This document shows positions 1 through 64,000 of a stretch of DNA of 64,000 nucleotides, in pieces. The DNA lies in assembly GCF_014333585.1 (NCBI RefSeq), contig NZ_JACSCW010000002.1:310001-374000 (forward strand), in the 5' to 3' direction. The first letter of the stretch is position 1, and each line of letters begins with the position of its first letter. This stretch comes from Hymenobacter sp. BT188. GTDB lineage: Bacteria; Bacteroidota; Bacteroidia; Cytophagales; Hymenobacteraceae. The translations under genes were made by a program, and so were the position numbers. The notes below the pieces were generated by a model. The model saw nothing but the letters and a program-made list of their open reading frames with translations. It ran no database searches and had not been told where the DNA came from.

Positions 1-146
1 AACGAACAATATTATTCATGGAAAGTCAGGTAAAATGGATGATTGGCTACCCAAACGCAGGTTTAAAGTAAAAGTTGGTGCCTCACCTGTTAGTAATTGA
101 GGCTGGGGGGCTTTTTAGGTTAATTATTTCCTTCATCATTTTCCCT

Positions 147-154
147 TAGCTTTG
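147..154 (+). promoter_or_regulatory. Candidate -7 promoter box of metK
   Basis: TAGCTTTG matches the Bacteroidota sigma-A -7 consensus TAnnTTTG and lies about 70 bases before the metK ATG. No clear TTTG -33 box is visible at the usual spacing. The 5' leader that follows contains short complementary segments (CTTAGC at 145-150 and GCTAAG at 181-186) before a T-rich stretch, so some leader structure is possible. I see no recognisable SAM riboswitch. Confidence 0.4.
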
Positions 155-222
155 CGGCCTTCCGCGCCTCTTGGCGCACGGCTAAGTTTCTTTTTTACCG
201 ACGACATTCTATCCCGACACTG

Positions 223-1482
223 ATGTCCTACTTGTTCACTTCCGAGTCTGTTTCGGAAGGCCATCCCGATAAAGTTGCCGATCAAATCTCTGATGCCATT
301 CTTGACGAGTTTCTTCGTCAGGATCCTGATTCTAAAGTTGCTTGCGAGACGCTGGTAACCACTGGCTTAGTAGTAGTAGCCGGTGAAGTGAAATCTAAGG
401 CTTACGTAGATGTGCAGTCAGTTGCCCGCAACGTTATTCGACGCATCGGCTATACAAAGGCTGAGTATAAGTTTGAAGCAGAAAGCTGTGGTATCCTGTC
501 GGCCTTGCACGAGCAGTCTCCCGACATCAACCAAGGGGTAGAGCGCCAAAGCCCCGAGGAGCAAGGTGCCGGCGACCAAGGAATGATGTTTGGCTACGCA
601 ACACGCGAAACCGACAACTATATGCCGCTGGCGCTGGATCTGTCGCATCGTTTGTTGCGTGAGTTAGCCGCTATCCGCAAGGACGGCAAGGAAATGACGT
701 ATCTGCGCCCCGATGCTAAGTCGCAGGTAACCATTCGCTACGCCGACGACAACACCCCCGAAGCCATTGATACTATCGTGGTCAGCACCCAGCACGATGA
801 CTTCGACGAGTCGGAAGCGGGCATGCTGAAGTGCATTTCGGAAGATATCCGCAACATTCTGATTCCCCGTGTGAAAGCTGGCCTAAGCGCCGATGTCCAA
901 AAGCTCTTTACCGACCAGATTACCTATCACATCAACCCCACCGGCAAATTCGTTATTGGCGGTCCTCACGGCGACTCTGGCTTAACCGGCCGCAAGATCA
1001 TTGTGGATACCTACGGCGGCAAAGGTGCGCACGGCGGGGGGGCTTTTTCGGGTAAAGATTCCTCCAAAGTTGACCGTTCAGCAGCGTATGCTGCTCGTCA
1101 TATCGCCAAAAACCTGGTAGCCGCTGGCGTAGCTGATCAAGTGCTGGTACAGGTAGCTTACGCTATTGGAGTAGCCCAGCCAGTTGGCCTTTACGTGACT
1201 ACGTACGGGACTACCAAAGCCAACGGCAGCAATGGCTTGCTTACCGATGGTGAAATTGCCGATAAGGTGAACAAACTGTTCGATATGCGTCCGTTCGCTA
1301 TCGTACAGCGTTTCGGTCTGCAGAACCCCATTTTTGGCGAAACGGCAGCGTATGGCCACATGGGCCGCGAAGCTGGCACTACTAAAGTGACGCTCGCCAA
1401 CGGCGAAACTCGCACATATGAGACCTTTACCTGGGAAAAACTAGATTACGTAGATAAGATCAAAGCTGAGTTTGGTCTGTAA
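223..1482 (+). CDS. metK: S-adenosylmethionine synthetase
   Basis: Cytoplasmic enzyme making S-adenosylmethionine from methionine and ATP, the entry to the methyl cycle; ahcY, which acts at the other end of that cycle, lies near 58.7 kb. The 419-residue protein has the family landmarks: the N-terminal GHPDK motif around residues 14-18, the GAGDQG nucleotide-binding loop around residues 115-120, and the glycine-rich GGGAFSGKD loop around residue 271. Length and start fit the family, slightly longer than E. coli MetK. The GGGAF codons contain one copy of the dispersed GGGGGGC motif. The gene stands alone, with a candidate -7 box upstream and a strong 16-bp hairpin terminator after the stop. Confidence 0.98.
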
Positions 1483-1507
1483 ACCAACTAGGCATTTGCT
1501 TTAAATA

Positions 1508-1544
1508 ATAAGGGCGCCCTTCCTCGATGGAAGGGCGCCCTTAT
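1508..1544. terminator. Hairpin terminator between metK and hpf
   Basis: A perfect 16-bp inverted repeat (arms 1508-1523 and 1529-1544, loop 5 bases) lies between the convergent metK and hibernation-factor genes. The arms carry a GGGCGCCC core with A/T outer bases, so it could serve both strands. Confidence 0.8.
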
Positions 1545-1562
1545 GTTGTATCCTAGTTAGCC

Positions 1563-1862
1563 TTAGTGGCTGGTCAATTTCTCTTTATGTCTTTTTATCT
1601 GACGACGTAGCCCTTCAGCCGCCTCGTCGGTGGCCGCTTCAAAAGTGGCCGCATCTGCTTGGCTGAACAGCGTACTGCCAGGCACTAGCACTTTGAGCTC
1701 AACGGTCTTATTATCAATACCGTCCTTATTGTTCAGCTTCATGATAACCTCGCCTTCGGTTACACGGTCGTAGAAGGTTTCGAGCTTATCGAGACGCTTC
1801 TGGATGAAATCAAGTAGGCTCTGGTCGGCGGTGAAATGCACCGAATGCATCTGTACTTTCAT
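1563..1862 (-). CDS. hpf: Ribosome hibernation promoting factor, short HPF/RaiA type
   Basis: Small protein of the HPF/RaiA family, which binds the 30S decoding region and stabilises idle ribosomes in stationary phase. From the ATG at 1862 (MKVQMHSVHF) it is 99 residues, the short form without the C-terminal dimerisation domain of long HPF. An upstream in-frame ATG at 1898 would add a hydrophobic 12-residue leader that the family lacks, so I prefer the internal start. The beta-alpha-beta-beta-beta-alpha layout and the conserved tail region (LRRQIKRHKEK) fit. It sits just downstream of the Xer recombinase gene on the same strand (about 48 bases between them), so the two may be cotranscribed. 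Confidence 0.9.
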   Translation of the reverse strand: MKVQMHSVHFTADQSLLDFIQKRLDKLETFYDRVTEGEVIMKLNNKDGIDNKTVELKVLVPGSTLFSQADAATFEAATDEAAEGLRRQIKRHKEKLTSH

Positions 1863-1910
1863 CGGAAATAGGGGTTTGGTAAATAGAAAGGAAAACACTC
1901 AACTAGTTAC

Positions 1911-2798
1911 TTAAGCCTTTGGATGGGCTTTGTCAAAGACGGATTTGAGCTTGTCGATGGACAAGTGGGTATACACCTGAGTCGCTGCCAGATTCGCATG
2001 ACCTAGCAACTCTTTAATAGCGTTCAGGTCGGCACCCTTACTGAGTAGGTGCGTAGCAAACGAGTGCCGCAGCACGTGCGGGTGCTGCTGCGACGAAGCG
2101 GTGGTTATCTGGCTCAAATACTGCTTCACGGTGCGATACACAAGCTTTTCGTACAGGGGCTCTAGCTTATCTGTAACGAGGAGAAAACCGCGGGCGTTGT
2201 CGGGGGAAGCAAATTCAGCCTGCTTACGCGCTATATAGCTTTCCAGCGCTATAAGAAGCGTCGGATTGAGAGGCACTACCCGTTGTTTGTTGCCTTTGCC
2301 CGTTACGCGCACCGTACGACCTGCCAAGCTGATATCGTCGTGACGAATACCTATTAGCTCCGAAAGGCGAATACCAGTACCGTAGAGCAATTCCAGAATA
2401 AGCTGATCGCGGGAGCCAACAAATGAATCAGCAAACTCAAAGCTGTTGAGTAAGCCATTCAGCGTATCCTCTGGTACAAAGTCGGGAAGCTTTTTGGCCG
2501 TTTTGGGCGAAGTAATGCGCAGCATCGGATTGCGCTGAATAGCGCCCGTGCGCAATAAGTACTTGTAGTAGGAGCGGAGGCAAGCAATTTTACGATTCAC
2601 CGTGCGTGGGTCGCGCTGCTGCTGCATCAGCTCCACTATCCAGGAACGAATAAGGGTATGGTCGGCCTGAGCCGGCTCTGGCAACTCATAAGTAGCGAGC
2701 AGGTACTCAGAGAACTGCCGAAGATCAGTTTGGTAAGAAATTACGGTGTGCGGGCTGAAGCGCCGCTCAAACCGCAGATAGTCGAAAAACAAATTCAT
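1911..2798 (-). CDS. Xer-type tyrosine recombinase
   Basis: Site-specific recombinase of the XerC/XerD family, resolving chromosome dimers at dif. The 295-residue protein (ATG at 2798; a GTG 18 bases upstream is an alternative) has the N-terminal SAM-like core-binding domain and a complete catalytic set: Arg in GTGIRLSEL, the HVLRHSFATHLL box, the LLGHANLAATQVYTH box with the nucleophilic Tyr. Length matches XerC/XerD exactly and no mobile context is visible, so it is probably a housekeeping Xer protein. XerC versus XerD cannot be decided by eye. A seven-G copy of the dispersed motif ending in C lies just upstream of the start (2818-2825). Confidence 0.93.
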   Translation of the reverse strand: MNLFFDYLRFERRFSPHTVISYQTDLRQFSEYLLATYELPEPAQADHTLIRSWIVELMQQQRDPRTVNRKIACLRSYYKYLLRTGAIQRNPMLRITSPKTAKKLPDFVPEDTLNGLLNSFEFADSFVGSRDQLILELLYGTGIRLSELIGIRHDDISLAGRTVRVTGKGNKQRVVPLNPTLLIALESYIARKQAEFASPDNARGFLLVTDKLEPLYEKLVYRTVKQYLSQITTASSQQHPHVLRHSFATHLLSKGADLNAIKELLGHANLAATQVYTHLSIDKLKSVFDKAHPKA

Positions 2799-2868
2799 AC
2801 GCAGGAGTTCAGCCACTGGGGGGGCAATTATCCAATGTAAGAATTTAAATCGGAATTTTTGGACGCGA

Positions 2869-2912
2869 AAAAACCGGCTAATTCGCTTAAGTAAGCAAAT
2901 CAGCCGGTTGTC
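2869..2912 (-). terminator. rpsU terminator
   Basis: Interrupted inverted repeat with ACCGGCT/AGCCGGT outer stem and GCTTA/TAAGC inner stem. Read on the minus strand it ends in a run of six T, placing it correctly after rpsU. Confidence 0.75.
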
Positions 2913-2936
2913 ACGAAAAGCTTTGTAAGCTAAACG

Positions 2937-3131
2937 CTAGTAATTCTCAGTAGCGTACATGGTCTGCTTGTACACAGCTTTCTCTCTCTGTTTCCGCTTC
3001 GTGATAGAAGGCTTCTGGAAGAACGTACGACGACGCAATTCCTTCAGCACACCCGTGCGCTCGAATTTTTTCTTGAAACGCTTCAGAGCCCGGTCAACCG
3101 ACTCGTTGTCTTTGATTTGAACGATGATCAT
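2937..3131 (-). CDS. rpsU: 30S ribosomal protein S21
   Basis: The 64-residue, strongly basic protein matches bacterial S21 in length and sequence (MIIVQIKDNESVDRALKRFK start, followed by an Arg/Lys-rich helix with RRR). S21 joins the small subunit late and sits near the anti-Shine-Dalgarno end of 16S rRNA. In Bacteroidota this region of the ribosome is known to occlude the anti-SD, which fits the scarcity of SD sequences in this window. The gene is monocistronic, with its own terminator downstream and a GGGGGGC motif copy (3163-3169) in its 5' flank. Confidence 0.97.
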   Translation of the reverse strand: MIIVQIKDNESVDRALKRFKKKFERTGVLKELRRRTFFQKPSITKRKQREKAVYKQTMYATENY

Positions 3132-3263
3132 ATATGCAGTGGAGTTGAAAACTTTCTATTAAGGGGGGCAAAGATAATCACATCTTTTGAAGATTTAAAA
3201 ATGCTTACGCAGATTCCTAATCAATAGCTATTTGAGCCCCCGAAAGAATAGAGCCAATAAAGC

Positions 3264-4403
3264 CTATTTCAGGAGCGTGCGGGCAATAACCAGCTTTTGA
3301 ATTTCGGAAGTGCCCTCACCGATGGTGCAAAGCTTGGAGTCGCGGTAATATTTCTCCGCCGGATAATCCTTGGTGTAACCGTAGCCGCCAAAAATCTGCA
3401 CACCTTCATTAGCAGCCCGTACACATACCTCCGACGCATAGAGCTTAGCCATAGCCGATTCCTGCGTTACATTTAAACCACGGTCTTTCATGTCAGCAGC
3501 CCGGTAGGTTAGCAATGCCGCGGCTTCGATCTCAGTAGCCATATCAGCTAACTTGAATGCAATACCCTGAAAGTTGGAAATAGGCTGGTTGAACTGATGA
3601 CGCTCCTTAGAATATTGCGTAGCCGCCTCAAAAGCCCCCTGTGCAATACCCAGACTGAGGGCTGCGATAGAAATTCGCCCCCCATCAAGCACTTTCATCG
3701 ATTGAATAAACCCTTCACCTACTTCGCCCAGAATATTCTCCTTTGGTACGCGGCAGTCAGTGAAAATTAGCTCAGTTGTCTCAGAAGCACGCATACCTAA
3801 CTTGTCTTCCTTACGACCGTGCGTAAAGCCCTCGGTAGGCTTTTCAATTACGAACGCTGTCATACCATGCGAGTCACCTACCTCGCCAGTGCGGGCAATA
3901 ACTACGGCGATGTTGCTGCTTTTACCGTGGGTGATGAAGTTCTTCGCTCCGTTAAGCACGTAAAAGTCACCATCTTCAACAGCCACTGTACGCATATTAC
4001 CAGCGTCAGATCCTGTGTTGGGTTCCGTCAAGCCCCAAGCGCCAATCCACTCAGCCGAAGCTAGCTTCGGCAGCCACCTGCGCTTCTGCTCCTCTGAGCC
4101 AAATTGCAGAATGTGGCCTGTGCAAAGAGAGTTATGTGCTGCCATCGACAAACCGATGCTGCCATCAATCTTGGCTAGCTCAGCTATAGCAGTCACATAT
4201 TCAACGTAGCCAAAGCCGGAGCCACCATATTCTTGCGGCACCAGCACTCCCATCAGGCCCAAATCACCTAGCTGCTTGAACACGTCGATAGGAAACTCTT
4301 GGCTTTCATCCCACTGCATCATGCGCGGTTTGATGTGGGTGGCGCCAAAGTCGCGCACCATCTGGGCAATCATTGTTTGGTTCTCGGTAGCTACTAATTC
4401 CAT
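3264..4403 (-). CDS. Acyl-CoA dehydrogenase (short/branched-chain type)
   Basis: FAD enzyme that oxidises acyl-CoA to 2-enoyl-CoA in fatty-acid or branched-chain amino-acid breakdown. From the ATG at 4403 (MELVATENQ) the protein is 379 residues, the standard length; the upstream ATG at 4487 would add 28 residues not seen in the family. The [11 protein letters not shown] flavin/substrate signature and the C-terminal EGTSEIQ segment, with the usual catalytic Glu position, are present, as is the [13 protein letters not shown] signature. It is a lone gene with no electron-transfer flavoprotein genes nearby, so its substrate cannot be inferred from context. One GGGGGGC motif copy (3677-3683, antisense on plus) is in the gene. 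Confidence 0.95.
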
Positions 4404-4637
4404 GGGTGGGAAGTGATTTGGGTGGGTGGTAATGGCATAACCAGCAAGTGCCAGTTTTGGGTTCGCGAAAGTAGCACTTTGCTTCAAGAGAAGTTGATTT
4501 CCACAGACAGGTATCTAGCCCCGATTTTGAAAGGGTGTGCTAATTCGGTTACTTTGAAGGTTTATCGGGAGAAATTAAGCTAGTACTTGGCTATTCCCCG
4601 GGCACTATTTCATCTGTCTCTGGCTTTTTTGGCCCGC

Positions 4638-5558
4638 ATGCTACATCCCATATTTCGCCGCTTGCTATCCATTGGGTTGCTAAGCTTATCGTTTCTGATG
4701 TCGTTTTCCTGTACGACATCAAAGGTATACCGCCAAAATGTACTATTTCGTTTAGAGGGTACCACAGTCGACACTACTAGGCTGCGCACGACCATAAATA
4801 GGACGGAACGTAACTACATCATCCAGGCCAATGATTACCTCGATGTTCGGGTATACACTAATAAGGGCGAGCGAATATTAGATCCTAATGGTGAACTGCC
4901 ATTTGGCAACCCTGGCGGGCTAAGAGGTGCCACAACTCGGCCGGGAGCTGGTACACGCACTACGGCAGTTCAACAAGGCTCTGGTGGTACCACAAGTGGT
5001 GGTTCTGAGTTCCTTGTACAAGACGATGGCATAGTAAAGCTGCCAATGGTAGAGAACGTAAAGCTAAGTGGCTACACTCTTCTAGAGGCTGATAGTGTGT
5101 TGCAAGTAGCATATAGTCAGTACTATGAGCAGCCTTTCGTCGTGACGCGGGTTACTAATAATCGTATTATCGTGCTTGGTGCTGTTGGGGGCACTGGTGG
5201 TCAGGTCATCTCGATGACAAATGATAATATGAACTTGATTGAGGTTTTAGCCATTGCCGGGGGCATTGATGGCGGGGCAATAGGAACAGGTGGTAATCGA
5301 GTAGGCCGTACGACCAACATCCGCCTCATTCGGGGAGATTTGAAGAACCCGCAGATACAAGTTATTGATCTGTCTACGTTTGAAGGAATGCGTCGCGCTA
5401 ATTTACAGGTGGAACCCAACGACATAGTTTATGTTGAGCCTCTAAGACGGCCGTTTTACGAGGCATTAGCAGATGCTGGTCCAGTATTTGGGCTAGTGAC
5501 TAGCCTTATAAGCGTCCTTAGTACTCTGTATATTATAACAAGAGTATATAATAATTAA
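4638..5558 (+). CDS. Polysaccharide export outer-membrane lipoprotein (Wza/BexD-like)
   Basis: Probable outer-membrane exit channel for an exopolysaccharide or capsule. The ATG at 4638 gives 306 residues beginning with a hydrophobic signal and a Cys in the context MSFSC-TT, a slightly irregular lipobox; the open frame upstream starts only with TTG. After it come a polysaccharide-export (Poly_export) domain with the typical NDYLDVRVY beginning, interrupted by a Gly/Thr-rich insert around residues 85-130, an SLBB-like domain (VLGAVGGTGGQV, then LIEVLAIAGG) and a hydrophobic C-terminal segment (VFGLVTSLISVLSTLYIITRV) that may span the outer membrane, as in Wza. The co-directional tyrosine kinase follows 55 bases downstream. 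Confidence 0.9.
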   Translation: MLHPIFRRLLSIGLLSLSFLMSFSCTTSKVYRQNVLFRLEGTTVDTTRLRTTINRTERNYIIQANDYLDVRVYTNKGERILDPNGELPFGNPGGLRGATTRPGAGTRTTAVQQGSGGTTSGGSEFLVQDDGIVKLPMVENVKLSGYTLLEADSVLQVAYSQYYEQPFVVTRVTNNRIIVLGAVGGTGGQVISMTNDNMNLIEVLAIAGGIDGGAIGTGGNRVGRTTNIRLIRGDLKNPQIQVIDLSTFEGMRRANLQVEPNDIVYVEPLRRPFYEALADAGPVFGLVTSLISVLSTLYIITRVYNN

Positions 5559-5613
5559 GCTTGCTTTTCCTGTTGACGATAAGCTTGTTCCCTTCAACCA
5601 ATAGAATGCCCTG

Positions 5614-8067
5614 ATGGCGGCGAAAGAAGAAACTGAGCTGGAAGAGATGATCCGCAACGCGGGTGGTATGGAAGCAGAAGAAAAAGAGGATGCTGGCGAT
5701 GGGTTAGACATTACCACCCTGCTTCAGGTAGCCCGCAAAAGCTTGCCTTGGATTGCCTTGCTTATTGCTTTAGGTCTGACGGGCGCATGGCTGTTTTTGC
5801 GTTATACAAAGCCTGTGTATCAGTCATCCTCTGTTTTGAAGATTGACGAGAAGACAGAAGCAGGTTTGTTGGGATTAAGTGCCGGAGGAGCAGTAGAAAA
5901 GCGCCGACCCGGAGCTAATTTATCGGGTGAAGTAGAACTCATTAAGTCAAATCTGATCTATCGTAGGCTGAAAGACTCCTTAGCGCTCGACGTTAATTAC
6001 TATATTGAAGGTACTGTATTAGAATCAGAGTTGTATACTAGGTCGCCTTTTAAAGTGACATATAATATTAAAAATTCGGCTTTTTACAATCGAAAGTTCA
6101 GCGTTAATTTCAGTAGTCCTACGCGATTTCGACTTAGCTATTTAGAAGGTGAGCAAGAAGTAAGCGGTGTATATACCATCGGCCAACTAATTTATCTTGC
6201 TGGTCTGGATTTGCGATTAATTATTCATGAAAATTACTTCGACGCGAATGCACTTGACGCACAATTTTATTTTATTATTCTGGATGAAGGCACACTAAAT
6301 AACTATTTGAACACAAATCTGGCTGTTGAAATTGTTAATCCAGAGGCCAACACCGTCCAGATTTCTTTCAAAGATTTCAATCCATCAAAGGCTCAGGATA
6401 TAGTCAATAAGATCGACACAGTTTATTTACAGGAAAAGCTAGCTCAAAAGAAAAAGGCCTCAGATCAAAGCCTACAGTTTTTAAGCGAACAGGCCGACGC
6501 CTTCAATAATAAATTGCAGTTAGCAGAAGATAACCTGCAGTCATTTGCGCGTGAAAACCGGACGTACGATGTACGTGCTGATGCGGCAACTGTAAATAGT
6601 ACAATCCTTGCCCAGGAAGAGAAACGCCAAGAATTGATACAAAGGCAAGGTTTGCTGGCAGATCTTTCCAGTTTAGTAGAACAGGATCAGCTGACTGCAA
6701 ATGAGGATTCGACAGTGGCGCAAAGTATACCAGGGCTGGCAGAACTGGCCGACAGTCGCTTAACGCAAGAGATAGAGGCTTTAAATAATCAGCAGTGGGA
6801 GATTCGTCGGGTTTTGCGTTCTTATAAAGAAACGACTGAAGCTGTTAAACAGCGGCGTGTTCAGCTAGATTTTACGAGAAACACAATACGTCGGCTTCTA
6901 GAACAGAATAAAGTTCTTCTGCAAGAACAGGTTGAGAAAATGAACCGTCAGCGGGATGAACTGAATGCTAAACTTGATGCATTGCCGCAGAAGGCTACGC
7001 AACAGGCTAGGTTGCAACGCCCTTTCGAATTGTACGAGAAAACTTATGTAAATCTGATAAACAAGGACTTAGAATTTAGACTTGGCCAGGCTGGTACAAC
7101 GGCCGATTTTCAGATTCTTTCGCCTGCCAGCTTACCAAGCGCGCCTATTTCACCGGTGCGCGCCATGGTTTATGCCATTGGTTTGGCGGGAGGCCTTGTG
7201 CTAGGACTCGGATTAATTGCAGTCCGCTACTTCTTGCATGATACAGTAACAAATACGCGGGAATTGGAGCGTATGACCTCAGCGGCGTTGCTCGGCGTGA
7301 TTCCAACTTACGACAAGGAAAAGATGACAGTGTCGAAGCTGGTTGTGGACAAAAATCCTAAATCTGCTATTTCCGAATCGATCCGCTCTATCCGTACGAA
7401 TCTGGATTTTATAGGGTCAGCGCGAAAGAAGCGCATTATATCGGTTACATCAACCGTGTCAGGTGAGGGTAAAACTTTCGTAACAGTGAATCTGGGGGGC
7501 ATTATTGCTTTGTCAGAGCAGCGGGTTATCATCCTAGACCTTGATATGCGAAAGCCAAAAGTGAATCTGGCTTTCGGTACTGAGAATGTACGGGGCATCA
7601 GCACTATTCTGATTGAGAAGCACACTGTGGAGGAATGCATTCAACATACTGATATTCCAATGCTGGATTTTATCTCGGCTGGTCCCACACCACCAAATCC
7701 GTCGGAACTTATCCTAAACCCTAAGTTCGACGAATTGCTGGCTGAATTACATCAGCATTATGATGTGATTCTGATTGATACGCCGCCTGTCGGATTAGTA
7801 ACCGATGGTATTCTGATTATGCGTAAGGCTGATATTCCGCTTTACATTGTGCGAGCAGGATATTCCAAAAAAGCATTCCTGAAGAATATCAATAAGCTCA
7901 TGCGGACTAATAACTTTACTCGCCTCAGCACTATTCTAAATGACGCTAGTGCTGCCGGCCTAGCTGGGTATGGGTATGGCTATGGGTATGGCTATGGTCA
8001 AGGCTACTACGACGAGCCGACACCTCCCAAAGGAGTTATTAGCCGCCTGAAGCAGCGTATTTCCTGA
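5614..8067 (+). CDS. Wzc-like polysaccharide co-polymerase with bacterial tyrosine kinase domain
   Basis: Inner-membrane protein that controls exopolysaccharide chain length and export and autophosphorylates on tyrosine. Order of parts in 817 residues: short acidic N-terminus, first membrane segment about residues 46-64, large periplasmic Wzz/GNVR region with coiled coil (about 270-470), second membrane segment about 517-541, then a BY-kinase domain with Walker A (VSGEGKT, about 612-620), Walker A' (ILDLDMRKP, about 640) and Walker B (VILIDTPP, about 718). The tail holds a remarkable Gly-Tyr alternation followed by QGYYDE, replacing the usual tyrosine cluster. The adjacent phosphatase gene is its probable antagonist. 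One GGGGGGC motif copy lies in the kinase domain. Confidence 0.95.
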   Translation: MAAKEETELEEMIRNAGGMEAEEKEDAGDGLDITTLLQVARKSLPWIALLIALGLTGAWLFLRYTKPVYQSSSVLKIDEKTEAGLLGLSAGGAVEKRRPGANLSGEVELIKSNLIYRRLKDSLALDVNYYIEGTVLESELYTRSPFKVTYNIKNSAFYNRKFSVNFSSPTRFRLSYLEGEQEVSGVYTIGQLIYLAGLDLRLIIHENYFDANALDAQFYFIILDEGTLNNYLNTNLAVEIVNPEANTVQISFKDFNPSKAQDIVNKIDTVYLQEKLAQKKKASDQSLQFLSEQADAFNNKLQLAEDNLQSFARENRTYDVRADAATVNSTILAQEEKRQELIQRQGLLADLSSLVEQDQLTANEDSTVAQSIPGLAELADSRLTQEIEALNNQQWEIRRVLRSYKETTEAVKQRRVQLDFTRNTIRRLLEQNKVLLQEQVEKMNRQRDELNAKLDALPQKATQQARLQRPFELYEKTYVNLINKDLEFRLGQAGTTADFQILSPASLPSAPISPVRAMVYAIGLAGGLVLGLGLIAVRYFLHDTVTNTRELERMTSAALLGVIPTYDKEKMTVSKLVVDKNPKSAISESIRSIRTNLDFIGSARKKRIISVTSTVSGEGKTFVTVNLGGIIALSEQRVIILDLDMRKPKVNLAFGTENVRGISTILIEKHTVEECIQHTDIPMLDFISAGPTPPNPSELILNPKFDELLAELHQHYDVILIDTPPVGLVTDGILIMRKADIPLYIVRAGYSKKAFLKNINKLMRTNNFTRLSTILNDASAAGLAGYGYGYGYGYGQGYYDEPTPPKGVISRLKQRIS
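7966..8001 (+). repeat. Hexanucleotide tandem repeat encoding the Gly-Tyr tail
   Basis: Imperfect tandem copies of GGGTAT/GGCTAT, about five units, encode alternating Gly and Tyr at the C-terminus of the tyrosine kinase. Being a multiple of three, changes in copy number would keep the frame and alter the number of phosphorylatable tyrosines. Confidence 0.8.
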
Positions 8068-8091
8068 AATCAACTTTCTCTCATCTAGAAT

Positions 8092-8871
8092 ATGGCTTCA
8101 TTCCTGCGCAAGATTTTCGGCCAAGCGGCTTCTGCGTCGCTGGTTAACGAAAACTTGCTGGCGGAGCTTGGAGTTGACATGCACTCGCACCTCCTCCCGG
8201 GCCTAGATGATGGGGCCGAAACCATTGAGCAGTCATTAGGTTTGTTGGAGGCAATGCAGGCGCTAGGGTATCGGAAGCTGATTATGACTCCCCATATTAT
8301 GGGTGATTTTTATAAGAATACTCCCGCTACTGTTCACGCCGCATTAGCGCGAATGCAGGAAGCTGCTACGACTGCAGGCTTCGTGGACATACAGCTAGAA
8401 TGTGCCGCTGAATACTACTTGGATGAATGGCTGGGGGGGAAATTAGATAGTGTGGAAGAACTTTTAAGCTTTGGGGGCACCAAAAAATATCTGTTGTTGG
8501 AAACGTCTTATATGAACGAGCCCTTCAACATGCAGGATATAATCTTCCGGCTAAAAGCGCAGGGTTATCAGCCGGTATTGGCGCATCCTGAGCGCTACAC
8601 TTATTTATATGGTCGCTTTTCTGAGTTGGAAAAGATTCACGACAACGGCGTATTATTTCAAGTTAATCTCAACTCATTAGCTGGTTATTATTCCTCTGGC
8701 GCCCAGCGTATAGCCGAAAAGCTAATTGATGCCCGCTTAGTAGATTTTGTAGGTACGGATGCGCACAATCCTAAACACACCGAAACCCTGCGTAGTAAAG
8801 TGCTGCCTTTACCCTATTTAAAAAAAGTGTTGGCTCTGCCTCTCCTAAACAACACGCTGTTGACTGATTAG
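8092..8871 (+). CDS. CpsB/YwqE-type tyrosine-protein phosphatase (PHP family)
   Basis: Metal-dependent phosphatase of the polymerase-and-histidinol-phosphatase (PHP) superfamily that dephosphorylates BY-kinases in Gram-positive bacteria and in Bacteroidota capsule loci. The 259-residue protein shows the metal-binding motifs in order: DMHSHLLPGLDDG near residue 28, MTPHIM near residue 64, a Glu in LLLETSYM, AHPERY near residue 165, and GTDAHN near residue 224. It starts 24 bases after the kinase stop, on the same strand, so the kinase and phosphatase almost certainly form one operon controlling polysaccharide output. Confidence 0.92.
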   Translation: MASFLRKIFGQAASASLVNENLLAELGVDMHSHLLPGLDDGAETIEQSLGLLEAMQALGYRKLIMTPHIMGDFYKNTPATVHAALARMQEAATTAGFVDIQLECAAEYYLDEWLGGKLDSVEELLSFGGTKKYLLLETSYMNEPFNMQDIIFRLKAQGYQPVLAHPERYTYLYGRFSELEKIHDNGVLFQVNLNSLAGYYSSGAQRIAEKLIDARLVDFVGTDAHNPKHTETLRSKVLPLPYLKKVLALPLLNNTLLTD

Positions 8872-8935
8872 CAAATCAGATGATTGCTTCCTGACTAGAT
8901 AAATAACCGCCACCGTTACCTAACCCCTGATATGT

Positions 8936-9961
8936 ATGGTTTTCGTCACTGGTGGTAGCGGATTGTTGGGCAGTTTCCTGATTCCAGCCTTGGTGGCACA
9001 GGGTTATATAGTGCGGGCGCTTTATCGAGAGCAAGTGCCAGCTATTCAGAATGCCGATAAAGTAGAGTGGATAGAAGGTGACTTGCGTGATACCACACTA
9101 TTGCGCACCGCATTGGCCGGAGTTACCCACGTTTTTCACTGCGCCGGCTTGGTTTCGTATGCTCCGCAGGATGCGGCAAAACTGCAGCAGACAAATGCAG
9201 AGGGCACTGCTGCTGTGGTAGATGCCTGCCTGGAGCAAAGATCGGGTATTCGACTGTGTCATGTATCATCGGTGGCCGCACTAGGTGGGCCTGCAGCGAC
9301 AAAGGAGGATAGCCGGGGGGCAAATATTGTGGTAGATGAAACGGCTAAATGGGATTTGGGCGCTGGACATAATGCGTATGCCACTTCCAAGTATTTCGGC
9401 GAGTTGGAAGTGTGGCGCGGGATTTCGGAAGGCTTATCCGCTGTTATTGTGAATCCTTCGGTAGTGCTCGGGCCCGCTGATTGGCAGCGCAGTAGCACCC
9501 GCCTTTTCCGATACGCGCACCAAGAACATGCCTTTTATACGCCAGGCTGCCTAAACTATGTAGATGTGCGCGACGTCGTGGAGGCCATGCTTCGCCTGAC
9601 CTTTCAGAGTGAAATAGCAGGGGAGCGTTTTATTTTGAGTGGCGGCACAGTGCCTTTGCGCGATTTCCTGATTCTGGCGGCAGAGTGCTTCGGCAAAAAG
9701 CCCCCCACAGTGGCAGTACCTACCTGGGCGGCCGAAACGATCTGGCGTCTAGAGCATTTGCGCTCCGTGCTGACGGGTGCACGGCCACTCATCACTAAAG
9801 ATACAGCCCGTGCGGGCAGGCGCTCAGTGGTTTACAGCGCAGCCAAAGTAGAGGCGGCCACAGGCTTACAATTCCGTCCGCTGACCGAAACAGTGCAGTG
9901 GTGTTGCGCGGGCCTGACATCAGCGAACCAGCCTTCGCCCGGTGTGGTTATTGCATCATAA
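8936..9961 (+). CDS. NAD-dependent epimerase/dehydratase (extended SDR)
   Basis: Extended short-chain dehydrogenase. The N-terminal TGGSGLLGS nucleotide-binding loop begins at residue 5, and the active-site YATSK motif is near residue 147 with a preceding Ser in the HVSSVAAL segment. The 341-residue length is typical. The fold is closest to the dihydroflavonol-4-reductase / NAD-sugar epimerase branch, so the substrate is uncertain. It follows the polysaccharide kinase-phosphatase pair after about 60 bases and could act on a nucleotide sugar, but there are no other sugar-nucleotide genes beside it. Two GGGGGGC motif copies (9315, 9700) lie in it in opposite orientation. Confidence 0.85.
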   Translation: MVFVTGGSGLLGSFLIPALVAQGYIVRALYREQVPAIQNADKVEWIEGDLRDTTLLRTALAGVTHVFHCAGLVSYAPQDAAKLQQTNAEGTAAVVDACLEQRSGIRLCHVSSVAALGGPAATKEDSRGANIVVDETAKWDLGAGHNAYATSKYFGELEVWRGISEGLSAVIVNPSVVLGPADWQRSSTRLFRYAHQEHAFYTPGCLNYVDVRDVVEAMLRLTFQSEIAGERFILSGGTVPLRDFLILAAECFGKKPPTVAVPTWAAETIWRLEHLRSVLTGARPLITKDTARAGRRSVVYSAAKVEAATGLQFRPLTETVQWCCAGLTSANQPSPGVVIAS

Positions 9962-10044
9962 GCCAGCAGCGTTATCTTCAGTGATTCCGCCGCCCGACGC
10001 CGGCAAAGTCTGCCGTTTTGGCGACCTTTGAGTCTTGCATACGA

Positions 10045-11448
10045 ATGAGAATGAACGAAAACTTTGAGGAAAGGCAGCAAGTGCTGGATACAGTGCGTCG
10101 GTTTGAACGCATGGTAGCCCAGAACGAATCTGTCTTTTTTGATCTGGCCGATTTTGAGAATATCATCGACCATTATACGACTAATACGCAGTACGATAAG
10201 GCATTACATGCCTGTGAGGCTGCTATAGCCCAGTATCCTTTTTCTACCGAACTGCTCATCGACCGCTCGCAGGTACTAGCCATGAAGGGCGAATACTCCG
10301 CTGCGGCCCAGCAGATTGAAGACGTAGCCCAACTTGATCCGACCAACCCCGACGTGGCCGTTACCCGCGGCATTATCGCCACGCAGAAAGGCGAGTTTGC
10401 TGAGGCGGTAGCTTTTTTTCATGATGCCGCTGAGCACTCACCGGAGCGTGAGGATATATACTTTAACCTCGGTTTGGCTTACCAGAGCTGGCAGAAGTTT
10501 AAGAGTGCGGCCAAGTATTATAAGATGAGCCTGCGCCTGAACTCCGACAATGACATAGCGGTGCAGGAACTGCTCTATTGTTTGGAGGTGAGCGAGCGCT
10601 TGGAGAAAAATCTAGAGTTTTTCCGTCGCTTTACCGATGAAGATCCTTATTCTGCTCCGGCGTGGTATAATCTGGGTCAGGCTTATTATCGCTTGGGGCA
10701 ATACGATCAGGCAGTTGCGGCTTTCGAGTACGCCATTCTGGTTGATGCTACCTATTATGAGGCGCACGCTTTTCTGGCCAGCACCTATGTAAGCCAGGAA
10801 AAGTATCGGGAAGCTATAGATGAGTTCAACCTGAGCTACTCAGCTGGTGAGCCTACGGCCGAGGCGCTGTGTAACATTGGCGAGTGCTACGAGAAAATGG
10901 CTGAATGGGACCAGGCGCGGCGCAATTATCAGCGGGCCATTGACCTCGATCCGGAAATGGATGAAGCCTGGTTTGGGATGGGCGTAGTGCTTAATGCCCA
11001 GGAGCGCTGGTTTGAGGCCGCCCATTTTTTCCGCAAGGCCACTACCCTCTACGACGAAAGCGTGGAGTATTGGCTGGCCTTGGCCGCCGCTGAATATCAG
11101 GTTGGCAACGTGGTGAGTGCCGTGGAGTGCTACGACCGCGCTACGCAGGTAGGCCCCGACAACAAAGATGCGTGGCTGAACTGGAGCATTATCCTCTACG
11201 AGCAGGGCAACTATGATGGCGCCATTGATCTGATGCGTAACGCTGTGGAGATACAACCTGCTGAAGCTGAGCTACAATACCGCCTGTGCGCTTACCTGCT
11301 GGCGGCTGGCCGCTATCGGGAAGCTTACGAGAATCTGGAAAATGCGCTAGTTTTGGATTTCGACAAGCACCGTTTGCTTTTCGAATACTTCCCGGAACTG
11401 GAATCGCAACGGGCCTTGGCTCGACTGATTGATCAGTACCGGAAATAG
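10045..11448 (+). CDS. Tetratricopeptide-repeat protein
   Basis: About 467 residues of almost continuous tetratricopeptide repeats, a helical scaffold for protein-protein contacts; typical repeat cores are visible (PEREDIYFNLGLAYQSW, PYSAPAWYNLGQAYYRLGQY, PEMDEAWFGMGVVLNAQ, PDNKDAWLNWSIILYEQGNY). There is no signal peptide or membrane segment, so it should be cytoplasmic. The ATG at 10045 (or 10051) is preferred to a TTG at 10018. No enzymatic domain is seen and neither neighbour hints at a partner, so the function is unknown. A strong terminator hairpin follows. Confidence 0.88.
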   Translation: MRMNENFEERQQVLDTVRRFERMVAQNESVFFDLADFENIIDHYTTNTQYDKALHACEAAIAQYPFSTELLIDRSQVLAMKGEYSAAAQQIEDVAQLDPTNPDVAVTRGIIATQKGEFAEAVAFFHDAAEHSPEREDIYFNLGLAYQSWQKFKSAAKYYKMSLRLNSDNDIAVQELLYCLEVSERLEKNLEFFRRFTDEDPYSAPAWYNLGQAYYRLGQYDQAVAAFEYAILVDATYYEAHAFLASTYVSQEKYREAIDEFNLSYSAGEPTAEALCNIGECYEKMAEWDQARRNYQRAIDLDPEMDEAWFGMGVVLNAQERWFEAAHFFRKATTLYDESVEYWLALAAAEYQVGNVVSAVECYDRATQVGPDNKDAWLNWSIILYEQGNYDGAIDLMRNAVEIQPAEAELQYRLCAYLLAAGRYREAYENLENALVLDFDKHRLLFEYFPELESQRALARLIDQYRK

Positions 11449-11470
11449 ATAACTCAAATTTTAACCTTTG

Positions 11471-11520
11471 AAACCAACTGTCATCCTGAACTCTACCTCG
11501 TTCAGGATGACAGTTGGTTT
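11471..11520. terminator. Perfect 21-bp hairpin after the TPR gene
   Basis: Arms 11471-11491 and 11500-11520 are perfectly complementary with an 8-base loop. The outer AAACC/GGTTT gives a T-containing 3' end. The core GTCATCCTGAAC with its inverted partner also looks like a palindromic dispersed repeat, so this may be a repeat acting as a terminator. Confidence 0.7.
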
Positions 11521-11550
11521 TATGGCTTACCTCTATCTGAACCAAAGCGC

Positions 11551-12381
11551 ATGAATTATCACCTCGATCAACTCCCCGAGCGTACCGCCAAACCCCGCGA
11601 ACAAGGCTACACCATGGTCATGGACAAAGGCTTGAGTATCCGCGAAGTAGAAGACTTCCTGGAAGTAGGCGGCGAGTATACCGACATCGTAAAGCTGGGC
11701 TGGGCTACCTCGTATGTAGTGCCTAATCTCAAGCGCAAGCTGGAAGTGTATAAAGAGGCCGGTGTGCCAGTGTACTTTGGCGGAACCCTGTTCGAGGCCT
11801 TTATCATTCGTAATCAGTTTGATGACTACCGTCGGTTGTTGTCGGAGTTTGGAATGGAGTACGCCGAGGTTTCGGACGGCTCCCTAGAATTGCCCCACGA
11901 GAAAAAATGCGAGTATATCCGCACGCTGGCCAAAGACCTGAATGTGTTGTCGGAGGTTGGTTCGAAGGATGCGGAGAAAATTATTCCTCCCTACAAGTGG
12001 ATTGCCCAGATGCAGACGGAGCTGGACGCTGGCTCTATCAAGGTAATTGGGGAAGCGCGTGAGGCTGGTAATGTAGGCCTGTTTCGGAGCACCGGCGAGG
12101 TACGCTCGGGTCTGGTAGAGGAAATTCTGACCAAAATTCCTTTTGAGAAAATTCTGTGGGAAGCTCCTCAGAAGGCTCAGCAAGTGTGGTTTATTAAGCT
12201 ACTCGGTAGCAACGTGAACCTGGGAAATATCGCGCCTAATGAAGTAGTGAGCCTGGAAACCATTCGGCTGGGCTTGCGCGGTGATACGTTTACCCACTTC
12301 CTTGATATGGACGGCGTAGATCCTATGTTCAAGCCGGAAGTAAAGACCGGCCGCCCCGGTACTTCCATGCCGCGCGGGTAG
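11551..12381 (+). CDS. comA: Phosphosulfolactate synthase (ComA family)
   Basis: Enzyme of the ComA family, which adds sulfite to phosphoenolpyruvate to give (2R)-phospho-3-sulfolactate; known in methanogen coenzyme M synthesis and Bacillus sulfolactate synthesis. The 276-residue TIM-barrel protein carries characteristic stretches: VMDKGLS near residue 26, the DIVKLGWATSYV segment, VYFGGTLFEA, AEVSDGSLELP, and the C-terminal LGLRGDTFTHF. No ComB or ComC genes are adjacent. In sulfonolipid-making Bacteroidota it could feed sulfolactate or cysteate synthesis; that is inference. Monocistronic, flanked by terminators on both sides. Confidence 0.88.
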   Translation: MNYHLDQLPERTAKPREQGYTMVMDKGLSIREVEDFLEVGGEYTDIVKLGWATSYVVPNLKRKLEVYKEAGVPVYFGGTLFEAFIIRNQFDDYRRLLSEFGMEYAEVSDGSLELPHEKKCEYIRTLAKDLNVLSEVGSKDAEKIIPPYKWIAQMQTELDAGSIKVIGEAREAGNVGLFRSTGEVRSGLVEEILTKIPFEKILWEAPQKAQQVWFIKLLGSNVNLGNIAPNEVVSLETIRLGLRGDTFTHFLDMDGVDPMFKPEVKTGRPGTSMPRG

Positions 12382-12403
12382 AACACTTAAGATATACGGT
12401 TGC

Positions 12404-12450
12404 TCAAAAAAGCCCCCTAGACTGCCATGTGCAGCGGCTGGGGGCTTTTT
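12404..12450 (+). terminator. Terminator after comA
   Basis: AAAAAAGCCCCC pairs with GGGGGCTTTTT across a loop of about 20 bases. This is the five-C version of the common terminator stem of this genome. Confidence 0.8.
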
Positions 12451-12563
12451 GGGCTATAGCCTATCAGGTAAGGCCCAAAAGTTAGTAGGGGAGGTGTTAA
12501 CTCAGCAGGCACGCGTGCGTAAGCTGTTGTTGCACATAAGCAACCACTGCTCACTTGGTTATC

Positions 12564-13901
12564 ATGAAAAATTACCTGCTTTATTTACCGTTGGCGGCCT
12601 TATTCGCCTGCAATCAATCGTCGCCTAAAACGGAAGAAATGGCTGCCGCTACCGCCTCTGCATCTACTGATTCGGGGGCCGCGCCTGCGCTGCCCGAACC
12701 ATATGCTACGCCGTCGGCAAAGAACTTCAGTAAGGTAATTGGCTGGCCTGAAGGCAAAATGCCAACGGTGCCGGTCGGTTTTACGGTGACGGAATTTGCG
12801 GCCGACTTGCAGAATCCGCGCTGGATTTATGTGGCCCCGAACGGCGATATTTTTATTGCTGAATCTAATTCCATTGAAAAAACCTCCACGGCGAAGGGCG
12901 AAAAGGCGAAAGGCCTGAAGCAGTCGGGGTCGATGAAGGAATCCAGCGCCAACCGCATCACGCTCCTGCGTGACGCCAACAAAGACGGCAAGCCGGAGGT
13001 GCGCGAAACCTTCCTGACGGGCCTGAATCAGCCTTTCGGCATGCTGGTCATAGGCGACAATTTCTACGTGGGCAATACCGACGCCGTGCTGCGGTTTCCT
13101 TACAAAGCCGGTCAGACTAAAATCACTGCCGGGGGGCAAAAAATCCTGGATTTACCCGTTGGCGGCTACAACAACCACTGGACCCGCAACCTGTTGGCCA
13201 ACGCCGATGGCTCCAAGATTTACGTGTCGGTAGGGTCGGGTAGTAATGTGATGGAGAAGGGCGAGAAAAACGATGAAGGTCGAGCCCTGATTCTGGAGAT
13301 TAATCCCGATGGTTCCGGCAAGCGCGTGTATGCCAGCGGCCTGCGCAACCCCGTAGGGATGGATTGGCTGCCCGGCACCCAGGTACTCTGGACCGCCGTG
13401 AATGAGCGCGATGAGCTGGGCGACGAGCTCGTGCCCGATTACATGACTAGCGTGAAAGAAGGCGGCTTTTATGGCTGGCCTTATTCGTACTTCGGCCAAA
13501 ACGAAGACCCTCGCCGCAAAGGTGAACGGCCCGACTTAGTGGCCAAAGCAATAGTGCCTGATGTAGCCTTGGGCCCACATACGGCGTCGTTGGGTCTGGC
13601 TTTTTATGATGCCAGTGGTTTCCCTGCCAAATACCGGAATGGCGCTTTCGTGGGCCAGCACGGCTCCTGGAATAGCTCGAAGTTTACGGGATACAAGGTA
13701 GTATTTGTGCCGTTTCAAAATGGCAAGCCTGCTGGCCGGCCCGAAGACTTTATGACGGGTTTTGTGGCCAATGAAAGCACCAAGGAAGTATACGGCCGGC
13801 CGGTAGGAGTAACTGTGCTGCCCGATGGCTCTATGCTGGTAGCGGATGACGCGGGGGGCAAAATATGGCGCGTAACATCAACTCAAGGCGTAAAGTCTTA
13901 G
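12564..13901 (+). CDS. Sorbosone-dehydrogenase-like PQQ/beta-propeller lipoprotein
   Basis: Probable periplasmic or surface lipoprotein of the glucose/sorbosone dehydrogenase (GSDH) beta-propeller family. The ATG at 12564 opens a signal peptide with lipobox LFAC; then an Ala/Ser-rich linker and a six-bladed propeller domain (from about residue 65). Family landmarks include PRWIYVAPNGDIFIAES, a calcium-type DANKDGKPE loop, GLNQPFGM, the NEGRAL-like MEKGEKNDEGRALI segment, ASGLRNPVGMDWLP, and the final GSMLVADDAGGKIWRV. Members may oxidise aldoses with PQQ; whether this one does is unknown, as no pqq genes are seen. Two GGGGGGCAAAA motif copies lie in it. Confidence 0.88.
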   Translation: MKNYLLYLPLAALFACNQSSPKTEEMAAATASASTDSGAAPALPEPYATPSAKNFSKVIGWPEGKMPTVPVGFTVTEFAADLQNPRWIYVAPNGDIFIAESNSIEKTSTAKGEKAKGLKQSGSMKESSANRITLLRDANKDGKPEVRETFLTGLNQPFGMLVIGDNFYVGNTDAVLRFPYKAGQTKITAGGQKILDLPVGGYNNHWTRNLLANADGSKIYVSVGSGSNVMEKGEKNDEGRALILEINPDGSGKRVYASGLRNPVGMDWLPGTQVLWTAVNERDELGDELVPDYMTSVKEGGFYGWPYSYFGQNEDPRRKGERPDLVAKAIVPDVALGPHTASLGLAFYDASGFPAKYRNGAFVGQHGSWNSSKFTGYKVVFVPFQNGKPAGRPEDFMTGFVANESTKEVYGRPVGVTVLPDGSMLVADDAGGKIWRVTSTQGVKS

Positions 13902-13974
13902 TTACGGGTGCTTTCCTAGCGAGCAGGTTCACTCACTGAGCCTGTTCAAAAGTGTTTTTACGTAACAGAATCTT

Positions 13975-15036
13975 ATGTCCCCATCCGTTCCGACCGCTAA
14001 AATGCCCCCCAGCAGCCCATTACAACGCTTGCGGGAGCTGGCGCAGCGGGCGGGGCTCGATGGGTTCCTGCTGGGCTTGATCGGAGTGATTGGCTTGGCT
14101 TACCTGTGGCCGGAATTTGGGGCCGAAGAGAGGCCGCTGCCGCTGGGGCGCATTGCGCACTATGGCGTATCAGTCATTTTCTTCTTCTACGGCTTACGCT
14201 TGAGTCGCGAAAAGCTGAAGGCTGGCCTGAGCAACTGGCGCTTGCACCTGGTAGTGCAGGGCACAACCTTTCTGCTGTTTCCGCTGCTCTTATTACTGGT
14301 GAAGCCACTTTTTGATTCCGAAAAAAGCCAGTTGCTGTGGCTGGGGGGCTTTTATTTGGCCGCCTTGCCCTCTACGGTTTCCTCTTCCGTCGTGATGGTT
14401 TCAATTGCCAAGGGCAATCTGCCGGCGGCCATTTTCAATGCCAGTATTTCCAGTTTGCTGGGCGTATTTATTACGCCCGTTTGGATGGCTCTCTTTATAA
14501 CGTCTGGCACTTCCGGCGGCCTGGGCTCCACTATCCTGGATCTGGCGTTGCAGGTGCTATTGCCCGTGGCGGTGGGCATTCTGTTGCATTCGCGCTTGCA
14601 TCAGTTTGCGCAACGCTTCGCCGGGCCCTTGCGCATGCTCGACCAAGCTATTATTCTGCTGATTGTTTATACCTCGTTTTGCGAGTCGTTTGCGCAGGGC
14701 ATATTCCGGGGCTACTCCGCCGGCGACCTTTTTGGGCTGGGTGCGGCTATGTTGTTACTGTTCTTTTTAGTATACGGGTGCGTCCTGCTGCTGAGCCGGT
14801 TAGTAGGTTTTAACCGCGAAGACACCATTACAGCGCTGTTTTGTGGCTCCAAAAAGTCTTTGGTTCAGGGTACCGTAATGTCGAAGGTGCTGTTTCCCGA
14901 TGCGCGCACGGCCGGCCTGATTCTTTTGCCCCTGATGATTTATCACGCCCTTCAAATTCTTGTAGCCAGCATTGTAGCCCAAGCCCTGAGCCGGCGCGCC
15001 GATAGCAAGGCAACCGTTGCCCCAGCTATACCCTAA
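13975..15036 (+). CDS. Bile acid:sodium symporter-like (SBF-like) transporter
   Basis: Inner-membrane protein of 353 residues with about nine or ten hydrophobic helices, matching the SBF-like branch (YfeH/PF13593 type) rather than the classical eukaryotic-like bile-acid transporter. Diagnostic segments: FFFYGLRLSREKLKAGLSNWRLH near residue 62, a proline/serine-rich crossing region (LPSTVSSSVVMVSIAKGN) near residue 130, and the second-repeat FCGSKKSLVQGTVMSKVLF near residue 290. Substrate is unknown; organic anions are usual. Two GGGGGGC motif copies occur near its start. A weak hairpin follows. Confidence 0.88.
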   Translation: MSPSVPTAKMPPSSPLQRLRELAQRAGLDGFLLGLIGVIGLAYLWPEFGAEERPLPLGRIAHYGVSVIFFFYGLRLSREKLKAGLSNWRLHLVVQGTTFLLFPLLLLLVKPLFDSEKSQLLWLGGFYLAALPSTVSSSVVMVSIAKGNLPAAIFNASISSLLGVFITPVWMALFITSGTSGGLGSTILDLALQVLLPVAVGILLHSRLHQFAQRFAGPLRMLDQAIILLIVYTSFCESFAQGIFRGYSAGDLFGLGAAMLLLFFLVYGCVLLLSRLVGFNREDTITALFCGSKKSLVQGTVMSKVLFPDARTAGLILLPLMIYHALQILVASIVAQALSRRADSKATVAPAIP

Positions 15037-15045
15037 AGCCAGCTG

Positions 15046-15085
15046 AAAAAGCCCCCCAGCCGGAAACTTTGCCGGCTGCCTGCTT
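15046..15085 (+). terminator. Weak terminator-like hairpin with an unpaired GCCCCCC motif
   Basis: AAAAAGCCCCCCAG occurs without its usual inverted partner; a separate 7-bp stem CAGCCGG/CCGGCTG overlaps it, followed by a T-rich stretch. Termination is possible but less convincing than at other sites here. Confidence 0.35.
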
Positions 15086-15124
15086 TCTTTGCAGTAAAAT
15101 AACTTCGTCTTCTATTCCTGGTTC

Positions 15125-15781
15125 ATGGAAATCCTCAAGGACATCATTGATTTCATTCTTCATCTCGATAAGCATCTCGGGGCCATTATCCAGGACTACG
15201 GAACGTGGACGTACGCCATTCTTTTCCTGATTATTTTCGTGGAAACGGGCGTAGTAGTGCTGCCCTTTTTGCCCGGCGACTCCCTATTGTTCGCGGCTGG
15301 TTCGCTGGCTGCCCTGCCCGGCTCACCCCTGAATGTGTGGGTGATGATGGGCCTACTTATCGTAGCGGCAGTGCTCGGCGACACGCTCAACTACCATATT
15401 GGCGACTATCTGGGGCCGCGGGTATTTCGCGAGAATTCCCGTTTCCTGAAGCGTGAGCACCTCATTCGTACCCAGGAGTTTTATGAGAAGCACGGAGCCA
15501 AAACCATTATATTGGCTCGCTTCATCCCGATCATTCGCACGTTTGCGCCCTTTGTAGCGGGCGTGGGCACCATGAGTTACAGCAAGTTCCTGTCGTACAA
15601 TGTAGTGGGGGGCGTTTTGTGGGTCGTTTCGCTGACGGGCGCGGGCTACTTCTTTGGCACCATCCCGATTGTGCAGAAAAACTTTTCGCTGGTTGTGTTG
15701 GCCATCATCGGCCTATCTATCCTTCCCGTGATATTCGAGTTTGTAAAGTCGCGCCAGAACAGCCGTCGGCCAGTAGCTTAA
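15125..15781 (+). CDS. DedA family membrane protein
   Basis: Inner-membrane protein of the DedA/VTT (SNARE-associated) family, implicated in lipid flipping such as undecaprenyl-phosphate recycling. The 218-residue sequence shows the signature FVETGVVVLPFLPGDSLLF near residue 40, a first re-entrant region, the conserved LARFIPIIRTFAPFVAGVG stretch near residue 140 with its essential Arg residues, and four to five hydrophobic helices. Exact substrate is not predictable. Preceded by a possible terminator and followed by a clear one, so probably monocistronic. Confidence 0.93.
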   Translation: MEILKDIIDFILHLDKHLGAIIQDYGTWTYAILFLIIFVETGVVVLPFLPGDSLLFAAGSLAALPGSPLNVWVMMGLLIVAAVLGDTLNYHIGDYLGPRVFRENSRFLKREHLIRTQEFYEKHGAKTIILARFIPIIRTFAPFVAGVGTMSYSKFLSYNVVGGVLWVVSLTGAGYFFGTIPIVQKNFSLVVLAIIGLSILPVIFEFVKSRQNSRRPVA

Positions 15782-15804
15782 TGTCAGGTATTTATTTTTC
15801 AAAT

Positions 15805-15838
15805 AAACCGCCCCAATGGTAATCCGTTGGGGCGGTTT
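15805..15838. terminator. Terminator after dedA-like gene
   Basis: AAACCGCCCCAA pairs perfectly with TTGGGGCGGTTT (12 bp) across a 10-base loop, with T residues after it. Confidence 0.85.
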
Positions 15839-15895
15839 TCTATTATTGCATGCGGTAAGCGTCAGTGGTCAGTTTTGCTAGTGTGAAGTTATTGT

Positions 15896-16636
15896 ATGAA
15901 GGAATTTGGCCTCATTGGCAAGTCGCTTGTCCACTCGTTCTCGCAAACTTATTTTACCCAGAAGTTCGAGAATCTGGGCCTCGACGATCATCGCTACGAA
16001 CTCTTTGAGTTGCCCACTATCTCGGCATTACCCGATCTGTTGGCTGAGCACCCCAACTTGCGGGGGCTCAACGTAACCATTCCTTACAAAGAGCAGATAT
16101 GGCCTTATCTGACCGAAATATCATCGGCGGCGGCCCGTATTGGCGCCATCAATGTCATCGACTGCACAACCGACGGCCGCTACATCGGTCATAACACCGA
16201 TTATATCGGCTTTCGAGAGTCATTGCGGGCTTTTTACCCTCTACGTGGCCCCGAGGCACGGGCGCTTGTGCTTGGTACGGGTGGCTCATCCAAGGCGGTA
16301 GAGGCAGCACTGCGGGAACTGGAGATTCCGTATTGGCTCGTGTCGCGCAACCCGCTCGGGACGGGCCTCACCTACAATGACCTTACGCCTGATGTACTCG
16401 CTGGGCATTCGCTAATTATTAATGCAACGCCGCTGGGTACTTTTCCGCAGGTAGATGCGTGCGCTCCCATCCCGTACGAGGCTCTCACGCCCGCCCATTA
16501 TCTCTACGATCTGATTTATAATCCGAGCGAAACATTGTTCCTGCAAAAAGGTCGCGAAGCCGGTGCTCAAACCAAGAATGGCTTCGAAATGCTTTGCCTC
16601 CAGGCGGAGGCTGCCTGGGAAATTTGGAGTCAGTAA
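15896..16636 (+). CDS. aroE: Shikimate dehydrogenase
   Basis: NADP-dependent reduction of 3-dehydroshikimate to shikimate in aromatic amino-acid synthesis; cytoplasmic. The 246-residue protein has the substrate-binding GKSLVHSFSQ loop at residues 8-17, the catalytic NVTIPYKE stretch (Lys) near residue 61, NVI plus the HNTDYIGF (Asp) near residues 95-102, and the GTGGSSKA nucleotide loop near residue 125. It is a little short relative to E. coli AroE (272) but complete. It converges with wrbA across a shared terminator. Confidence 0.96.
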   Translation: MKEFGLIGKSLVHSFSQTYFTQKFENLGLDDHRYELFELPTISALPDLLAEHPNLRGLNVTIPYKEQIWPYLTEISSAAARIGAINVIDCTTDGRYIGHNTDYIGFRESLRAFYPLRGPEARALVLGTGGSSKAVEAALRELEIPYWLVSRNPLGTGLTYNDLTPDVLAGHSLIINATPLGTFPQVDACAPIPYEALTPAHYLYDLIYNPSETLFLQKGREAGAQTKNGFEMLCLQAEAAWEIWSQ

Positions 16637-16670
16637 AGAGCAAATGCTGCAGGAATGCCCTAAAACACAA

Positions 16671-16700
16671 CAAGCCACCCCAAATGGGTGGCTTGCTGGT
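16671..16700. terminator. Bidirectional terminator between aroE and wrbA
   Basis: CAAGCCACCC pairs with GGGTGGCTTG around a 5-base loop, with AACA/TGTT-like outer bases, between convergent genes. Confidence 0.75.
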
Positions 16701-16742
16701 TGTTGCAATATGTGCGTTCAGGGTATAAGTCGCAAGTAACGC

Positions 16743-17357
16743 TTATTTTCTGGAAAGCTTGCTAGCAATTTCGGCGGTGTAGTTGCCTTGATAACGAGCG
16801 CCTTCCAATTCGTTCTCGCTGGGCTGACGCTCGCCCTGGCCACCGGCCACGGTGCTGGCACCATAGGGTGTGCCGCCTGTTACTACATCATGGCCCATCT
16901 GACCCTGCCAAGCGTAGGGCAAGCCCACGATGACCATACCATGGTGAAGCAATGCTGTGTGCAGTGCGCGTAGCGTTGTTTCCTGGCCGCCGTGCTGGGT
17001 GGCGGTGCTCACGAATGCGCCACCTGCTTTGCCCACGAGCGCGCCACGGGCCCATAAGCCACCAGTTGAGTCGAGGTATGCCTGAATCTGGCCGCACGCG
17101 TTGCCGTAGCGGGTGGGCGTACCAATAATGATGGCATCGTACTGCTCCAATTCCTCGGGGGTAGCGACGGGCACGTGGTTGAAAGCTTGCTGCGCCTGCG
17201 TGGCTCCAATCTTGTCGAGAATTTCTTTCGACAGCGTCTCGGGTACGCGCTTTACTACTACATCATTGCCTTCTACTTGGCGGGCGCCTTCGGCTACGGC
17301 CTCGGCCAATTTCCACACGTGGCCATACGTGGAATAGAACAGAACAATAGTTTTCAT
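16743..17357 (-). CDS. wrbA: NAD(P)H:quinone oxidoreductase, WrbA type IV
   Basis: Flavodoxin-like FMN enzyme reducing quinones by two electrons, protecting from oxidative stress. The ATG at 17357 ([20 protein letters not shown]) gives 204 residues, typical of WrbA; an upstream ATG would add 20 hydrophobic residues absent from the family. Visible features are the FMN phosphate loop STYGHVWK, the [10 protein letters not shown] motif near residue 80, [13 protein letters not shown], and the C-terminal [20 protein letters not shown] signature. The divergent 380-base region upstream contains a 15-base palindrome that may be a regulator site. Confidence 0.95.
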
Positions 17358-17737
17358 GAGGAAAGAGTAAAAGTGAAAAATGAGTTGGTATGAATGTAGG
17401 CAGCTTGCCAAAAGCAATTGGTCAGTTTACGAAAGGCGAATCGGAGAGGTGATTGACAAATATATGTATGTACATTAAATGTACTGACATTGTTTCAGAA
17501 AATTATTTTTTAACCGCCAATAAAGCCCCCCAGAGCTATAAAGTGCATTTAAAAAATATTCGGGCACAAGCATGCAACCATGAGGGCAGGTAGTAGCCTC
17601 TACACACTGAAGCCCGCTAGTATATTGCGGATTACTCTACCGATACGTTATTACGAACCGCAGCGTATGCAGCCACTTTATCCTGGCCCAATCAACTATA
17701 TGTTAAGCCACAACGGCCCAGTCGGCCACCCCAATCG
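17358..17737. other. Intergenic region between wrbA and ECF sigma gene
   Basis: 380 bases without a convincing gene. It holds the palindrome at 17470-17484 and one unpaired GCCCCCC motif (17525-17531, preceded by AATAAA). It should carry promoters for both divergent genes; I cannot place them with confidence. Confidence 0.6.
17470..17484. promoter_or_regulatory. Palindrome upstream of wrbA (candidate operator)
   Basis: GTACATT-A-AATGTAC is a perfect 7+1+7 inverted repeat in an AT-rich stretch about 113 bases before the wrbA ATG, between wrbA and the divergent sigma-factor gene. Dyads of this kind suit dimeric MarR/HxlR-type regulators, but no regulator is identified. Confidence 0.35.
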
Positions 17738-18421
17738 ATGAGCGCCTTATCGTTTGCGATGGGTGGCAGAGGGCTGCACAATCTGCTTGCGGGGGGCAAT
17801 TCGTCGGCTTCGGTGGCTGCTTCGCCTCCGCCGGCTCCGGTCCGCTCGCTGGTGCCACCTTCTCAGCTCACCGAAGCCGAAATCATAGATGGTTGCCTAG
17901 CCGGAAGCCGCCTGATGCAGAAGCACTTGTACGACCGGTTTGCTGCCCGCATGATGGCCGTATGTCTGCGCTACGCTCAAACCACCTTTGAGGCGGAGGA
18001 TGTATTACAGGAAGGCTTCGTAACGGTATTTACCAACCTCAGCAAGTTTCGCCGCGAATGCCCCCTGGAGTTCTGGATTCGGCGCATCATGATTAATGCG
18101 GCCCTGCGTCAGCACCGGCGCAATAGCGGCTTGGTAGCAATGAGCGAGGGCGAATACCCCGAGGATCTGGCAGGGGAGGAGTTTACGCTCTCCAACTACG
18201 CTTTTGAAGAGCTCCTGACCCTTGTGCAGGAACTGGCACCGCGCTACCGCATGGTGTTTAACCTGTTTGCCATCGAAGGCTACGGGCACAAGGAAATTGG
18301 CGAGTTGCTGGGCATTTCTGAAGGCACCAGCAAATCGCAGTACTCCCGGGCTCGGGTCATCTTGAAAACTAAATTAGAGCGCCTCGACGCGCATCGCAGC
18401 AATGGCATCTTCCGCAAATAA
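17738..18421 (+). CDS. ECF RNA polymerase sigma factor
   Basis: Sigma-70 family, extracytoplasmic-function type. After an unusual Ala/Pro/Ser-rich N-terminal stretch of about 45 residues (an ATG at 17759 is an alternative start) come region 2 (LYDRFAARMMAVCLRY, EDVLQEGFVTVFTNL, then the -10 reading helix in FWIRRIMINAALRQHRR) and region 4 with the helix-turn-helix GHKEIGELLGISEGTSKSQYSRAR. The stop overlaps the start of the next gene by 20 bases, so the two are translationally linked; the partner is a membrane-anchored protein that could hold the sigma factor inactive. Confidence 0.92.
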   Translation: MSALSFAMGGRGLHNLLAGGNSSASVAASPPPAPVRSLVPPSQLTEAEIIDGCLAGSRLMQKHLYDRFAARMMAVCLRYAQTTFEAEDVLQEGFVTVFTNLSKFRRECPLEFWIRRIMINAALRQHRRNSGLVAMSEGEYPEDLAGEEFTLSNYAFEELLTLVQELAPRYRMVFNLFAIEGYGHKEIGELLGISEGTSKSQYSRARVILKTKLERLDAHRSNGIFRK

Positions 18422-20075
18422 TCATACACCCAACGAGTCCCGGCCCACCGGCGACCTGGAGCACTTGTTCCGACAGAAACTTGGCGAGGCAGAAGTAGCT
18501 CCTCGTCAGCACGTCTGGGAGCAGCTCGACCACGAACTGTTGGTTCGGCAAAACGATTCGTACCGGCGGCGCTTGCTGCTGCACCGCTGGATAGCGGCGG
18601 CCTGCGCTCTGCTGGTGCTGGGCTGCGGCAGCTGGCTGTTGCTCCATAATGCCACACATTTGCCCCCCAGCACGGAAATAGCTGCTACCACTCGTCCCGC
18701 TGAGGAAACTACTGCTGAGGCAACTGCTGATACTCAGCTGAGCGCACCGCGTAGCAGCGCCACCACTAGTCAGTTGCGCAATGGCGCTACCACGTCCACT
18801 GATGTGGCAGCCGTTACCGAGCAACCAAGCTCAGCCGCCACAGCCTCAGCAGCCTTGGCGGCCACGTCGCAATCAGCAACGGACGATGTAGCCAGCACCC
18901 TATTGCGGGCCGCTAAATCGGCTGTGGGAATTACGCAGTCTGAGTCAAGTAACAGTGTGGCTGCAAACAGTATTAGCTTAGGCTCCAGCGCTGCTGTTAG
19001 TTCACTGACTGCTGCTGAGCGCCAAGCTGGAAATGGAGCTTATAGTTCTGCCTTTGTCCCATCGGTACTAGGTATAGGCAACTCGCAAAACGAGCTGGGG
19101 GCAAATTGGCTAACCGCACGACCAGTACCGGCGGCCGCTGAAAGAAACACGGTAGCTGCCGCATTTCGCCGCCCCGAAACCTTGCAGCCAGAGACACTTC
19201 CTGCGTCCGCTAACATGTTAGCCCAAGCGGCAATAAATGCCCCCCAGGAAACCGCCGAAGAGGAAAAACCTGAACGTAAGCGTAGCAAATGGCGCCTGAG
19301 CGGGGCTTATGCGGCCAGCTCTTACAATCCGAATATTGATTTTAGCTCCAGCGCGACAGCTAATGCAGCGCTTGATTTTGGCGCGGTTCCCTCCAACAAC
19401 TCAGCGCTTCCTGCCTACAGCGCCCGGTCGGCTTATCAGTATGGTGCCAGCGAGTACCGCGATAATTTGGAAGCTGGTCCTGCTCAGCGCATTGCAATAG
19501 CTGCGGCGTATGCGTTGAACAATAAATGGACGCTACTGACTGGTGTAGAAACTTCCCAGCAGCGGGCTTCCTCCAAAACATCCTTAACTCTTAATGATAC
19601 GAGGACAGCCTTCGCTGGGCAGGCAGCATCTGACTCGAGCAGAAACCAGTTTTATGCCGGCCAGCGCGGCACGGAGTTTAGATATAGCACGGTGGGCGTA
19701 CCGGTAGCCATGCGCTACGGCTCGGCCAAAACGGGCTGGTCGCTCTACGCTAAAGTAGGCGCCGCCGTGAACCTGCTTATTAAAAGCAGCACAGAAGTAG
19801 ATGGCACCGCCGCTGCCGCCCGCGACTACACCCTTTCTTCTTCCGAGTCACCTTACCGCAAAGTGCTGGCGTCGGTGCGTGGGGGTGGGGGCGTGCGCTA
19901 TGCGCCGGCTGCCGCGGCTTGGAGCTTATCATTGGGTCCTGTTGCGGAGGCTGGTCTGAATACGCTTAATCAGGACCCTGGCGGCTCCTTCTTCCAACGC
20001 TCCCGGCCGTATTCTGTTGGTCTGGAGGCCAGTGTGGAGTTTGGGGGGCAAAAATCACCCGCCGTGGTCCGCTAA
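18402..20075 (+). CDS. Membrane-anchored protein with C-terminal beta-barrel-like domain, probable sigma-factor partner
   Basis: 557 residues in three parts: a soluble charged N-terminus (1-60: DLEHLFRQKL, VWEQLDHELL), a single hydrophobic helix at about 66-85, and an Ala/Ser/Thr-rich linker to about residue 290 leading to a domain with amphipathic beta strands ending in VGLEASVEFGG, resembling PorT-like outer-membrane barrels. The N-terminal part plus membrane helix is the usual layout of an anti-sigma factor, and the ATG overlaps the sigma gene by 20 bases. The role as anti-sigma or envelope sensor is inferred. Three GGGGGGC motif copies fall in the gene (18662, 19239, 20043). Confidence 0.75.
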   Translation: MASSANNHTPNESRPTGDLEHLFRQKLGEAEVAPRQHVWEQLDHELLVRQNDSYRRRLLLHRWIAAACALLVLGCGSWLLLHNATHLPPSTEIAATTRPAEETTAEATADTQLSAPRSSATTSQLRNGATTSTDVAAVTEQPSSAATASAALAATSQSATDDVASTLLRAAKSAVGITQSESSNSVAANSISLGSSAAVSSLTAAERQAGNGAYSSAFVPSVLGIGNSQNELGANWLTARPVPAAAERNTVAAAFRRPETLQPETLPASANMLAQAAINAPQETAEEEKPERKRSKWRLSGAYAASSYNPNIDFSSSATANAALDFGAVPSNNSALPAYSARSAYQYGASEYRDNLEAGPAQRIAIAAAYALNNKWTLLTGVETSQQRASSKTSLTLNDTRTAFAGQAASDSSRNQFYAGQRGTEFRYSTVGVPVAMRYGSAKTGWSLYAKVGAAVNLLIKSSTEVDGTAAAARDYTLSSSESPYRKVLASVRGGGGVRYAPAAAAWSLSLGPVAEAGLNTLNQDPGGSFFQRSRPYSVGLEASVEFGGQKSPAVVR

Positions 20076-20109
20076 ATCTGCCGTAAATTGAAATCTAAAC
20101 TCTTTAGCA

Positions 20110-20457
20110 ATGAAACGATTACTCACGCTTTTCCTTCTAACAAGTCTCCTCAGTGCTTTCCAGTGTGGCGACGAAAATACGTCCATCTGTCCCAGCTTTG
20201 TCGATGCCAAAATAGCGGAGTTACAAGCCAAGCCCAAGCAGAATCCCGCGGCCGAAATAACAGAGTATATATGGTTGGGCGAGAAGGTTTACTTAGTGTC
20301 CAGCGACTGCTGCGACCAGTTTAACTATCTCTATAATGAGTGCGGCGATGTTATTTGTGCACCCAGCGGCGGCATTACGGGGAAGGGCGATGGGCAATGC
20401 CCTGACTTTTCTACGCAGGCCACCGATGCCCGCGTGGTATGGCGCGACCCTCGTTAA
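20110..20457 (+). CDS. DUF6970-type secreted or lipid-anchored protein
   Basis: 115-residue protein with an N-terminal signal (MKRLLTLFLLTSLLSAFQC) whose Cys19 may be a lipidation site. The mature part resembles DUF6970: a conserved EYIWLGEKVYLVSSDCCDQF stretch, then GGITGKGDGQCPDF, with paired cysteines that could form disulfides outside the cytoplasm. Function unknown. It lies 34 bases after the barrel protein and may share its transcript. A hairpin terminator follows at 20525. Confidence 0.75.
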   Translation: MKRLLTLFLLTSLLSAFQCGDENTSICPSFVDAKIAELQAKPKQNPAAEITEYIWLGEKVYLVSSDCCDQFNYLYNECGDVICAPSGGITGKGDGQCPDFSTQATDARVVWRDPR

Positions 20458-20524
20458 GTTTCGTTTAGGGGCAAGCAAGAGTGCTGTGCCTGCTTACAGC
20501 CAGAATTTGCTCCCCAGTGCCAGC

Positions 20525-20557
20525 AAAAAGCCCTACTGAATTAGTTGGGCTTTTTTT
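20525..20557 (+). terminator. Terminator before uvrB
   Basis: AAAAAGCCC pairs with GGGCTTTTT around a 12-base loop and ends in a run of seven T. Confidence 0.8.
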
Positions 20558-20625
20558 GTTTCCCGGAAACCTACCTTGGCGCTCCGGAGTTATCATAGGC
20601 TATCATTTCTGGCTACTTTCCCTGC

Positions 20626-22659
20626 ATGGAATATCAACTTACTTCCGAGTTCAAGCCTACCGGCGACCAGCCCAAAGCCATCGCCCAACTCGTGGCGGGC
20701 GTAGAAAGCGGAGAGCCGGCGCAGGTGCTGCTCGGAGCCACTGGTACTGGCAAAACGTTTACTGTGGCCAACGTTGTGGCCCAAACCGGCAAGCCCACGC
20801 TGGTACTGTGCCACAACAAAACCCTGGCGGCCCAGCTCTACGGCGAGTTTAAGGCGTTTTTCCCCAATAATGCCGTCGAGTACTACATCAGCTATTACGA
20901 CTACTACCAGCCTGAGGCCTACATAGCCAGCACCGACGTATTCATTGAGAAAGACCTCGCTATTAATGAGGAAATCGAGAAGCTGCGGCTGCACTGTACT
21001 TCTACGCTGCTGAGCGGGCGGCGCGACGTGATTGTGGTAGCTTCTGTGTCGTGCATTTACGGTATCGGCAACCCGGAAGAGTTCAGCAAAAACGTCATTT
21101 ACATGGCGCCCGGCCTGCGTTACACGCGCAATAATCTTTTGTATCAGTTTGTGCAGATTCTCTATTCCCGGACGGAAGTGGAGTTTACACGCGGCACGTT
21201 CCGGGTGAAGGGCGACACGGTAGATATCTTCCCCGCCTACGCCGACTTTGCCTACCGCCTGTTCTTTTTCGGCGACGAAATCGAAGCTATTCACCGCATC
21301 GACCCAGACAGCGGCAAGAAACTCGCCGACGAGCAAAGCGTGACGCTGTACCCGGCCAACCTTTTCGTGACCGGCAAAGACACCTTGCACCAAGCCATCA
21401 AAGAGATTCAGTTTGATATGATGGCTCAGCAGAGCTATTTCGTGAAGGAGGGCCGCGACCAAGAGGCTAAGCGGATTACCGAGCGCACCGAGTTTGATCT
21501 GGAGATGATTCGGGAGTTGGGCTACTGCTCCGGTATCGAGAACTACTCGCGCTACTTTGACGGTCGTACGCCCGGTTCACGTCCCTTCTGCCTACTCGAC
21601 TATTTCCCCCAGGATTATCTGATGGTTATCGACGAAAGCCACGCCACCATTCCCCAGATTCGGGCGATGTGGGGCGGCGACCGGAGCCGCAAAACGGCAT
21701 TGGTGGAGTATGGCTTCCGTTTGCCTTCGGCCATGGACAACCGGCCTTTGACTTTCAACGAGTTCGAGAGCATGTACCGCCAAGCCATTTTCGTATCGGC
21801 CACGCCTTCCGATTATGAGCTGGAAACCAGCGGCGGGGTTATCATCGAGCAAATTATTCGCCCCACCGGCCTGCTCGACCCCGAAATCGACATTCGTCCC
21901 AGCGCCAACCAGATTGACGACCTACTGGACGAAGTAGATAACCGCGTGAAGATGGGTGACCGGATCCTCGTGACGACGCTCACCAAGCGTATGGCTGAGG
22001 AATTGCAGAAGTACATGGAGCGCCTGGGCATCAAGTCGAGCTACGTGCACTCCGATGTGAAAACTCTTGACCGCGTAGAGATTTTGCGCCAACTGCGCCT
22101 AGGCGTTATCGACGTGCTGATTGGGGTAAACCTATTGCGCGAAGGCTTGGACTTGCCTGAAGTAAGCTTGGTGGCCATTCTGGATGCCGATAAAGAAGGC
22201 TTCCTGCGCGACCAGCGCAGCCTGATTCAGACCATGGGCCGCGCCGCCCGAAATGATAAAGGCAAGGTTATCATGTACGCCGACCGCATTACCGGCTCCA
22301 TGCAGCGCGCCATCGACGAGACGAATCGGCGCCGTGCGGTGCAGTTGGCCTACAACGAGGAGCACGGCATCACGCCGCGGACAGTACGCAAATCGCACGA
22401 TGAAATCATGGGCCAAACGTCGCTGTCGGATATGCGCCGCATTGAGCCGGCTGCTTACGCTGGCCCCGGTACGGATACGCTGACGCTGGCGGCCGAGCCG
22501 GTCATTGCCCTTATGAAGCGCGACGAGCTGGAGAAAGTCATTAAGAAGACGGAGAAGCAGATGGAAGGCGCCGCCAAGGATTTAGACTTCCTACAAGCTG
22601 CTAAGTACCGCGATGAATTGGCCCAACTTCGTCAAATGCTAAAGACAAAGCGAGATTAG
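20626..22659 (+). CDS. uvrB: Excinuclease ABC subunit B
   Basis: DNA-damage recognition helicase of nucleotide excision repair, acting with UvrA and UvrC. 677 residues, full family length. Walker A GATGTGKT near residue 38; beta-hairpin region with YYDYYQPEAYI near residue 88; Walker B-like VIDESHAT near residue 333; helicase motifs LVTTLTKRMAE, GVNLLREGLDLPEV and QTMGRAARN; C-terminal UVR domain that contacts UvrC (KQMEGAAKDLDFLQAAKYRDE). Monocistronic, followed by a canonical host terminator. No GGGGGGC copy lies in its 2 kb. Confidence 0.98.
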   Translation: MEYQLTSEFKPTGDQPKAIAQLVAGVESGEPAQVLLGATGTGKTFTVANVVAQTGKPTLVLCHNKTLAAQLYGEFKAFFPNNAVEYYISYYDYYQPEAYIASTDVFIEKDLAINEEIEKLRLHCTSTLLSGRRDVIVVASVSCIYGIGNPEEFSKNVIYMAPGLRYTRNNLLYQFVQILYSRTEVEFTRGTFRVKGDTVDIFPAYADFAYRLFFFGDEIEAIHRIDPDSGKKLADEQSVTLYPANLFVTGKDTLHQAIKEIQFDMMAQQSYFVKEGRDQEAKRITERTEFDLEMIRELGYCSGIENYSRYFDGRTPGSRPFCLLDYFPQDYLMVIDESHATIPQIRAMWGGDRSRKTALVEYGFRLPSAMDNRPLTFNEFESMYRQAIFVSATPSDYELETSGGVIIEQIIRPTGLLDPEIDIRPSANQIDDLLDEVDNRVKMGDRILVTTLTKRMAEELQKYMERLGIKSSYVHSDVKTLDRVEILRQLRLGVIDVLIGVNLLREGLDLPEVSLVAILDADKEGFLRDQRSLIQTMGRAARNDKGKVIMYADRITGSMQRAIDETNRRRAVQLAYNEEHGITPRTVRKSHDEIMGQTSLSDMRRIEPAAYAGPGTDTLTLAAEPVIALMKRDELEKVIKKTEKQMEGAAKDLDFLQAAKYRDELAQLRQMLKTKRD

Positions 22660-22700
22660 ACTGAGGCTATATAGCGTTTCCAACCACATTTATTTTTTCC

Positions 22701-22738
22701 AAAAAGCCCCCCAGAGATGTATCCGGGGGGCTTTTTTT
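22701..22738 (+). terminator. uvrB terminator built from a GGGGGGC inverted pair
   Basis: AAAAAGCCCCCC pairs with GGGGGGCTTTTT across a 12-base loop, ending in a run of seven T. Confidence 0.92.
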
Positions 22739-22842
22739 AGCTTAATGTAATCTCAACCATAGATTCAGGCCGGAAAATTGATGTTTTTCGGGCAAGTGAA
22801 CAGCTTATCTGATCGCTGAGAGGTTTAAAAGGAGTCGTTTCT

Positions 22843-23271
22843 ATGGTAACTACTACGGGGTTGCGGGTTTATTTTGAAAATTCAGTTGGTCGGGTCTTAG
22901 AACACCCTGATGGCTTTGCTTATGTAATTTATAATCCGGGAGTGCGCAAGCTTGCTCATATGCAAGCTTTCCTGACGCATACGAGCCAATTGCTCCAGCG
23001 TCGGGGATGGTACAAGCTGCTAGGGGATCAGCGTCTGATGGCGCCGTTTACCGAAGAGGAACGCCTCTGGATTGTCGATTACTGGATTTCGCGCACTGCC
23101 GCAGGAAGCCAGATATATGGCGCTGTATTAATTCCCCGCGATGTATTCGCTCGACTGTCGGTAAGCCAGATGATAGGAGAGGCTCGGGAAGCCGCTATGA
23201 CTTACCGGCTTTTTGAAGATGAAAACTCGGCGGCAGCATGGCTACGCCAAATACCCGAAAAGATAGTATAG
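22843..23271 (+). CDS. Hypothetical protein, possible STAS/SpoIIAA-like fold
   Basis: 142 residues, no signal peptide or membrane segment, so probably cytoplasmic. The pattern (a short GRVLEHPDGFAYVIYNPG strand region, a helix HMQAFLTHTSQLLQRRGW, then LWIVDYWISR) recalls small STAS/SEC14-like proteins common in Hymenobacter, but the resemblance is weak and I do not assign a function. Codon use looks native. A host-type terminator with one mutated arm follows. Confidence 0.6.
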   Translation: MVTTTGLRVYFENSVGRVLEHPDGFAYVIYNPGVRKLAHMQAFLTHTSQLLQRRGWYKLLGDQRLMAPFTEEERLWIVDYWISRTAAGSQIYGAVLIPRDVFARLSVSQMIGEAREAAMTYRLFEDENSAAAWLRQIPEKIV

Positions 23272-23321
23272 TATTTATGCAATGCGTTGTAATCCAATTA
23301 CAATGCATAAAAAACTAATGT

Positions 23322-23360
23322 AAAAAAGCCCCCCAGCACATGTGTTGGCGGGCTTTTTTG
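23322..23360 (+). terminator. Terminator with a degenerate second arm
   Basis: AAAAAAGCCCCCCAGCACA pairs with TGTGTTGGCGGGCTTTTTT; the partner arm reads GGCGGGC instead of GGGGGGC, so the stem has a mismatch. It shows a decayed member of the common terminator family. Confidence 0.85.
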
Positions 23361-23612
23361 TTTGCGTTGGTCTTGGTTTGGTTCAAACCGCAAGTGTCAG
23401 AATTTATATGCTGTAAAACAGAAGTGGTGAGTAGTAGTAGTATGACTTTTTAAATCAAAATCTTGATTGTAGTTATACTAATCAAATTAAAATTGTATTA
23501 ATTAAGTTTAATAATGTATATAATATTGGCAAATGAAATAATTTATTCAAAATACTATATAAATAATCTTACTTTCAGAACACCATACATTAACTATCCA
23601 AAGCCATAACAA
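23361..23612 (+). promoter_or_regulatory. AT-rich leader of the M36 protease gene
   Basis: Most of this 250-base stretch is strongly AT-rich compared with the surroundings, and includes CTTACTTTC near 23570, a partial match to the TAnnTTTG box. It probably contains the promoter of the following secreted protease; the exact site is not clear. With the terminator before it, it accounts for the gap from 23272. Confidence 0.3.
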
Positions 23613-26600
23613 ATGAGGAAACTCTTACCATTCTTAGCGAAGCCGGTGCTACTGGCTATTATGCTAACAGGAGGTTACACTTCTTTCAGTCAGGGGAAGG
23701 GAAACGCGGGCAAAAAGGCTGTTCCGCAAGCAGTTCTTGAACACCTGAAAAAGAACAAGCAGAAGCTTCAGCTTTCTGACGAGGACATTGCCGACATTAC
23801 ATTGAGCAGCGAAACCTTCTCGAAGAAAAGCGGGGTCAAGCACATTTATCTGAAGCAGCAATACAAGGGCATTGAGATTCACAATGCTATTACCAACATC
23901 AGTATGACCTCCAATAATGAGGTAGTGAATGTAGGTGATCAGTTTGTGAAGGATGCCGGCAAAAAGGTAAAGGAAAGCGGCTCCAGCATGACGGCTGAGG
24001 CCGCCGTAGCCGCCGCTGCCAAGCACCTGAATACGTCGATAAAGGAGCCTCTCTCCGTTCAATCGAGAGAGGATGGCGCTGACCAGGAGGTAGTATTCTC
24101 GACGGGGGGCATTTCGCTTGAGTCGATTCCGACTAAGCTGGTGTATCAGCCCATGGAGGATGGTAGCCTTCGGCTGGCCTGGGAAGTAACTATAGATGAG
24201 CTGGATGGTCTGAACTGGTGGGTTATCCGCGTAGATGCCGCTACCGGCGAATTCCTGGAAAAGGATAACCTGATAGTGCATTGCGAATTCGACAACGACG
24301 GCCCCAACGGCGTACATATCAGTGACAGCTATGTTCAAAAGCAAGCTGTAGCATCTAAGCCGTTCAGCTTCGCTACGACGCTGGCAGAGGCTCCCGCGGC
24401 TAACTTCTACAATGTTTATCCGCTCACAACGGAGAGCCCAAGCCACGGCCCACGGGTATTCGTGAGCACCGAAGCTGCCGATAAAACGGCTTCACCAAAA
24501 GGCTGGCATTATACGCCGGTGGGCAACATGACCACTACCCGGGGCAACAACGTGTATGCCTACGAGGATCCTAATGGCTTGAATCCGTTACCTACTATTG
24601 CCAACAACTTTACTGTTAATAACTACAGCCCTGACGGTGGTCCGAGCCTGAAATTCGACTTTCCGATTGACTTCACCAAGCAGCCCGCAACCTATATTGA
24701 CGCGGCCACTACCAACCTGTTCTACTGGAACAACCTGATTCACGATGTGTGGTATCAGTATGGTTTTGATGAAGTTAGCGGCAACTTTCAGTTCGATAAC
24801 TTCGGCAAAGGTGGCTTAGGCAACGACTTCGTGCGCGCTGAAGCGCAGGACGCCCGCATTACATCATCACAAGGTCCGCAGCGTAACAACGCCAACTTTG
24901 GTACGCCGGTAGATGGCTCGCTGCCTCGCATGCAGATGTACCTGTGGAACGGTATTCCCGACAAGGAGCTATTCCGTGTAAATACGCCATCATCCATCGC
25001 TGGTGCTTATCAGGCTGTGGAAGCCGCGTTCAGCAAACCTTTAACGACCACGCGCATTACAGGTAAGTTAGTGTTGGCCGTAGCTCCCGTTATTCCTCCG
25101 GCTGGTACGCCTGAAGAAGGCTGTGGGGCTTTTGCGAATGCGGCCGCAATCAGTGGCAACATTGCAGTAGTGTATCGTGGAAGCTGCGGCTTCGCTGATA
25201 AAGTGCAGAATGCACAGAAAGCCGGCGCTATTGCCGTAGTCGTAATCAACAATGCTGTTGGTGCTCCCATTGTAATGGGTGGTGCTCCCACGGTAGCGCA
25301 GCCAGCTATTGTTATTCCAGCTGTCATGATTGGGCAGGCTGACGGAGTAGGTATTCGTAGTGCTCTGAATGCTGGCACCGAAGTAACCGTTACGCTGAAG
25401 AATGATGGCTCGAGTCCTGAAATCGATGGTGACTTCGATAACGGCATCATCGCTCACGAATACGGCCACGGTATCTCCAACCGTTTGACTGGTGGTCCAT
25501 CGGTTGTCAACTGCCTTCAGAATGCGGAGCAGATGGGCGAAGGCTGGAGCGACTGGTTCGGTCTGATGATGACTATCAAGCCCGGCGACACGCGTGTCAA
25601 AGTAAGAGGTATTGGCACATACGCTTTGGGCCAGCCAACTACAGGCCGCGGCATTCGTCCGGCGCCTTACACCACTGACTTTAGCGTAAACAACTTCACC
25701 TACGCGGCTACCAACAACACGGCGGCAATCACCCAGCCTCACGGCATCGGTTTCGTGTGGTCTACCATGCTGTGGGACATGACCTGGGATCTGATTGCCA
25801 AGTATGGCTACAACGAAGATCTGTACAACGGTACGGGCGGCAACAATATGGCTATGCAGTTGGTAATCGACGGCTTGAAGCTGCAGAAATGCAACCCAGG
25901 CTTCGTTGATGGTCGTGACGCTATTCTGTTGGCTGACCGCATCAACTACGGTGGTGCCAACCAGGAGCTTATCTGGAGAGCCTTCGCTAAGCGTGGCCTG
26001 GGTTTCAGCGCCAAGCAAGGCCTGAGCACCAGCCGCACCGATCAGGTACAGGCATTCGATTTGCCAGCAACATATCTGTGCACCACACCGCTTACAGTTG
26101 CGGCAATACCTACTTCGGATGTATTCACCGGTGGCGATTCAAAAGTGATTTACTTGGGCTACGGTCCCCAGACTGTAATGCTACAAGCTAGCGGCGACGC
26201 AACGAATAAGTATACCTGGACTCCAGCTGAGGGCTTAAGCGATGCAACAATTGCTAACCCAATATTCACTCCTACTGCTGCCGGTACCTACACCTTCACC
26301 GTGAAGGCCGTCAACTCGGATCAGTGCACCAAGTACGCTTCGATTACGATTACAGTAATTGACGTGCGTTGCGGCAATAAGAACGATAAGGTGCAGGTTT
26401 GCCAGAAACAAGGCAAGGAGATCTGCGTCAGTGCTGATGCGGTAGAAGCTCAACTTCGTATTGGCGGCTCGCTGGGTGCTTGCTCACCAAAAGCGAAGGC
26501 TGCTGTTGCCAGCGCTAAAACTAGCGATGCCCTTGCTGCTAATGACGAGTTGACTGCTGCGCCAAACCCAACCAACGCTAATACCACGCTGGCCTTTACG

Positions 26601-26801
26601 TTGGCCGAAAGTGGTGCTTACCGCCTGGAGGTAATGAACATGCAGGGTGCAGTAGTATCAGTGGTAGCCCAGGGAAAGGGCGAAGCTGGTCAGCGCATCT
26701 CGCACGAGTTCAGCAAAGGTCGCTTGGCTATGGGTGTTTACATGGTTCGCTTGACTTCCGGTAAGCAGAATAAGTTTACCCGGGTAGTTCTACAGGACTA
26801 A
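23613..26801 (+). CDS. Secreted M36 (fungalysin) metalloprotease with T9SS sorting domain
   Basis: Large secreted zinc protease of 1062 residues. Order: signal peptide (about 1-26), FTP/PepSY-type propeptide (about 35-215), M36 catalytic domain with zinc-binding HEYGH at about 615-619 and the third ligand in GEGWSD near 645, a protease-associated (PA) domain inserted at about 486-600, a PKD/Ig-like domain (about 826-914), and a C-terminal type IX secretion sorting domain (about 985-1062: APNPTNANTTLAF, then GVYMVRLTSG). It should cross the outer membrane by T9SS and be released or attached to the surface. Codon use and GC are native. One GGGGGGC copy lies in the propeptide. Confidence 0.95.
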   Translation: MRKLLPFLAKPVLLAIMLTGGYTSFSQGKGNAGKKAVPQAVLEHLKKNKQKLQLSDEDIADITLSSETFSKKSGVKHIYLKQQYKGIEIHNAITNISMTSNNEVVNVGDQFVKDAGKKVKESGSSMTAEAAVAAAAKHLNTSIKEPLSVQSREDGADQEVVFSTGGISLESIPTKLVYQPMEDGSLRLAWEVTIDELDGLNWWVIRVDAATGEFLEKDNLIVHCEFDNDGPNGVHISDSYVQKQAVASKPFSFATTLAEAPAANFYNVYPLTTESPSHGPRVFVSTEAADKTASPKGWHYTPVGNMTTTRGNNVYAYEDPNGLNPLPTIANNFTVNNYSPDGGPSLKFDFPIDFTKQPATYIDAATTNLFYWNNLIHDVWYQYGFDEVSGNFQFDNFGKGGLGNDFVRAEAQDARITSSQGPQRNNANFGTPVDGSLPRMQMYLWNGIPDKELFRVNTPSSIAGAYQAVEAAFSKPLTTTRITGKLVLAVAPVIPPAGTPEEGCGAFANAAAISGNIAVVYRGSCGFADKVQNAQKAGAIAVVVINNAVGAPIVMGGAPTVAQPAIVIPAVMIGQADGVGIRSALNAGTEVTVTLKNDGSSPEIDGDFDNGIIAHEYGHGISNRLTGGPSVVNCLQNAEQMGEGWSDWFGLMMTIKPGDTRVKVRGIGTYALGQPTTGRGIRPAPYTTDFSVNNFTYAATNNTAAITQPHGIGFVWSTMLWDMTWDLIAKYGYNEDLYNGTGGNNMAMQLVIDGLKLQKCNPGFVDGRDAILLADRINYGGANQELIWRAFAKRGLGFSAKQGLSTSRTDQVQAFDLPATYLCTTPLTVAAIPTSDVFTGGDSKVIYLGYGPQTVMLQASGDATNKYTWTPAEGLSDATIANPIFTPTAAGTYTFTVKAVNSDQCTKYASITITVIDVRCGNKNDKVQVCQKQGKEICVSADAVEAQLRIGGSLGACSPKAKAAVASAKTSDALAANDELTAAPNPTNANTTLAFTLAESGAYRLEVMNMQGAVVSVVAQGKGEAGQRISHEFSKGRLAMGVYMVRLTSGKQNKFTRVVLQD

Positions 26802-26873
26802 CACGGTAAGCAACCAGAAGCGTAAAAACGCAGGCTGTGGACATTCACAGCCGGCGTTTTGAAACTGATAAAC

Positions 26874-26912
26874 AAAAAAGCCCCCCAGACGTGTATCTGG
26901 GGGGCTTTTTTG
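26874..26912 (+). terminator. Protease terminator built from a GGGGGGC inverted pair
   Basis: AAAAAAGCCCCCCAGA pairs with TCTGGGGGGCTTTTTT around a short loop; a canonical copy of the host terminator family. Confidence 0.93.
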
Positions 26913-26948
26913 TTTAATTAAACTAAGCTGCACGCTCCAATAGCTACT

Positions 26949-26956
26949 TACCTTTG
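26949..26956 (+). promoter_or_regulatory. Candidate -7 box (TACCTTTG)
   Basis: Matches TAnnTTTG and lies 72 bases before the ATG of the following membrane-protein gene. No good -33 TTTG is seen at normal spacing. Confidence 0.3.
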
Positions 26957-27028
26957 GCGTGTCTTCATTCCGGTAGGTTTTTCGTAGCCTGCTTTCCAGC
27001 GCCTGGCCGCTGTTCTTACCACCTCTGC

Positions 27029-28474
27029 ATGAACAAACGGTACGTCGTGTGGCTCTGCGCCTTATTCGTTCTATTCGATTTGGGGTACTCCTACATTCAG
27101 AATTATCAGATACCGCTGGAGGGCGATTTGGCCCCCATTGTGCTGCCTAGCTTCTGGTATAGCCAAGTGCTGCAAGACCCATTTGGCTGGGCCGTAATTG
27201 CCAAAAATGAGGTGTATGCAGGGCCTAACCGGTATTTTGCTCATGCGGCTCTGGTTGGCTACTTCAAATCGGTTCCGCTGTGGCTTCAGCGCTTCACTGA
27301 TCCCATCAGCAGCGTATATCTGGCTTGCGCGCTGTTCAAAACGGCTGTGCAAGGGCTGTTGCTCTACCTACTGGCTGTGTATAGCATCGGCGCACAGCAC
27401 CTCACCGACCGGCGCCTGTGGCTGCCCGCGGCGCTGCTGGTGCCGCTGTTTCAAACGGCTGGCTACAATGGGCAAATGGGCGTAATCGACCACTCGATAA
27501 CGTACACTTTTTTCTATGCTTTCCCTTTAGCCTTGCTGCTCTTGCTGCTGCTGCCTTTCTATCGGGCCGCCTTCAGCCAGCAGCCCCTGCGCTTATCGTG
27601 GGTTGCACTCCCTCTTATCGCCGCCCTCATGGTGGTGCTGGCTTTCAACGGGCCTATTGTGACGGGCGCGGTGCTGGTGCTGTTTGTGTGTATCGGGCTG
27701 TACTGGCTAAAGCAACACTGGCCGAAAACCCGGGTGCCATCGTACCTGAGCTGGTGGGGGCGGCAGGCGAAACGGGTGCCGCTCATTGCGGTACTGCTAT
27801 TAGGCATATTCGGGCTTCTGTGCCTGTATTCGTTATATATTGGCCGCAATAATTCCGAAAACCTAACCGCCACCCTGCCCGTGTGGGAGCGGTATAAACT
27901 GGTGCCGCAGGGCGTATTTCGCCAGCTCACGGGCAAGCTCGGCTTTCCACTGCTCGTGCTGATAGGCTTAGTCAATGCCCAGCTTATCCGTCGCTTTTTG
28001 CCCCCCAGTGCAGCCAGCCGGCGGTGGCTGCGCATTTTGCAGCTGCTGGGCCTATTTACGCTGATTTATATTCTGCTGCTGCCGCTCGGGGGCTATCGCA
28101 ACTACCGGCCCCTCATCCTGCGCCGCGATTCTATTCTGCCCATTATTCTGGGTCTGATGTATTTCTACAGCGCTTCTACCTATTACTTGCTACAGCATTT
28201 GTCGGGACGGCCCCGCCGCTGGTATATAGCGGGAGTGGTGCTGTTTGCGGCCATTTTCATGAATGCCGATAAGCTCCGGATGACCAACAACAACCAGTGT
28301 GAGCGAGCAGCCTTGCAGCAGCTGGCCCAGTCGCCGGAGCCAATCGTTCATATCGACAGCGACTGTACTGTGATGGCCTGGGAAAAGATAACCGATCCGC
28401 TGCAATCGGATGACAACGCCCAACTGCTGGAGTTTTGGGGCGTGACCAAAGGAAAGAAGCTTTATTACCAGTGA
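27029..28474 (+). CDS. Polytopic membrane protein of unknown function
   Basis: 481 residues from the ATG at 27029 (MNKRYVVWLCALF); the longer frame from 26954 lacks an ATG and is unlikely. Roughly ten hydrophobic helices, with Arg/Lys-rich cytoplasmic loops and a soluble C-terminal tail (about the last 70 residues) ending in EKITDPLQSDDN...GVTKGKKLYYQ. The overall shape resembles GT-C type glycosyltransferase or O-antigen-polymerase-like membrane proteins, but I see no catalytic motif and leave it unassigned. One GCCCCCC motif copy at 28000. Confidence 0.7.
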   Translation: MNKRYVVWLCALFVLFDLGYSYIQNYQIPLEGDLAPIVLPSFWYSQVLQDPFGWAVIAKNEVYAGPNRYFAHAALVGYFKSVPLWLQRFTDPISSVYLACALFKTAVQGLLLYLLAVYSIGAQHLTDRRLWLPAALLVPLFQTAGYNGQMGVIDHSITYTFFYAFPLALLLLLLLPFYRAAFSQQPLRLSWVALPLIAALMVVLAFNGPIVTGAVLVLFVCIGLYWLKQHWPKTRVPSYLSWWGRQAKRVPLIAVLLLGIFGLLCLYSLYIGRNNSENLTATLPVWERYKLVPQGVFRQLTGKLGFPLLVLIGLVNAQLIRRFLPPSAASRRWLRILQLLGLFTLIYILLLPLGGYRNYRPLILRRDSILPIILGLMYFYSASTYYLLQHLSGRPRRWYIAGVVLFAAIFMNADKLRMTNNNQCERAALQQLAQSPEPIVHIDSDCTVMAWEKITDPLQSDDNAQLLEFWGVTKGKKLYYQ

Positions 28475-28808
28475 GCCGCATGTCATCAGAAAAGCACCAA
28501 AGTTCAGTATAAGCAGCGCATTAATGCTTCAGCTTTTCAAGGAATTATTCCCGTATGCTGCTTTCACTTATGACCGCGGTTTGGTATATTGAATATATGT
28601 AAGAGCTTGATAAACGCGGTTTTAAGCTGAGCCGTAGCGGGCCCGATTCCGGAGCGCCAATACTGATTGATAACGCAAATTGCCGTGTTCATGTAGCTGA
28701 AAGCGACGTTGACAGAAAATGCCAGCACAGGGGCTGTCATAGTGGTATCTTTAATAAGAATCATATTTAATGTATAAATATTGATAATACTATTTACCGC
28801 TCCTGATC
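28475..28808. other. Intergenic region before the L,D-transpeptidase gene
   Basis: 334 bases. A 66-codon open frame on the minus strand (28564-28764) has no recognisable similarity and no supporting signal. The last 60 bases are AT-rich and likely contain the transpeptidase promoter. Nothing else seen. Confidence 0.5.
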
Positions 28809-30266
28809 ATGTTTCCTTACCTACGCTTAACGCATGTTGTTGCTTTGCTACTGCTGTGTAAAAGCATTGCTGTAGAGGCCCATACGGTCAGTTCTGCTGC
28901 TGAGCTACCGGCAGGAGGAGGCCAAACAACAACGGAGGTCGCCGTTCAGCTCCGGCAGCTCTACGCCACCAAAGCATCATCTGCGGAAGCCAGTACCCAG
29001 GAACAGGTGCAGCTGTTTTATACGCTCGTCGATTTCGTGCCTGTATGGACCACCGATGCTGGCCCGACTGAGAACGCGCAGGCAGCTCTTACCCTGTTAT
29101 CACAAGCTCAGCGGTACGGGCTCAAGGCCTCCGACTATGAGACTGCTTCCCTTCAGCTTCTGCTCGATTCGTTACAGACAACCCCAACCCAACTCCAGCA
29201 GCGCCTGAAGGTCGAAACACGCCTTACGGCGGCGCTTCTCCGGTTTTCCCAGCATTTGAGCCACGGCCGGATACAGGACAGCACAATCCGGCCTTCGCGG
29301 GTGACGGAGAGTGAAGTTATCAACGTCGCCATTCACCTTAGTCAGGCGCTCCAAAGCAATAATTTTGGGCAACATATGCTGCTGGCGCAGCCCAACAGCC
29401 GGAGCTATGTGCGACTGCTGTGGACATGGCAGCGCCTGTTGGAATCGGATACAGTGGCGGCCCGTAAAATGGCCCTTTCCGTAGCTCTTAACTTGGAGCG
29501 GCTACGTTGGGAACCGCGCGCCGATTCTATCTATCTGGTTGTCAATATTCCTGCCTACAGCTTGCAGGTAGTGCGCGGCCCGCAGGTGGTGCGTAGCCAC
29601 CGGGTGGTGGTGGGCAAAGCGGCCACTCCCACGCCGGAGCTGTACAGCGCGGTCAATTTCTTTCAGACGGCACCCGAATGGCGTATGCCACATAGCATTG
29701 CCACCAAAGAGGTTCTACCACGGTTGAAGCGTGATCCGCGCTACCTCAGCTCCCGCAACCTGAGGTTGTATGATCGGGCCGGGGAACGGGTGAATGCTTC
29801 GCGGGTAAACTGGAAAACGATGACGCCCGCTGAGTTTCCGTATCAGATTAGGCAGGCGCCTTCTTCACGCAATGCTCTGGGAAATGTGGTATTTCGCTTT
29901 CCAAACCCCTATGAAGTATTCCTGCACGATACCCCTGATCGGAAGTTGTTTGACGCTAATACCCGTGCGCTGAGCCACGGCTGCATTCGGGTGCAGCATG
30001 CGTGGGCGCTGGCCCGCTTTCTGGTGGAGCGCGACGCCGGCAAGGCAAGTAGCAGGGTGGAGAAAATGAATGACAGCCTTAACGAGGGCGAAACCAAGTA
30101 CTTCGGTCTCTATGCCTCCGTGCCTCTGACAATACGCTATCAAACCTGCGAGGCTGATGGCAGCCAACTCCGTCAGCTGCCCGACATTTACGGCCTCGAC
30201 AAGGTATTAGCAGAAGCCTGGGAGAACGTATCCAGTCATAAGTCAGATGTAGCCGTTAGCCGCTAA
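28809..30266 (+). CDS. L,D-transpeptidase, YcbB/LdtD-like
   Basis: Periplasmic enzyme forming 3-3 peptidoglycan cross-links or attaching proteins to peptidoglycan. 485 residues: signal peptide (about 1-24), a scaffold domain (about 45-230) typical of YcbB-like proteins with TTDAGPTENAQAAL and GLKASDY, and a YkuD catalytic domain (from about 240) with His373 in FLHDTP and the catalytic SHGCIRV at about 389-395 (Cys392). The peptidoglycan-binding segment is shorter than in E. coli LdtD (615 residues). Monocistronic with a canonical terminator after it. Confidence 0.93.
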   Translation: MFPYLRLTHVVALLLLCKSIAVEAHTVSSAAELPAGGGQTTTEVAVQLRQLYATKASSAEASTQEQVQLFYTLVDFVPVWTTDAGPTENAQAALTLLSQAQRYGLKASDYETASLQLLLDSLQTTPTQLQQRLKVETRLTAALLRFSQHLSHGRIQDSTIRPSRVTESEVINVAIHLSQALQSNNFGQHMLLAQPNSRSYVRLLWTWQRLLESDTVAARKMALSVALNLERLRWEPRADSIYLVVNIPAYSLQVVRGPQVVRSHRVVVGKAATPTPELYSAVNFFQTAPEWRMPHSIATKEVLPRLKRDPRYLSSRNLRLYDRAGERVNASRVNWKTMTPAEFPYQIRQAPSSRNALGNVVFRFPNPYEVFLHDTPDRKLFDANTRALSHGCIRVQHAWALARFLVERDAGKASSRVEKMNDSLNEGETKYFGLYASVPLTIRYQTCEADGSQLRQLPDIYGLDKVLAEAWENVSSHKSDVAVSR

Positions 30267-30295
30267 AAGCCTTACCTCACTTTAGATGATATTAT

Positions 30296-30335
30296 TCAAA
30301 AAAGCCCCCCAAACTATAGTTGGGGGGCTTTTTTG
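30296..30335 (+). terminator. Transpeptidase terminator built from a GGGGGGC inverted pair
   Basis: AAAAAAGCCCCCCAACTATAG-like arm pairs with TTGGGGGGCTTTTTT; canonical host terminator. Confidence 0.93.
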
Positions 30336-30416
30336 CTGGGTTTATAGTTTATGTTGTCAATAGAACGGCTAGTCTTAGTCAAGACGGACAACTGATTTAC
30401 AAGAAAAGTAGAGCGA

Positions 30417-31163
30417 TTATGAGTTGCCCTCCCTGCCAGTGACTTTTAGTGCCGCTAATGCGTCCGAAACCTGCGTGTCCAGTACCTGAATCACGCGCGT
30501 GGCTTCTTCTTCAATGGAACGCTGATAGTCGAGGGCGGCGGGTGTCGTAGGCGATTCTTCCCACTGCGCTAGCTCACCCAGGGTGCCCAGGCGCCCTAAG
30601 GACTCATCTAAGTGATGATAAAGCTGCAGCCACGTAGCGCTGGAATTTCCTGGTTGCTGCTTCAAGGCCAGCCGCAAGTCCAGCATTTTCATTACCACCG
30701 CTGCCAAGGCTTGCAGACGCGTTTGCTCAGCGAAAGAAAGCGCCCGCGGCTGACGATCAATCACGCACAGGGCGCCAATTGCCTGACCATCAGCGGTAAG
30801 CAATGGGTGGCCGGCATAAAAACGCAGCTGCAACGCCTCTGCTACTCCCGGATCGGTCAGGTGGCAAGGTTCGCGCAGCAAGTCTTCATACATGGTCGTT
30901 TCACCCTGCAGGATAGCCACCGAACATACACTCTCATTGCGGGCAACCCGCTCAGCGCCGGCCAAGCCGAAATTAGCCTTGAACCACACGCTACCTTCAT
31001 CCACCAAGGAAACCAATGCAATGGGAGTATTAAACAGCTTCGCCGTGAGGCGCACCACTTCATCAAATACGGCATCCGGTGTTGTGCCCAAAACCAAGTA
31101 AGGAGCCAGCGCCATCAGTCGCTGTTGGTCATCGGCTGGAATAAGCGAATCAGGTTTAGGCAT
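30417..31163 (-). CDS. GAF-domain sensory protein
   Basis: 248-residue cytoplasmic protein (ATG at 31163, MPKPDSLIPADD; an ATG 24 bases upstream is less likely). One GAF domain at about residues 25-165 with the familiar pattern: FDEVVRLTAKLFNTPIALVSLVDEG, VWFKANFGL, RNESVCSVAIL, then RFYAGHPLLTADGQAIGALCVID. No kinase, cyclase or HTH domain is attached; the C-terminal helical part could be a coiled-coil signalling helix. It converges with nothing and is divergent from the PAS histidine kinase 400 bases away, a possible but unproven partner. Confidence 0.88.
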   Translation of the reverse strand: MPKPDSLIPADDQQRLMALAPYLVLGTTPDAVFDEVVRLTAKLFNTPIALVSLVDEGSVWFKANFGLAGAERVARNESVCSVAILQGETTMYEDLLREPCHLTDPGVAEALQLRFYAGHPLLTADGQAIGALCVIDRQPRALSFAEQTRLQALAAVVMKMLDLRLALKQQPGNSSATWLQLYHHLDESLGRLGTLGELAQWEESPTTPAALDYQRSIEEEATRVIQVLDTQVSDALAALKVTGREGNS

Positions 31164-31585
31164 AGTACACAAATATACCCCTGACAAGCCGGGTCTGGCG
31201 ACAAAAGTTTCCCTTAAGGAATTAGTTTAAGCTGTACTGCAACACCGAGCGCTGGTATAATGGGGCTGCTGTCACAGATCAGCGGTCATTATGCCCAGTT
31301 GTGTTCTTATCATTGTAAAGACGTTCTGCTTCGCCGCTCTACTATCAGGTTGAGGTCTGCGGCTGCTCACCTGCAAATCGTTAGTACGAGAAAGTAGCCT
31401 CTTCTTATAACTCATTGGAAAGCAAGCATAAAAAAGGCCCCCCAGAGCACTGGGGGGCCTTTTTTTAAGTTTGAGCAAGAACGCTGCTACGCGGGCATTT
31501 TCCAGCCGCGTTGGGTGCGGGGACTCCCGAAACTCTCGTAGCTTTAAGCTCTCTTCCCACCCGTCCGCTTTCCCGCGCAGAAGTT
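31164..31585. other. Intergenic region between GAF and PAS-kinase genes
   Basis: About 420 bases with divergent flanking genes. It contains a complete GGGGGGC-pair terminator (31430-31468) although no recognisable gene ends next to it. That suggests a small transcript, a decayed gene, or an independent role of the inverted pair. A 68-codon minus-strand frame (31272-31478) spans the hairpin and is not convincing. Confidence 0.5.
31430..31468. terminator. Terminator-like GGGGGGC inverted pair without an obvious gene
   Basis: AAAAAGGCCCCCCAG pairs with CTGGGGGGCCTTTTTTT around a short loop. It lies between two divergently transcribed genes, so it terminates neither in the normal orientation. 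Confidence 0.75.
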
Positions 31586-34378
31586 ATGCCCACGACCCCA
31601 ACCTCTGCTGATTCTCATTCCTCCGCGCCTTTCGATTCGCTGGCTCCCCCAGACGACCTGCTCCGCGACCTGCTAGCTGTATCGCTCACGGGTGTCATCT
31701 TCTATACTCCCCTCTTCAATGCGGCGGGGGAGGTTACTGATTTCACGTTCACCTACCTCAATCCGGCGGCCCAGCGTATGCTGCGGATGCCCGAACGGCC
31801 CACGGTGACCCACAAGCAGCAGTGGCCCCAGAGTGAAGCCCACGGCACCTTCGCCTTCCACATTGACGCCTTTCTCTCGGGTGAGCCGCGCGAATACAAT
31901 ATCAACTACCAGGCCGACGGCCACGACAACTATTACCGCCTCGCGGCGCAGCGCTCCGGGCAAGGACTACTGGTGAGCTTCACCGACACGGCCGACCAGC
32001 CCCGCACGCCCGTCGAAAGCGCCCTACGGGAGAGCCAGGCCCGCGAGCAAGAGGCCCGCGTCCAGGCCGAACATCAGCGCAACGAGTTTTGGGACTTTAT
32101 GGCCCAGGCTCCCATGGCGGTGGCGGTCTACCGGGGGCCACAGCACCGCGTAGAGATGGCCAATGCCGCAACGCTGGCCATCTGGGACCGCCCGCTCGCC
32201 GACGTGCTGCACCGCCCCGTGTTCGAGATCTTGCCTGAGGCGGCAGACCCCACCGTGGTGGCCATCTTTGACCGGGTGTTCAGCACCGGCACGCCTTATA
32301 CTGCCCACGAGTTGCCCACGCCCATCAACCGCCACGGGCAAGTGGAGGTGGTGTACTGGAACTTCGTGTTTGAGCCCGAACGCCAGCCCGATGGTCGCAT
32401 CATCGGCATTCTGTCCATCGGAACCGACGTGACCGAGCAGGTACGAGCCCGCTTGCAGGTCGAGCAGCTCAACCGGGAGCTGGAAGCTCGCGTGCAGGAA
32501 CGCACTCTGCAGGTACGCGAGCAAGGCCAGCGCCTGGAACGCCTGTTTATGCAGGCTCCAGCGGCCATCTGCATCCTGGGCGGACCGGAGCTGGTCTTCG
32601 AACTAGTTAACCCCATCTATCAGCAATTATTTCCCGAGCGCGAGCTGCTGGGCAAGCCCTTGCGGGAAGCCCTGCCGGAACTGGTCGATCATGCCACGTA
32701 CATCACCATGCGGCAGGTGTTCGAAACAGGCGAAACCAGCTGGCAGCAGGCTCTGCATACCCCCCTGGCGCGCATCGATGATGGGGTGCTGGAGGACCGT
32801 TACTTCAACTACGTTTTGCAGCCGCGCTACAACGAGCAGGGCCATATTGACGGCGTACTGGTTTTTGGCTTCGACGTGACGGAGCAGGTACAGGCCCGCC
32901 GGAGTAGCGAGGAAAGCCGCGAGGAGCTCAAACGCTTTAAATTTATGGCTGACCAGGCCCGGGACCCTTTCATCCTTATGCGTGCAGATGGCACCTTTGC
33001 CTATCTCAACCAGCGGGCTCTGGAAGCGTGGGGTTACACGGCCGAGGAAATGAGGAACCTGCGCGTGCCTGACATCGACCCGATTTATCAGGAAGAAGCC
33101 TTCAGCCAGCTATTTGCCCGGGTGCAGCAACAGGAACATATCCCGCTATTTGAAACCCAGCACCGGCGCAAAGACGGCCACGTCTACCCCGTGGAAATCA
33201 GCGCGGTCGGCTTACAACTGGAAAACCAACCCCACCTGTTGGTGGTCGCCCGCGACGTCACGGAGCAGAAGCACATCCTGTCGGCGTTGCAGGAAAGTGA
33301 GGCCCGCTTCCGTATCATGGCCGACGCCGCTCCGAACATGGTTTGGGCCGTGCACCCAGATTCATCCATCCGCTACGTCAACCGCGCCTTCCTCGACTTT
33401 GTCGGCTTGGAAAACGAACAGCAATACATCCGTACAGGTTGGAGGCCATACCTGCACCCTGACGAACTGGAGTTGACCCAGCACACGTTGTCGGAAGCCA
33501 TAGGGCAGGGGCGAGCATACATTTTGGAACACCGCATGCGGCACCACGACGGACAGTACCGCTGGCTGCTGGCGCAGGGCGCCCCGAGTTTCCTGGCAAA
33601 TGGGGAGCTCTTCGGCTACGTGGGGTCAGCCATCGACATCACTGACCTTAAGCAGGCCAACGAGCAACTCCGACGCACGAACGTAGACTTAGATAACTTC
33701 ATTTATGCAGCCTCTCACGATTTAAAAGCGCCCATTTCCAACATCGAGGGCTTGCTACAGCTGCTGCGCGCCGACCTGCCGCCCGAGGTGGCCCAGGGGG
33801 CAGATGTCGAGCCGACGCTAGCGCTTATGGGCGAGTCGGTCGAGCGTTTCAAGCGTACTATCGAGCACCTGACCGAGGTCAGCAAGCTGCAAAAAGAACA
33901 CGCGCCCGCCACCACTGCGGTTGACTTAGCGGTGATCGTGGAAGATGTGCGCCAAGACTTAGCTCCCCTTATCCAAGCAAGTGGGGCCCGCTTGCGTGTG
34001 GAGGTAACCGATTTTCCGCCGGTGCTCTTCCCCGAGAAAAACCTGCGTTCGGTCGTTTACAATCTCCTGAGCAACGCCCTCAAATACCGCTCTCCGGATT
34101 GTACGCCCCACATCGACGTGCGGGCCCACGTCCGAACGGGCTTCACGGTGCTGGAGGTGCACGACAACGGTTTGGGCATTGCAGCCACCCACCTGCCCAA
34201 ACTCTTTACGATGTTTCAGCGCTTTCACGACCACGTCGAAGGCTCGGGCATTGGCCTGTACATGGTCAAGAAGATGGTGGAGAATGCCGACGGCCGCGTC
34301 GAAGTGCACAGCCAGGCCGGAGCGGGCACAACCTTTTTCGTTCATTTGCCCCACGCGGCCATGCCCCTCGGCACATGA
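31586..34378 (+). CDS. Multi-PAS sensor histidine kinase
   Basis: 930 residues from the ATG at 31586 (MPTTPTSADSHS). No membrane helices, so a soluble sensor. About five PAS/PAC domains in tandem (roughly 30-150, 195-310, 330-450, 455-570, 580-700), joined by a coiled-coil linker (VEQLNRELEARVQERTLQV). Then HisKA with the phosphorylated His711 in AASHDLKAPISNIEG, and an HATPase domain with N box NLLSNALKY, G1 DNGLGIA and a GSGIGLYMVKK G2 box. This cyanobacterial-phytochrome-like HisKA type is common in Hymenobacter. No response regulator is adjacent; a host terminator follows, then the element boundary. Confidence 0.94.
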   Translation: MPTTPTSADSHSSAPFDSLAPPDDLLRDLLAVSLTGVIFYTPLFNAAGEVTDFTFTYLNPAAQRMLRMPERPTVTHKQQWPQSEAHGTFAFHIDAFLSGEPREYNINYQADGHDNYYRLAAQRSGQGLLVSFTDTADQPRTPVESALRESQAREQEARVQAEHQRNEFWDFMAQAPMAVAVYRGPQHRVEMANAATLAIWDRPLADVLHRPVFEILPEAADPTVVAIFDRVFSTGTPYTAHELPTPINRHGQVEVVYWNFVFEPERQPDGRIIGILSIGTDVTEQVRARLQVEQLNRELEARVQERTLQVREQGQRLERLFMQAPAAICILGGPELVFELVNPIYQQLFPERELLGKPLREALPELVDHATYITMRQVFETGETSWQQALHTPLARIDDGVLEDRYFNYVLQPRYNEQGHIDGVLVFGFDVTEQVQARRSSEESREELKRFKFMADQARDPFILMRADGTFAYLNQRALEAWGYTAEEMRNLRVPDIDPIYQEEAFSQLFARVQQQEHIPLFETQHRRKDGHVYPVEISAVGLQLENQPHLLVVARDVTEQKHILSALQESEARFRIMADAAPNMVWAVHPDSSIRYVNRAFLDFVGLENEQQYIRTGWRPYLHPDELELTQHTLSEAIGQGRAYILEHRMRHHDGQYRWLLAQGAPSFLANGELFGYVGSAIDITDLKQANEQLRRTNVDLDNFIYAASHDLKAPISNIEGLLQLLRADLPPEVAQGADVEPTLALMGESVERFKRTIEHLTEVSKLQKEHAPATTAVDLAVIVEDVRQDLAPLIQASGARLRVEVTDFPPVLFPEKNLRSVVYNLLSNALKYRSPDCTPHIDVRAHVRTGFTVLEVHDNGLGIAATHLPKLFTMFQRFHDHVEGSGIGLYMVKKMVENADGRVEVHSQAGAGTTFFVHLPHAAMPLGT

Positions 34379-34454
34379 CCCATCTTCAACGCGATAGAAA
34401 CCAGGTGTTTACTATCAGGCTAAAAGGTTAGGTGTGCTTCAATAGCCACCAAAT

Positions 34455-34491
34455 AAAAAGCCCCCCAGCAGTGCTACTGGGGGGCTTTTTT
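34455..34491 (+). terminator. Histidine-kinase terminator built from a GGGGGGC inverted pair
   Basis: AAAAAGCCCCCCAGCAG pairs with CTACTGGGGGGCTTTTT. Its T tract abuts the left copy of the attachment repeat, so before integration it stood next to the 3' end of the tRNA-Gly gene. Confidence 0.92.
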
Positions 34492-34543
34492 ATGAATGAG
34501 CGAGAAACGAGGTTCGAACTCGCGACCCTCAGCTTGGGAAGCT
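34490..34543 (+). repeat. Left attachment repeat: tRNA-Gly 3' fragment
   Basis: 54 bases identical to 44466-44519. It contains the 3' 45 bases of tRNA-Gly(CCC), from the anticodon loop to the discriminator, but not the 5' half, so it is not a functional tRNA. It is the displaced original 3' end left by integration. Confidence 0.92.
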
Positions 34544-34658
34544 ATGGGTAGTGTATATTTAGCATCAACGCTTATCTGCTAATACTGCTGTAAATGCTTC
34601 ATAAGCAGCGTTTTTAATGTTATGGTGTATTGTTGTTATCATGTTTTCTATTAGGTTT

Positions 34659-34694
34659 GTGTAAACCGCCGTGTAAACCAACGGTAGTTTACAC
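34659..34694. promoter_or_regulatory. Left arm-type integrase sites
   Basis: GTGTAAACC at 34659-34667 and 34671-34679, plus an inverted GTTTACAC at 34687-34694, directly before the integrase ATG. The same pair with the same 12-base step is at the right end (44404-44424). They are probable arm-type binding sites of the integrase and may also allow it to repress its own gene. Confidence 0.7.
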
Positions 34695-34697
34695 AGC

Positions 34698-36071
34698 ATG
34701 GCTACCACCGACCACAAAGAAGGCAAGGCAACCGTAAGGGCCGTATACTACACCAGTAAAGTACTGGCTGATGGCTCCCACCCGTTTCTAATCTGCATTA
34801 CCAAAGACCGGAAGCGTAAGTATCTGGCGACAGGGGAGAAGCTACACCCCAAATACTGGAATGCAGAGAAAGGGGGCGACTTCCGCAAGTCCATTCGTAA
34901 GAGCTATCCTGACACTTATCGGGAGCAGCTAATTACTAATCTGGGTGAGTGGGAGAAAAAGTACGAGACTGCCGCTGGAATGATTGCGCGCAATGATGAG
35001 CAGCACACCGCCGCCGACGTAGCCCGTAAGGCAGCCGAAGCTCGTAAGGCTTCACGTCGGGTAAAGCTATTAGCCTACATAGAGGAATTAGCGGCAGGTA
35101 TGGCAGCCGGTGGACAAATAGGCAATGCGACGGTGTATCGTGACCTAGGTAACCAGCTAGCAAAGTTCATCGCGGCGGAGGATAACACCCCAGAGCCACC
35201 ATTAGGTAAAGGCAGAGAAAAGGAACGGGCCGAGTGGATACGGCAGCATGATATTCCATTCGACCGCGTAAGCGTAGGTTTCTGCCATGAGTGGGAAGCG
35301 ACCCTACGTGCCACCGGAGCCGAGGAAATCACGCTTTCCTTACGGTTCCGCACGTTGCGGGCCGTGCTGAATAAGGCTATAGCAAATGGCTTAGCCAAAG
35401 CCGAACAGTACCCCTTCGCTCGCAACGTGGCTGAACGCCACAAGTTTCAGGTGGGCAAGTTCGATGTGTCCACGAGCAAGCGAGCTATTACCCGCGACGA
35501 GGTACGCAAGATTGAAGCGTATCAACCAACCACTGACCGGCTACGACTGGCGAAGGATGCGTTTATCTTCTCCTTCTATGCTGGCGGCATTAACTGGGTA
35601 GATTTAGCTCAACTACAGTGGCGCAACCTAGCTAATGATACCAGTGGCAACCTACGGCTCGCGTATGTACGCGACAAGACAGGGGGGAAATTTGCTTTGA
35701 AACTACAGCCCCCAGCCGCTGCCATTATCAACTACCACCGGCCCCATACTTATGCAGGTCCTGAGAGCTTTATCTTCCCCGTTCTCAATGCGGCTACCCA
35801 CCGCACTAAACAGCAGATCAAAAACCGGCTGCACAAAGTGCTAGGGCAAGTAAATAAGGACTTAAAGCTACTGGCTGCGGAGATTGGTATAGATATACCC
35901 CTTACAACCTATGTCGCCCGTCATTCCTTTGCTACAAGCTTAAAGCGGGCCGGAGTGGCTACAGCAATTATCAGCGAGAGCATGGGGCACGCCTCTGAGG
36001 CAGTTACTGCCGTGTACTTGGATAGCTTCGCGTCAGACGTGTTAGATTCAGCTTTTGAAAACCTGTTATAG
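34698..36071 (+). CDS. Tyrosine-type integrase of the element (Bacteroidota mobile-element family)
   Basis: 457-residue site-specific recombinase next to the left attachment repeat. N-terminal arm-binding domain (about 10-100), SAM-like core-binding domain (about 125-250), catalytic domain (about 265-450). Catalytic residues seen: Arg408-His409 in YVARHSFATS, the ESMGHAS box, and the nucleophile Tyr440 in AVYLDSF. The usual first catalytic Arg is absent: the corresponding segment reads FYAGGINWVD (about 294-303). IntDOT of the CTnDOT element also lacks this Arg, so activity is still likely. The next gene starts 9 bases after the stop, suggesting cotranscription. Confidence 0.92.
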   Translation: MATTDHKEGKATVRAVYYTSKVLADGSHPFLICITKDRKRKYLATGEKLHPKYWNAEKGGDFRKSIRKSYPDTYREQLITNLGEWEKKYETAAGMIARNDEQHTAADVARKAAEARKASRRVKLLAYIEELAAGMAAGGQIGNATVYRDLGNQLAKFIAAEDNTPEPPLGKGREKERAEWIRQHDIPFDRVSVGFCHEWEATLRATGAEEITLSLRFRTLRAVLNKAIANGLAKAEQYPFARNVAERHKFQVGKFDVSTSKRAITRDEVRKIEAYQPTTDRLRLAKDAFIFSFYAGGINWVDLAQLQWRNLANDTSGNLRLAYVRDKTGGKFALKLQPPAAAIINYHRPHTYAGPESFIFPVLNAATHRTKQQIKNRLHKVLGQVNKDLKLLAAEIGIDIPLTTYVARHSFATSLKRAGVATAIISESMGHASEAVTAVYLDSFASDVLDSAFENLL

Positions 36072-36080
36072 ACTCATTTT

Positions 36081-37682
36081 ATGCGATTTATATTAAAAAG
36101 TTCTAGCCCTATATTCAACTCACTTTTCCAATCACAGGAGAATCCAGTATCGCGATGGCTCTTTGAGCCAGTAACGCAAGTGTCACATTATAATTTAAAT
36201 GCCACTGTCAACCCAGTATTCAGTAGCTTCTTACGAAAGGTGGAAATAGCTACCGGAGATATTGAGGAATCTAATGGGGATATAGACTTGGAGTTTGAAG
36301 TTATTAGAGATAGAGAATGTCCGCGTCTACTGGCTGCAACTCCCACCCTATTATTCTTAGATGTTGAAAGGTTACTTTCTTCACCGACTCAGACATTCTA
36401 CGAATTTATCTACCAAACCAATAAGGATGAGGCGCCTCGCAAGACCCCAGGTAGCTTCTCACTCAATTACGAACTAGCTGAATTAGTTGGGCTACTGAAA
36501 AAGGACGGGCCGTGTACCTATGAATTGCCTTTTGATTGTCCCCAGCCACCAACATACCGAGAGGCACCTTATACGTTTAGCCAAGCTTATGACTTAGAAC
36601 TTGAGTTGGAAAGTGCCAAACGCGCATTTATTTCAACAGTTGAAGGCGACTTACTACAACTTCGCTTTCCAACGCACAAATCATTAGAAAGGCAAGCAAG
36701 CTTGCTTAAACTTCTACTTAAGAACTTCAATGATGATGAGATACAAATTAAATATTCTCCAACCCCACACTATCTTAAAATATTCAATCAATGGACTGAA
36801 GAGCAGCGCAATGAATGGTCAAAATCAGCTCGTATCAGTCAAATCGAACGTTGGGCTGGTGGCAACCCTGATAGCTTAGCCTTTTGGCTAAAGACCGAAA
36901 GCAACCGATCTAGTTATATGCAACCCTTTCGGCATAGAGATCTTGAGCGCAATTATTCTCGGTTCAAAATAGAGCTTGAGATGATGCACGAGTACAGAGA
37001 GCACGATCGCACATCTGGGGATGCGGAGATAGAAGGGGATAGTTATGCTTTTGTAAGGGTCATAGCAAGGCGGGTGATACAGGAGACGCAGCAATGGGTG
37101 TGGAATTGTTACGCACAGTTAACAAGCGAGAAAAAGGCTACTAAGTATCTATTCAATAAGGAGGATAGGCACTTAGTCAAGCTACAACAGGAAGATGCTA
37201 CAAAGCAGGCTTTGACATTTGAGGAGAGCTGGAATCTTCATCAGATTCCTTTATCACCAGTGAGCTCTATTCAACAAGATAGTGTCGTATCCTCGTTGTC
37301 TGATGCTGCACTCACACTCGAGAGAAGAAAAACACCAGGAAGACAAGCTACCTCAATTGCAAAACTTATAGATATTGAGATTGAAGAGGTACAGAGAATA
37401 TTTACAAGCATACTAGCAGAGGATGCTAGTTCAGGAGAGCGCACAGCAGCGTTAATAGCATTGCGAGTTCAAGAATTTTTATCAGTCGCAAGTGCTACTA
37501 GAGCTGCTGAGTGGCTTGAGTTAGCGGGACTGGGAAAATGTACGATGCGTCGTACCCTATCAGACCAATGGGAAAACAAGGAGAAGGATGATTTTAAAAA
37601 TAGAGCTGAAAGTAGAGTTTTCGAAGCAGTATCTAAAGAACTGAGCAAATACAGAGGAAGGCTAACTATTAATAATCAATAA
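36081..37682 (+). CDS. Unrecognised 533-residue protein of the element
   Basis: I do not recognise this protein. It begins 9 bases after the integrase stop and is complete. No signal peptide or membrane segment. It is acidic and rich in aromatic residues in the N-terminal two thirds (for example LLFLDVERLL, DKEIQ-like charged runs, QWVWNCYAQL near 350), with a helical, more basic C-terminal part from about 410 (TPGRQATSIAKLIDIEIEEVQRIF, then GLGKCTMRRTLSDQW) that could form a DNA-binding helix-turn-helix. Codon use is clearly AT-richer than host genes, pointing to foreign origin. It may serve integration, regulation, or host defence; position alone cannot decide. Confidence 0.7.
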   Translation: MRFILKSSSPIFNSLFQSQENPVSRWLFEPVTQVSHYNLNATVNPVFSSFLRKVEIATGDIEESNGDIDLEFEVIRDRECPRLLAATPTLLFLDVERLLSSPTQTFYEFIYQTNKDEAPRKTPGSFSLNYELAELVGLLKKDGPCTYELPFDCPQPPTYREAPYTFSQAYDLELELESAKRAFISTVEGDLLQLRFPTHKSLERQASLLKLLLKNFNDDEIQIKYSPTPHYLKIFNQWTEEQRNEWSKSARISQIERWAGGNPDSLAFWLKTESNRSSYMQPFRHRDLERNYSRFKIELEMMHEYREHDRTSGDAEIEGDSYAFVRVIARRVIQETQQWVWNCYAQLTSEKKATKYLFNKEDRHLVKLQQEDATKQALTFEESWNLHQIPLSPVSSIQQDSVVSSLSDAALTLERRKTPGRQATSIAKLIDIEIEEVQRIFTSILAEDASSGERTAALIALRVQEFLSVASATRAAEWLELAGLGKCTMRRTLSDQWENKEKDDFKNRAESRVFEAVSKELSKYRGRLTINNQ

Positions 37683-37703
37683 GTTATATCATGTGATTTG
37701 CCT

Positions 37704-37731
37704 GAATTGCCAATTGGCAATTCTTGGCAAT
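37704..37731. repeat. 20-bp palindrome plus third TTGGCAAT half-site
   Basis: GAATTGCCAA followed by TTGGCAATTC is a perfect 20-base palindrome, followed at once by TTGGCAAT again. It lies about 75 bases before the HTH gene. The same TTGGCA/TGCCAA words recur after the ATPase gene (39221-39338). It may be an operator for the HTH protein or part of a replication origin. Confidence 0.65.
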
Positions 37732-37803
37732 AAGTCCTAACAATCTTTGACCGTCGCCAACCACTAGTAAGCAATAGTGCTTACTGTAAAACGGTGACGC
37801 ACA

Positions 37804-38103
37804 ATGAACAACCCCTTTATTACAATAGAAGATTGGTTGAAGCGCATAGAAGCCAACCAGCAACGAATACTACAACGGCTGGACCAGCCCCAGCACCAAG
37901 GCCCAGAGTTGGGGAATATCGAGTTGGCCTGTGAGATCTTACGCCTGAGCAAGCCGCGTGTATACGCACTTGTCAGCAGCCGCTCCATACCAGTTATGAA
38001 AAGAGGCGGACGGCTAACGTTCAGCCGTTCGGAGTTAATAGAGTACTTGAAAGGCGGGAGCCGCGTTGTTGCCGCTGGGAAGGAGGTGCGCAATGGCCGG
38101 TAA
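37804..38103 (+). CDS. Helix-turn-helix (excisionase/MerR-like) DNA-binding protein
   Basis: 99 residues. The C-terminal half is an HTH_17-type winged helix (ACEILRLSKPRVYALVSSRS, then IPVMKRGGRLTFSRSELIEYL), as found in excisionases and in small regulators of Bacteroidota mobile elements. A preceding palindrome is a probable target. The stop overlaps the start of the ATPase gene by 11 bases, so the two are cotranscribed. Probable excision factor, copy-number regulator or replication helper of the element. Confidence 0.85.
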   Translation: MNNPFITIEDWLKRIEANQQRILQRLDQPQHQGPELGNIELACEILRLSKPRVYALVSSRSIPVMKRGGRLTFSRSELIEYLKGGSRVVAAGKEVRNGR

Positions 38104-39220
38104 TAGCCACTCTCAAGTTCCCTCTCCGAAACAACGGCCGGCCCTGCTGAAAATCCTGCTGGCTGCGCAGGAACGCATTAAACAGCGGGCTACGGAGGAA
38201 AACATTGAGGAGCCCCCTTTCTTGCTACAATACGCGCAAGCTATCCTGTTCGCACGAACTGTCAGTATCATACAGGGGCAAAATGGCTCCCATAAAAGCC
38301 GGATAGTGGCTCTCATGGCTGCTGTGATTTTGGCCGGGCCAGACGCCGTATGCGAAACCCTAGGCTTCACGCGCGCCCCGGGCCGCTACGGCATTGTCTA
38401 CATTGACACCGAGCGCAACCTAAGTAGTGAATACCCCGCCGCCATCCAACGGCTCAAACTGTGGGCCGGCTACCGGCGCGAGCAAATCCCCGCGAATCTG
38501 TGGCATACGTCGCTCATTGGTATCACTAATAGAGCAGAACGCTTTGAAGCCCTGACCGCCTACTTAGAGCACGTCCGGACGGAAGCTCAGGGAATGCACC
38601 TCGTGGTAATTATCGACATTATCACGGATTGCATTGAGGATTTCAACGACTCACGGGACAGCTTGCAATTCGTGGATATGCTGAACGAGAGCATTAACAC
38701 CTACGATGTCACCTTTATCTGCGTCATTCACGAAAACCCCGGCACCGCCAAAGCAAGGGGCCACCTAGGCACTGAGATTATCAACAAAGGCGGCACGGCC
38801 TTACAGATTGGCTATATCAAAGCAGCGGGCAATACGGCCACTGACGTACTGGAATTGCGCTACGTGAAGCGCCGCCACGGTAAGCCCGGTCTGACGTTTC
38901 ATGCCCGCTACGATGAGACCACCCAGCAGTTTACCTCCGCTACCCTGGCGCAGGTAACCGAAGCCCGCGCCGCCCGCCAGAAGGTTGCTACCCCCGACCA
39001 ACTGCCTGCCGCCCTACTGGTTGCTCTTGCTCAGCCAGCCCCCCAACAGCAGGTAGTGGCCGCACTCTGCGAAACGTTAAAGGCTGGCGAGCGCACGATA
39101 CGCGGCCGACTAAAGGCAACCGTAGGCACCACGTTCCCTAATAGAGAAGGTCAGCTAGTGCGCTTGGAAACCGCGAAGCTGGGCACAAAAACCCTGTACC
39201 AGTTGGTCCCGGCTGGATAG
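38093..39220 (+). CDS. RecA-fold AAA ATPase, RepA-like
   Basis: 375 residues from the ATG at 38093. A P-loop GQNGSHKSR at about 61-69, Walker B-like VVIIDIIT near 180, and a following VIHENPGTAKARGHLG segment match the AAA_25/RepA-like DnaB-type hexameric ATPases used for plasmid and element replication. A C-terminal region from about 290 may be a winged helix (GERTIRGRLKATVG). The start is preceded by AAGGAGGTG, an unusually strong Shine-Dalgarno sequence for this lineage, lying within the coding region of the upstream HTH gene. Repeats on both sides support a replication role. Confidence 0.82.
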   Translation: MAGNSHSQVPSPKQRPALLKILLAAQERIKQRATEENIEEPPFLLQYAQAILFARTVSIIQGQNGSHKSRIVALMAAVILAGPDAVCETLGFTRAPGRYGIVYIDTERNLSSEYPAAIQRLKLWAGYRREQIPANLWHTSLIGITNRAERFEALTAYLEHVRTEAQGMHLVVIIDIITDCIEDFNDSRDSLQFVDMLNESINTYDVTFICVIHENPGTAKARGHLGTEIINKGGTALQIGYIKAAGNTATDVLELRYVKRRHGKPGLTFHARYDETTQQFTSATLAQVTEARAARQKVATPDQLPAALLVALAQPAPQQQVVAALCETLKAGERTIRGRLKATVGTTFPNREGQLVRLETAKLGTKTLYQLVPAG

Positions 39221-39338
39221 TGGCAAGCTGGCAATCCCTTGTAGGCCCTCTACCTGCTGCCACAATGTGCCTGCTTCTTTGTACTTATAGGCAACTGGCA
39301 AATACCCTATTAGTCATTGCCACGTTGCCACATTGCCC
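39221..39338. repeat. Cluster of TGGCAA / TTGCCA words after the ATPase gene
   Basis: TGGCAA at 39221 and 39229, TGGCAA at 39296, and inverted TTGCCA at 39317 and 39325, with a variant TTGCCC at 39333. Together with the palindrome at 37704 these flank the HTH-ATPase pair and look like iterons of an origin. Confidence 0.55.
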
Positions 39339-39668
39339 GAACGGCGCGGCAGTCAGCAAACCTTGACGCTAGGCGCTGAGCCTTCAACCTTCCCTCTGGT
39401 CAGGTTGGCCCTTCTCTTTTTTTCCTTTTGCCTTCCTACTCTCAGCTTTTAAAAGTGAGTCGTAGGCCAAGCGGACTGAAAGGAGCATTGGCCGGTCGTT
39501 GCTGATGTGTTGTGCTTTCGCTCCGTGTAAATAAAAGCATAGCTCACCCCAGCCGCAGCGGAGCGAAGGCGGCAAGCGGAGCGCGGCAGTACGTCCACGC
39601 CTCTCCCCTCTGATAGCCCTAATTGGGCACCCTGAACAGTCGAAACCATCCCTCCGGGCACCCCAAAA
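39339..39668. other. Non-coding stretch within the element
   Basis: No convincing gene. It contains a pyrimidine-rich run (about 39386-39440) and three copies of GGGCACCC (about 39626, 39656 and 39670). It may be part of an origin or leader region. Confidence 0.45.
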
Positions 39669-39701
39669 ATGGGCACCCCGGCTCCCTCATGCCCTTCCCC
39701 A

Positions 39702-40088
39702 ATGAATGCCATGACTATTTACCACGCGGAGACGCTGTTCTTCCGCATTAAAGGTTGGCCGCGCTATTACGTGAGCCGATGCGGCCAGGTGCTTTCCACA
39801 GTGGGCAAGCCTTGCCTTATGAAACCTAATATTCAAACCAAAGGCTACCGGCAAGTAGAGCTGTACCTAGACAAAGGCAAGCCAAGCCGCTTGCTAGTTC
39901 ATCGGTTGGTAGCTGAACGCTTTTTGTCGCTTATAGCTGGCAAAGATCAGGTCAACCACAAGGACGGCAACCAACTCAACAACCACGTCAGCAACTTGGA
40001 GTGGGTGACCAACCGGGAAAATTACCGCCACGCCCGAGAACTGCGGTTCGCCCGAACTAGGCAGCAACGGTTCCCTTTCTGGAAGTAG
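39702..40088 (+). CDS. HNH endonuclease with NUMOD4-type region
   Basis: 128 residues from an ATG at 39702 (39669 and 39711 are alternatives). The N-terminal part (WPRYYVSRCGQVLST) is a NUMOD4-like DNA-binding motif and the C-terminal part is an HNH_3 nuclease: VHRLVAERFL, then QVNHKDGNQLNNHVSNLEWVT with the metal-binding His-Asn-His arrangement. Such proteins occur as free-standing homing-type endonucleases in phages and mobile elements. It could help the element spread or nick DNA. Confidence 0.87.
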   Translation: MNAMTIYHAETLFFRIKGWPRYYVSRCGQVLSTVGKPCLMKPNIQTKGYRQVELYLDKGKPSRLLVHRLVAERFLSLIAGKDQVNHKDGNQLNNHVSNLEWVTNRENYRHARELRFARTRQQRFPFWK

Positions 40089-40255
40089 GGGTACCTCGCC
40101 CTGCTCATAAACTTCTGTCAAGGTCTGAAAAACTACTAGCACAAACCGAGCTTTCACTCCCTTGCCGGGCTGTCTAGCTAGTAGCTGATTTTACCGGTGT
40201 AAGCCTCATCCTTTCCTCTCAAAATGCTGCACTACGCAGCCATATCCTCATTTTT

Positions 40256-40648
40256 ATGGCATACGATAAGAGCCACTATTCCGATCCCCACCCCATGCTG
40301 TATAGCATTGTTGCGCCAGCCGCTTTGCGTAAGCTCCAGCGCACATACAAATTACCCCCAGCGGCTTTATTGCTTCTGCTGGCAGTGGATCTCGTTCGCA
40401 AGGAAACGGTCTATAACGCAAGCGCCGTGTATTTAGAAACTGGCTGGCTCAGTAAGTCACTTTTACGGGCGTATATCCGGCGGTTGGAAGCCGCTGGATA
40501 CTTACAACGGCTTCCCCCACGACGACGGGCCGCGCGGCAACTTCTGCTGACCATCGATGGATTGGCCGTTGTCAACCAGTTAAAAAGGGACATGCGAGAG
40601 TCTTGTCGCAAGTTGGTGCCAGCTGGTCATTGGCCAAGACGTTCCTGA
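40256..40648 (+). CDS. Winged-helix DNA-binding protein (MarR-like)
   Basis: 130 residues, basic C-terminus. The middle part shows a winged helix: LLLLAVDLVRKE, then WLSKSLLRAYIRRLEAAGYLQRLPPRRR as recognition helix and wing, and a following strand LLLTIDGLAVV. This matches the MarR-like fold but lacks a ligand-pocket signature. Probably a regulator of the element. It starts 167 bases after the HNH gene. Confidence 0.65.
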   Translation: MAYDKSHYSDPHPMLYSIVAPAALRKLQRTYKLPPAALLLLLAVDLVRKETVYNASAVYLETGWLSKSLLRAYIRRLEAAGYLQRLPPRRRAARQLLLTIDGLAVVNQLKRDMRESCRKLVPAGHWPRRS

Positions 40649-40654
40649 GGGCTA

Positions 40655-40821
40655 TGCTTGCGACAAATGACCAAGTACCCTTCTCTCACCACATCGCTCA
40701 AAAAGGAAAACTAATTCTACTTACCCCGGTGAGTGCTAAGTCGAAGGGTGCCCTTATGCCCTTTTTTATTTGGAGACCTGATTTGCTTTCCAACGTGCAA
40801 CCAAATCTGCCTTTGCTATGA
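40655..40821 (+). pseudogene. Short coding-like module, copy 1 (TNDQVPFSH type)
   Basis: This frame encodes MLATNDQVPFSHHIAQKGKL and continues with ILLTPVSAK to a stop at 40821. A second copy at about 42345-42490 encodes the related TKDQVPYSHSIDLKGKAIL. The two align codon by codon with many synonymous differences, so the peptide was under protein selection. Both copies look like C-terminal remnants of a larger or small unknown protein; a longer frame starts at 40603. Function unknown. Confidence 0.4.
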
Positions 40822-41059
40822 AAAGAAATACCAAACGCCGAATCACACTCCGTGCTTGCATACAATGAATAGGCGAGGCGGAGGTGCTAGGCTGAATCCT
40901 GGCCATGTCCGCAGCAGCTTTGCTTGCTTGTCTGGCTCTACGGTTGGTAATTCTTTCTGTGCTATAAACTTGCTGGGATTATTTTTGCGGGAACATGAAT
41001 GCCACCGCACTTCATGTTGTGTACCCTAATTCCCCTTCCTCTGCTACACTTAGCACCGT

Positions 41060-42247
41060 ATGACATTACCGAATATACCCGAAGCGCATCCATCCAAGCA
41101 ATCGCCTACCTACTATCCCGCATTAACTGGTATTCGAGCCATCGCTGCCTACATGGTCTTTATTGTTCATGTGAATCCTTTTAATGATTTAGGATTTCTA
41201 ACGACACTATCTGGTTATTTTAACACGGGGGTGACTATATTCTTTGTCTTAAGCGGCTTTCTGATTACTGCCCGCTATTTCAAACGGGTTGAGATATCCC
41301 GTAACTGGGTACAGCGTTATATACGAAACAGGATCGCTCGCATTTATCCGCTATATTTTCTATTGACCATTGTCACATTTGCTGTCTATGAGATAGACCC
41401 CTCTTACGATGCCATGCACGTATGGACAAAATATAATGCATCAGATAAGTTGCTCGTGCCCTTTCTTAATTTGACGTTTCTCAAGGGGTTTTCCAATCAA
41501 CTGATGTTTACTGGCATAAGCCCTGCATGGTCGCTGACCGTGGAAGAATGTTTTTACTTCGTTGCCCCATTTATATTTCTGATACTAGCTAGACGCAAGA
41601 ACCTGATTATTCTGGTCGCCCTTGTTCTTGTCAGTATCGGTATAGCTTTAGTTTATGGAATAGGCCCAAAAAACTCCTATGGGTTTTTCGGCTCTCTGCC
41701 ATTTATGTTCAACTTTACATTTTTTGGTCGATGCTTTGAGTTCCTATGTGGGATGGGCTTGGCGCTATTCATGCACCAGCGTAAAATACGCCAATCCAAC
41801 TCCTTTCCTAAAATAACGGTCTTAGGAAGTGGGTGGATACTGCTGTGCTTAGTGTCCCTTGCTGCAATTGGCTCACCTTCAACGCTACTAGATGGCCCCA
41901 GCCACCCGCTATCCATTGCCGTAAACAACATAGTGCTTCCCCTGGGCATCGTGTTGCTCTTCTTTGGCTTAATTCACGAAAAATCCTACCTGCGAAAGTT
42001 GCTGGAAACTAAGACGTTCGATCTGTTGGGGAAAAGCTCTTATGCTTTCTACCTCATTCATTGGGGTATTTTGTATGTCGCCTTAGAGAAGCTATTTCCG
42101 GGTAGTGCTACTATCAAATTTATAGTAATGAATGGCGTAGCTATCCTACTTTATACATACGTGGAAAAGCCTCTGCATCAATTTATAATCAAACCAAAAA
42201 GGTCTGTATCTCCAGTTGAAGCCATTTTACCACAGCCATCTGTTTAG
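41060..42247 (+). CDS. Acyltransferase 3 family protein (OafA/YrhL-like)
   Basis: 395-residue inner-membrane protein with about ten helices, of the acyltransferase-3 family that O-acylates cell-surface sugars. The early signature YPALTGIRAIAAYMVFIVHVNPF holds the active-site His, followed by GVTIFFVLSGFLITARYF and the Arg-rich RYIRNRIARIYPLYFL region. Composition is AT-richer than the chromosome. As element cargo it could modify O-antigen or exopolysaccharide, for example changing phage receptors; this is inference. A hairpin with T tract follows at 42281. Confidence 0.92.
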   Translation: MTLPNIPEAHPSKQSPTYYPALTGIRAIAAYMVFIVHVNPFNDLGFLTTLSGYFNTGVTIFFVLSGFLITARYFKRVEISRNWVQRYIRNRIARIYPLYFLLTIVTFAVYEIDPSYDAMHVWTKYNASDKLLVPFLNLTFLKGFSNQLMFTGISPAWSLTVEECFYFVAPFIFLILARRKNLIILVALVLVSIGIALVYGIGPKNSYGFFGSLPFMFNFTFFGRCFEFLCGMGLALFMHQRKIRQSNSFPKITVLGSGWILLCLVSLAAIGSPSTLLDGPSHPLSIAVNNIVLPLGIVLLFFGLIHEKSYLRKLLETKTFDLLGKSSYAFYLIHWGILYVALEKLFPGSATIKFIVMNGVAILLYTYVEKPLHQFIIKPKRSVSPVEAILPQPSV

Positions 42248-42280
42248 ATTAGAAGCACGGAGTAAATATCTGTAGCTCAT

Positions 42281-42313
42281 CTTAGCCTCTCCCAAAACGG
42301 AGGGGCTTTTTTG
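42281..42313 (+). terminator. Acyltransferase terminator
   Basis: AGCCTCTCC pairs with GGAGGGGCT (one wobble) around a 6-base loop, then six T. Confidence 0.75.
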
Positions 42314-42344
42314 TGCGACTCGCTTGTATTGAGGCCCAACAACC

Positions 42345-42490
42345 TGTAGGCTTTCCACAAACAAATTCCGACTGACCAGGCCGAGGCGATTCTAAATTAT
42401 GTGAGTGTGACAAAAGACCAAGTACCGTATTCTCATAGCATCGACCTAAAAGGAAAAGCGATTCTAAAATCCCCGGTGCCTTCTGATTAG
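42345..42490 (+). pseudogene. Short coding-like module, copy 2 (TKDQVPYSH type)
   Basis: Open in one frame from a TAG near 42344 to the stop at 42488-42490, encoding IPTDQAEAILNYVSVT and then KDQVPYSHSIDLKGKAIL. It aligns with the module at 40655. No convincing ATG at its left end, so probably a truncated gene. Confidence 0.35.
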
Positions 42491-42629
42491 GCCCCACCCG
42501 CCCTGCTGATATTCATTTTTGAAACTTATTAACGGCTGCTGAGCCATCGTTAGGAGCGCAAGCGTGCTGCGCACACAAGGCTATAAAGCAAAACGCACAA
42601 CGTAATCATCAACCCTCATCCCATTGCTC

Positions 42630-42776
42630 ATGCACGTACCAACCCCTACGGAGGCTTTCGCCTCATTGATCCAGCAGCTTGCCGCCAAGTCGCTTCCCCT
42701 AGTGGAGCGCATTACGCCCGAGTGCTTTGTTTCCGACACCGGCCTGCGCCCGCGTCGAGGCTTTTTAGTAGCTTAG
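42630..42776 (+). CDS. Small open frame of unknown status (48 residues)
   Basis: Starts MHVPTPTEAFASLIQQLAAK and ends RRGFLVA, with native-looking GC-rich codons between AT-rich neighbours. It may be the N-terminal piece of a broken gene, since it ends just before the MltR-like gene. No family recognised. Confidence 0.3.
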   Translation: MHVPTPTEAFASLIQQLAAKSLPLVERITPECFVSDTGLRPRRGFLVA

Positions 42777-42829
42777 GTGTCCACATTTGGCCTCGGCGCT
42801 ATTTCCCCCAAATTCTTGCAGATATAATT

Positions 42830-43402
42830 ATGGACCCTTCCCCAGCGAAAGATTCCTTAAGAAGTCCTTTCGACAATCCTCTTTGGCAAGCACGACTGGA
42901 GCAGAGCCGCAGGGAATTACAAGAGCATTCAGGCTTTGTGGCCGAATTAAGAGCGGAATCAGACAGAGGGCTTGCCATATTCGCTACTAGTTGGCTAGAC
43001 CGGGCACTAGCAGATATGCTGGTTGCATTTATGGTATCTGATCAAAAAGCAGCGAGTTTTATAAAGGCAACCACTTACTATACTCGAACAAATATGGCTT
43101 ATGCATTAGGGCTTATTTCGCCGGCGGAGCGCATAAACTGTGAACTGGTAGGGTCAATACGCAATAAATTTGCTCACAGATTTGATTTGAAGTTTTCCTT
43201 TTCGGAGCCAGAAATTGCGGCAATATGTAAAAAGCTAACCGGACCTATTGTTGATGGTGCACCAGTACCTCACAAGCAGGGAGATTCGCCCCGGAACATA
43301 TTTTTCAGCGTCGTTGCTTTTCAGTACCATATCTGGCGACAACGCAAACCAGAAGCGCGCAGGACGGAGTACACTGAACCGCAGTGGGATTTAGCCTCAT
43401 AA
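42830..43402 (+). CDS. MltR-like protein
   Basis: 190 residues from the ATG at 42830 (MDPSPAKDSL). The central segment (ESDRGLAIFATSWLDRALAD, AYALGLISPAERINCELVGSIRNKFAHRF) matches the MltR (mannitol repressor) family, an all-helical fold without an HTH. In E. coli MltR affects mannitol operon expression; in mobile elements such proteins have no known role. There are no mannitol genes here. The RNxFAH core also recalls HEPN-like motifs; whether it is a nuclease is untested. Confidence 0.7.
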   Translation: MDPSPAKDSLRSPFDNPLWQARLEQSRRELQEHSGFVAELRAESDRGLAIFATSWLDRALADMLVAFMVSDQKAASFIKATTYYTRTNMAYALGLISPAERINCELVGSIRNKFAHRFDLKFSFSEPEIAAICKKLTGPIVDGAPVPHKQGDSPRNIFFSVVAFQYHIWRQRKPEARRTEYTEPQWDLAS

Positions 43403-43405
43403 ACA

Positions 43406-43434
43406 AAGAAGCCCCGGCGTAAGCTGGGGCTTCT
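43406..43434. terminator. Terminator between MltR-like and secreted-protein genes
   Basis: AGAAGCCCC pairs with GGGGCTTCT across a short GC-containing loop, between convergent genes. Confidence 0.75.
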
Positions 43435-43460
43435 GGATTCGGCAGGATTTAGTCTACAGC

Positions 43461-43910
43461 TTACTTCTTGGCTTTCCCTTTCCCTTTCCCATTGCCCTTC
43501 AGGGTGCCGGTGTAGGTAACAGCTCCAGTGGGTTCCGTCACGGCTACGGTATTATAGACCTGACCTTTGGTGGGGCCCTCCGCTATTTCCGTGTAGGTGG
43601 AGTTGAAGACAACACGCTGGGCGGGCCGTTTATCGGCCGGCAATGTACCTGTCAGTACCGAAGTGGAATTGCCTGAGGGGGTGATGACAAACTTTACCTG
43701 CTTCATGGGCAGGACGGCATCACTGGCCAAGGTGGGGATGCCCAAGCTGGCGTTGGGAATATCATAGACCTGTTCCGTTTTCGAGACGAACGCCCCGTGT
43801 CCTTGCTGCGTGGCCGTACGCACCGCGTTTTGCGCAAGGGCGACATTGCTCGTCAAGCATATACCAAGTAAAAAGGCCGCGCCTGCTAATTTTTGTTGTA
43901 TCGTGTTCAT
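43461..43910 (-). CDS. Small secreted protein of unknown function
   Basis: 149 residues with a clear Sec signal peptide (MNTIQQKLAGAAFLLG..., cleavage after ALA near residue 26) and a mature part of short strands with repeated Thr/Val (NTVAVTEPTGAVTYTGTL) and a Lys/Gly tail GNGKGKGKAKK. No family recognised. GC-rich codons look host-like. It points inward from the right end of the element and is probably cargo. Confidence 0.65.
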   Translation of the reverse strand: MNTIQQKLAGAAFLLGICLTSNVALAQNAVRTATQQGHGAFVSKTEQVYDIPNASLGIPTLASDAVLPMKQVKFVITPSGNSTSVLTGTLPADKRPAQRVVFNSTYTEIAEGPTKGQVYNTVAVTEPTGAVTYTGTLKGNGKGKGKAKK

Positions 43911-44403
43911 GCGATGGTGCGATTAAGAGAAAAAGTTAGACTCAGCCGCGCATATTCAAATAGCGATCCAATAATTTTTGCTATCGTCTCAGCCTAAGCA
44001 AGACAGACGACAAGAGTTTAGCTTATGGCTTAGGCGGCTCGCTTTCGAGCAGGGTGCCCCGACGTAACTACTACTATGGCTTTAGTTGGTTGACGGCTTA
44101 GAGCGGAGTTAAACATAGTAAGTCGTTTTACCTCCTTCGTCTCCAATGCCCATTTCTATTTCATATGTATTACCTGTATCGGCCTCTGGGTGCGACGCAG
44201 CCCCCTGGTAAGGGCCGCATGGCCGGAAACATTCCTGTTTCTAATGCTCGCTTCGCCCTTGACCTTCGCCATCATATTGAGCCGGTATGAAGCATTTTTT
44301 CACACCTCCTTGAAATATCCGCTCCCCTTTCATTCCTAAGAGTAGCTGAGTTGCACACCGCTGCGCCTATTTGCACTACCGGCCAGAAGGAATGTAAAGC
44401 GTG
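43911..44403. other. Right-end non-coding region of the element
   Basis: About 490 bases without a convincing gene. A 41-codon plus-strand frame at 44165-44290 (MYYLYRPLGATQ...) has no support. The first part should contain the promoter of the secreted-protein gene. Confidence 0.45.
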
Positions 44404-44424
44404 GTGTAAACCAACGTGTAAACC
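44404..44424. promoter_or_regulatory. Right arm-type integrase sites
   Basis: GTGTAAACC at 44404-44412 and 44416-44424, the same word, orientation and 12-base step as at the left end (34659/34671). They lie 42 bases inside the right attachment repeat. Confidence 0.7.
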
Positions 44425-44433
44425 AAATACAAG

Positions 44434-44465
44434 TCAGCCACTCAACATTGTTGTTAAGTGGCTGA
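44434..44465. terminator. Hairpin at the right element end
   Basis: TCAGCCACTCAA pairs with TTAAGTGGCTGA (one mismatch) immediately before the attachment repeat. It lies directly after the 3' end of the minus-strand tRNA and may terminate that transcript. Confidence 0.55.
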
Positions 44466-44519
44466 TTATGAATGAGCGAGAAACGAGGTTCGAACTCGCG
44501 ACCCTCAGCTTGGGAAGCT
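44466..44519 (+). repeat. Right attachment repeat, within the intact tRNA-Gly
   Basis: Identical to 34490-34543 over 54 bases. The tRNA 3' part in this copy is supplied by the element and restores the gene. Confidence 0.92.
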
Positions 44520-44547
44520 GATGCTCTACCAACTGAGCTACTCTCGC
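44475..44547 (-). tRNA. tRNA-Gly (anticodon CCC)
   Basis: Complete 73-base cloverleaf on the minus strand: acceptor GCGAGAG with UUCUCGC, D stem GCUC/GAGC, anticodon stem UCAGC/GCUGA with loop UUCCCAA giving anticodon CCC for the GGG codon, T arm GCGAG-UUCGAAC-CUCGU, discriminator U. CCA is not encoded. Its 3' half is the integration target of the element. Confidence 0.95.
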
Positions 44548-44697
44548 GGGAGATTGGTAGAACAAAAATACGTTGCATAAATCAATTTACAACTACCGCG
44601 CGTATCGGGTAAGGAAGGCGGTGCGTTGAAGCAACGTCTGTGTTACTGACTTGTCCTGGGGTCTTTTTTTGGTCATTTATCTTTGAATGCATCCGCT

Positions 44698-44946
44698 ATG
44701 GCTGATTTGCCGGCTAACCGTTCGCGTAGCTATTTGTATTTGATAGCAGGAGTCACGCTGTTTGTGCTTCAGCTTATCCGTCTGCCGGGCCATTATGCTG
44801 CCTGGCAGAGTGGCACTGTGGATGCATTTCGCCTTACCATGAGCGTAATTGCTTTGGTAGTGGCAGTACTTATGATTCGTTTTGGCTGGCGAATGCGGCG
44901 CGATGGCAAGGCTTCCGACGAGCCCGGCGACCATTCCATTTCCTGA
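44698..44946 (+). CDS. Small two-helix membrane protein
   Basis: 82 residues from the ATG at 44698 (MADLPANRSRS). Two hydrophobic helices (about 13-31 and 49-63), an Arg-rich cytoplasmic segment (FGWRMRRDG), and a polar tail. No family recognised. It precedes the GNAT gene by about 60 bases, but that gene has its own promoter candidate. Confidence 0.55.
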   Translation: MADLPANRSRSYLYLIAGVTLFVLQLIRLPGHYAAWQSGTVDAFRLTMSVIALVVAVLMIRFGWRMRRDGKASDEPGDHSIS

Positions 44947-44973
44947 TTTGGTAGCTGCTCCCTGCTCACGGTG

Positions 44974-44981
44974 TAGCTTTG
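44974..44981 (+). promoter_or_regulatory. Candidate -7 box of the GNAT gene (TAGCTTTG)
   Basis: Matches TAnnTTTG, with TTTG at 44947-44950 as a possible -33 element (23-base spacing, at the long end). The ATG follows 24 bases later. Confidence 0.45.
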
Positions 44982-45005
44982 CACTGTTTTTACCCCTGGC
45001 TTACT

Positions 45006-45542
45006 ATGTCTTCTCCGCTCCGCATTACGGTGGCCAAACGTACCGCTCCGGTGGCTGCTCAACTGGCTGAATTAGGTCGCCAAACCTTCCAGGCTACTTT
45101 CGCCGCCGATAATCGGCCGGAGGACATGGCCGCTTACATAGCCGAGAACTTCACTCCGGAAAAGCAATTGGTGGAACTGCAAGATCCGCAGACCACGTTT
45201 GTGCTGGCCCATATGCAGCAGGAATTGGTGGGGTATGCCAAGTTAGCGCTCAACTCTGTTTTGGGCTTAGAAGAAGGAAAGCCAGCGACTGGCCGCCTGG
45301 AAATTGAGCGTTTGTATGTACGCGAAGATTGGCTCGGCACCGGATTAGGGGCTACGCTCATGCGCCGGGCAATAGAAGAAGCGCGCACGCACAACTGCCG
45401 CACCATCGTTCTGGGAGTGTGGGAGCATAACCGCCGGGCAGTGGAGTTTTACAAGCGATTTGGCTTCAAGGAGATAGGTCGCCATGCGTTTCAGCTGGGG
45501 GATGATGTTCAGAACGATTTGATCCTGCGCAAAGGCTTGTAA
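45006..45542 (+). CDS. GNAT family N-acetyltransferase
   Basis: 178 residues from the ATG at 45006 (MSSPLRITVAKR). GNAT fold with motif A LYVREDWLGTGLGATLMRRAIEEAR (acetyl-CoA pyrophosphate loop LGTGLGATL, about 107-115) and motif B WEHNRRAVEFYKRFGFKEIG near 142. The C-terminal YKRFGF segment is typical of RimI/PaiA-like enzymes. Substrate not predictable. It ends 16 bases before the next open frame. Confidence 0.92.
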   Translation: MSSPLRITVAKRTAPVAAQLAELGRQTFQATFAADNRPEDMAAYIAENFTPEKQLVELQDPQTTFVLAHMQQELVGYAKLALNSVLGLEEGKPATGRLEIERLYVREDWLGTGLGATLMRRAIEEARTHNCRTIVLGVWEHNRRAVEFYKRFGFKEIGRHAFQLGDDVQNDLILRKGL

Positions 45543-45689
45543 AAGCCCCCACACTGCGTGACTGCGTTCTGGACTTACGTGTTCTTTTTAGTACTTACTC
45601 GGCAGTTCAAGGAGCAGGGAAATGAAACGCAACCGCGTCTTCCGCGTCAACTGCGTTACTTTGTCGTATTGCTCACCAACCCTTCTGTT

Positions 45690-47084
45690 GTGCGAAAAGA
45701 CCGGCGCGTTACCCCTTTGTATTCTTTTTTATCGGTTAAGCTGAGTCATTGGTGGCTGCCATTTCTGCTGATTTATCTGCTCAGTGGCTGCTCATCTGAT
45801 GGGCGTGAAGCGGCTAATATGCCGCCGCCTACCGGGCATTTCGAGGGGCCAATTACCTACCAGGGCACAGAGTTGCGTGCTACGCTTGATTTGCGTGAAG
45901 TAAAGCCCGGCCAGTTGCAAGGCGAGGTGCGCTTAGCCGATCGTCAGAACCTAAGCCTACCTGCCCAGCAGATGACGTATCAGCATCCGCGCCTTATAGT
46001 GCGCTGGACTACGGGCACCACTTCCGATTTTGTAATCAATCTGACGCGTGAAGGTGATTTCCTGAAAGGAAAATTCGCGGCTGACAGCACAGAAGCCGAA
46101 ATTCTAATGGTGCGCCGCGGTGATGCGGAGCCATTGCCTTACTTCGAACAGTCATTGCGCGTGCGCAGTGGCGGCAGTACGTTGCCAGCCACCGTGCTCA
46201 TGCCTGATGATACATTACAAGTGCATCCAGCCGTAGTATTGCTCCAAAATGCCCCCCAGCGCGCGTCCCTGGCTATGCATATCCTAACGGATCTGTTGGC
46301 ACGGCGGGGTGTGGTGGTTATGCTGGTAGCCGGACGGCCAGCTACTGCCGTGTCCTCAGTGAGTCCCAATTCGCTGGCCGCTGATGTGCTGGCGGCTGCT
46401 CGGGCGCTGAAGCGCGTTGCGGGCGTCGATACCACGCAGATTGGTTTGGTGGGGAGCGGCGCCGGAGCTACGGCGCTGGCTTTGGCAGCCAGCCAAGACA
46501 ATAAGGAGAACAGCTTAATAAAGTACGTGGTGGCTTTGGGCGCGCCCGGAACTTCCAATGCAGCCAAGAATGCCGAAGAGATTGACCGTCAGTTGCGGCA
46601 GCAGGACGCCAGTGCAGCCGACCGGCGACTAGTCGCGCTTACTCGCACTCAACTAGAGCAGTATGTGCGACGCGAAGGACGAGGTGATACGACAAAGCTG
46701 CACCGTAATCTGCGCAAAATAGCCCCCCAACCGTGGGCTGCCACTACTGGTTTGCCCACTTGGGTGCCGAGCAAAGCCGAATTGGAACAACCGAAGTGGC
46801 AGGAGCTAGTTTTCGACCCTAGGGCAGTTTGGGAGAAGGTACGTGTACCCGTTTTGCTACTGTATGGCGGGGCCGATACAACCCTGAATGTACAAGCCAG
46901 CGCCAACCGCCTACGCGGGAATGCCGGTCGCCGGCGGGGCTCCGTGGTGCGGGTTTATGCTGGCGCCGACCAACAGCTCTTGCTGCCAGCCGGCACCCAG
47001 AATGGTAAATGGCAATGGCCAAGCCCGGTTCCTGGCTATGTGGACGACCTCACCGCTTGGCTACGCGAGCGACTGGAGCGATAA
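45690..47084 (+). CDS. Alpha/beta-hydrolase-like lipoprotein
   Basis: Start uncertain: no ATG lies before the signal peptide, so GTG at 45690 or TTG at 45717 is likely (the frame is open from 45558). The N-terminus has a hydrophobic run ending in the lipobox LLSGC. A DUF-like N-terminal domain (about residues 40-160) precedes an alpha/beta hydrolase domain with nucleophile GSGAG near residue 263 and an acid Asp in LLLYGGADTTL near residue 395. The usual His position (GADH-F) reads GADQQL, and no other clear His follows, so it may be inactive. Dienelactone-hydrolase/prolyl-peptidase-like relatives exist. Two GCCCCCC motif copies (46251, 46732). Confidence 0.72.
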   Translation: MRKDRRVTPLYSFLSVKLSHWWLPFLLIYLLSGCSSDGREAANMPPPTGHFEGPITYQGTELRATLDLREVKPGQLQGEVRLADRQNLSLPAQQMTYQHPRLIVRWTTGTTSDFVINLTREGDFLKGKFAADSTEAEILMVRRGDAEPLPYFEQSLRVRSGGSTLPATVLMPDDTLQVHPAVVLLQNAPQRASLAMHILTDLLARRGVVVMLVAGRPATAVSSVSPNSLAADVLAAARALKRVAGVDTTQIGLVGSGAGATALALAASQDNKENSLIKYVVALGAPGTSNAAKNAEEIDRQLRQQDASAADRRLVALTRTQLEQYVRREGRGDTTKLHRNLRKIAPQPWAATTGLPTWVPSKAELEQPKWQELVFDPRAVWEKVRVPVLLLYGGADTTLNVQASANRLRGNAGRRRGSVVRVYAGADQQLLLPAGTQNGKWQWPSPVPGYVDDLTAWLRERLER

Positions 47085-47117
47085 GAAAGGAGTAGGCAAA
47101 TTCTCCTCAGTAAGTCC

Positions 47118-49424
47118 TTAAAACAGCAGCAAGCCTTTCTCGCGGAGCTTCAACCAAGTGCCTGAACTCAGGAAGCGCTCGAAGGAAAGACCGGCTTCGG
47201 CCGTTGGAAAACTGCTGGCTGCCTCTTTCAACAACACTTTCGTGTCATAGTCGGTGGTGAGCTGGGTAAGAAGTGTGTACAGCCATTGACCAATGGTGGG
47301 TATTGTCTTTACCTCAAAGTCTTCGGCCTGCTCGTAGAAAGTGAGTACGGCCTGGGGGGCTTTTTTGCTTGATTCCAGCCGAATTTCTGGGGCGTTTCCG
47401 AGCCAAAATAGACGCAGATTCTGCTTCGCAAAATCTGGCTTGGGCGCTTCCTGTACGGCCTGTTGAATCAGGTGACGTGGTAGCGTAGGGCGGGGTACTT
47501 TGAAATCGAACCAAAAAGAAAGCGGCTCCGCCAGATTCACCCCGTGCAGATAATTATAGAGGGCTTTCGCCAAGCCGGGCCCAAATTGCTCATGGTCGGC
47601 GCCGGTGGGGTCGTCGTGCCAAAGGTCATTCCAGGCAAAGTCGCCGGGCTCTGGACCGATGGGCACTACCTGATACTTCGCCGGATTTTTCCCCACGGGG
47701 CTATGTGCCGTCATGGAAAAGCGGTGCCAGTAGCCCGATTGAATGACGCCCGCCGCGAATAGCTGGCGCACTACTTCCAGCGAATTAATTGTTTCCTGAG
47801 CGGTTTGAGTCGGGAAACCATACATCAGATAGGCGTGCACCATGATGCCCGCCTGGGTAAATCCATCCGTCACGCGGGCAACCTGGGCAATGGTTACGCC
47901 TTTTTCCATCAGCGCCAGCAGCCTGTCAGACGCTACTTCCAAGCCACCCGAAACCGCAATACAACCAGAAGCCGCCAGCAAGCGGCAGATGTCGGGAGAG
48001 AAGGTTTTCTCGAATCGAATATTGCCCCACCAAGTGATGTTGGTGCGGCGTTTTAGTAGCTCCACGGCCAAGTCACGCAGGGCCAGGGGCGGGGCAGCTT
48101 CGTCGACGAAGTGAAAGCCCGTTTGGCCGGTTTGCTGCACAATCTGCTCGATGCGATCGGCGAGTAGAGCGGCGGGGGCCGTTTCGTAGCGGGAGATATA
48201 GTCGAGCGTAACATCGCAGAAAGAGCAGCGCTTCCAGTAGCAGCCGTGGGCTACGGTAAGCTTGTTCCAGCGCCCGTCGCTCCACAGCCGGTGCATCGGG
48301 TTCAGTACTTCTATCACCGACAAATACTCACTCAAAGGCAAGTCGCTGTAGTCGGGCGTACCTACTTCGTGGTGCGGAATATTCGGAGCTTCCGTGTTAT
48401 TCAAGTATTCTACCTCACCAGCTTCATTGCGCAGAAAGGTGCGTTGGAGATGAGATTTATATAATTGACCGTCATGCAGCGCGGCGCGAAGCATCTCGCG
48501 TGCTGACGAGAAGTTAGTACTCCCACTAAACACGCGAGATGCTTCGCGCTGCGCTGCATAACGGTCTATATGTTCTTGTTCAATAAACTCAAGCAGCCGC
48601 AGCCACGGTCCTTCACCGTCGTCCAGCGTCAAATAGTCGATATAATCGAAGAAGCGCGGCTCCTTTATCTGACGTAGCTCGGTGTTAGGGTAGCCGCCGC
48701 CCATAAGGGTTTTGGCCTCCGGCCGTAGCTCTTTCACACGCCCAGCGAGGCGCAGCGCTCCATATAAATTACCCGGAAACGGCACCGTGAAACCAACGAC
48801 ATCAGGCTCCGTGCGCGCCACAAGGTCATCAAACGATTCTAGCAGCAGTTGATCCAACAGGTTTGGCGGTGCTTGCAACGCCTCATACAGTGGCTCGAAG
48901 CTGGTAGCCGATAATGCCAACTTTTCGGCGTAGCGCGAAAAGCCAAACTGCGGCCCTACCGTTTCTTTTATTAAGTCGGCGAGGTCTTCCAGGTAAAGCG
49001 TGGCTAAGTGGCGGGCCTGATCGGTGAGGCCCATGGTGCCAAATGCTGTATCAAGGTCGGCTACGTTATCAAAGCGGGAAGCTTCGGGTAGGTAGCGGCC
49101 ATGACAGATCCGTGGGGCCAGCGTATTGTCCTTGTTCTGCAAAAAGCGGATGACCGGCTCAATAGTAGCTAAGTAGCTGTGTTGCAGCCGCACCATCCGC
49201 CGGGCATTATCCGAAAGCTCAAAGCTGCCAGCTTCGATAGCCTCAAACACACGCCGCAGCCCATTCTTCGAAAAAAGCTTTAATACCAGCTCTAAGCCAA
49301 GGTCAGCCTGCGTGCTGGCGTAGCCGCGCGCGCGCAGAAAGCCTTTTAGATAAGCTGTAGCCGGGTACGGCGTGTTAAGCTGGGTAAGCGGCGGGGTTAC
49401 AAGAAGAATGCGAAGACTACTCAC
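47118..49424 (-). CDS. B12-binding-domain radical SAM protein
   Basis: 768 residues. The N-terminus (LLVTPPLTQLNTPYPATAYLKGFLRARG) and a second segment near 205-265 (DVVGFTVPFPGNLYGALRLA, LMGGGYPN) fit a B12-binding Rossmann-like domain without the DxHxxG motif. The radical SAM core has its cluster cysteines in GCYWKRCSFCD (about 395, 400 and 403), CX4CX2C rather than the usual CX3CX2C. A glycine-rich SGGLEVASDR near 480 and an AYLMYGFPT near 525 fit the SAM barrel. Function is unknown; tailored methyl transfer or RiPP/lipid modification are possible. It carries an in-frame palindromic insertion at 48467-48566 and a GGGGGGC copy at 47354. Confidence 0.88.
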   Translation of the reverse strand: MSSLRILLVTPPLTQLNTPYPATAYLKGFLRARGYASTQADLGLELVLKLFSKNGLRRVFEAIEAGSFELSDNARRMVRLQHSYLATIEPVIRFLQNKDNTLAPRICHGRYLPEASRFDNVADLDTAFGTMGLTDQARHLATLYLEDLADLIKETVGPQFGFSRYAEKLALSATSFEPLYEALQAPPNLLDQLLLESFDDLVARTEPDVVGFTVPFPGNLYGALRLAGRVKELRPEAKTLMGGGYPNTELRQIKEPRFFDYIDYLTLDDGEGPWLRLLEFIEQEHIDRYAAQREASRVFSGSTNFSSAREMLRAALHDGQLYKSHLQRTFLRNEAGEVEYLNNTEAPNIPHHEVGTPDYSDLPLSEYLSVIEVLNPMHRLWSDGRWNKLTVAHGCYWKRCSFCDVTLDYISRYETAPAALLADRIEQIVQQTGQTGFHFVDEAAPPLALRDLAVELLKRRTNITWWGNIRFEKTFSPDICRLLAASGCIAVSGGLEVASDRLLALMEKGVTIAQVARVTDGFTQAGIMVHAYLMYGFPTQTAQETINSLEVVRQLFAAGVIQSGYWHRFSMTAHSPVGKNPAKYQVVPIGPEPGDFAWNDLWHDDPTGADHEQFGPGLAKALYNYLHGVNLAEPLSFWFDFKVPRPTLPRHLIQQAVQEAPKPDFAKQNLRLFWLGNAPEIRLESSKKAPQAVLTFYEQAEDFEVKTIPTIGQWLYTLLTQLTTDYDTKVLLKEAASSFPTAEAGLSFERFLSSGTWLKLREKGLLLF
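48467..48566. repeat. In-frame palindromic element within the radical SAM gene
   Basis: Two 36-base arms (48467-48502 and 48531-48566) are complementary at 34 positions, with a 28-base loop. The arms contain GCAGCGCGGCGCGAAGCATC and its partner. Length 100 bases leaves the reading frame open and encodes an added stretch with REASRVFSGSTNF. Such GAAGCATCTCGCGTG palindromes are, to my knowledge, common dispersed repeats in Hymenobacter genomes. Confidence 0.8.
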
Positions 49425-49560
49425 GACGGCACAACAACGGGAAAGGGCACAAAGATACCGAACCGTGACGGCGCACGAATCCGTTCCGCCACGCTGCCAG
49501 TGTTTTGCCTATGAGGTGCAGTTTGCCCGAACACTGAGGAGCAAAAAGCCCCCAGCTTTC

Positions 49561-50130
49561 CTATAATTCGTCCAGCGACATCCGCTTCGGCATCAGGTCG
49601 CGGCGGAATTCACTGACGGAGCGGCCCGTTACCTGCCGAAACTGATTGCTCAGATGCTGACCGCTGCTATAGCGCATGTGGTCGGCTATTTCGCTGAGCG
49701 TCAACTCACCGTAGCTCAACATTTCCTTGACGCGCTCAATCTTAAGACGAATCAGGTATTTCTCAATGGTGAGGTTGGCGGTGCGCGAAAAGACTTTGCT
49801 TAAATGTGAATACGTAGCCGAAAATCGGTCGGTGAGGAAGGCCGACGTGGTGAGCGGCATGCGCGCGGTGCGCAAGTGCTCCAGGTATTCAGCTAAGGAA
49901 GTTTTTATTTGCTCGGTAAGCTGCTCGGCACGCCCGGTCAGGACATCGAAACCAGCTTCGCGCAGCAAAGGAGCTACCGTAGCGGGGTCGACGGGCGTGG
50001 TGTGCTTTAGTTGGGCATGGCCCAATTTGACTTCTGTAGGTTGATACCCAGCCTGTTCGAGCACGTGGTGCACGGCTTCAATGCAACGTGGGCAAACCAT
50101 GTTTTTAATGTAGAGCAGCGTAGTTTTCAC
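49561..50130 (-). CDS. AraC-family regulator with N-terminal HMA-like metal-binding domain
   Basis: 189 residues. The first about 70 residues form a heavy-metal-associated (HMA, ferredoxin-like) domain with MVCPRC (Cys14 and Cys17) as metal site. A short linker leads to an AraC-type double helix-turn-helix (about 85-183: YSHLSKVFSRTANLTIEKYL, GELTLSEIADHMRYSSGQHLSNQFRQVTG). The layout suggests direct sensing of Cu(I) or a similar metal ion by the regulator, though no copper exporter gene is nearby. Its start overlaps the upstream membrane-protein gene by 4 bases (ATGA), indicating an operon. Confidence 0.9.
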   Translation of the reverse strand: MKTTLLYIKNMVCPRCIEAVHHVLEQAGYQPTEVKLGHAQLKHTTPVDPATVAPLLREAGFDVLTGRAEQLTEQIKTSLAEYLEHLRTARMPLTTSAFLTDRFSATYSHLSKVFSRTANLTIEKYLIRLKIERVKEMLSYGELTLSEIADHMRYSSGQHLSNQFRQVTGRSVSEFRRDLMPKRMSLDEL

Positions 50131-50489
50131 GGGCGAGGTTTTGGTTTTTGGTCTGAACGCGGGGCCAGACGAGCCGACTTCCGCGAAGGTGAGTTAGGAA
50201 CTGCAACAGAACGCGCACGCTGATCGGATTTAGGCTGATTTACTGCCCAACCCGGACCGAACCAGTTAGCTGCCGCCCAGTTTATGAAAGGGACAACACC
50301 TAAAAAGGTAACGGCTAAGAGCCAGAAAAATAAAAAAAACGCGCCAAACACACGGACCAACAATTCATTCTGCACACCGAATACGTAGATCACCAGCAAA
50401 ATGGCGAGTAGTAGGCTTATGCCGGCTATTATGCCCGTACGGCGCAATAATGGACGATAAGTGACTAGTACAGAGCGACTGGCAGACAT
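50127..50489 (-). CDS. Small membrane protein upstream of the HMA-AraC regulator
   Basis: 120 residues: charged start, two closely spaced hydrophobic helices (about 17-40 and 44-70), then a Pro/Arg/Lys/Ser-rich, probably disordered cytoplasmic tail of 40 residues. No family recognised. Its stop overlaps the start of the regulator gene, so the two are coupled; a role in metal sensing at the membrane is only a guess. Confidence 0.65.
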   Translation of the reverse strand: MSASRSVLVTYRPLLRRTGIIAGISLLLAILLVIYVFGVQNELLVRVFGAFFLFFWLLAVTFLGVVPFINWAAANWFGPGWAVNQPKSDQRARSVAVPNSPSRKSARLAPRSDQKPKPRP

Positions 50490-50627
50490 TGCAAAAGTGT
50501 AAGCAGAATGACAAAGATATTGTTTCTAGAAATTCTGAGCCTTCCGCGCGGCTACCCAGCCCGGTAGCTCGTGTTGTAAGGGTTGTTCTTGGTCGTCATC
50601 AGACCAAGTATTCATTTGCTTAAGAAG

Positions 50628-50972
50628 CTACGTGACAGGCAAGCCAAATTCGGCTTGCAAACGGTGAGATAAAGTCTCGGCGGATGCGGGGCACGAGCCC
50701 CAAGTACCCAATTCGGTAAGTGTAGCATCCAGACGAATACGCTTGGAGATGCTGTTTTTGCCATTGGACTGATAGGCAGCCCTCAAGATAGGATATTCCG
50801 AACGAAAAAGGTCGAGCCGGTCAGTGCGGCCCTCGGATTCCTCAGCTAGACAAACTAAAACAGACAACTGATTAGGCCCGGATGGGCGGTGTTCGCTGGC
50901 CAGTTGTCCCGCTAAGGCTCCGAGCGCAGAAAAGCGTTGCGCAGCATGGAGTGGGGCCGAAGAAATGAGCAT
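50628..50972 (-). CDS. Hypothetical protein
   Basis: I do not recognise this protein. From the ATG at 50972 (MLISSAPLHAAQRF) it has 114 residues; ATGs at 51014 and 51077 would extend it. No signal or membrane segment. It contains a strand-like LSVLVCLAEE and a C-terminal GTWGSCPASAETLSHRLQ. Codon use looks native. It stands between the regulator operon and a divergent lipoprotein gene. Confidence 0.5.
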   Translation of the reverse strand: MLISSAPLHAAQRFSALGALAGQLASEHRPSGPNQLSVLVCLAEESEGRTDRLDLFRSEYPILRAAYQSNGKNSISKRIRLDATLTELGTWGSCPASAETLSHRLQAEFGLPVT

Positions 50973-51136
50973 AAGCGAAGGGTTGAGGTTCGGTTTGCGA
51001 ATTCTAATGTACATACATCCATTTAATTTTTCTAGTTCGACATCGTATCGTCTCCGTTGAAAACCAACTACCATCATAAACTACCGTATCATAGCCTGAC
51101 CCCTTTTATTGCCTTGTATATCCTTGCACCCAACTC

Positions 51137-51439
51137 ATGAAAACTTCCTTTTTGTCTCGAATTGTGCTCCTGGGGGGCATTCTTGCCGTTTCGCTCACCA
51201 GCTGCAGCACCGGCACCGACCCAGGCGAAACCAACGTAGAAAGCGGCTCCGCGAAAGAGCAGGTAAACGAAAATAAGTCGGATGCCAACGACCCGGACGA
51301 TAAGCTCTACACGACCTCCGACGCTGCCACCAACGGCGCTACGGCCGATACCTCTACCGTAAAAACTGGCAAGCAGGTGTATGACGAAGCCGATGACCGC
51401 CGTGACGAAAACGTGAATGGCAAGGCCGGCCCACAGTAA
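51137..51439 (+). CDS. Small lipoprotein
   Basis: 100 residues with a signal peptide (MKTSFLSRIVLLGG...) and lipobox LTSC near residue 23; the mature part is short, acidic and low in complexity (NENKSDANDPDDK, TADTSTVKTGK), probably disordered. No family function known. One GGGGGGC copy is in the signal-peptide codons (51172-51178). A perfect host-type terminator follows. Confidence 0.75.
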   Translation: MKTSFLSRIVLLGGILAVSLTSCSTGTDPGETNVESGSAKEQVNENKSDANDPDDKLYTTSDAATNGATADTSTVKTGKQVYDEADDRRDENVNGKAGPQ

Positions 51440-51447
51440 CTAACTCA

Positions 51448-51487
51448 ATAAAAAAGCCCCCCAGACTTGTCTGGGGGGCTTTTTTAT
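51448..51487. terminator. Bidirectional GGGGGGC-pair terminator
   Basis: AATAAAAAAGCCCCCCAGAC pairs perfectly with GTCTGGGGGGCTTTTTTATT (20-bp arms including outer A/T), between the small lipoprotein and the minus-strand btuG-like gene. Confidence 0.93.
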
Positions 51488-51504
51488 TGAGTTAAACCTA
51501 AGTC

Positions 51505-52596
51505 TTAGTAAAACACAAAGCTATTTGGGCCAATGTTCACGCCAAACGAATCGATGGCCATGCCCGTGGGTTGGTAGCGGATAACCTTACCGGTAGTCGT
51601 GAAAGGGGCAATAGACCCGTAAATCGTGTTATCCTGCGGGTCGATGCCTAAGCCGTAGAAGTTCCGACGCAAAAGAGGCGTAGCGGGCAACGTCGTAGCG
51701 GTTGCGTTAAGCTGATATACGGCGCTGCCATAGCTATAGTATAGCTGGTCCTTAGCTCCGTTGATAACCAGATTGCTGGGGCCGCCACTAGCAAATGGAA
51801 GAACAGTTTGGTTGGTCGGGGTGCCTGGCGCAAACCGAATCATGTTGCCCTTGGTAGAAGAAACAACGGCAAAGGTGGGCGCCGGACCATAGCGGGTAAT
51901 GCCCGCACAAGCCACCCATATATTGCCATTTTTGTCCTGCACTAAACTGCTAGGGCCATCCTGTACTTGAATGGTGGTTTCTACCGCATCAGAAGTGGGA
52001 TTGATAACACTGATGGTGTTTTCATCTGAGTTCGCGACGTACAAACGGCCATTAGCCAAAAGCAGCTGCTCGGGCTGACGGCCTACCGGAATAGATTTGG
52101 TTACGGTATTCGTGCGCAGATCTATGACCGCCACCCGGCCTGGCTTGCCCCGTTCAACCCACTCCGACAGGTATGCTTTCGATGAGCTTACGGCTACGAG
52201 GTAGCGCGGCTGCTGCAACCGGTCGATAGTAGCTACCTGCTTAAAGTCGGCCATGGTTACCACTTCTACCTTGCCAGTCGCATTTACCACAATGTAGCCC
52301 TGGTCACCAACTACGGTCATCGACTGCACCACATCGCCCAGAATGCGGCCATTGACTTTAGTGAACAGGTTATTATCGACAACCGTCTTAGACGTTTTGC
52401 TAAATAAGCTGATGGCACCGTTAGGAGTGTTAAACTGGCCCTCATTCACGACATACACATTAGACCCATTACCAGCAGGCGCGGGCGGACCGGTAAGCGG
52501 ACCATCACTTTCTGGATCACAGCCAAACAGGGTAAGCGCGCCGATACCCGTGAGCAGGGTGCGCGTGAGAAAAGGAGAAAGACGGAGTTGGAACAT
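51505..52596 (-). CDS. BtuG-like beta-propeller surface lipoprotein
   Basis: 363 residues from the ATG at 52596 (MFQLRLSPF), with lipobox LTLFGC and a seven-bladed YncE/DUF5074-type beta propeller (repeats such as GYIVVNATGKVEVV, AYLSEWV, GRVAVIDLRTNTVTKSIPVGRQPEQ, ENTISVINPTSDAVETTI). In Bacteroides, BtuG is a surface propeller lipoprotein that captures B12 and caps BtuB. Here the gene starts 31 bases after the btuB stop, under the same cobalamin riboswitch, which makes the same role likely. Sequence identity to BtuG itself cannot be judged by eye. Confidence 0.78.
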   Translation of the reverse strand: MFQLRLSPFLTRTLLTGIGALTLFGCDPESDGPLTGPPAPAGNGSNVYVVNEGQFNTPNGAISLFSKTSKTVVDNNLFTKVNGRILGDVVQSMTVVGDQGYIVVNATGKVEVVTMADFKQVATIDRLQQPRYLVAVSSSKAYLSEWVERGKPGRVAVIDLRTNTVTKSIPVGRQPEQLLLANGRLYVANSDENTISVINPTSDAVETTIQVQDGPSSLVQDKNGNIWVACAGITRYGPAPTFAVVSSTKGNMIRFAPGTPTNQTVLPFASGGPSNLVINGAKDQLYYSYGSAVYQLNATATTLPATPLLRRNFYGLGIDPQDNTIYGSIAPFTTTGKVIRYQPTGMAIDSFGVNIGPNSFVFY

Positions 52597-52627
52597 ATAT
52601 AAAAGGGTAAAAAGAAAGGAAGCTTGA

Positions 52628-54604
52628 TTAGCGCCAAGTGAGGCGGAGACTGAGCGCGGCATTGCGGGGCGGCATGGCCCGGTAGGCATATACTTGGTAG
52701 TCGCGGTTGGTGAGGTTGAAACCTTGCGCCAGCACTGTCACGGCCCAGTTAGGCGCAATAGCCAGCGTCCGGCCCAGGCTAGCATTCAGTAGGGTGTAAG
52801 ACGGCAGGAAGTCGACGGCCGAAGCGTCGGTGTAGCGGTAGCCGGTGAAGGTGAGGCCAGTAGTAAGCTGCCATTTGTGCCAGCTCTGATCAGTAGTGAA
52901 GGCAAATGAGTGCAGCGGCACGTAAGGCAGCTGGCGACCCGAGGGGTCGGGGTCTTCAGCCCGGCCTTCTACCTTTTCCGACTCGGTAAAGCCATAAGCC
53001 GCACGCGCAACGAGTGAATAAGCCCCCCAGTGGCCAGTCAGCTGAGAACTGGCTTCCAAACCACGGGCGCGTACCTGGCGCAGGTTGCGCGGCGTATAAT
53101 CTCCTTGGGTATTCGGCAACCACTGCACCCAATCATTTACCAACTGGTGATAGGCCGTGAGTTCTGTTTGAAGATTCCAGGGGGCATTCTTAGTGAACTG
53201 ATGCCGCAGGCCAGCTTCGTAGCCAATGCCGTTTTCGGGGCGAAGGTTCGGGTCGCCTGTACGCCAGAAACGCTCGTTCAGGGTAGGCGCACGGTAGCTA
53301 CGTGAGGCACTGACTTTCAGCGATACTTGCTGAACAGGAGTTTGCCAAAACTGCCACTCGGCCCCCACGGTAGGAGCGAGCGGTGGCCGTCTGCCCGAGA
53401 TGAATGCCTGCCGCAGATTGGCCGTGAGTTGCAAGCGAGGAACAGGATCGTAGCGTAGCAGCCCGAAGCCAGAAAACCGGTTTTCGGACACTGGTTTTCC
53501 GTAGCCGTCCACTTCAGCCGCGAAGTGTTGCGCTTCGCCACCTATTCGCAGGCTCGCTTTTGAGTTGAAAGTAACTGTGTGTTCGGCCTGTGCCTGTGTG
53601 GTGCGGACACGCGAATTACTCGTCAGATCGTCGTTTTGGTAATCAATAACGTCCTCAAACCACGCTACCCGCACCGCCGACTCATGACGCCCGGAGGCTA
53701 CGTGGCGGTAGCCAGCCAGCAGGCGGCGGCTTTGGTCTTGCTCGCGAGCATGGTTGTTGCCTGAGCCAATGGCGGGCTGAAGCTGCCGGTCGGCATCCGT
53801 GAGCCAGATGGCCGCCATGAGCTCGCCATGCTCCCCCAAACGCAGAGTGGCATCCTGACTTAGGCTCCACTGGCGCACAGCCGCATTCTGCTGCCGCCGA
53901 CGTACTAAGCCCGTTATTTCGGGTGAGTTATAGGGAAAATCGTTGCGGGCTTCACGGTAGGAAGCCGCCGTACGCACAGCTACTTTTTGGTTGCTAAAGC
54001 GACCTTCCAGACTCCCAGCCTCCAAACCATACTGGCCCGCATCAAGCTGTGCGCTTACTTGGGTGCCTGCTCCCCATCGAATAGGCGAGGAAAGTAGTAC
54101 GGTGCCGCCCACGGCGCCGGTGCCATACGTAGCGCCGGCGGGTCCATGTTGTACATCAACTCTGGTATTGCCACCGGCAGGTAAAAGGGCAAAATCAGCC
54201 TCTCCTAGCGAAGGCAAGTTGATATTGAAGCCATTCCACAGCACTGCTGTGTGCCTGGCCGAGGTACCCCGAATGGTGATAGAAGACAGCTGTCCCGGCC
54301 CGTAGTTCTTAATAAATAAGGGTGTGCGTGCCGCTAGTACGTCTGTAAGTGTGCCCGTGCGGTACTGAGTTAGGGCCAACGAGTCGATAGTAGTGAGGCG
54401 GCTTCCTACGGCAAACCGGCCGGGGCGGGCGGCCTGTACCCGCACATCGGGCAACACCTGAACGGTAGAAAGCTGACTGGAATCGGAAGGTGAACTACCG
54501 ACGGCGTGAGTCTGCTGGGCCTGACTAGAAGAAGCGCCGAAAAAGCCCCCCAACAACCCAATTGCCGCCAAAAGCCAGCGCCGCCAAAATCTTTGTGTAC
54601 GCAT
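52628..54604 (-). CDS. btuB: TonB-dependent outer-membrane receptor, vitamin B12 (BtuB)
   Basis: 658 residues with a signal peptide (cleavage near SSSQAQQ, residue 29), a plug domain (about 50-175: LTTIDSLALTQYRTGTLTDVL, SSITIRGTSARHTAVLWNGFNI, GPAGATYGTGAVGGTVLL), and a 22-strand barrel ending in aromatic-rich LSLRLTWR. A cobalamin riboswitch lies upstream and a BtuG-like lipoprotein gene downstream, so the substrate is almost certainly cobalamin or cobinamide. No btuFCD transporter genes are in the window. Three motif copies (two with six C) occur in it or near its start. Confidence 0.93.
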   Translation of the reverse strand: MRTQRFWRRWLLAAIGLLGGFFGASSSQAQQTHAVGSSPSDSSQLSTVQVLPDVRVQAARPGRFAVGSRLTTIDSLALTQYRTGTLTDVLAARTPLFIKNYGPGQLSSITIRGTSARHTAVLWNGFNINLPSLGEADFALLPAGGNTRVDVQHGPAGATYGTGAVGGTVLLSSPIRWGAGTQVSAQLDAGQYGLEAGSLEGRFSNQKVAVRTAASYREARNDFPYNSPEITGLVRRRQQNAAVRQWSLSQDATLRLGEHGELMAAIWLTDADRQLQPAIGSGNNHAREQDQSRRLLAGYRHVASGRHESAVRVAWFEDVIDYQNDDLTSNSRVRTTQAQAEHTVTFNSKASLRIGGEAQHFAAEVDGYGKPVSENRFSGFGLLRYDPVPRLQLTANLRQAFISGRRPPLAPTVGAEWQFWQTPVQQVSLKVSASRSYRAPTLNERFWRTGDPNLRPENGIGYEAGLRHQFTKNAPWNLQTELTAYHQLVNDWVQWLPNTQGDYTPRNLRQVRARGLEASSQLTGHWGAYSLVARAAYGFTESEKVEGRAEDPDPSGRQLPYVPLHSFAFTTDQSWHKWQLTTGLTFTGYRYTDASAVDFLPSYTLLNASLGRTLAIAPNWAVTVLAQGFNLTNRDYQVYAYRAMPPRNAALSLRLTWR

Positions 54605-54775
54605 GATCCGAACTAAATTTTCGGTTTAGGAAAATTCAGTTCAAAACCTCGCATAAATTCTCCTAAAGCAGGAAAACTATCGCGAAGCCGAGGCCGAAAA
54701 CAGGGAAACCGGACGCACGGAGCGGCCACTGCATTCATTCTCCGCCTTTCCTCCGAAAGCGCTGAACATTAAACT

Positions 54776-54985
54776 TGTACAGGCAGGTCTCCTGGCTTGC
54801 TTCGAGTGGTGCCGCCTTCCCATTTCTCGGGCTCCTGCTAGGGTAGAAGCCTTCAACGAAACAGTGGCAGGTGAATTGGCCCACCCTTCTATGAAGCGTA
54901 CAGTTGCGGGGACAGCTCCCGATTTGAACGGGATTCCCTTTTCAGCCTCGCCCCACAATCGGGGTCTGGCCACCTATAACAGGCG
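54776..54985 (-). promoter_or_regulatory. Cobalamin riboswitch
   Basis: On the minus strand the leader contains the ordered conserved blocks of the AdoCbl riboswitch: AGGGAA...CCCG, AGCTGTCCCCGCAACTGT, the B12 box GCCACTG (54862-54868 on plus as CAGTGGC), GGGAAGG and AGCCAGGAGACCTGCC. It ends about 170 bases before btuB. It should lower btuB-btuG expression when cobalamin is plentiful. Confidence 0.95.
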
Positions 54986-55104
54986 CAAATATAACGGCAT
55001 TCAGCCGAATACAACGCTTACGAAGCTAAGCCACAAGTTGATCGAGTAAGTACAAACTCATCTGTAGCCGTATAGGAGTTGAAAATACTCTGATAGAATA
55101 GATA

Positions 55105-55710
55105 ATGGCCACCAAATTGCCCCCCAGCTTCTACCGTCGCCCCGATCCTGTCCAAATTGCTCGCGAGTTGCTCGGCAAGCATGTTTTTTCAAACCTGAAT
55201 GGTGAGCTGACGGGTGGTCGCATTGTGGAAGCCGAGGCGTATTCTCATGTCGGCGACAATTCCCTTACGATGCACCTCAAACGGCGTGGAAAACACGCAC
55301 AGCCTTTGCTGGAGCCGGGCGGCCATGCGTATCTCTATCAGGTATATCAACGGCATACTCTGTTCAACATCAGTACCAATGAAGCCAATAAGCCTGACAC
55401 TGTGCTCATTCGGGCTATTGAGCCCTCAGAAGGAATAGAGATAATGCTGCAGCGACGCGGCCAAGCAATAATTTCTCCTAAACTGACTGCTGGCCCAGGC
55501 TTACTTACGCAGGCCCTGAATATTACGCCTGCTCTCACCGGTACTGACCTACAAGGCGACATTCTTTGGCTAGAAGACCATGGCGAAATAATTCCCGACG
55601 AGCAGGTGAAGCGTAGCCCACGCGTAGGCCTAGCCTATGCCGGCGATGAAGCAGCCAACCTGCCTTGGCGCTTTCGCATCATCGGCAGTCCATGGACAAG
55701 CAAAGCCTAA
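55105..55710 (+). CDS. mpg: DNA-3-methyladenine glycosylase (AAG/MPG family)
   Basis: Base-excision-repair enzyme removing alkylated purines. 201 residues, typical for bacterial MPG. Landmarks: ARELLGKHVFS near residue 18, GRIVEAEAYSH near 37 with the catalytic Glu, GGHAYLYQVYQRHTLFNIST near 72, VLIRAIEP near 98, and a GPGLLTQALNI segment near 132. The DNSLTMHLKRRG stretch diverges from the common ASHAYRGRT version. Divergent from btuB across the riboswitch. One motif copy near its start (55119). Confidence 0.92.
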   Translation: MATKLPPSFYRRPDPVQIARELLGKHVFSNLNGELTGGRIVEAEAYSHVGDNSLTMHLKRRGKHAQPLLEPGGHAYLYQVYQRHTLFNISTNEANKPDTVLIRAIEPSEGIEIMLQRRGQAIISPKLTAGPGLLTQALNITPALTGTDLQGDILWLEDHGEIIPDEQVKRSPRVGLAYAGDEAANLPWRFRIIGSPWTSKA

Positions 55711-55751
55711 CTACAAATAAATCGCCCTGATGAGCAGACGGACTTCTTCTC

Positions 55752-55808
55752 ATCTACAGATATAAAAAGCCCCCAGATGTATTATGGGGGCTTTTTATAT
55801 CTGTAGAT
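55752..55808. terminator. Perfect 23-bp hairpin terminator, bidirectional
   Basis: Arms 55752-55774 and 55786-55808 are fully complementary (ATCTACAGATATAAAAAGCC core with five C), loop 11 bases, with T runs on both strands, between convergent genes. Confidence 0.92.
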
Positions 55809-55835
55809 AATTATTGAATTGATTACACAATCTGA

Positions 55836-57053
55836 TTACTCTGTCCAGTCTGAAAAATCTGCGGTTTGGCTTTTCTCACAGACCAGCACCATAAGACGGC
55901 CGCGCAGGTCGGTGGTAGCAAACAGATACGTATCGCCACCCTCCCGGATACCGGTTCGAAGGCGAAACTCAGCTACGGAGTCAGGGAAGTTGCGCGTAGT
56001 GACGTGGGCGCGAGCCTCGGGTCCAAGGTGGGGGAGGAGGGCGTCGCGGTCGTAGCGCTCGGTGGCCCGAATGCGGAAAATACGTCCTGGGAAGTCGGGT
56101 CGAAGCGTGTCGGCGGTGTATAAGTGGCTGTGTTGGTGAAGCTTCAGCAGCTCAAAGGCAGTGCCTATGCTCTTGAAACCACCAGCTTTAAGTATTGCCA
56201 CATTCGGCTCGTACAGATACTGTTGGGGCTCAGCGTAGCGTGGTATCGCGCGCGCCTCCCGGGCCCTGTTTAAACGAAATTCCTGCTGCTCTCCGTTGCG
56301 CAGCAGATTGACCGTAAAGCGCTCCGGATCTACGGCAGCCTCTGGCCCTAGCTCATACAATACTTCTTTACACTCATTGTCAACGGCTACCACCCATAAG
56401 CGGCGCACTTGTCGCAACTCGCTCAGGGCCTGCTCAATATCAAGCATGGGCGACGTTTTAAGCAATACCCGACGGCTTTTATGCAGTAATAAAGGCAAGA
56501 GGCGGAGTACATCGGGCTCGCAATCCTGTAGGCGGAATATTTTACGGGCTGCCGTATCGCGCCGCGCCGGATCGAGGTAAATCCAATCGAACGTATCCGG
56601 CGTGTTTTTGAGGAAGTCCACGGCATCACCGGCATGACAGTGCACTGTATTAATGCCGAGTTGCGCCAGATTATATTCTACTACCGCTACCAGTTTGGGG
56701 TCGCGCTCTACGTAATGCACCTCTGGTATGAGGGCGGCAAAATACGTGGCATCAACTCCAAAGCCACCGGTCAAGTCAGCTAATCGTTGTCCGCTTACGA
56801 GGCTTGCCTTAAAAGCAGCCGCCCGGGCTGAGGAAGCCTGCTCAACAGATACTGCGCTGGGAAAAATCAGGTCGGGATTATCAGCCCAAGCTGGAATTTT
56901 GGAGCGAGCCTTCTGGCGCGCCTGAATCTGGCGTACAAGGTCGGGCACTGGCAGGCCCGGAAAGCGTCGGGCCTGGAGGGCAAGTTGGGCGGGGTCGTGG
57001 TGCAGGTGGTCGGCAACGTACTGACGGGCCGCGTCGGGCAGCGGAAAGTCCAT
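55836..57053 (-). CDS. PG_1098-type SAM methyltransferase with THUMP-like domain
   Basis: 405 residues. A helical N-terminal ferredoxin-like part, then a class I methyltransferase fold: motif I LADLTGGFGVDATYFA near residue 92, motif II YVERDPKLVAV, motif IV WIYLDPARRD near 158, and a C-terminal THUMP-like RNA-binding domain (about 320-400). This architecture is typical of the Bacteroidota PG_1098 family, probably RNA modification; the exact target is unknown. Alone on the minus strand between two terminators. Confidence 0.9.
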   Translation of the reverse strand: MDFPLPDAARQYVADHLHHDPAQLALQARRFPGLPVPDLVRQIQARQKARSKIPAWADNPDLIFPSAVSVEQASSARAAAFKASLVSGQRLADLTGGFGVDATYFAALIPEVHYVERDPKLVAVVEYNLAQLGINTVHCHAGDAVDFLKNTPDTFDWIYLDPARRDTAARKIFRLQDCEPDVLRLLPLLLHKSRRVLLKTSPMLDIEQALSELRQVRRLWVVAVDNECKEVLYELGPEAAVDPERFTVNLLRNGEQQEFRLNRAREARAIPRYAEPQQYLYEPNVAILKAGGFKSIGTAFELLKLHQHSHLYTADTLRPDFPGRIFRIRATERYDRDALLPHLGPEARAHVTTRNFPDSVAEFRLRTGIREGGDTYLFATTDLRGRLMVLVCEKSQTADFSDWTE

Positions 57054-57090
57054 AGCTATGCTTACGCAAAAACGCTCTCTTTAGCGCAAC

Positions 57091-57681
57091 CTAGCGCAAA
57101 TTCCAACGCAAAGCCAACTGAGGTTTGCCCGTGGGAGCAGCAGTAAGACCTACAGCAGCAGGCGATATACGCTGAAAAACGCTCCCGCGGGCAGCAGGCC
57201 AGCTTGCGTTATGCGCTTCTACAGCTCGTTGAAAATGAGTATTGGTGTTGCGGCTGATGAACACATTAGCCAGCAAACTGGCAGCGGCTACACCTATTGC
57301 AATCTTCTGTGGATTGCTGAAGTAGCGCTCCTCGCCTTCGCCCGCCAGCACCTGTTGGCCATAAAAGCCTAAGGCGCCTACAAAAGTTAAACGCTCGGCC
57401 AAGAACAGCCATTTTTGCTGCCGGTAGCGATTTAAGTGGTCTAAAGCCTGGGTATTACCAGCCAAATAAGGACGCAAACGCTGCCCAAAAAAGCCGGCGT
57501 TCTGGTACTCATTATTACCCTGGGGGGCAAAATAGAAGTTCTTTTGGGAGCCATTCAGGCCACGGCCTTGGTCCTCAGGGCTAAGGCGCAAAATAGTGGG
57601 AGTTTGCTGAGCGTGCGCACCCCTAAATGTTAGCAAGAAGCTGAGCAATAAGGCAAAAGAACGAAAAGGATGGATATTCAT
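57091..57681 (-). CDS. Secreted protein of unknown function
   Basis: 196 residues from the ATG at 57681 (MNIHPFRSFALLLSF) with signal peptide cleaved after AHA near residue 25. The mature part has a hydrophobic segment (IAIGVAAASLLANVFISRNT) and strands near the C-terminus (KPQLALRWNLR) that could be a small outer-membrane-associated fold. No family recognised. It lies 38 bases upstream of the methyltransferase gene on the same strand. One GGGGGGCAAAA copy (57522). Confidence 0.6.
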   Translation of the reverse strand: MNIHPFRSFALLLSFLLTFRGAHAQQTPTILRLSPEDQGRGLNGSQKNFYFAPQGNNEYQNAGFFGQRLRPYLAGNTQALDHLNRYRQQKWLFLAERLTFVGALGFYGQQVLAGEGEERYFSNPQKIAIGVAAASLLANVFISRNTNTHFQRAVEAHNASWPAARGSVFQRISPAAVGLTAAPTGKPQLALRWNLR

Positions 57682-57838
57682 AGGAGCAGCAAGCGGCAAT
57701 AGGTAGGTAAAGGATAAGGGACTACAGGGCGGCGGAATTAGTTCAGTGAGAACAAAAACTTTCAACTCCTAACTCAACAAAAGGGCCAAGCTCTACGTTC
57801 TGAGGCCAGTTTACCTAGGTTCCACATTTAATTTGCTT

Positions 57839-58579
57839 ATGACAACTCTCGCAACTGCTTTTCGCCGCTACCTTCTGCTGGCTGCAATGCCCGCCGCCGC
57901 GTTAGCCTTCTCCGGCTGCGGCGACGATGATGACAATGGTCCGGGTAATGGCCGGGTGATGGCCGTGCATGCGGCTGCTTCCGCCAACGTGCGCGTGAAA
58001 GTCCTGATCAATAACTCGGAAGTCGGCCAACTTAATTATGGTCAGAATTCGAGCTACCTGAATGCTCCAGCTGGCGCACAGGAAGTAAAAATCAACGTCG
58101 CTGCGTCTGACCAGAATGCTGCAACGCAAACCGTTACCATTGAGCGCGACAAGAATCAGTCGTTGTTTGCTTATGCTCCAAACACGACAGCAAATGCCGT
58201 TGCTTTGCTAGCCGTCTCCGATGATTTGGCCGCTCCAGCTACTGGCAAAGCTAAAATCCGCTTAGTACACCTTGGCCAAGGTGCTCCTAGCCCTGTCAAC
58301 CTGGCGCAGGCATCGGCATCAGGTGCCCCGGTGAATGTTATTCCTACGGTAGCATTTCCCACGGCTTCAGCTTTTGTAGAAATAACGCCTGGTGATTACA
58401 ACTTTGTAGTGACGAACAGCACCAATGCTACCGTAACCTCGGTAGGTAATGGAACGGGCGCAGGTACCGGCACTCGCAACTACGCTGCTGGCAAAATTTA
58501 CACTGTGCTTGTGCGCGGTGTAGCCAGCAGCCTCGATCAAACCTTGCAGCCCAGAGCAACGGTAATTGAGAATAACTAG
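57839..58579 (+). CDS. DUF4397 lipoprotein
   Basis: 246 residues from the ATG at 57839 (MTTLATAFRR). Signal peptide with lipobox LAFSGC near residue 24, an Asp-rich spacer (DDDDN), then two repeats of the DUF4397 immunoglobulin-like unit (VMAVHAAASANVRVKVLIN..., KIRLVHLGQGAPSPVNLAQ...). Such proteins are surface or periplasmic lipoproteins with no assigned biochemical function. A terminator follows. Confidence 0.87.
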   Translation: MTTLATAFRRYLLLAAMPAAALAFSGCGDDDDNGPGNGRVMAVHAAASANVRVKVLINNSEVGQLNYGQNSSYLNAPAGAQEVKINVAASDQNAATQTVTIERDKNQSLFAYAPNTTANAVALLAVSDDLAAPATGKAKIRLVHLGQGAPSPVNLAQASASGAPVNVIPTVAFPTASAFVEITPGDYNFVVTNSTNATVTSVGNGTGAGTGTRNYAAGKIYTVLVRGVASSLDQTLQPRATVIENN

Positions 58580-58606
58580 CTTAGCAGCAGCTACTAATTA
58601 GCTCTA

Positions 58607-58640
58607 AAAGAACCTGTTCCTTATCGGAGCAGGTTCTTTG
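58607..58640 (+). terminator. Terminator of the DUF4397 gene
   Basis: AAAGAACCTGTTCC pairs with GGAGCAGGTTCTTT (one G-U) around 5 bases, followed by GTTTTTC. Confidence 0.85.
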
Positions 58641-58667
58641 TTTTTCATCTCCAACTAACAATTTGAT

Positions 58668-58675
58668 TACCTTTG
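58668..58675 (+). promoter_or_regulatory. Candidate -7 box of ahcY (TACCTTTG)
   Basis: Matches TAnnTTTG; ATG follows 28 bases later. A clear -33 TTTG at standard spacing is not seen. Confidence 0.5.
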
Positions 58676-58703
58676 TAGTTGAATAGCAAAAAAACACTAT
58701 ATC

Positions 58704-60014
58704 ATGGTTGATACGACCTACGTTCCTTACAAAGTAAAAGACATGTCGCTGGCCGAGTGGGGCCGCAAGGAAATCCGTTTGGCAGAGGCTGAGATGCCAG
58801 GCCTAATGGCTTTGCGCGAAGAATTTGGCGCTTCGCAGCCGCTGAAAGGTGCCCGCATCGCTGGCTGCCTGCACATGACTATCCAAACTGCCGTACTCAT
58901 CGAGACGCTCATCGCGCTTGGTGCTGACGTGACTTGGTCATCGTGCAATATATTCTCTACCCAAGACCATGCTGCCGCTGCTATTGCTGCTGCGGGCATC
59001 CCGGTCTATGCTTGGAAGGGCATGAATGAGGAGGAGTTCAACTGGTGCATCGAGCAGACCCTGTATTTCGGTGAAGATCGTCAGCCCCTGAACATGATTC
59101 TGGACGACGGCGGCGATCTTACCAACATGGTCCTCAACAACTTCCCTGAGTTGGCTGCTGGTATCAAAGGCATTTCGGAAGAAACCACCACTGGCGTATT
59201 ACGCCTCTTGGATCGAGTAAAGAACGGCTCCTTGCTAATGCCCGCTTTCAACATTAACGACTCCGTAACCAAGTCGAAGTTCGACAACAAATATGGTTGC
59301 AAAGAGTCGGCGGTAGACGCTATCCGTCGGGCAACTGACGTGATGATGGCCGGCAAAATCGCTGTTGTAGCAGGCTACGGCGACGTAGGAAAAGGTACCG
59401 CTGCTTCATTGCGCGGTGCTGGTGCCCGCGTTATCGTCACTGAGATCGACCCAATTTGCGCACTGCAAGCTGCTATGGACGGCTACGCCGTGAAGAAGAT
59501 GTCGAATGCCATTAAAGAGGCCGACATCGTAGTAACTGCTACCGGCAACTGCGATATCATCACGGAAGAGCACTTCCGCGCTCTGAAGGATAAGGCTATT
59601 GTCTGCAACATCGGTCACTTCGATGATGAAATCGATATGGCTTGGCTTAATGGCAACTATGGCCACACCAAAGACACAGTGAAGCCACAGGTTGACTTGT
59701 ATAACATCGACGGCAAAGAGGTGATCATTCTGGCCGAAGGCCGCTTGGTAAACCTTGGCTGCGCTACCGGTCACCCTTCGTTTGTGATGTCAAACTCGTT
59801 CACTAACCAGGTATTGGCACAATTGGAGTTGTGGCAGAATGCTGACCAGTACGAGAACAAAGTATATACGCTGCCTAAGCACCTCGACGAGAAAGTAGCT
59901 TATCTGCACTTGGCTAAAATTGGTGTAGAATTAGACGAGCTACGGCCGAAGCAGGCACAGTACATCGGTGTAGATGTACAAGGCCCGTTCAAGTCGGACC
60001 TGTACCGCTACTAG
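58704..60014 (+). CDS. ahcY: Adenosylhomocysteinase
   Basis: NAD-containing enzyme splitting S-adenosylhomocysteine into adenosine and homocysteine, completing the methyl cycle begun by metK (0.2 kb). 436 residues, normal size. Features: [13 protein letters not shown] start, [15 protein letters not shown] near 52, [16 protein letters not shown] near 78, the NAD loop [20 protein letters not shown] near 218, a C-terminal YKxDLYRY-type tail (SDLYRY). Preceded by a -7 box and ended by a canonical terminator. Confidence 0.98.
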
Positions 60015-60032
60015 AATTTAATTAAATTATTG

Positions 60033-60070
60033 AAAAAGCCCCCCAGATACCATCCGGGGGGCTTTTTTGT
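60033..60070 (+). terminator. ahcY terminator built from a GGGGGGC inverted pair
   Basis: AAAAAGCCCCCCAGAT...ATCCGGGGGGCTTTTTT; canonical host terminator, with one mismatch beside the G run. Confidence 0.93.
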
Positions 60071-60183
60071 TGTTTTAATACATTCTGCCAAAACCCTTAT
60101 ACCTGCTTTGCCTTCTTAGTCGAGCGTTATAGATTTAACAGAAAAGGCCAGCGCTATGCAATCATTACAGATATTTGCCCTCC

Positions 60184-60951
60184 ATGCTCCTTTCTCTCTC
60201 CGTCGTCATTATTACGTTTAATGAAGAGCGCAACATCGGCCGTTGTCTGGATGCGCTTGGCGACATTGCCGATGAAGTAGTAGTGGTTGACTCTTTCTCA
60301 ACCGATAAGACAGTAAGCATCTGCGAGAGTCGGCAGGCCCGAGTTGTTCAGCACGCTTTTGCCGGCTACGTGGAGCAGAAGAATTTCGCCACGGCCCAAG
60401 CTCGCTTCGATCATGTGCTCCAACTCGATGCCGATGAAGTGCTGACTGATGAGCTGCGCCAAAGCATTCGAGAGGCAAAGCAGAACTGGCAGGGCGCGGG
60501 CTACACCTTAGCTCGTCTCACAAATTACTGCGGTACCTGGGTGCGCCACGGCGGCTGGTACCCCGACCGGAAGCTGCGCCTCTACGACCGGCGCCTAGGT
60601 CGCTGGACTGGCCTGCTCCTGCACGAGCGCTACGAAGTGACTGGGGGGCAAAATATCGGCGCCTTATCCGGCGACTTGCTCCATTACTCCTACGATTCGG
60701 TAGCACAACACGTCGCGCAGCTCAACCGTTTTACCAGTATTGCGGCCGAGGAAATGGTGCTACGCGGTAAGCAAAACGCTACGCTTTTTCATCTTCTGCT
60801 CAAGCCTATCTGGAAGTTTGTGCACGGTTATTTTCTGCGTCTGGGCTTTTTAGATGGTTTTGCCGGTCTGTGTATCGCCAGCATTTCTGCGGGGGGCGTT
60901 TTTTTAAAATACGCCAAGCTGCGTACTCAATCGACACCTTCCGCTAAATGA
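60184..60951 (+). CDS. Family 2 glycosyltransferase (WaaE/KdtX-like)
   Basis: 255 residues from the ATG at 60184 (a TTG 9 bases upstream is less likely). GT-A fold with SVVIITFNEERNIGRCLDAL at the start, VVVDSFSTDKT, and the catalytic LQLDADEVL near residue 81. The C-terminal part with FVHGYFLRLGFLDGFAGL matches the LPS core beta-glycosyltransferase branch. It overlaps the next gene by 4 bases (ATGA). First gene of an LPS or glycan operon. Two GGGGGGC copies. Confidence 0.92.
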   Translation: MLLSLSVVIITFNEERNIGRCLDALGDIADEVVVVDSFSTDKTVSICESRQARVVQHAFAGYVEQKNFATAQARFDHVLQLDADEVLTDELRQSIREAKQNWQGAGYTLARLTNYCGTWVRHGGWYPDRKLRLYDRRLGRWTGLLLHERYEVTGGQNIGALSGDLLHYSYDSVAQHVAQLNRFTSIAAEEMVLRGKQNATLFHLLLKPIWKFVHGYFLRLGFLDGFAGLCIASISAGGVFLKYAKLRTQSTPSAK

Positions 60952-61991
60952 AAACCTTTCTGGTAAGCCGGACCGATGCTATTGGCGACGTGGTATTAAC
61001 CTTGCCCGTTTGTGGGCAGCTGAAGCGCTTGTTTCCGGGCTGTCGGGTGGTGCTTATAGGCCGCACGTACACACAAGCCGTGGCAGAGGCTTGTCCGCAG
61101 GTTGATGGATTTATCAATGTAGATGAGTTGCTAAAATTGCCTCCCAGCGCACAAGTTGGGTTACTAAGAGCAGCGGAAGCTACCGCTATTATTCATGTTT
61201 TCCCCAATAAAGCACTGGCTCGGTTGGCGCAGCAAGCAGGTATACCGACTCGTATCGGCACGCGCAACCGCTGGTTTCATTGGCTGACTTGCAATCGGCT
61301 GGTGGCTTTAAGTCGCCGTCACTCTCTTCTGCATGAAGCCCAGCTAAATCTACAACTGTTGAGCCCTTTAAGCGCTATTAAAGCCGATTTACCATTAGCT
61401 GAGGTAGCTGTCCTAAGTAAGCTGCAGCCAACAGAGCCGTTGGGGGGTAATTTTAGACAGTTGCTTGAGGCTCGTAAAACTGGGCAACTCAATATCATTT
61501 TACATCCTAGTTCGCGTGGCAGCGCCCGCGAATGGGGCCATGACCATTTTGCCACCCTTGCGCATTTGCTACACCAAGCTGGACATCGTGTATTCATTAC
61601 CGGCACTGCTGCTGACGGCGAAATGTTACGCCCGTGGCTTACAGAACATGCTGCTGCTCTTAGCGCAGACTTAACTGGGCAACTCTCCCTACCCCAGCTT
61701 CTAGCGTTTATTCACGCCACCGACGGATTGGTAGCGGCCAGCACGGGCCCGTTGCATCTGGCCGCCGCACTGGGCCGACATGCTCTAGGCATTTATCCGC
61801 CCCTGCGACCTACCGACCCCGGGCGTTGGGCACCGCTCGGGCCTTATGCTGAGTACCTCGTGTTCGACCGTCCCAACTGTACCGATTGCCGGATGCAGCC
61901 TGCGGCTTGCACCTGCGTGCGTGCAATTAAGCCGGCGCAGGTGTTGGCACGTATTTCGGGGTGGCAACCGTTAGCTATTTCTGCATCCTGA
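60948..61991 (+). CDS. Family 9 glycosyltransferase (heptosyltransferase-like)
   Basis: 347 residues of the GT9 family, which adds heptose or related sugars to lipid A core. N-terminal SRTDAIGDVVLTLPVCGQLK, central LNIILHPSSRGSAREWGHDHFATLA nucleotide-sugar region, and the C-terminal ASTGPLHLAAALGRHALGIY motif. A cysteine cluster near the C-terminus (PNCTDCRMQPAACTCV) is conserved in many Bacteroidota members. Start overlaps the GT2 stop by 4 bases; the ligase-like gene follows 4 bases after its stop. Confidence 0.92.
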   Translation: MKTFLVSRTDAIGDVVLTLPVCGQLKRLFPGCRVVLIGRTYTQAVAEACPQVDGFINVDELLKLPPSAQVGLLRAAEATAIIHVFPNKALARLAQQAGIPTRIGTRNRWFHWLTCNRLVALSRRHSLLHEAQLNLQLLSPLSAIKADLPLAEVAVLSKLQPTEPLGGNFRQLLEARKTGQLNIILHPSSRGSAREWGHDHFATLAHLLHQAGHRVFITGTAADGEMLRPWLTEHAAALSADLTGQLSLPQLLAFIHATDGLVAASTGPLHLAAALGRHALGIYPPLRPTDPGRWAPLGPYAEYLVFDRPNCTDCRMQPAACTCVRAIKPAQVLARISGWQPLAISAS

Positions 61992-61995
61992 TATT

Positions 61996-63303
61996 TTGGC
62001 GTTAATTTCTCATTCTGCTCCTCCTACCTCCTTACTGCCAAGTTTGCGTCAAGCTTGGCAACAGGGCCGCGTGTCACAATATCTCTTGTTGCTGGCTTGT
62101 GTGGCTGGGGTCGTTGGCCTTTTTGCTTCACGAGCATTGGTAGCGCTGAGCCCGGTGGTGGGCGTAGCTGCCGCCGTAGCTAACCCCAATGCACGACTGG
62201 CTTTGGCGCAATGGCTGCGCAATAAATCAGCCTGGAGCTTGGCGCTGTTGTACCTATTGTTGGTAGTAAGTGGCTTGTACACTGAAGACTGGCCAGTTTG
62301 GCAGCACCAGATGTATCGGCAGCTTCCCCTGATAGGTGTGCCATTGGCCTTCGCCTTGGCCGTGCCGCTCAGCGGCCGTCAGCGCTATACAGTTGGGTGT
62401 GTGTTCGTGGCTGGGGTTACGCTTATAGGCGGCGCCACGGTTGTTCGTTATCTGCTCAATCCGCTTTTCAATAACGAACTGATTATGATGGGACAAAATA
62501 CCCCTTCCGTAACGGGCATATTCCACATTCATTTCGGCCTGATGCTGGCCTTGGCTGCTTACTTCGGGCCGCTATTAAGCCGTAGTACGTATGCGGGGAA
62601 GGTTGCGCGGGTGTTGCTGATTCTGGGGGGCATTTCTGCGGCCATAGCGCTGCATGTTTTGGCCTATCGAACGGGGCTATTGGTGCTCTATGCCGCTTTG
62701 CTGGTAAATGGAGTGCTGCTCATTGTTAGGCAGCGGCGCTTTCTGTTGGGGGGCATTTTGCTGGCCTTCCTGTTTATTGTGCCATTCCTGACTTATAATT
62801 TTCTCACCTCTTTCCGTTACCGAGTGCTAGGCACGGCCTACGATATATCCCAATTTTCTGCAGATCGGGATATCAATGACTTCTCTGTATCGCAGCGCTT
62901 CGCCGCTTGGGAAACAGCCCGTGTAATCACCACTTTTAGGCCGTGGGTGGGCGTAGGCCTTGCCGATGTGCGGGCTGAGATGATGCGCCAGTACGAATGG
63001 CGTGACTATGGGCTGACGCCCGCCAACCGCGTCATGATTCATAATCAATACCTGCACTACCTAGTGGGGGGCGGCTTAATCGGCTTGTTTCTTTGGCTGC
63101 TGGTTCTGCTTGGACCGCTGGCGCAACCTAGTTTGCGTAGAAACCCGTACGTGATACATTTCCTGGTCGTAATGGGCACCGGAATGCTGGTTGATTCACT
63201 GTTGGAGCTGCAAATAGGCTTCAACTTATTCGTGTTTCTTTACGGTTTTCTTGTGGTGGCCGGTGAGCGCCGCAGCCAAGAGGCTGTCGTGAACCTTCCC
63301 TGA
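61996..63303 (+). CDS. O-antigen ligase-like membrane protein (Wzy_C)
   Basis: 435-residue inner-membrane protein with about ten to twelve hydrophobic helices and a large periplasmic loop, matching O-antigen ligase/polymerase (Wzy_C) proteins: VGVGLADVRAEMMRQYEW followed by MIHNQYLHYLVGGGLIGLFLWLLVL is the family signature with the conserved His. The likely start is TTG at 61996, as no early ATG is in frame; GTG at 62072 is less likely because it is 76 bases in. It would join glycan to lipid A core made with the two preceding transferases. Three GGGGGGC copies. Confidence 0.88.
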   Translation: MALISHSAPPTSLLPSLRQAWQQGRVSQYLLLLACVAGVVGLFASRALVALSPVVGVAAAVANPNARLALAQWLRNKSAWSLALLYLLLVVSGLYTEDWPVWQHQMYRQLPLIGVPLAFALAVPLSGRQRYTVGCVFVAGVTLIGGATVVRYLLNPLFNNELIMMGQNTPSVTGIFHIHFGLMLALAAYFGPLLSRSTYAGKVARVLLILGGISAAIALHVLAYRTGLLVLYAALLVNGVLLIVRQRRFLLGGILLAFLFIVPFLTYNFLTSFRYRVLGTAYDISQFSADRDINDFSVSQRFAAWETARVITTFRPWVGVGLADVRAEMMRQYEWRDYGLTPANRVMIHNQYLHYLVGGGLIGLFLWLLVLLGPLAQPSLRRNPYVIHFLVVMGTGMLVDSLLELQIGFNLFVFLYGFLVVAGERRSQEAVVNLP

Positions 63304-63380
63304 GCGAACGGGTATAGTAGTATACGTTTCTTGGCCGATTGTCCTTTTTTGGTGATATTCGGCCGTAATTTTTAGCCTCC

Positions 63381-64000
63381 ATGAGCGATTCTCCCGAACG
63401 GGTACCCAAACTGAGCAAGGAAGAAAAAGACCGGCGGTTTCAGGCCGAACTGATGCCGGTGCTCGACCCGCTCTACAACTTTGCCTACCGCCTCACTCTC
63501 GACGAAGACGACGCCAACGACCTCGTGCAGGAGACCTATTTGAAGGCCTATCGGTTCTTTGAGTATTTCGAACAGGGAACCAACGCGAAAGCGTGGCTGT
63601 TTCGCATCCTGAAAAACTCGTTCATCAACGACTTCCGAAAAAAGAGTAAGCAACCCGCCAAAGTCGACTACAGCGAAATTGAGGGTTACTATAATACGGA
63701 AGACGTAGAGGCCGAGGGCGATGTAGGAAGCACGTCGTCGGATATGCGGCAGCAGTCTGTGCGCGACCTCATCGGCGATGAGGTAGCCAGCGCGCTCAAC
63801 TCGCTGCCCGTAGATTTCCGCACCGTCATTATTCTCTGTGATCTGGAAGGATTCACCTATGAAGAAATGGCCAAGGTGCTGGATATTCCTATCGGTACGG
63901 TGCGTTCCCGTTTGCACCGGGCTCGCAACTTCCTGAAAGAAAAATTAGAGAAATACGCTAAATCAATGGGCTATGGCAACGAACAAGAAAACGACGCTGA
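63381..64000 (+). CDS. ECF sigma factor (truncated by window end)
   Basis: Open from the ATG at 63381 (MSDSPERVPKLSKEEKDRRF) to the last base without a stop: 206 codons seen. Region 2: PLYNFAYRLTLDEDDANDLV, QETYLKAYRFF and the -10 helix KAWLFRILKNSFINDFRKK; acidic middle insert (YYNTEDVEAEGD); region 4: LPVDFRTVIILCDLEGFTYE and EEMAKVLDIPIGTVRSRLHRAR. Closest to the RpoE-like housekeeping ECF of Bacteroidota, often followed by an anti-sigma (zf-HC2) gene beyond the window. The minus-strand frame over it (63372-63917) is a shadow. Confidence 0.92.
   Translation, partial: MSDSPERVPKLSKEEKDRRFQAELMPVLDPLYNFAYRLTLDEDDANDLVQETYLKAYRFFEYFEQGTNAKAWLFRILKNSFINDFRKKSKQPAKVDYSEIEGYYNTEDVEAEGDVGSTSSDMRQQSVRDLIGDEVASALNSLPVDFRTVIILCDLEGFTYEEMAKVLDIPIGTVRSRLHRARNFLKEKLEKYAKSMGYGNEQENDA

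Follow-up and report, generated by a model that had tools for sequence, protein, structure and literature searches.

An abundant G-run word with an A-tract in one Hymenobacter clade: a candidate DNA uptake sequence

Here we report that the genome containing the window (the whole 64-kb stretch of Hymenobacter DNA that was analysed) carries about 2,700 copies of CTGGGGGGC followed by an A-tract, and we suggest from the sequence patterns, with a rough probability of 0.55, that this motif is a "self" tag for pilus-independent DNA uptake. The motif shows the hallmarks of uptake sequences in its copy number, its occurrence on both strands and in several frames, its inverted pairs and A/T flank, its conservation, its restriction to a clade and its scarcity on plasmids and in a genomic island. 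Established uptake-sequence systems depend on type IV pilus machinery and, to our knowledge, uptake words are known only from the Neisseriaceae and Pasteurellaceae, both of which use it; a self label at DNA uptake, which the motif likely is, would be new for the Bacteroidota. If this reading is true, bacterial sex acquired self-recognition on at least one further occasion, with another receptor.

Abundance and form of the word

A preliminary description of the window had put the heptamer GGGGGGC at about 50 copies, and the count is exactly 50 (28 on the plus strand, 22 on the minus). Its expectation of about 8 presumed even base use and was too low, 100 dinucleotide-preserving shuffles giving a mean of 12.0 (sd 2.9, maximum 20), but the enrichment itself stands. 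The longer word TGGGGGGCWWWW occurs 32 times in the window against 0.15 expected. The genome-wide count that had been proposed as a check gives 2,721 copies in 5.0 Mb (1,393 and 1,328 by strand) against one of the reversed word, an excess far larger than the window shows. In 464 kb, CTGGGGGGC is the top 9-mer (200 copies, 8.3 expected), and on 200 kb of contig C11 TGGGGGGC is found 70 times on the plus strand and 64 times on the minus. Two outcomes named in advance as fatal to an uptake reading, a frequency explained by codon or dinucleotide usage and an enrichment limited to terminators, are contradicted by the data: 358 ORFs contain 254 copies of GGGGGGC against 73 ± 8 after synonymous-codon shuffling (100 rounds), and 155 of TGGGGGGCWWW against 8.7 ± 3.0, while ORFs account for 252 of the 382 copies in 464 kb.

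Copies in the window are listed below by position; pairs and the island are given as a whole, and the relatives are H. roseosalivarius and H. qilianensis, read in aligned DNA.

105..111, +, motif copy, single, intergenic upstream of metK, A/T flank
1037..1043, +, motif copy inside metK, seven-G run, TTTTT flank
2819..2825, +, motif copy, seven-G run, AATTAT flank
3163..3169, +, motif core, A before core, AAAGAT flank
3677..3683, -, motif core, GAATTT flank
7494..7500, +, single genic copy, also in H. roseosalivarius
9315..9321, +, single genic copy, also in H. qilianensis
9700..9706, -, single genic copy, also in both relatives
13131..13137, +, single genic copy, also in both relatives
13853..13859, +, single genic copy, also in both relatives
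14004..14010, -, single genic copy, exact word in 0 of 2 relatives (one G short; one substitution)
14343..14349, +, single genic copy, also in H. roseosalivarius
15051..15057, -, single intergenic copy, also in H. qilianensis
15607..15613, +, single genic copy, GTTTT flank, also in both relatives
17525..17531, -, single intergenic copy, also in H. roseosalivarius
17791..17797, +, single genic copy, also in H. roseosalivarius
18662..18668, -, single genic copy, also in both relatives
19239..19245, -, single genic copy, also in H. roseosalivarius
20043..20049, +, single genic copy, also in H. roseosalivarius
22706..22731 (22706-22712 -, 22725-22731 +), inverted pair, terminator-like stem 3' of uvrB, fold -23.4 kcal/mol, z -5.2
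23328..23334, -, single intergenic copy, also in H. qilianensis
24104..24110, +, single genic copy, also in H. roseosalivarius
26880..26905, inverted pair, terminator-like stem, fold -28.0 kcal/mol, z -6.7
28000..28006, -, single copy, AAAAA flank
30304..30328, inverted pair, terminator-like by sequence
31437..31458, inverted pair, terminator-like by sequence
34460..34485, inverted pair by sequence, adjoins the left side of the integrative island
34545..44473 (approximate bounds), integrative island, tyrosine integrase, tRNA-Gly-end repeat on both sides, 0 full motifs, serves as the window's internal negative control
39038..39044, -, motif core within the island, without A/T flank, chance likely
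46251..46257, -, single copy, ATTTT flank
46722..46728, -, single copy, TATTTT flank
47354..47360, +, single copy, TTTTTT flank
51172..51178, +, single copy, ATTCTT flank
51456..51479, inverted pair, terminator-like stem, fold -27.8 kcal/mol, z -5.4
53022..53028, -, single copy, TTATT flank
54545..54551, -, single copy, TTTTT flank
55119..55125, -, single copy, AATTT flank
57522..57528, +, single copy, AAAATA flank
60038..60062, inverted pair, terminator-like stem, fold -24.2 kcal/mol, z -5.2
60643..60649, +, single copy, AAAATAT flank
60891..60897, +, single copy, GTTTTTTT flank
62625..62631, +, single copy, ATTT flank
62748..62754, +, single copy, ATTTT flank
63066..63072, +, motif core, without A/T flank

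G runs in the window do not simply thin out with length: 44 have five G, 51 have six and 3 have seven. Phase variation at the run is unsupported, seven-G runs being scarce (15 against 389 six-G runs in 464 kb). Runs of six or more G that lack the following C number four of 54 (two before A, two before T) rather than the three first described; at one of them, position 8433, both aligned relatives read GGGGGGC. The 27 unpaired copies with T before the run were found again, out of 36 and not 35, and run positions bear out the seven inverted pairs.

The consensus is cTGGGGGGC followed by an A-tract of 4-5 bp (AnTm) with few TpA steps (17 of 255 motif flanks, against a background of 56%). A logo of 300 single copies shows a sharp motif of about 14 bp, beyond which the flanks are unconserved and their information is near zero; it is asymmetric, without the palindrome of a HIP1 word, and one A-tract directly adjoins the core, no second, helically phased tract being seen among these copies. 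All six reading frames are occupied, four of them commonly, in agreement with the first account of several frames, and genic copies have no clear preference of orientation (134 sense, 118 antisense among the 382 copies in 464 kb). Another 130 copies lie outside ORFs, and 72 of the 382 belong to inverted pairs. At 10 genic motif sites the residues are 51% identical in outgroups, compared with 62% gene-wide, consistent with permissive positions. Mobile elements such as REP or MITE were rejected on the near-zero information beyond about 14 bp, and gain by their insertion on the finding that motif-less aligned states are mostly substitutions or one-G differences in run length.

Clade distribution and conservation

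The word is borne by four of 120 Hymenobacter genomes, the window's own included, with 1,955-2,721 copies each, and an AroE tree of 32 rows groups the four as a single clade (100/100 support). This amounts to a natural experiment: at least about 2,000 copies seem to have been gained on a single branch, and none of the 116 other congeners has more than 22. How such words are gained and kept up, and what they cost, should be measurable in this clade.

Comparison of orthologous positions between two species, a check proposed at the outset, places GGGGGGC first among the 64 G/C-only 7-mers: it is kept at 134 of 187 positions, and a further 28 show a run reduced by one G; the pooled figure for the 64, GGGGGGC among them, is 1,652 of 3,717. 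GGG codons are kept in 98 of 103 cases within the motif and 294 of 535 outside it, and CCC codons in 83 of 86 and 638 of 971, respectively. The motif is thus maintained at synonymous sites, far better than the surrounding DNA. One-G-short alleles in H. qilianensis and in genome G186 lie partly within ORFs (14 of 29 in G186, several in H. qilianensis), and because of this we take them to be probable long-read homopolymer errors.

Chromosomal location and competing explanations

On one complete chromosome, sampled in 26 stretches, the motif is evenly spread (mean 19.3 and variance 11.0 per 20 kb). The four plasmids of H. qilianensis hold 3 copies in the 185 kb read, against 0.475 per kb on 200 kb of its chromosome; G186's second replicon and plasmid-like contigs of G000 are likewise poor in copies, and the window's integrative island has no full motif in 9.9 kb. 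Relaxing the run to five or six G gives 16 copies on the H. qilianensis plasmids (185 kb) and 15 on the G186 replicon (80 kb), still below the chromosomal counts, yet above zero. The word is therefore located in the core genome and scarce in acquired DNA, as uptake sequences are. Plasmids may also be recent arrivals, another potential cause of scarcity.

The even spread, as well as the scarcity on plasmids, would also fit the binding site of a clade-specific chromosome-organising protein (a nucleoid, segregation or domain protein), and the A-tract flank is of the kind that narrow-groove binders favour. We regard this explanation as unlikely, as the 26 stretches show neither strand polarity nor a copy-density gradient clear by eye, and as uptake words typically show inverted terminator pairs and numbers like the roughly 2,000-2,700 per genome found here; we know of no chromosome-organising site present in such numbers.

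Rather unlikely, too, is an origin of the kind discussed for HIP1, in which the word, functional or not, is left behind by methylation-directed mismatch repair or by biased gene conversion. In other Hymenobacter lineages the iterated word is another one, the palindrome CCTAGG (more than 5,000 copies in 6 of 120 genomes, 1,209-2,331 in 4 of 120), and because of this a non-uptake cause has to be weighed. Four pairwise comparisons show better conservation of CCTAGG than of other palindromes (46 of 64 against 182 of 594 in the closest pair), and the density of our word is near that of Elhai's repair model, which in the available part of the paper predicts a site roughly every 1,000 nt (PMC4390886). 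HIP words are palindromes, however, whereas this word is non-palindromic with a 4-5 bp A-tract, and repair should act on resident plasmids too, yet the extrachromosomal DNA of H. qilianensis, G186 and G000 has few copies. In a k-mer search of 31 related loci and the window's own, several of the most frequent k-mers resemble GC words that stem from codon usage.

A recombination hotspot had been offered as an alternative, and a Chi-like site shielding chromosomal ends from a RecBCD/AddAB-type nuclease would be G-rich, asymmetric, chromosomal and rare in foreign DNA, as the word is. Chi sites usually follow the direction of replication and Chi words are 5-8 bp long, whereas here the 26 stretches of the complete chromosome carry 261 copies on the plus strand and 242 on the minus, without local polarity (chi-square 25.1, 26 df, p 0.51), and the A-tract and inverted pairs are unlike Chi words. 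Chi or segregation polarity was rejected on these strand counts, and we find a Chi-like role very improbable. An RNA-level or terminator element with gene-internal copies as strays would account for the window's seven inverted pairs (four were folded, giving strong terminator-like stems followed by T runs) and for copies outside ORFs, but it is refuted for single genic copies: copies inside ORFs are the majority, have no clear preference of orientation and are kept at synonymous sites. A terminator-only origin can be dismissed. The pairs themselves probably serve as terminators, to judge from their stems, as do those of uptake sequences.

Competence genes and known uptake systems

Under the uptake reading, the preliminary description had looked to type IV pilins for the receptor. 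The sequence hallmarks it listed hold up, but this route is unsupported: none of the 10 Hymenobacter genomes tested has a match to PF00437, the type IV pilus/T2SS motor family, which did match in all 14 control genomes (13 above cut-off). ComEC is present in 8 of 8 assemblies (7 species), and DprA and a triple helix-hairpin-helix (HHH) protein in 10 of 10 genomes; the Riemerella counterparts of all three are described as essential for transformation in the available part of PMC8459023. The three are also present in the non-bearers tested, and so cannot explain why one clade has the word. The first residues of ORFs neighbouring the ComEC and HHH-protein genes, read by eye, gave no telling clue to a receptor. 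The open-access literature searched yielded no report of competence in Hymenobacter and no earlier report of the word.

Based on these observations, we propose that the cells may be naturally competent, like Riemerella of the same phylum, and that a candidate surface receptor would read the G-run and A-tract together. An uptake apparatus apparently without a type IV pilus is predicted to favour word-tagged DNA of the clade over foreign DNA; the tagged DNA would enter via ComEC, and DprA and RecA would recombine it. As alleles carrying the word were imported again and again, it could have spread along the clade stem by point substitution, and such import could now maintain it. Word-carrying DNA should then transform these bacteria better, a prediction open to practical test. 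More tentatively, it is possible that Bacteroidota have sequence-specific self-DNA uptake free of type IV pili and that Hymenobacter lineages use different words (CTGGGGGGC plus A-tract; CCTAGG-type), which would divide the genus into transformation communities.

The Neisseria genomes named in the accessible text of PMC3630211 hold 943-3,236 copies of their uptake word. The Neisseriaceae DUS, whose receptor is ComP, resembles the Hymenobacter word in copy number, in its non-palindromic form of about 10-14 bp, in permissive genic positions, in inverted pairs at terminators and in having clade-specific words, but its sequence is unrelated and Hymenobacter belongs to the phylum Bacteroidota. As no pilus motor was found in Hymenobacter, no ComP-type minor pilin is expected. 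The Pasteurellaceae USS has a 9-bp core, an A/T-rich flank, even spacing and terminator pairs. Core plus A/T-rich flank, spacing and pairs are shared by the Hymenobacter motif, which differs in having no second helically phased tract and no pilus motor found. Because PF00437 has no match in any of the ten genomes tested, we view the word as probably acting like a DUS while placing it in neither the ComP nor the Pasteurellaceae system.

Cyanobacterial HIP1 is described, in the available part of PMC4390886, as having about one copy per kb and as lineage-specific, with exceptional words in some species. The Hymenobacter word is alike in density and lineage specificity and differs in its asymmetry, its A-tract and its scarcity on the plasmids read; the CCTAGG of other Hymenobacter lineages looks closer to HIP1. 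For Riemerella, also of the Bacteroidota, the excerpts available give a mutant table without type IV pilus genes (PMC8459023) and report no convincing uptake word, the visible k-mers being A/T-rich (PMC7965970), while R. columbina is reported there to favour its own DNA (PMC7965970). Its transformation shares ComEC, DprA and the triple HHH protein with Hymenobacter.

Abundance and clade restriction of the word

The GGGGGGC word, in its fuller form cTGGGGGGC followed by an A-tract, is clade-specific, strongly maintained and largely restricted to the chromosome, and its sequence-level traits are those of an uptake sequence. An exact count of the window gives 50 copies (28 on the + strand, 22 on the - strand), matching the roughly 50 of the preliminary description, against 12.0 +/- 2.9 in 100 dinucleotide-preserving shuffles; for TGGGGGGCWWWW we find 32 copies against 0.15 expected. 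The seven inverted pairs noted earlier are present, with 36 unpaired copies beside them (sorted by eye), and the G runs lacking a following C number four rather than three. Runs of six G (n = 51) outnumber those of five (n = 44) and seven (n = 3), as they do over the 464 kb of the genome analysed in detail (389, 349 and 15, respectively). The excess is genome-wide: the 5.0-Mb BT188 assembly holds 1,393 + 1,328 copies of TGGGGGGCWWWW on its two strands, versus 1 + 0 of the reversed word. That reversed word, WWWWCGGGGGGT, reaches 38-45 copies in four surveyed genomes, 20 and 12 in two more, and about 10 or fewer in the rest.

Among 120 Hymenobacter genomes, four carry 1,955-2,721 copies of TGGGGGGCWWWW and the remaining 116 at most 22. 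The same four bearers stand out in a draw of 200 genomes from the family, and in a draw of 390 from the order, which contained two of them, the next highest count is 76. In an AroE tree of 32 rows the bearers form a single clade (100/100 support, stem of 0.41 changes per column); the nearest non-bearer listed, H. nitidus, has 76% AroE identity, versus 94-98% inside the clade. Sequence identity of the window over about 20 kb is 89.2% with H. qilianensis and 82.8% with H. roseosalivarius. The 76 copies of TGGGGGGCWWWW in the order draw belong to G287, a more remote genome that has none of the control word, a weak independent enrichment.

Motif shape, placement and conservation

Alignment of 300 single copies from the 464 kb yields the consensus (c)TGGGGGGC followed by five positions that are mostly A/T; beyond the roughly 14 bp of the motif there is hardly any information. 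Four A/T follow the C in 255 single copies, and only 17 of these contain a TpA step, versus 56% of A/T tetramers after any C, so the flank is an A-tract (AnTm) and more than A/T richness, which may point to recognition by shape.

The same 464 kb contains 382 copies and 358 mechanically called ORFs. Within ORFs lie 252 copies (134 sense, 118 antisense) in all six frames, unevenly used; the other 130 fall in the 12% of DNA outside, and 72 of the 382 belong to inverted pairs. Folding four of the seven pairs in the window gave strong stems followed by U runs in each case. The word is not confined to terminators, nor does codon use account for it: 100 rounds of synonymous-codon shuffling gave 73 +/- 8 GGGGGGC against 254 seen (copies in overlapping ORFs counted twice) and 8.7 +/- 3.0 TGGGGGGCWWW against 155, a generous null because it retains the motif's own codons.

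In 26 stretches of 20 kb along the complete chromosome of G186, the fourth bearer, we counted 261 copies on the + strand and 242 on the - strand (five or six G allowed). Neither strand is locally favoured (p 0.51), and the variance per stretch, 11.0, is smaller than the mean, 19.3. Density in BT188 is less even: most 20-kb stretches (the other 18) hold 8-15 TGGGGGGCWWW, whereas those at the starts of contigs C15 and C18 hold 5 and 1, and two past the right-hand end of the window hold 5 and 4.

Over 233 kb aligned between BT188 and G186 (87.9% identity), GGGGGGC is kept at 134 of 187 places, with another 28 one G shorter, and at 134 of 179 in the reverse direction; all 64 G/C-only 7-mer classes, this one included, are kept at 1,652 of 3,717, and none surpasses it. 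At positions with an unchanged amino acid, GGG codons are kept in 98/103 cases inside the motif versus 294/535 outside (p 1.5e-17), and CCC codons in 83/86 versus 638/971 (p 1.5e-11), with 20 of 207 sites unaligned and gapped codons dropped.

Many copies read GGGGGC in H. qilianensis (CP060784) and in the G186 loci L124-L143, partly within ORFs. Because such alleles occur within genes in H. qilianensis, and in G186 divide into 14 inside ORFs and 15 outside, they are likely homopolymer errors of long-read assemblies, which would produce false frameshifts.

The outgroup set comprised 28 loci and 18 sites (13 genic, three of these without an outgroup match, and 5 intergenic). At the positions of the ten matched genic motifs, 1 of 167 rows has GGGGGGC, and residues there are 51% identical (259/509) versus 62% gene-wide (44,176/70,710); the word therefore settled at tolerant places.

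Scarcity on plasmids and in an island

Counted as [CT]GGGGGGCWWW, the word has a density per kb, in the chromosomal stretches read, of 0.65-0.83 in BT188, 0.66 in G186 and 0.75 in H. roseosalivarius; H. qilianensis has 0.475 (0.805 with five G also allowed). The plasmid comparison covers H. qilianensis, G186 and BT188. In the four H. qilianensis plasmids we counted 1, 0, 1 and 1 copies over the 50, 50, 50 and 35 kb read (5, 0, 7 and 4 with five G allowed); 80 kb of the 190-kb second replicon of G186 gave 8 (15), and 146 kb of nine small BT188 contigs gave 4 (11). For two of these nine, compared over their first 8 kb, the best-ranked records are Hymenobacter plasmids; among the remaining seven, GC-rich ones may be contamination. 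On one H. qilianensis plasmid (CP060787, L144:10179-14318), adjacent genes annotated as TIR, SIR2 and Piwi-domain likely form an Argonaute-type defence locus.

One feature of the window has the same scarcity:

34545-44473 (9.9 kb): integrative island with a tyrosine integrase, an AAA-domain protein, an HNH nuclease and an acyltransferase

Repeats of a tRNA-Gly end, identical over at least 40 bp, bound the island. H. qilianensis and G186 lack it, and it contains no full motif copy ([CT]GGGGGGCWWW). The neighbouring DNA at about 30.3-34.5 kb, absent from G186 and present in H. qilianensis, carries the word.

Candidate functions and known systems

We favour an uptake sequence working without a pilus, with a probability of about 0.55. 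A chromosome-organising site ranks next and seems unlikely, a by-product of repair follows as slightly more doubtful, and a Chi-like site is improbable.

CCTAGG is a second highly iterated word in Hymenobacter, palindromic and outside cyanobacteria. It numbers 5,585-8,806 in six of the 120 genomes, 1,209-2,331 in four and at most 888 in the others. Genomes with 2,190-8,806 include H. setariae, sp. BT559, H. polaris, H. crusticola, H. cavernae and H. wooponensis, the named species taking three separate positions in the AroE tree. In four species pairs, H. wooponensis not among them, it is kept at 46/64, 10/24, 14/33 and 12/30 places, versus 182/594, 94/464, 62/294 and 72/292 for other palindromic 6-mers. 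One reading takes CCTAGG and TGGGGGGCWWWW-type words as dialects that serve a single function; CCTAGG may equally be the outcome of a HIP1-like process (cf. PMC4390886), which would weaken the uptake reading. GGGGGTAG(G) / (C)CTACCCCC, over-represented in H. latericoloratus (three loci) and H. sediminis, is possibly a third word. By eye, the control word GGATCC has at most 10 copies in about 30 of the 120 genomes versus 60-325 in many others, a pattern suggesting that a BamHI-type site is widely avoided.

As to uptake itself, a search of ten Hymenobacter genomes, the four bearers among them, found no member of the pilus/type II secretion motor family PF00437; all 14 control genomes match, 13 above the cut-off. 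ComEC is present in 8/8 Hymenobacter assemblies (seven species), and DprA and a 337-417-aa protein with three helix-hairpin-helix matches in 10/10 genomes. Transformation of Riemerella anatipestifer needs ComEC, DprA, ComF, RecA and a triple helix-hairpin-helix protein; outer-membrane carboxypeptidase-regulatory-like, predicted fimbrium and DUF1343 proteins are also essential, and the mutant table contains no type IV pilus genes (PMC8459023). The phylum therefore has a way of transforming that involves no known type IV pilus. R. columbina favours its own DNA, though at least some of its candidate k-mers are A/T-rich (PMC7965970). Riemerella and Hymenobacter share ComEC, DprA and the triple helix-hairpin-helix protein, and Hymenobacter may take up DNA in the same way.
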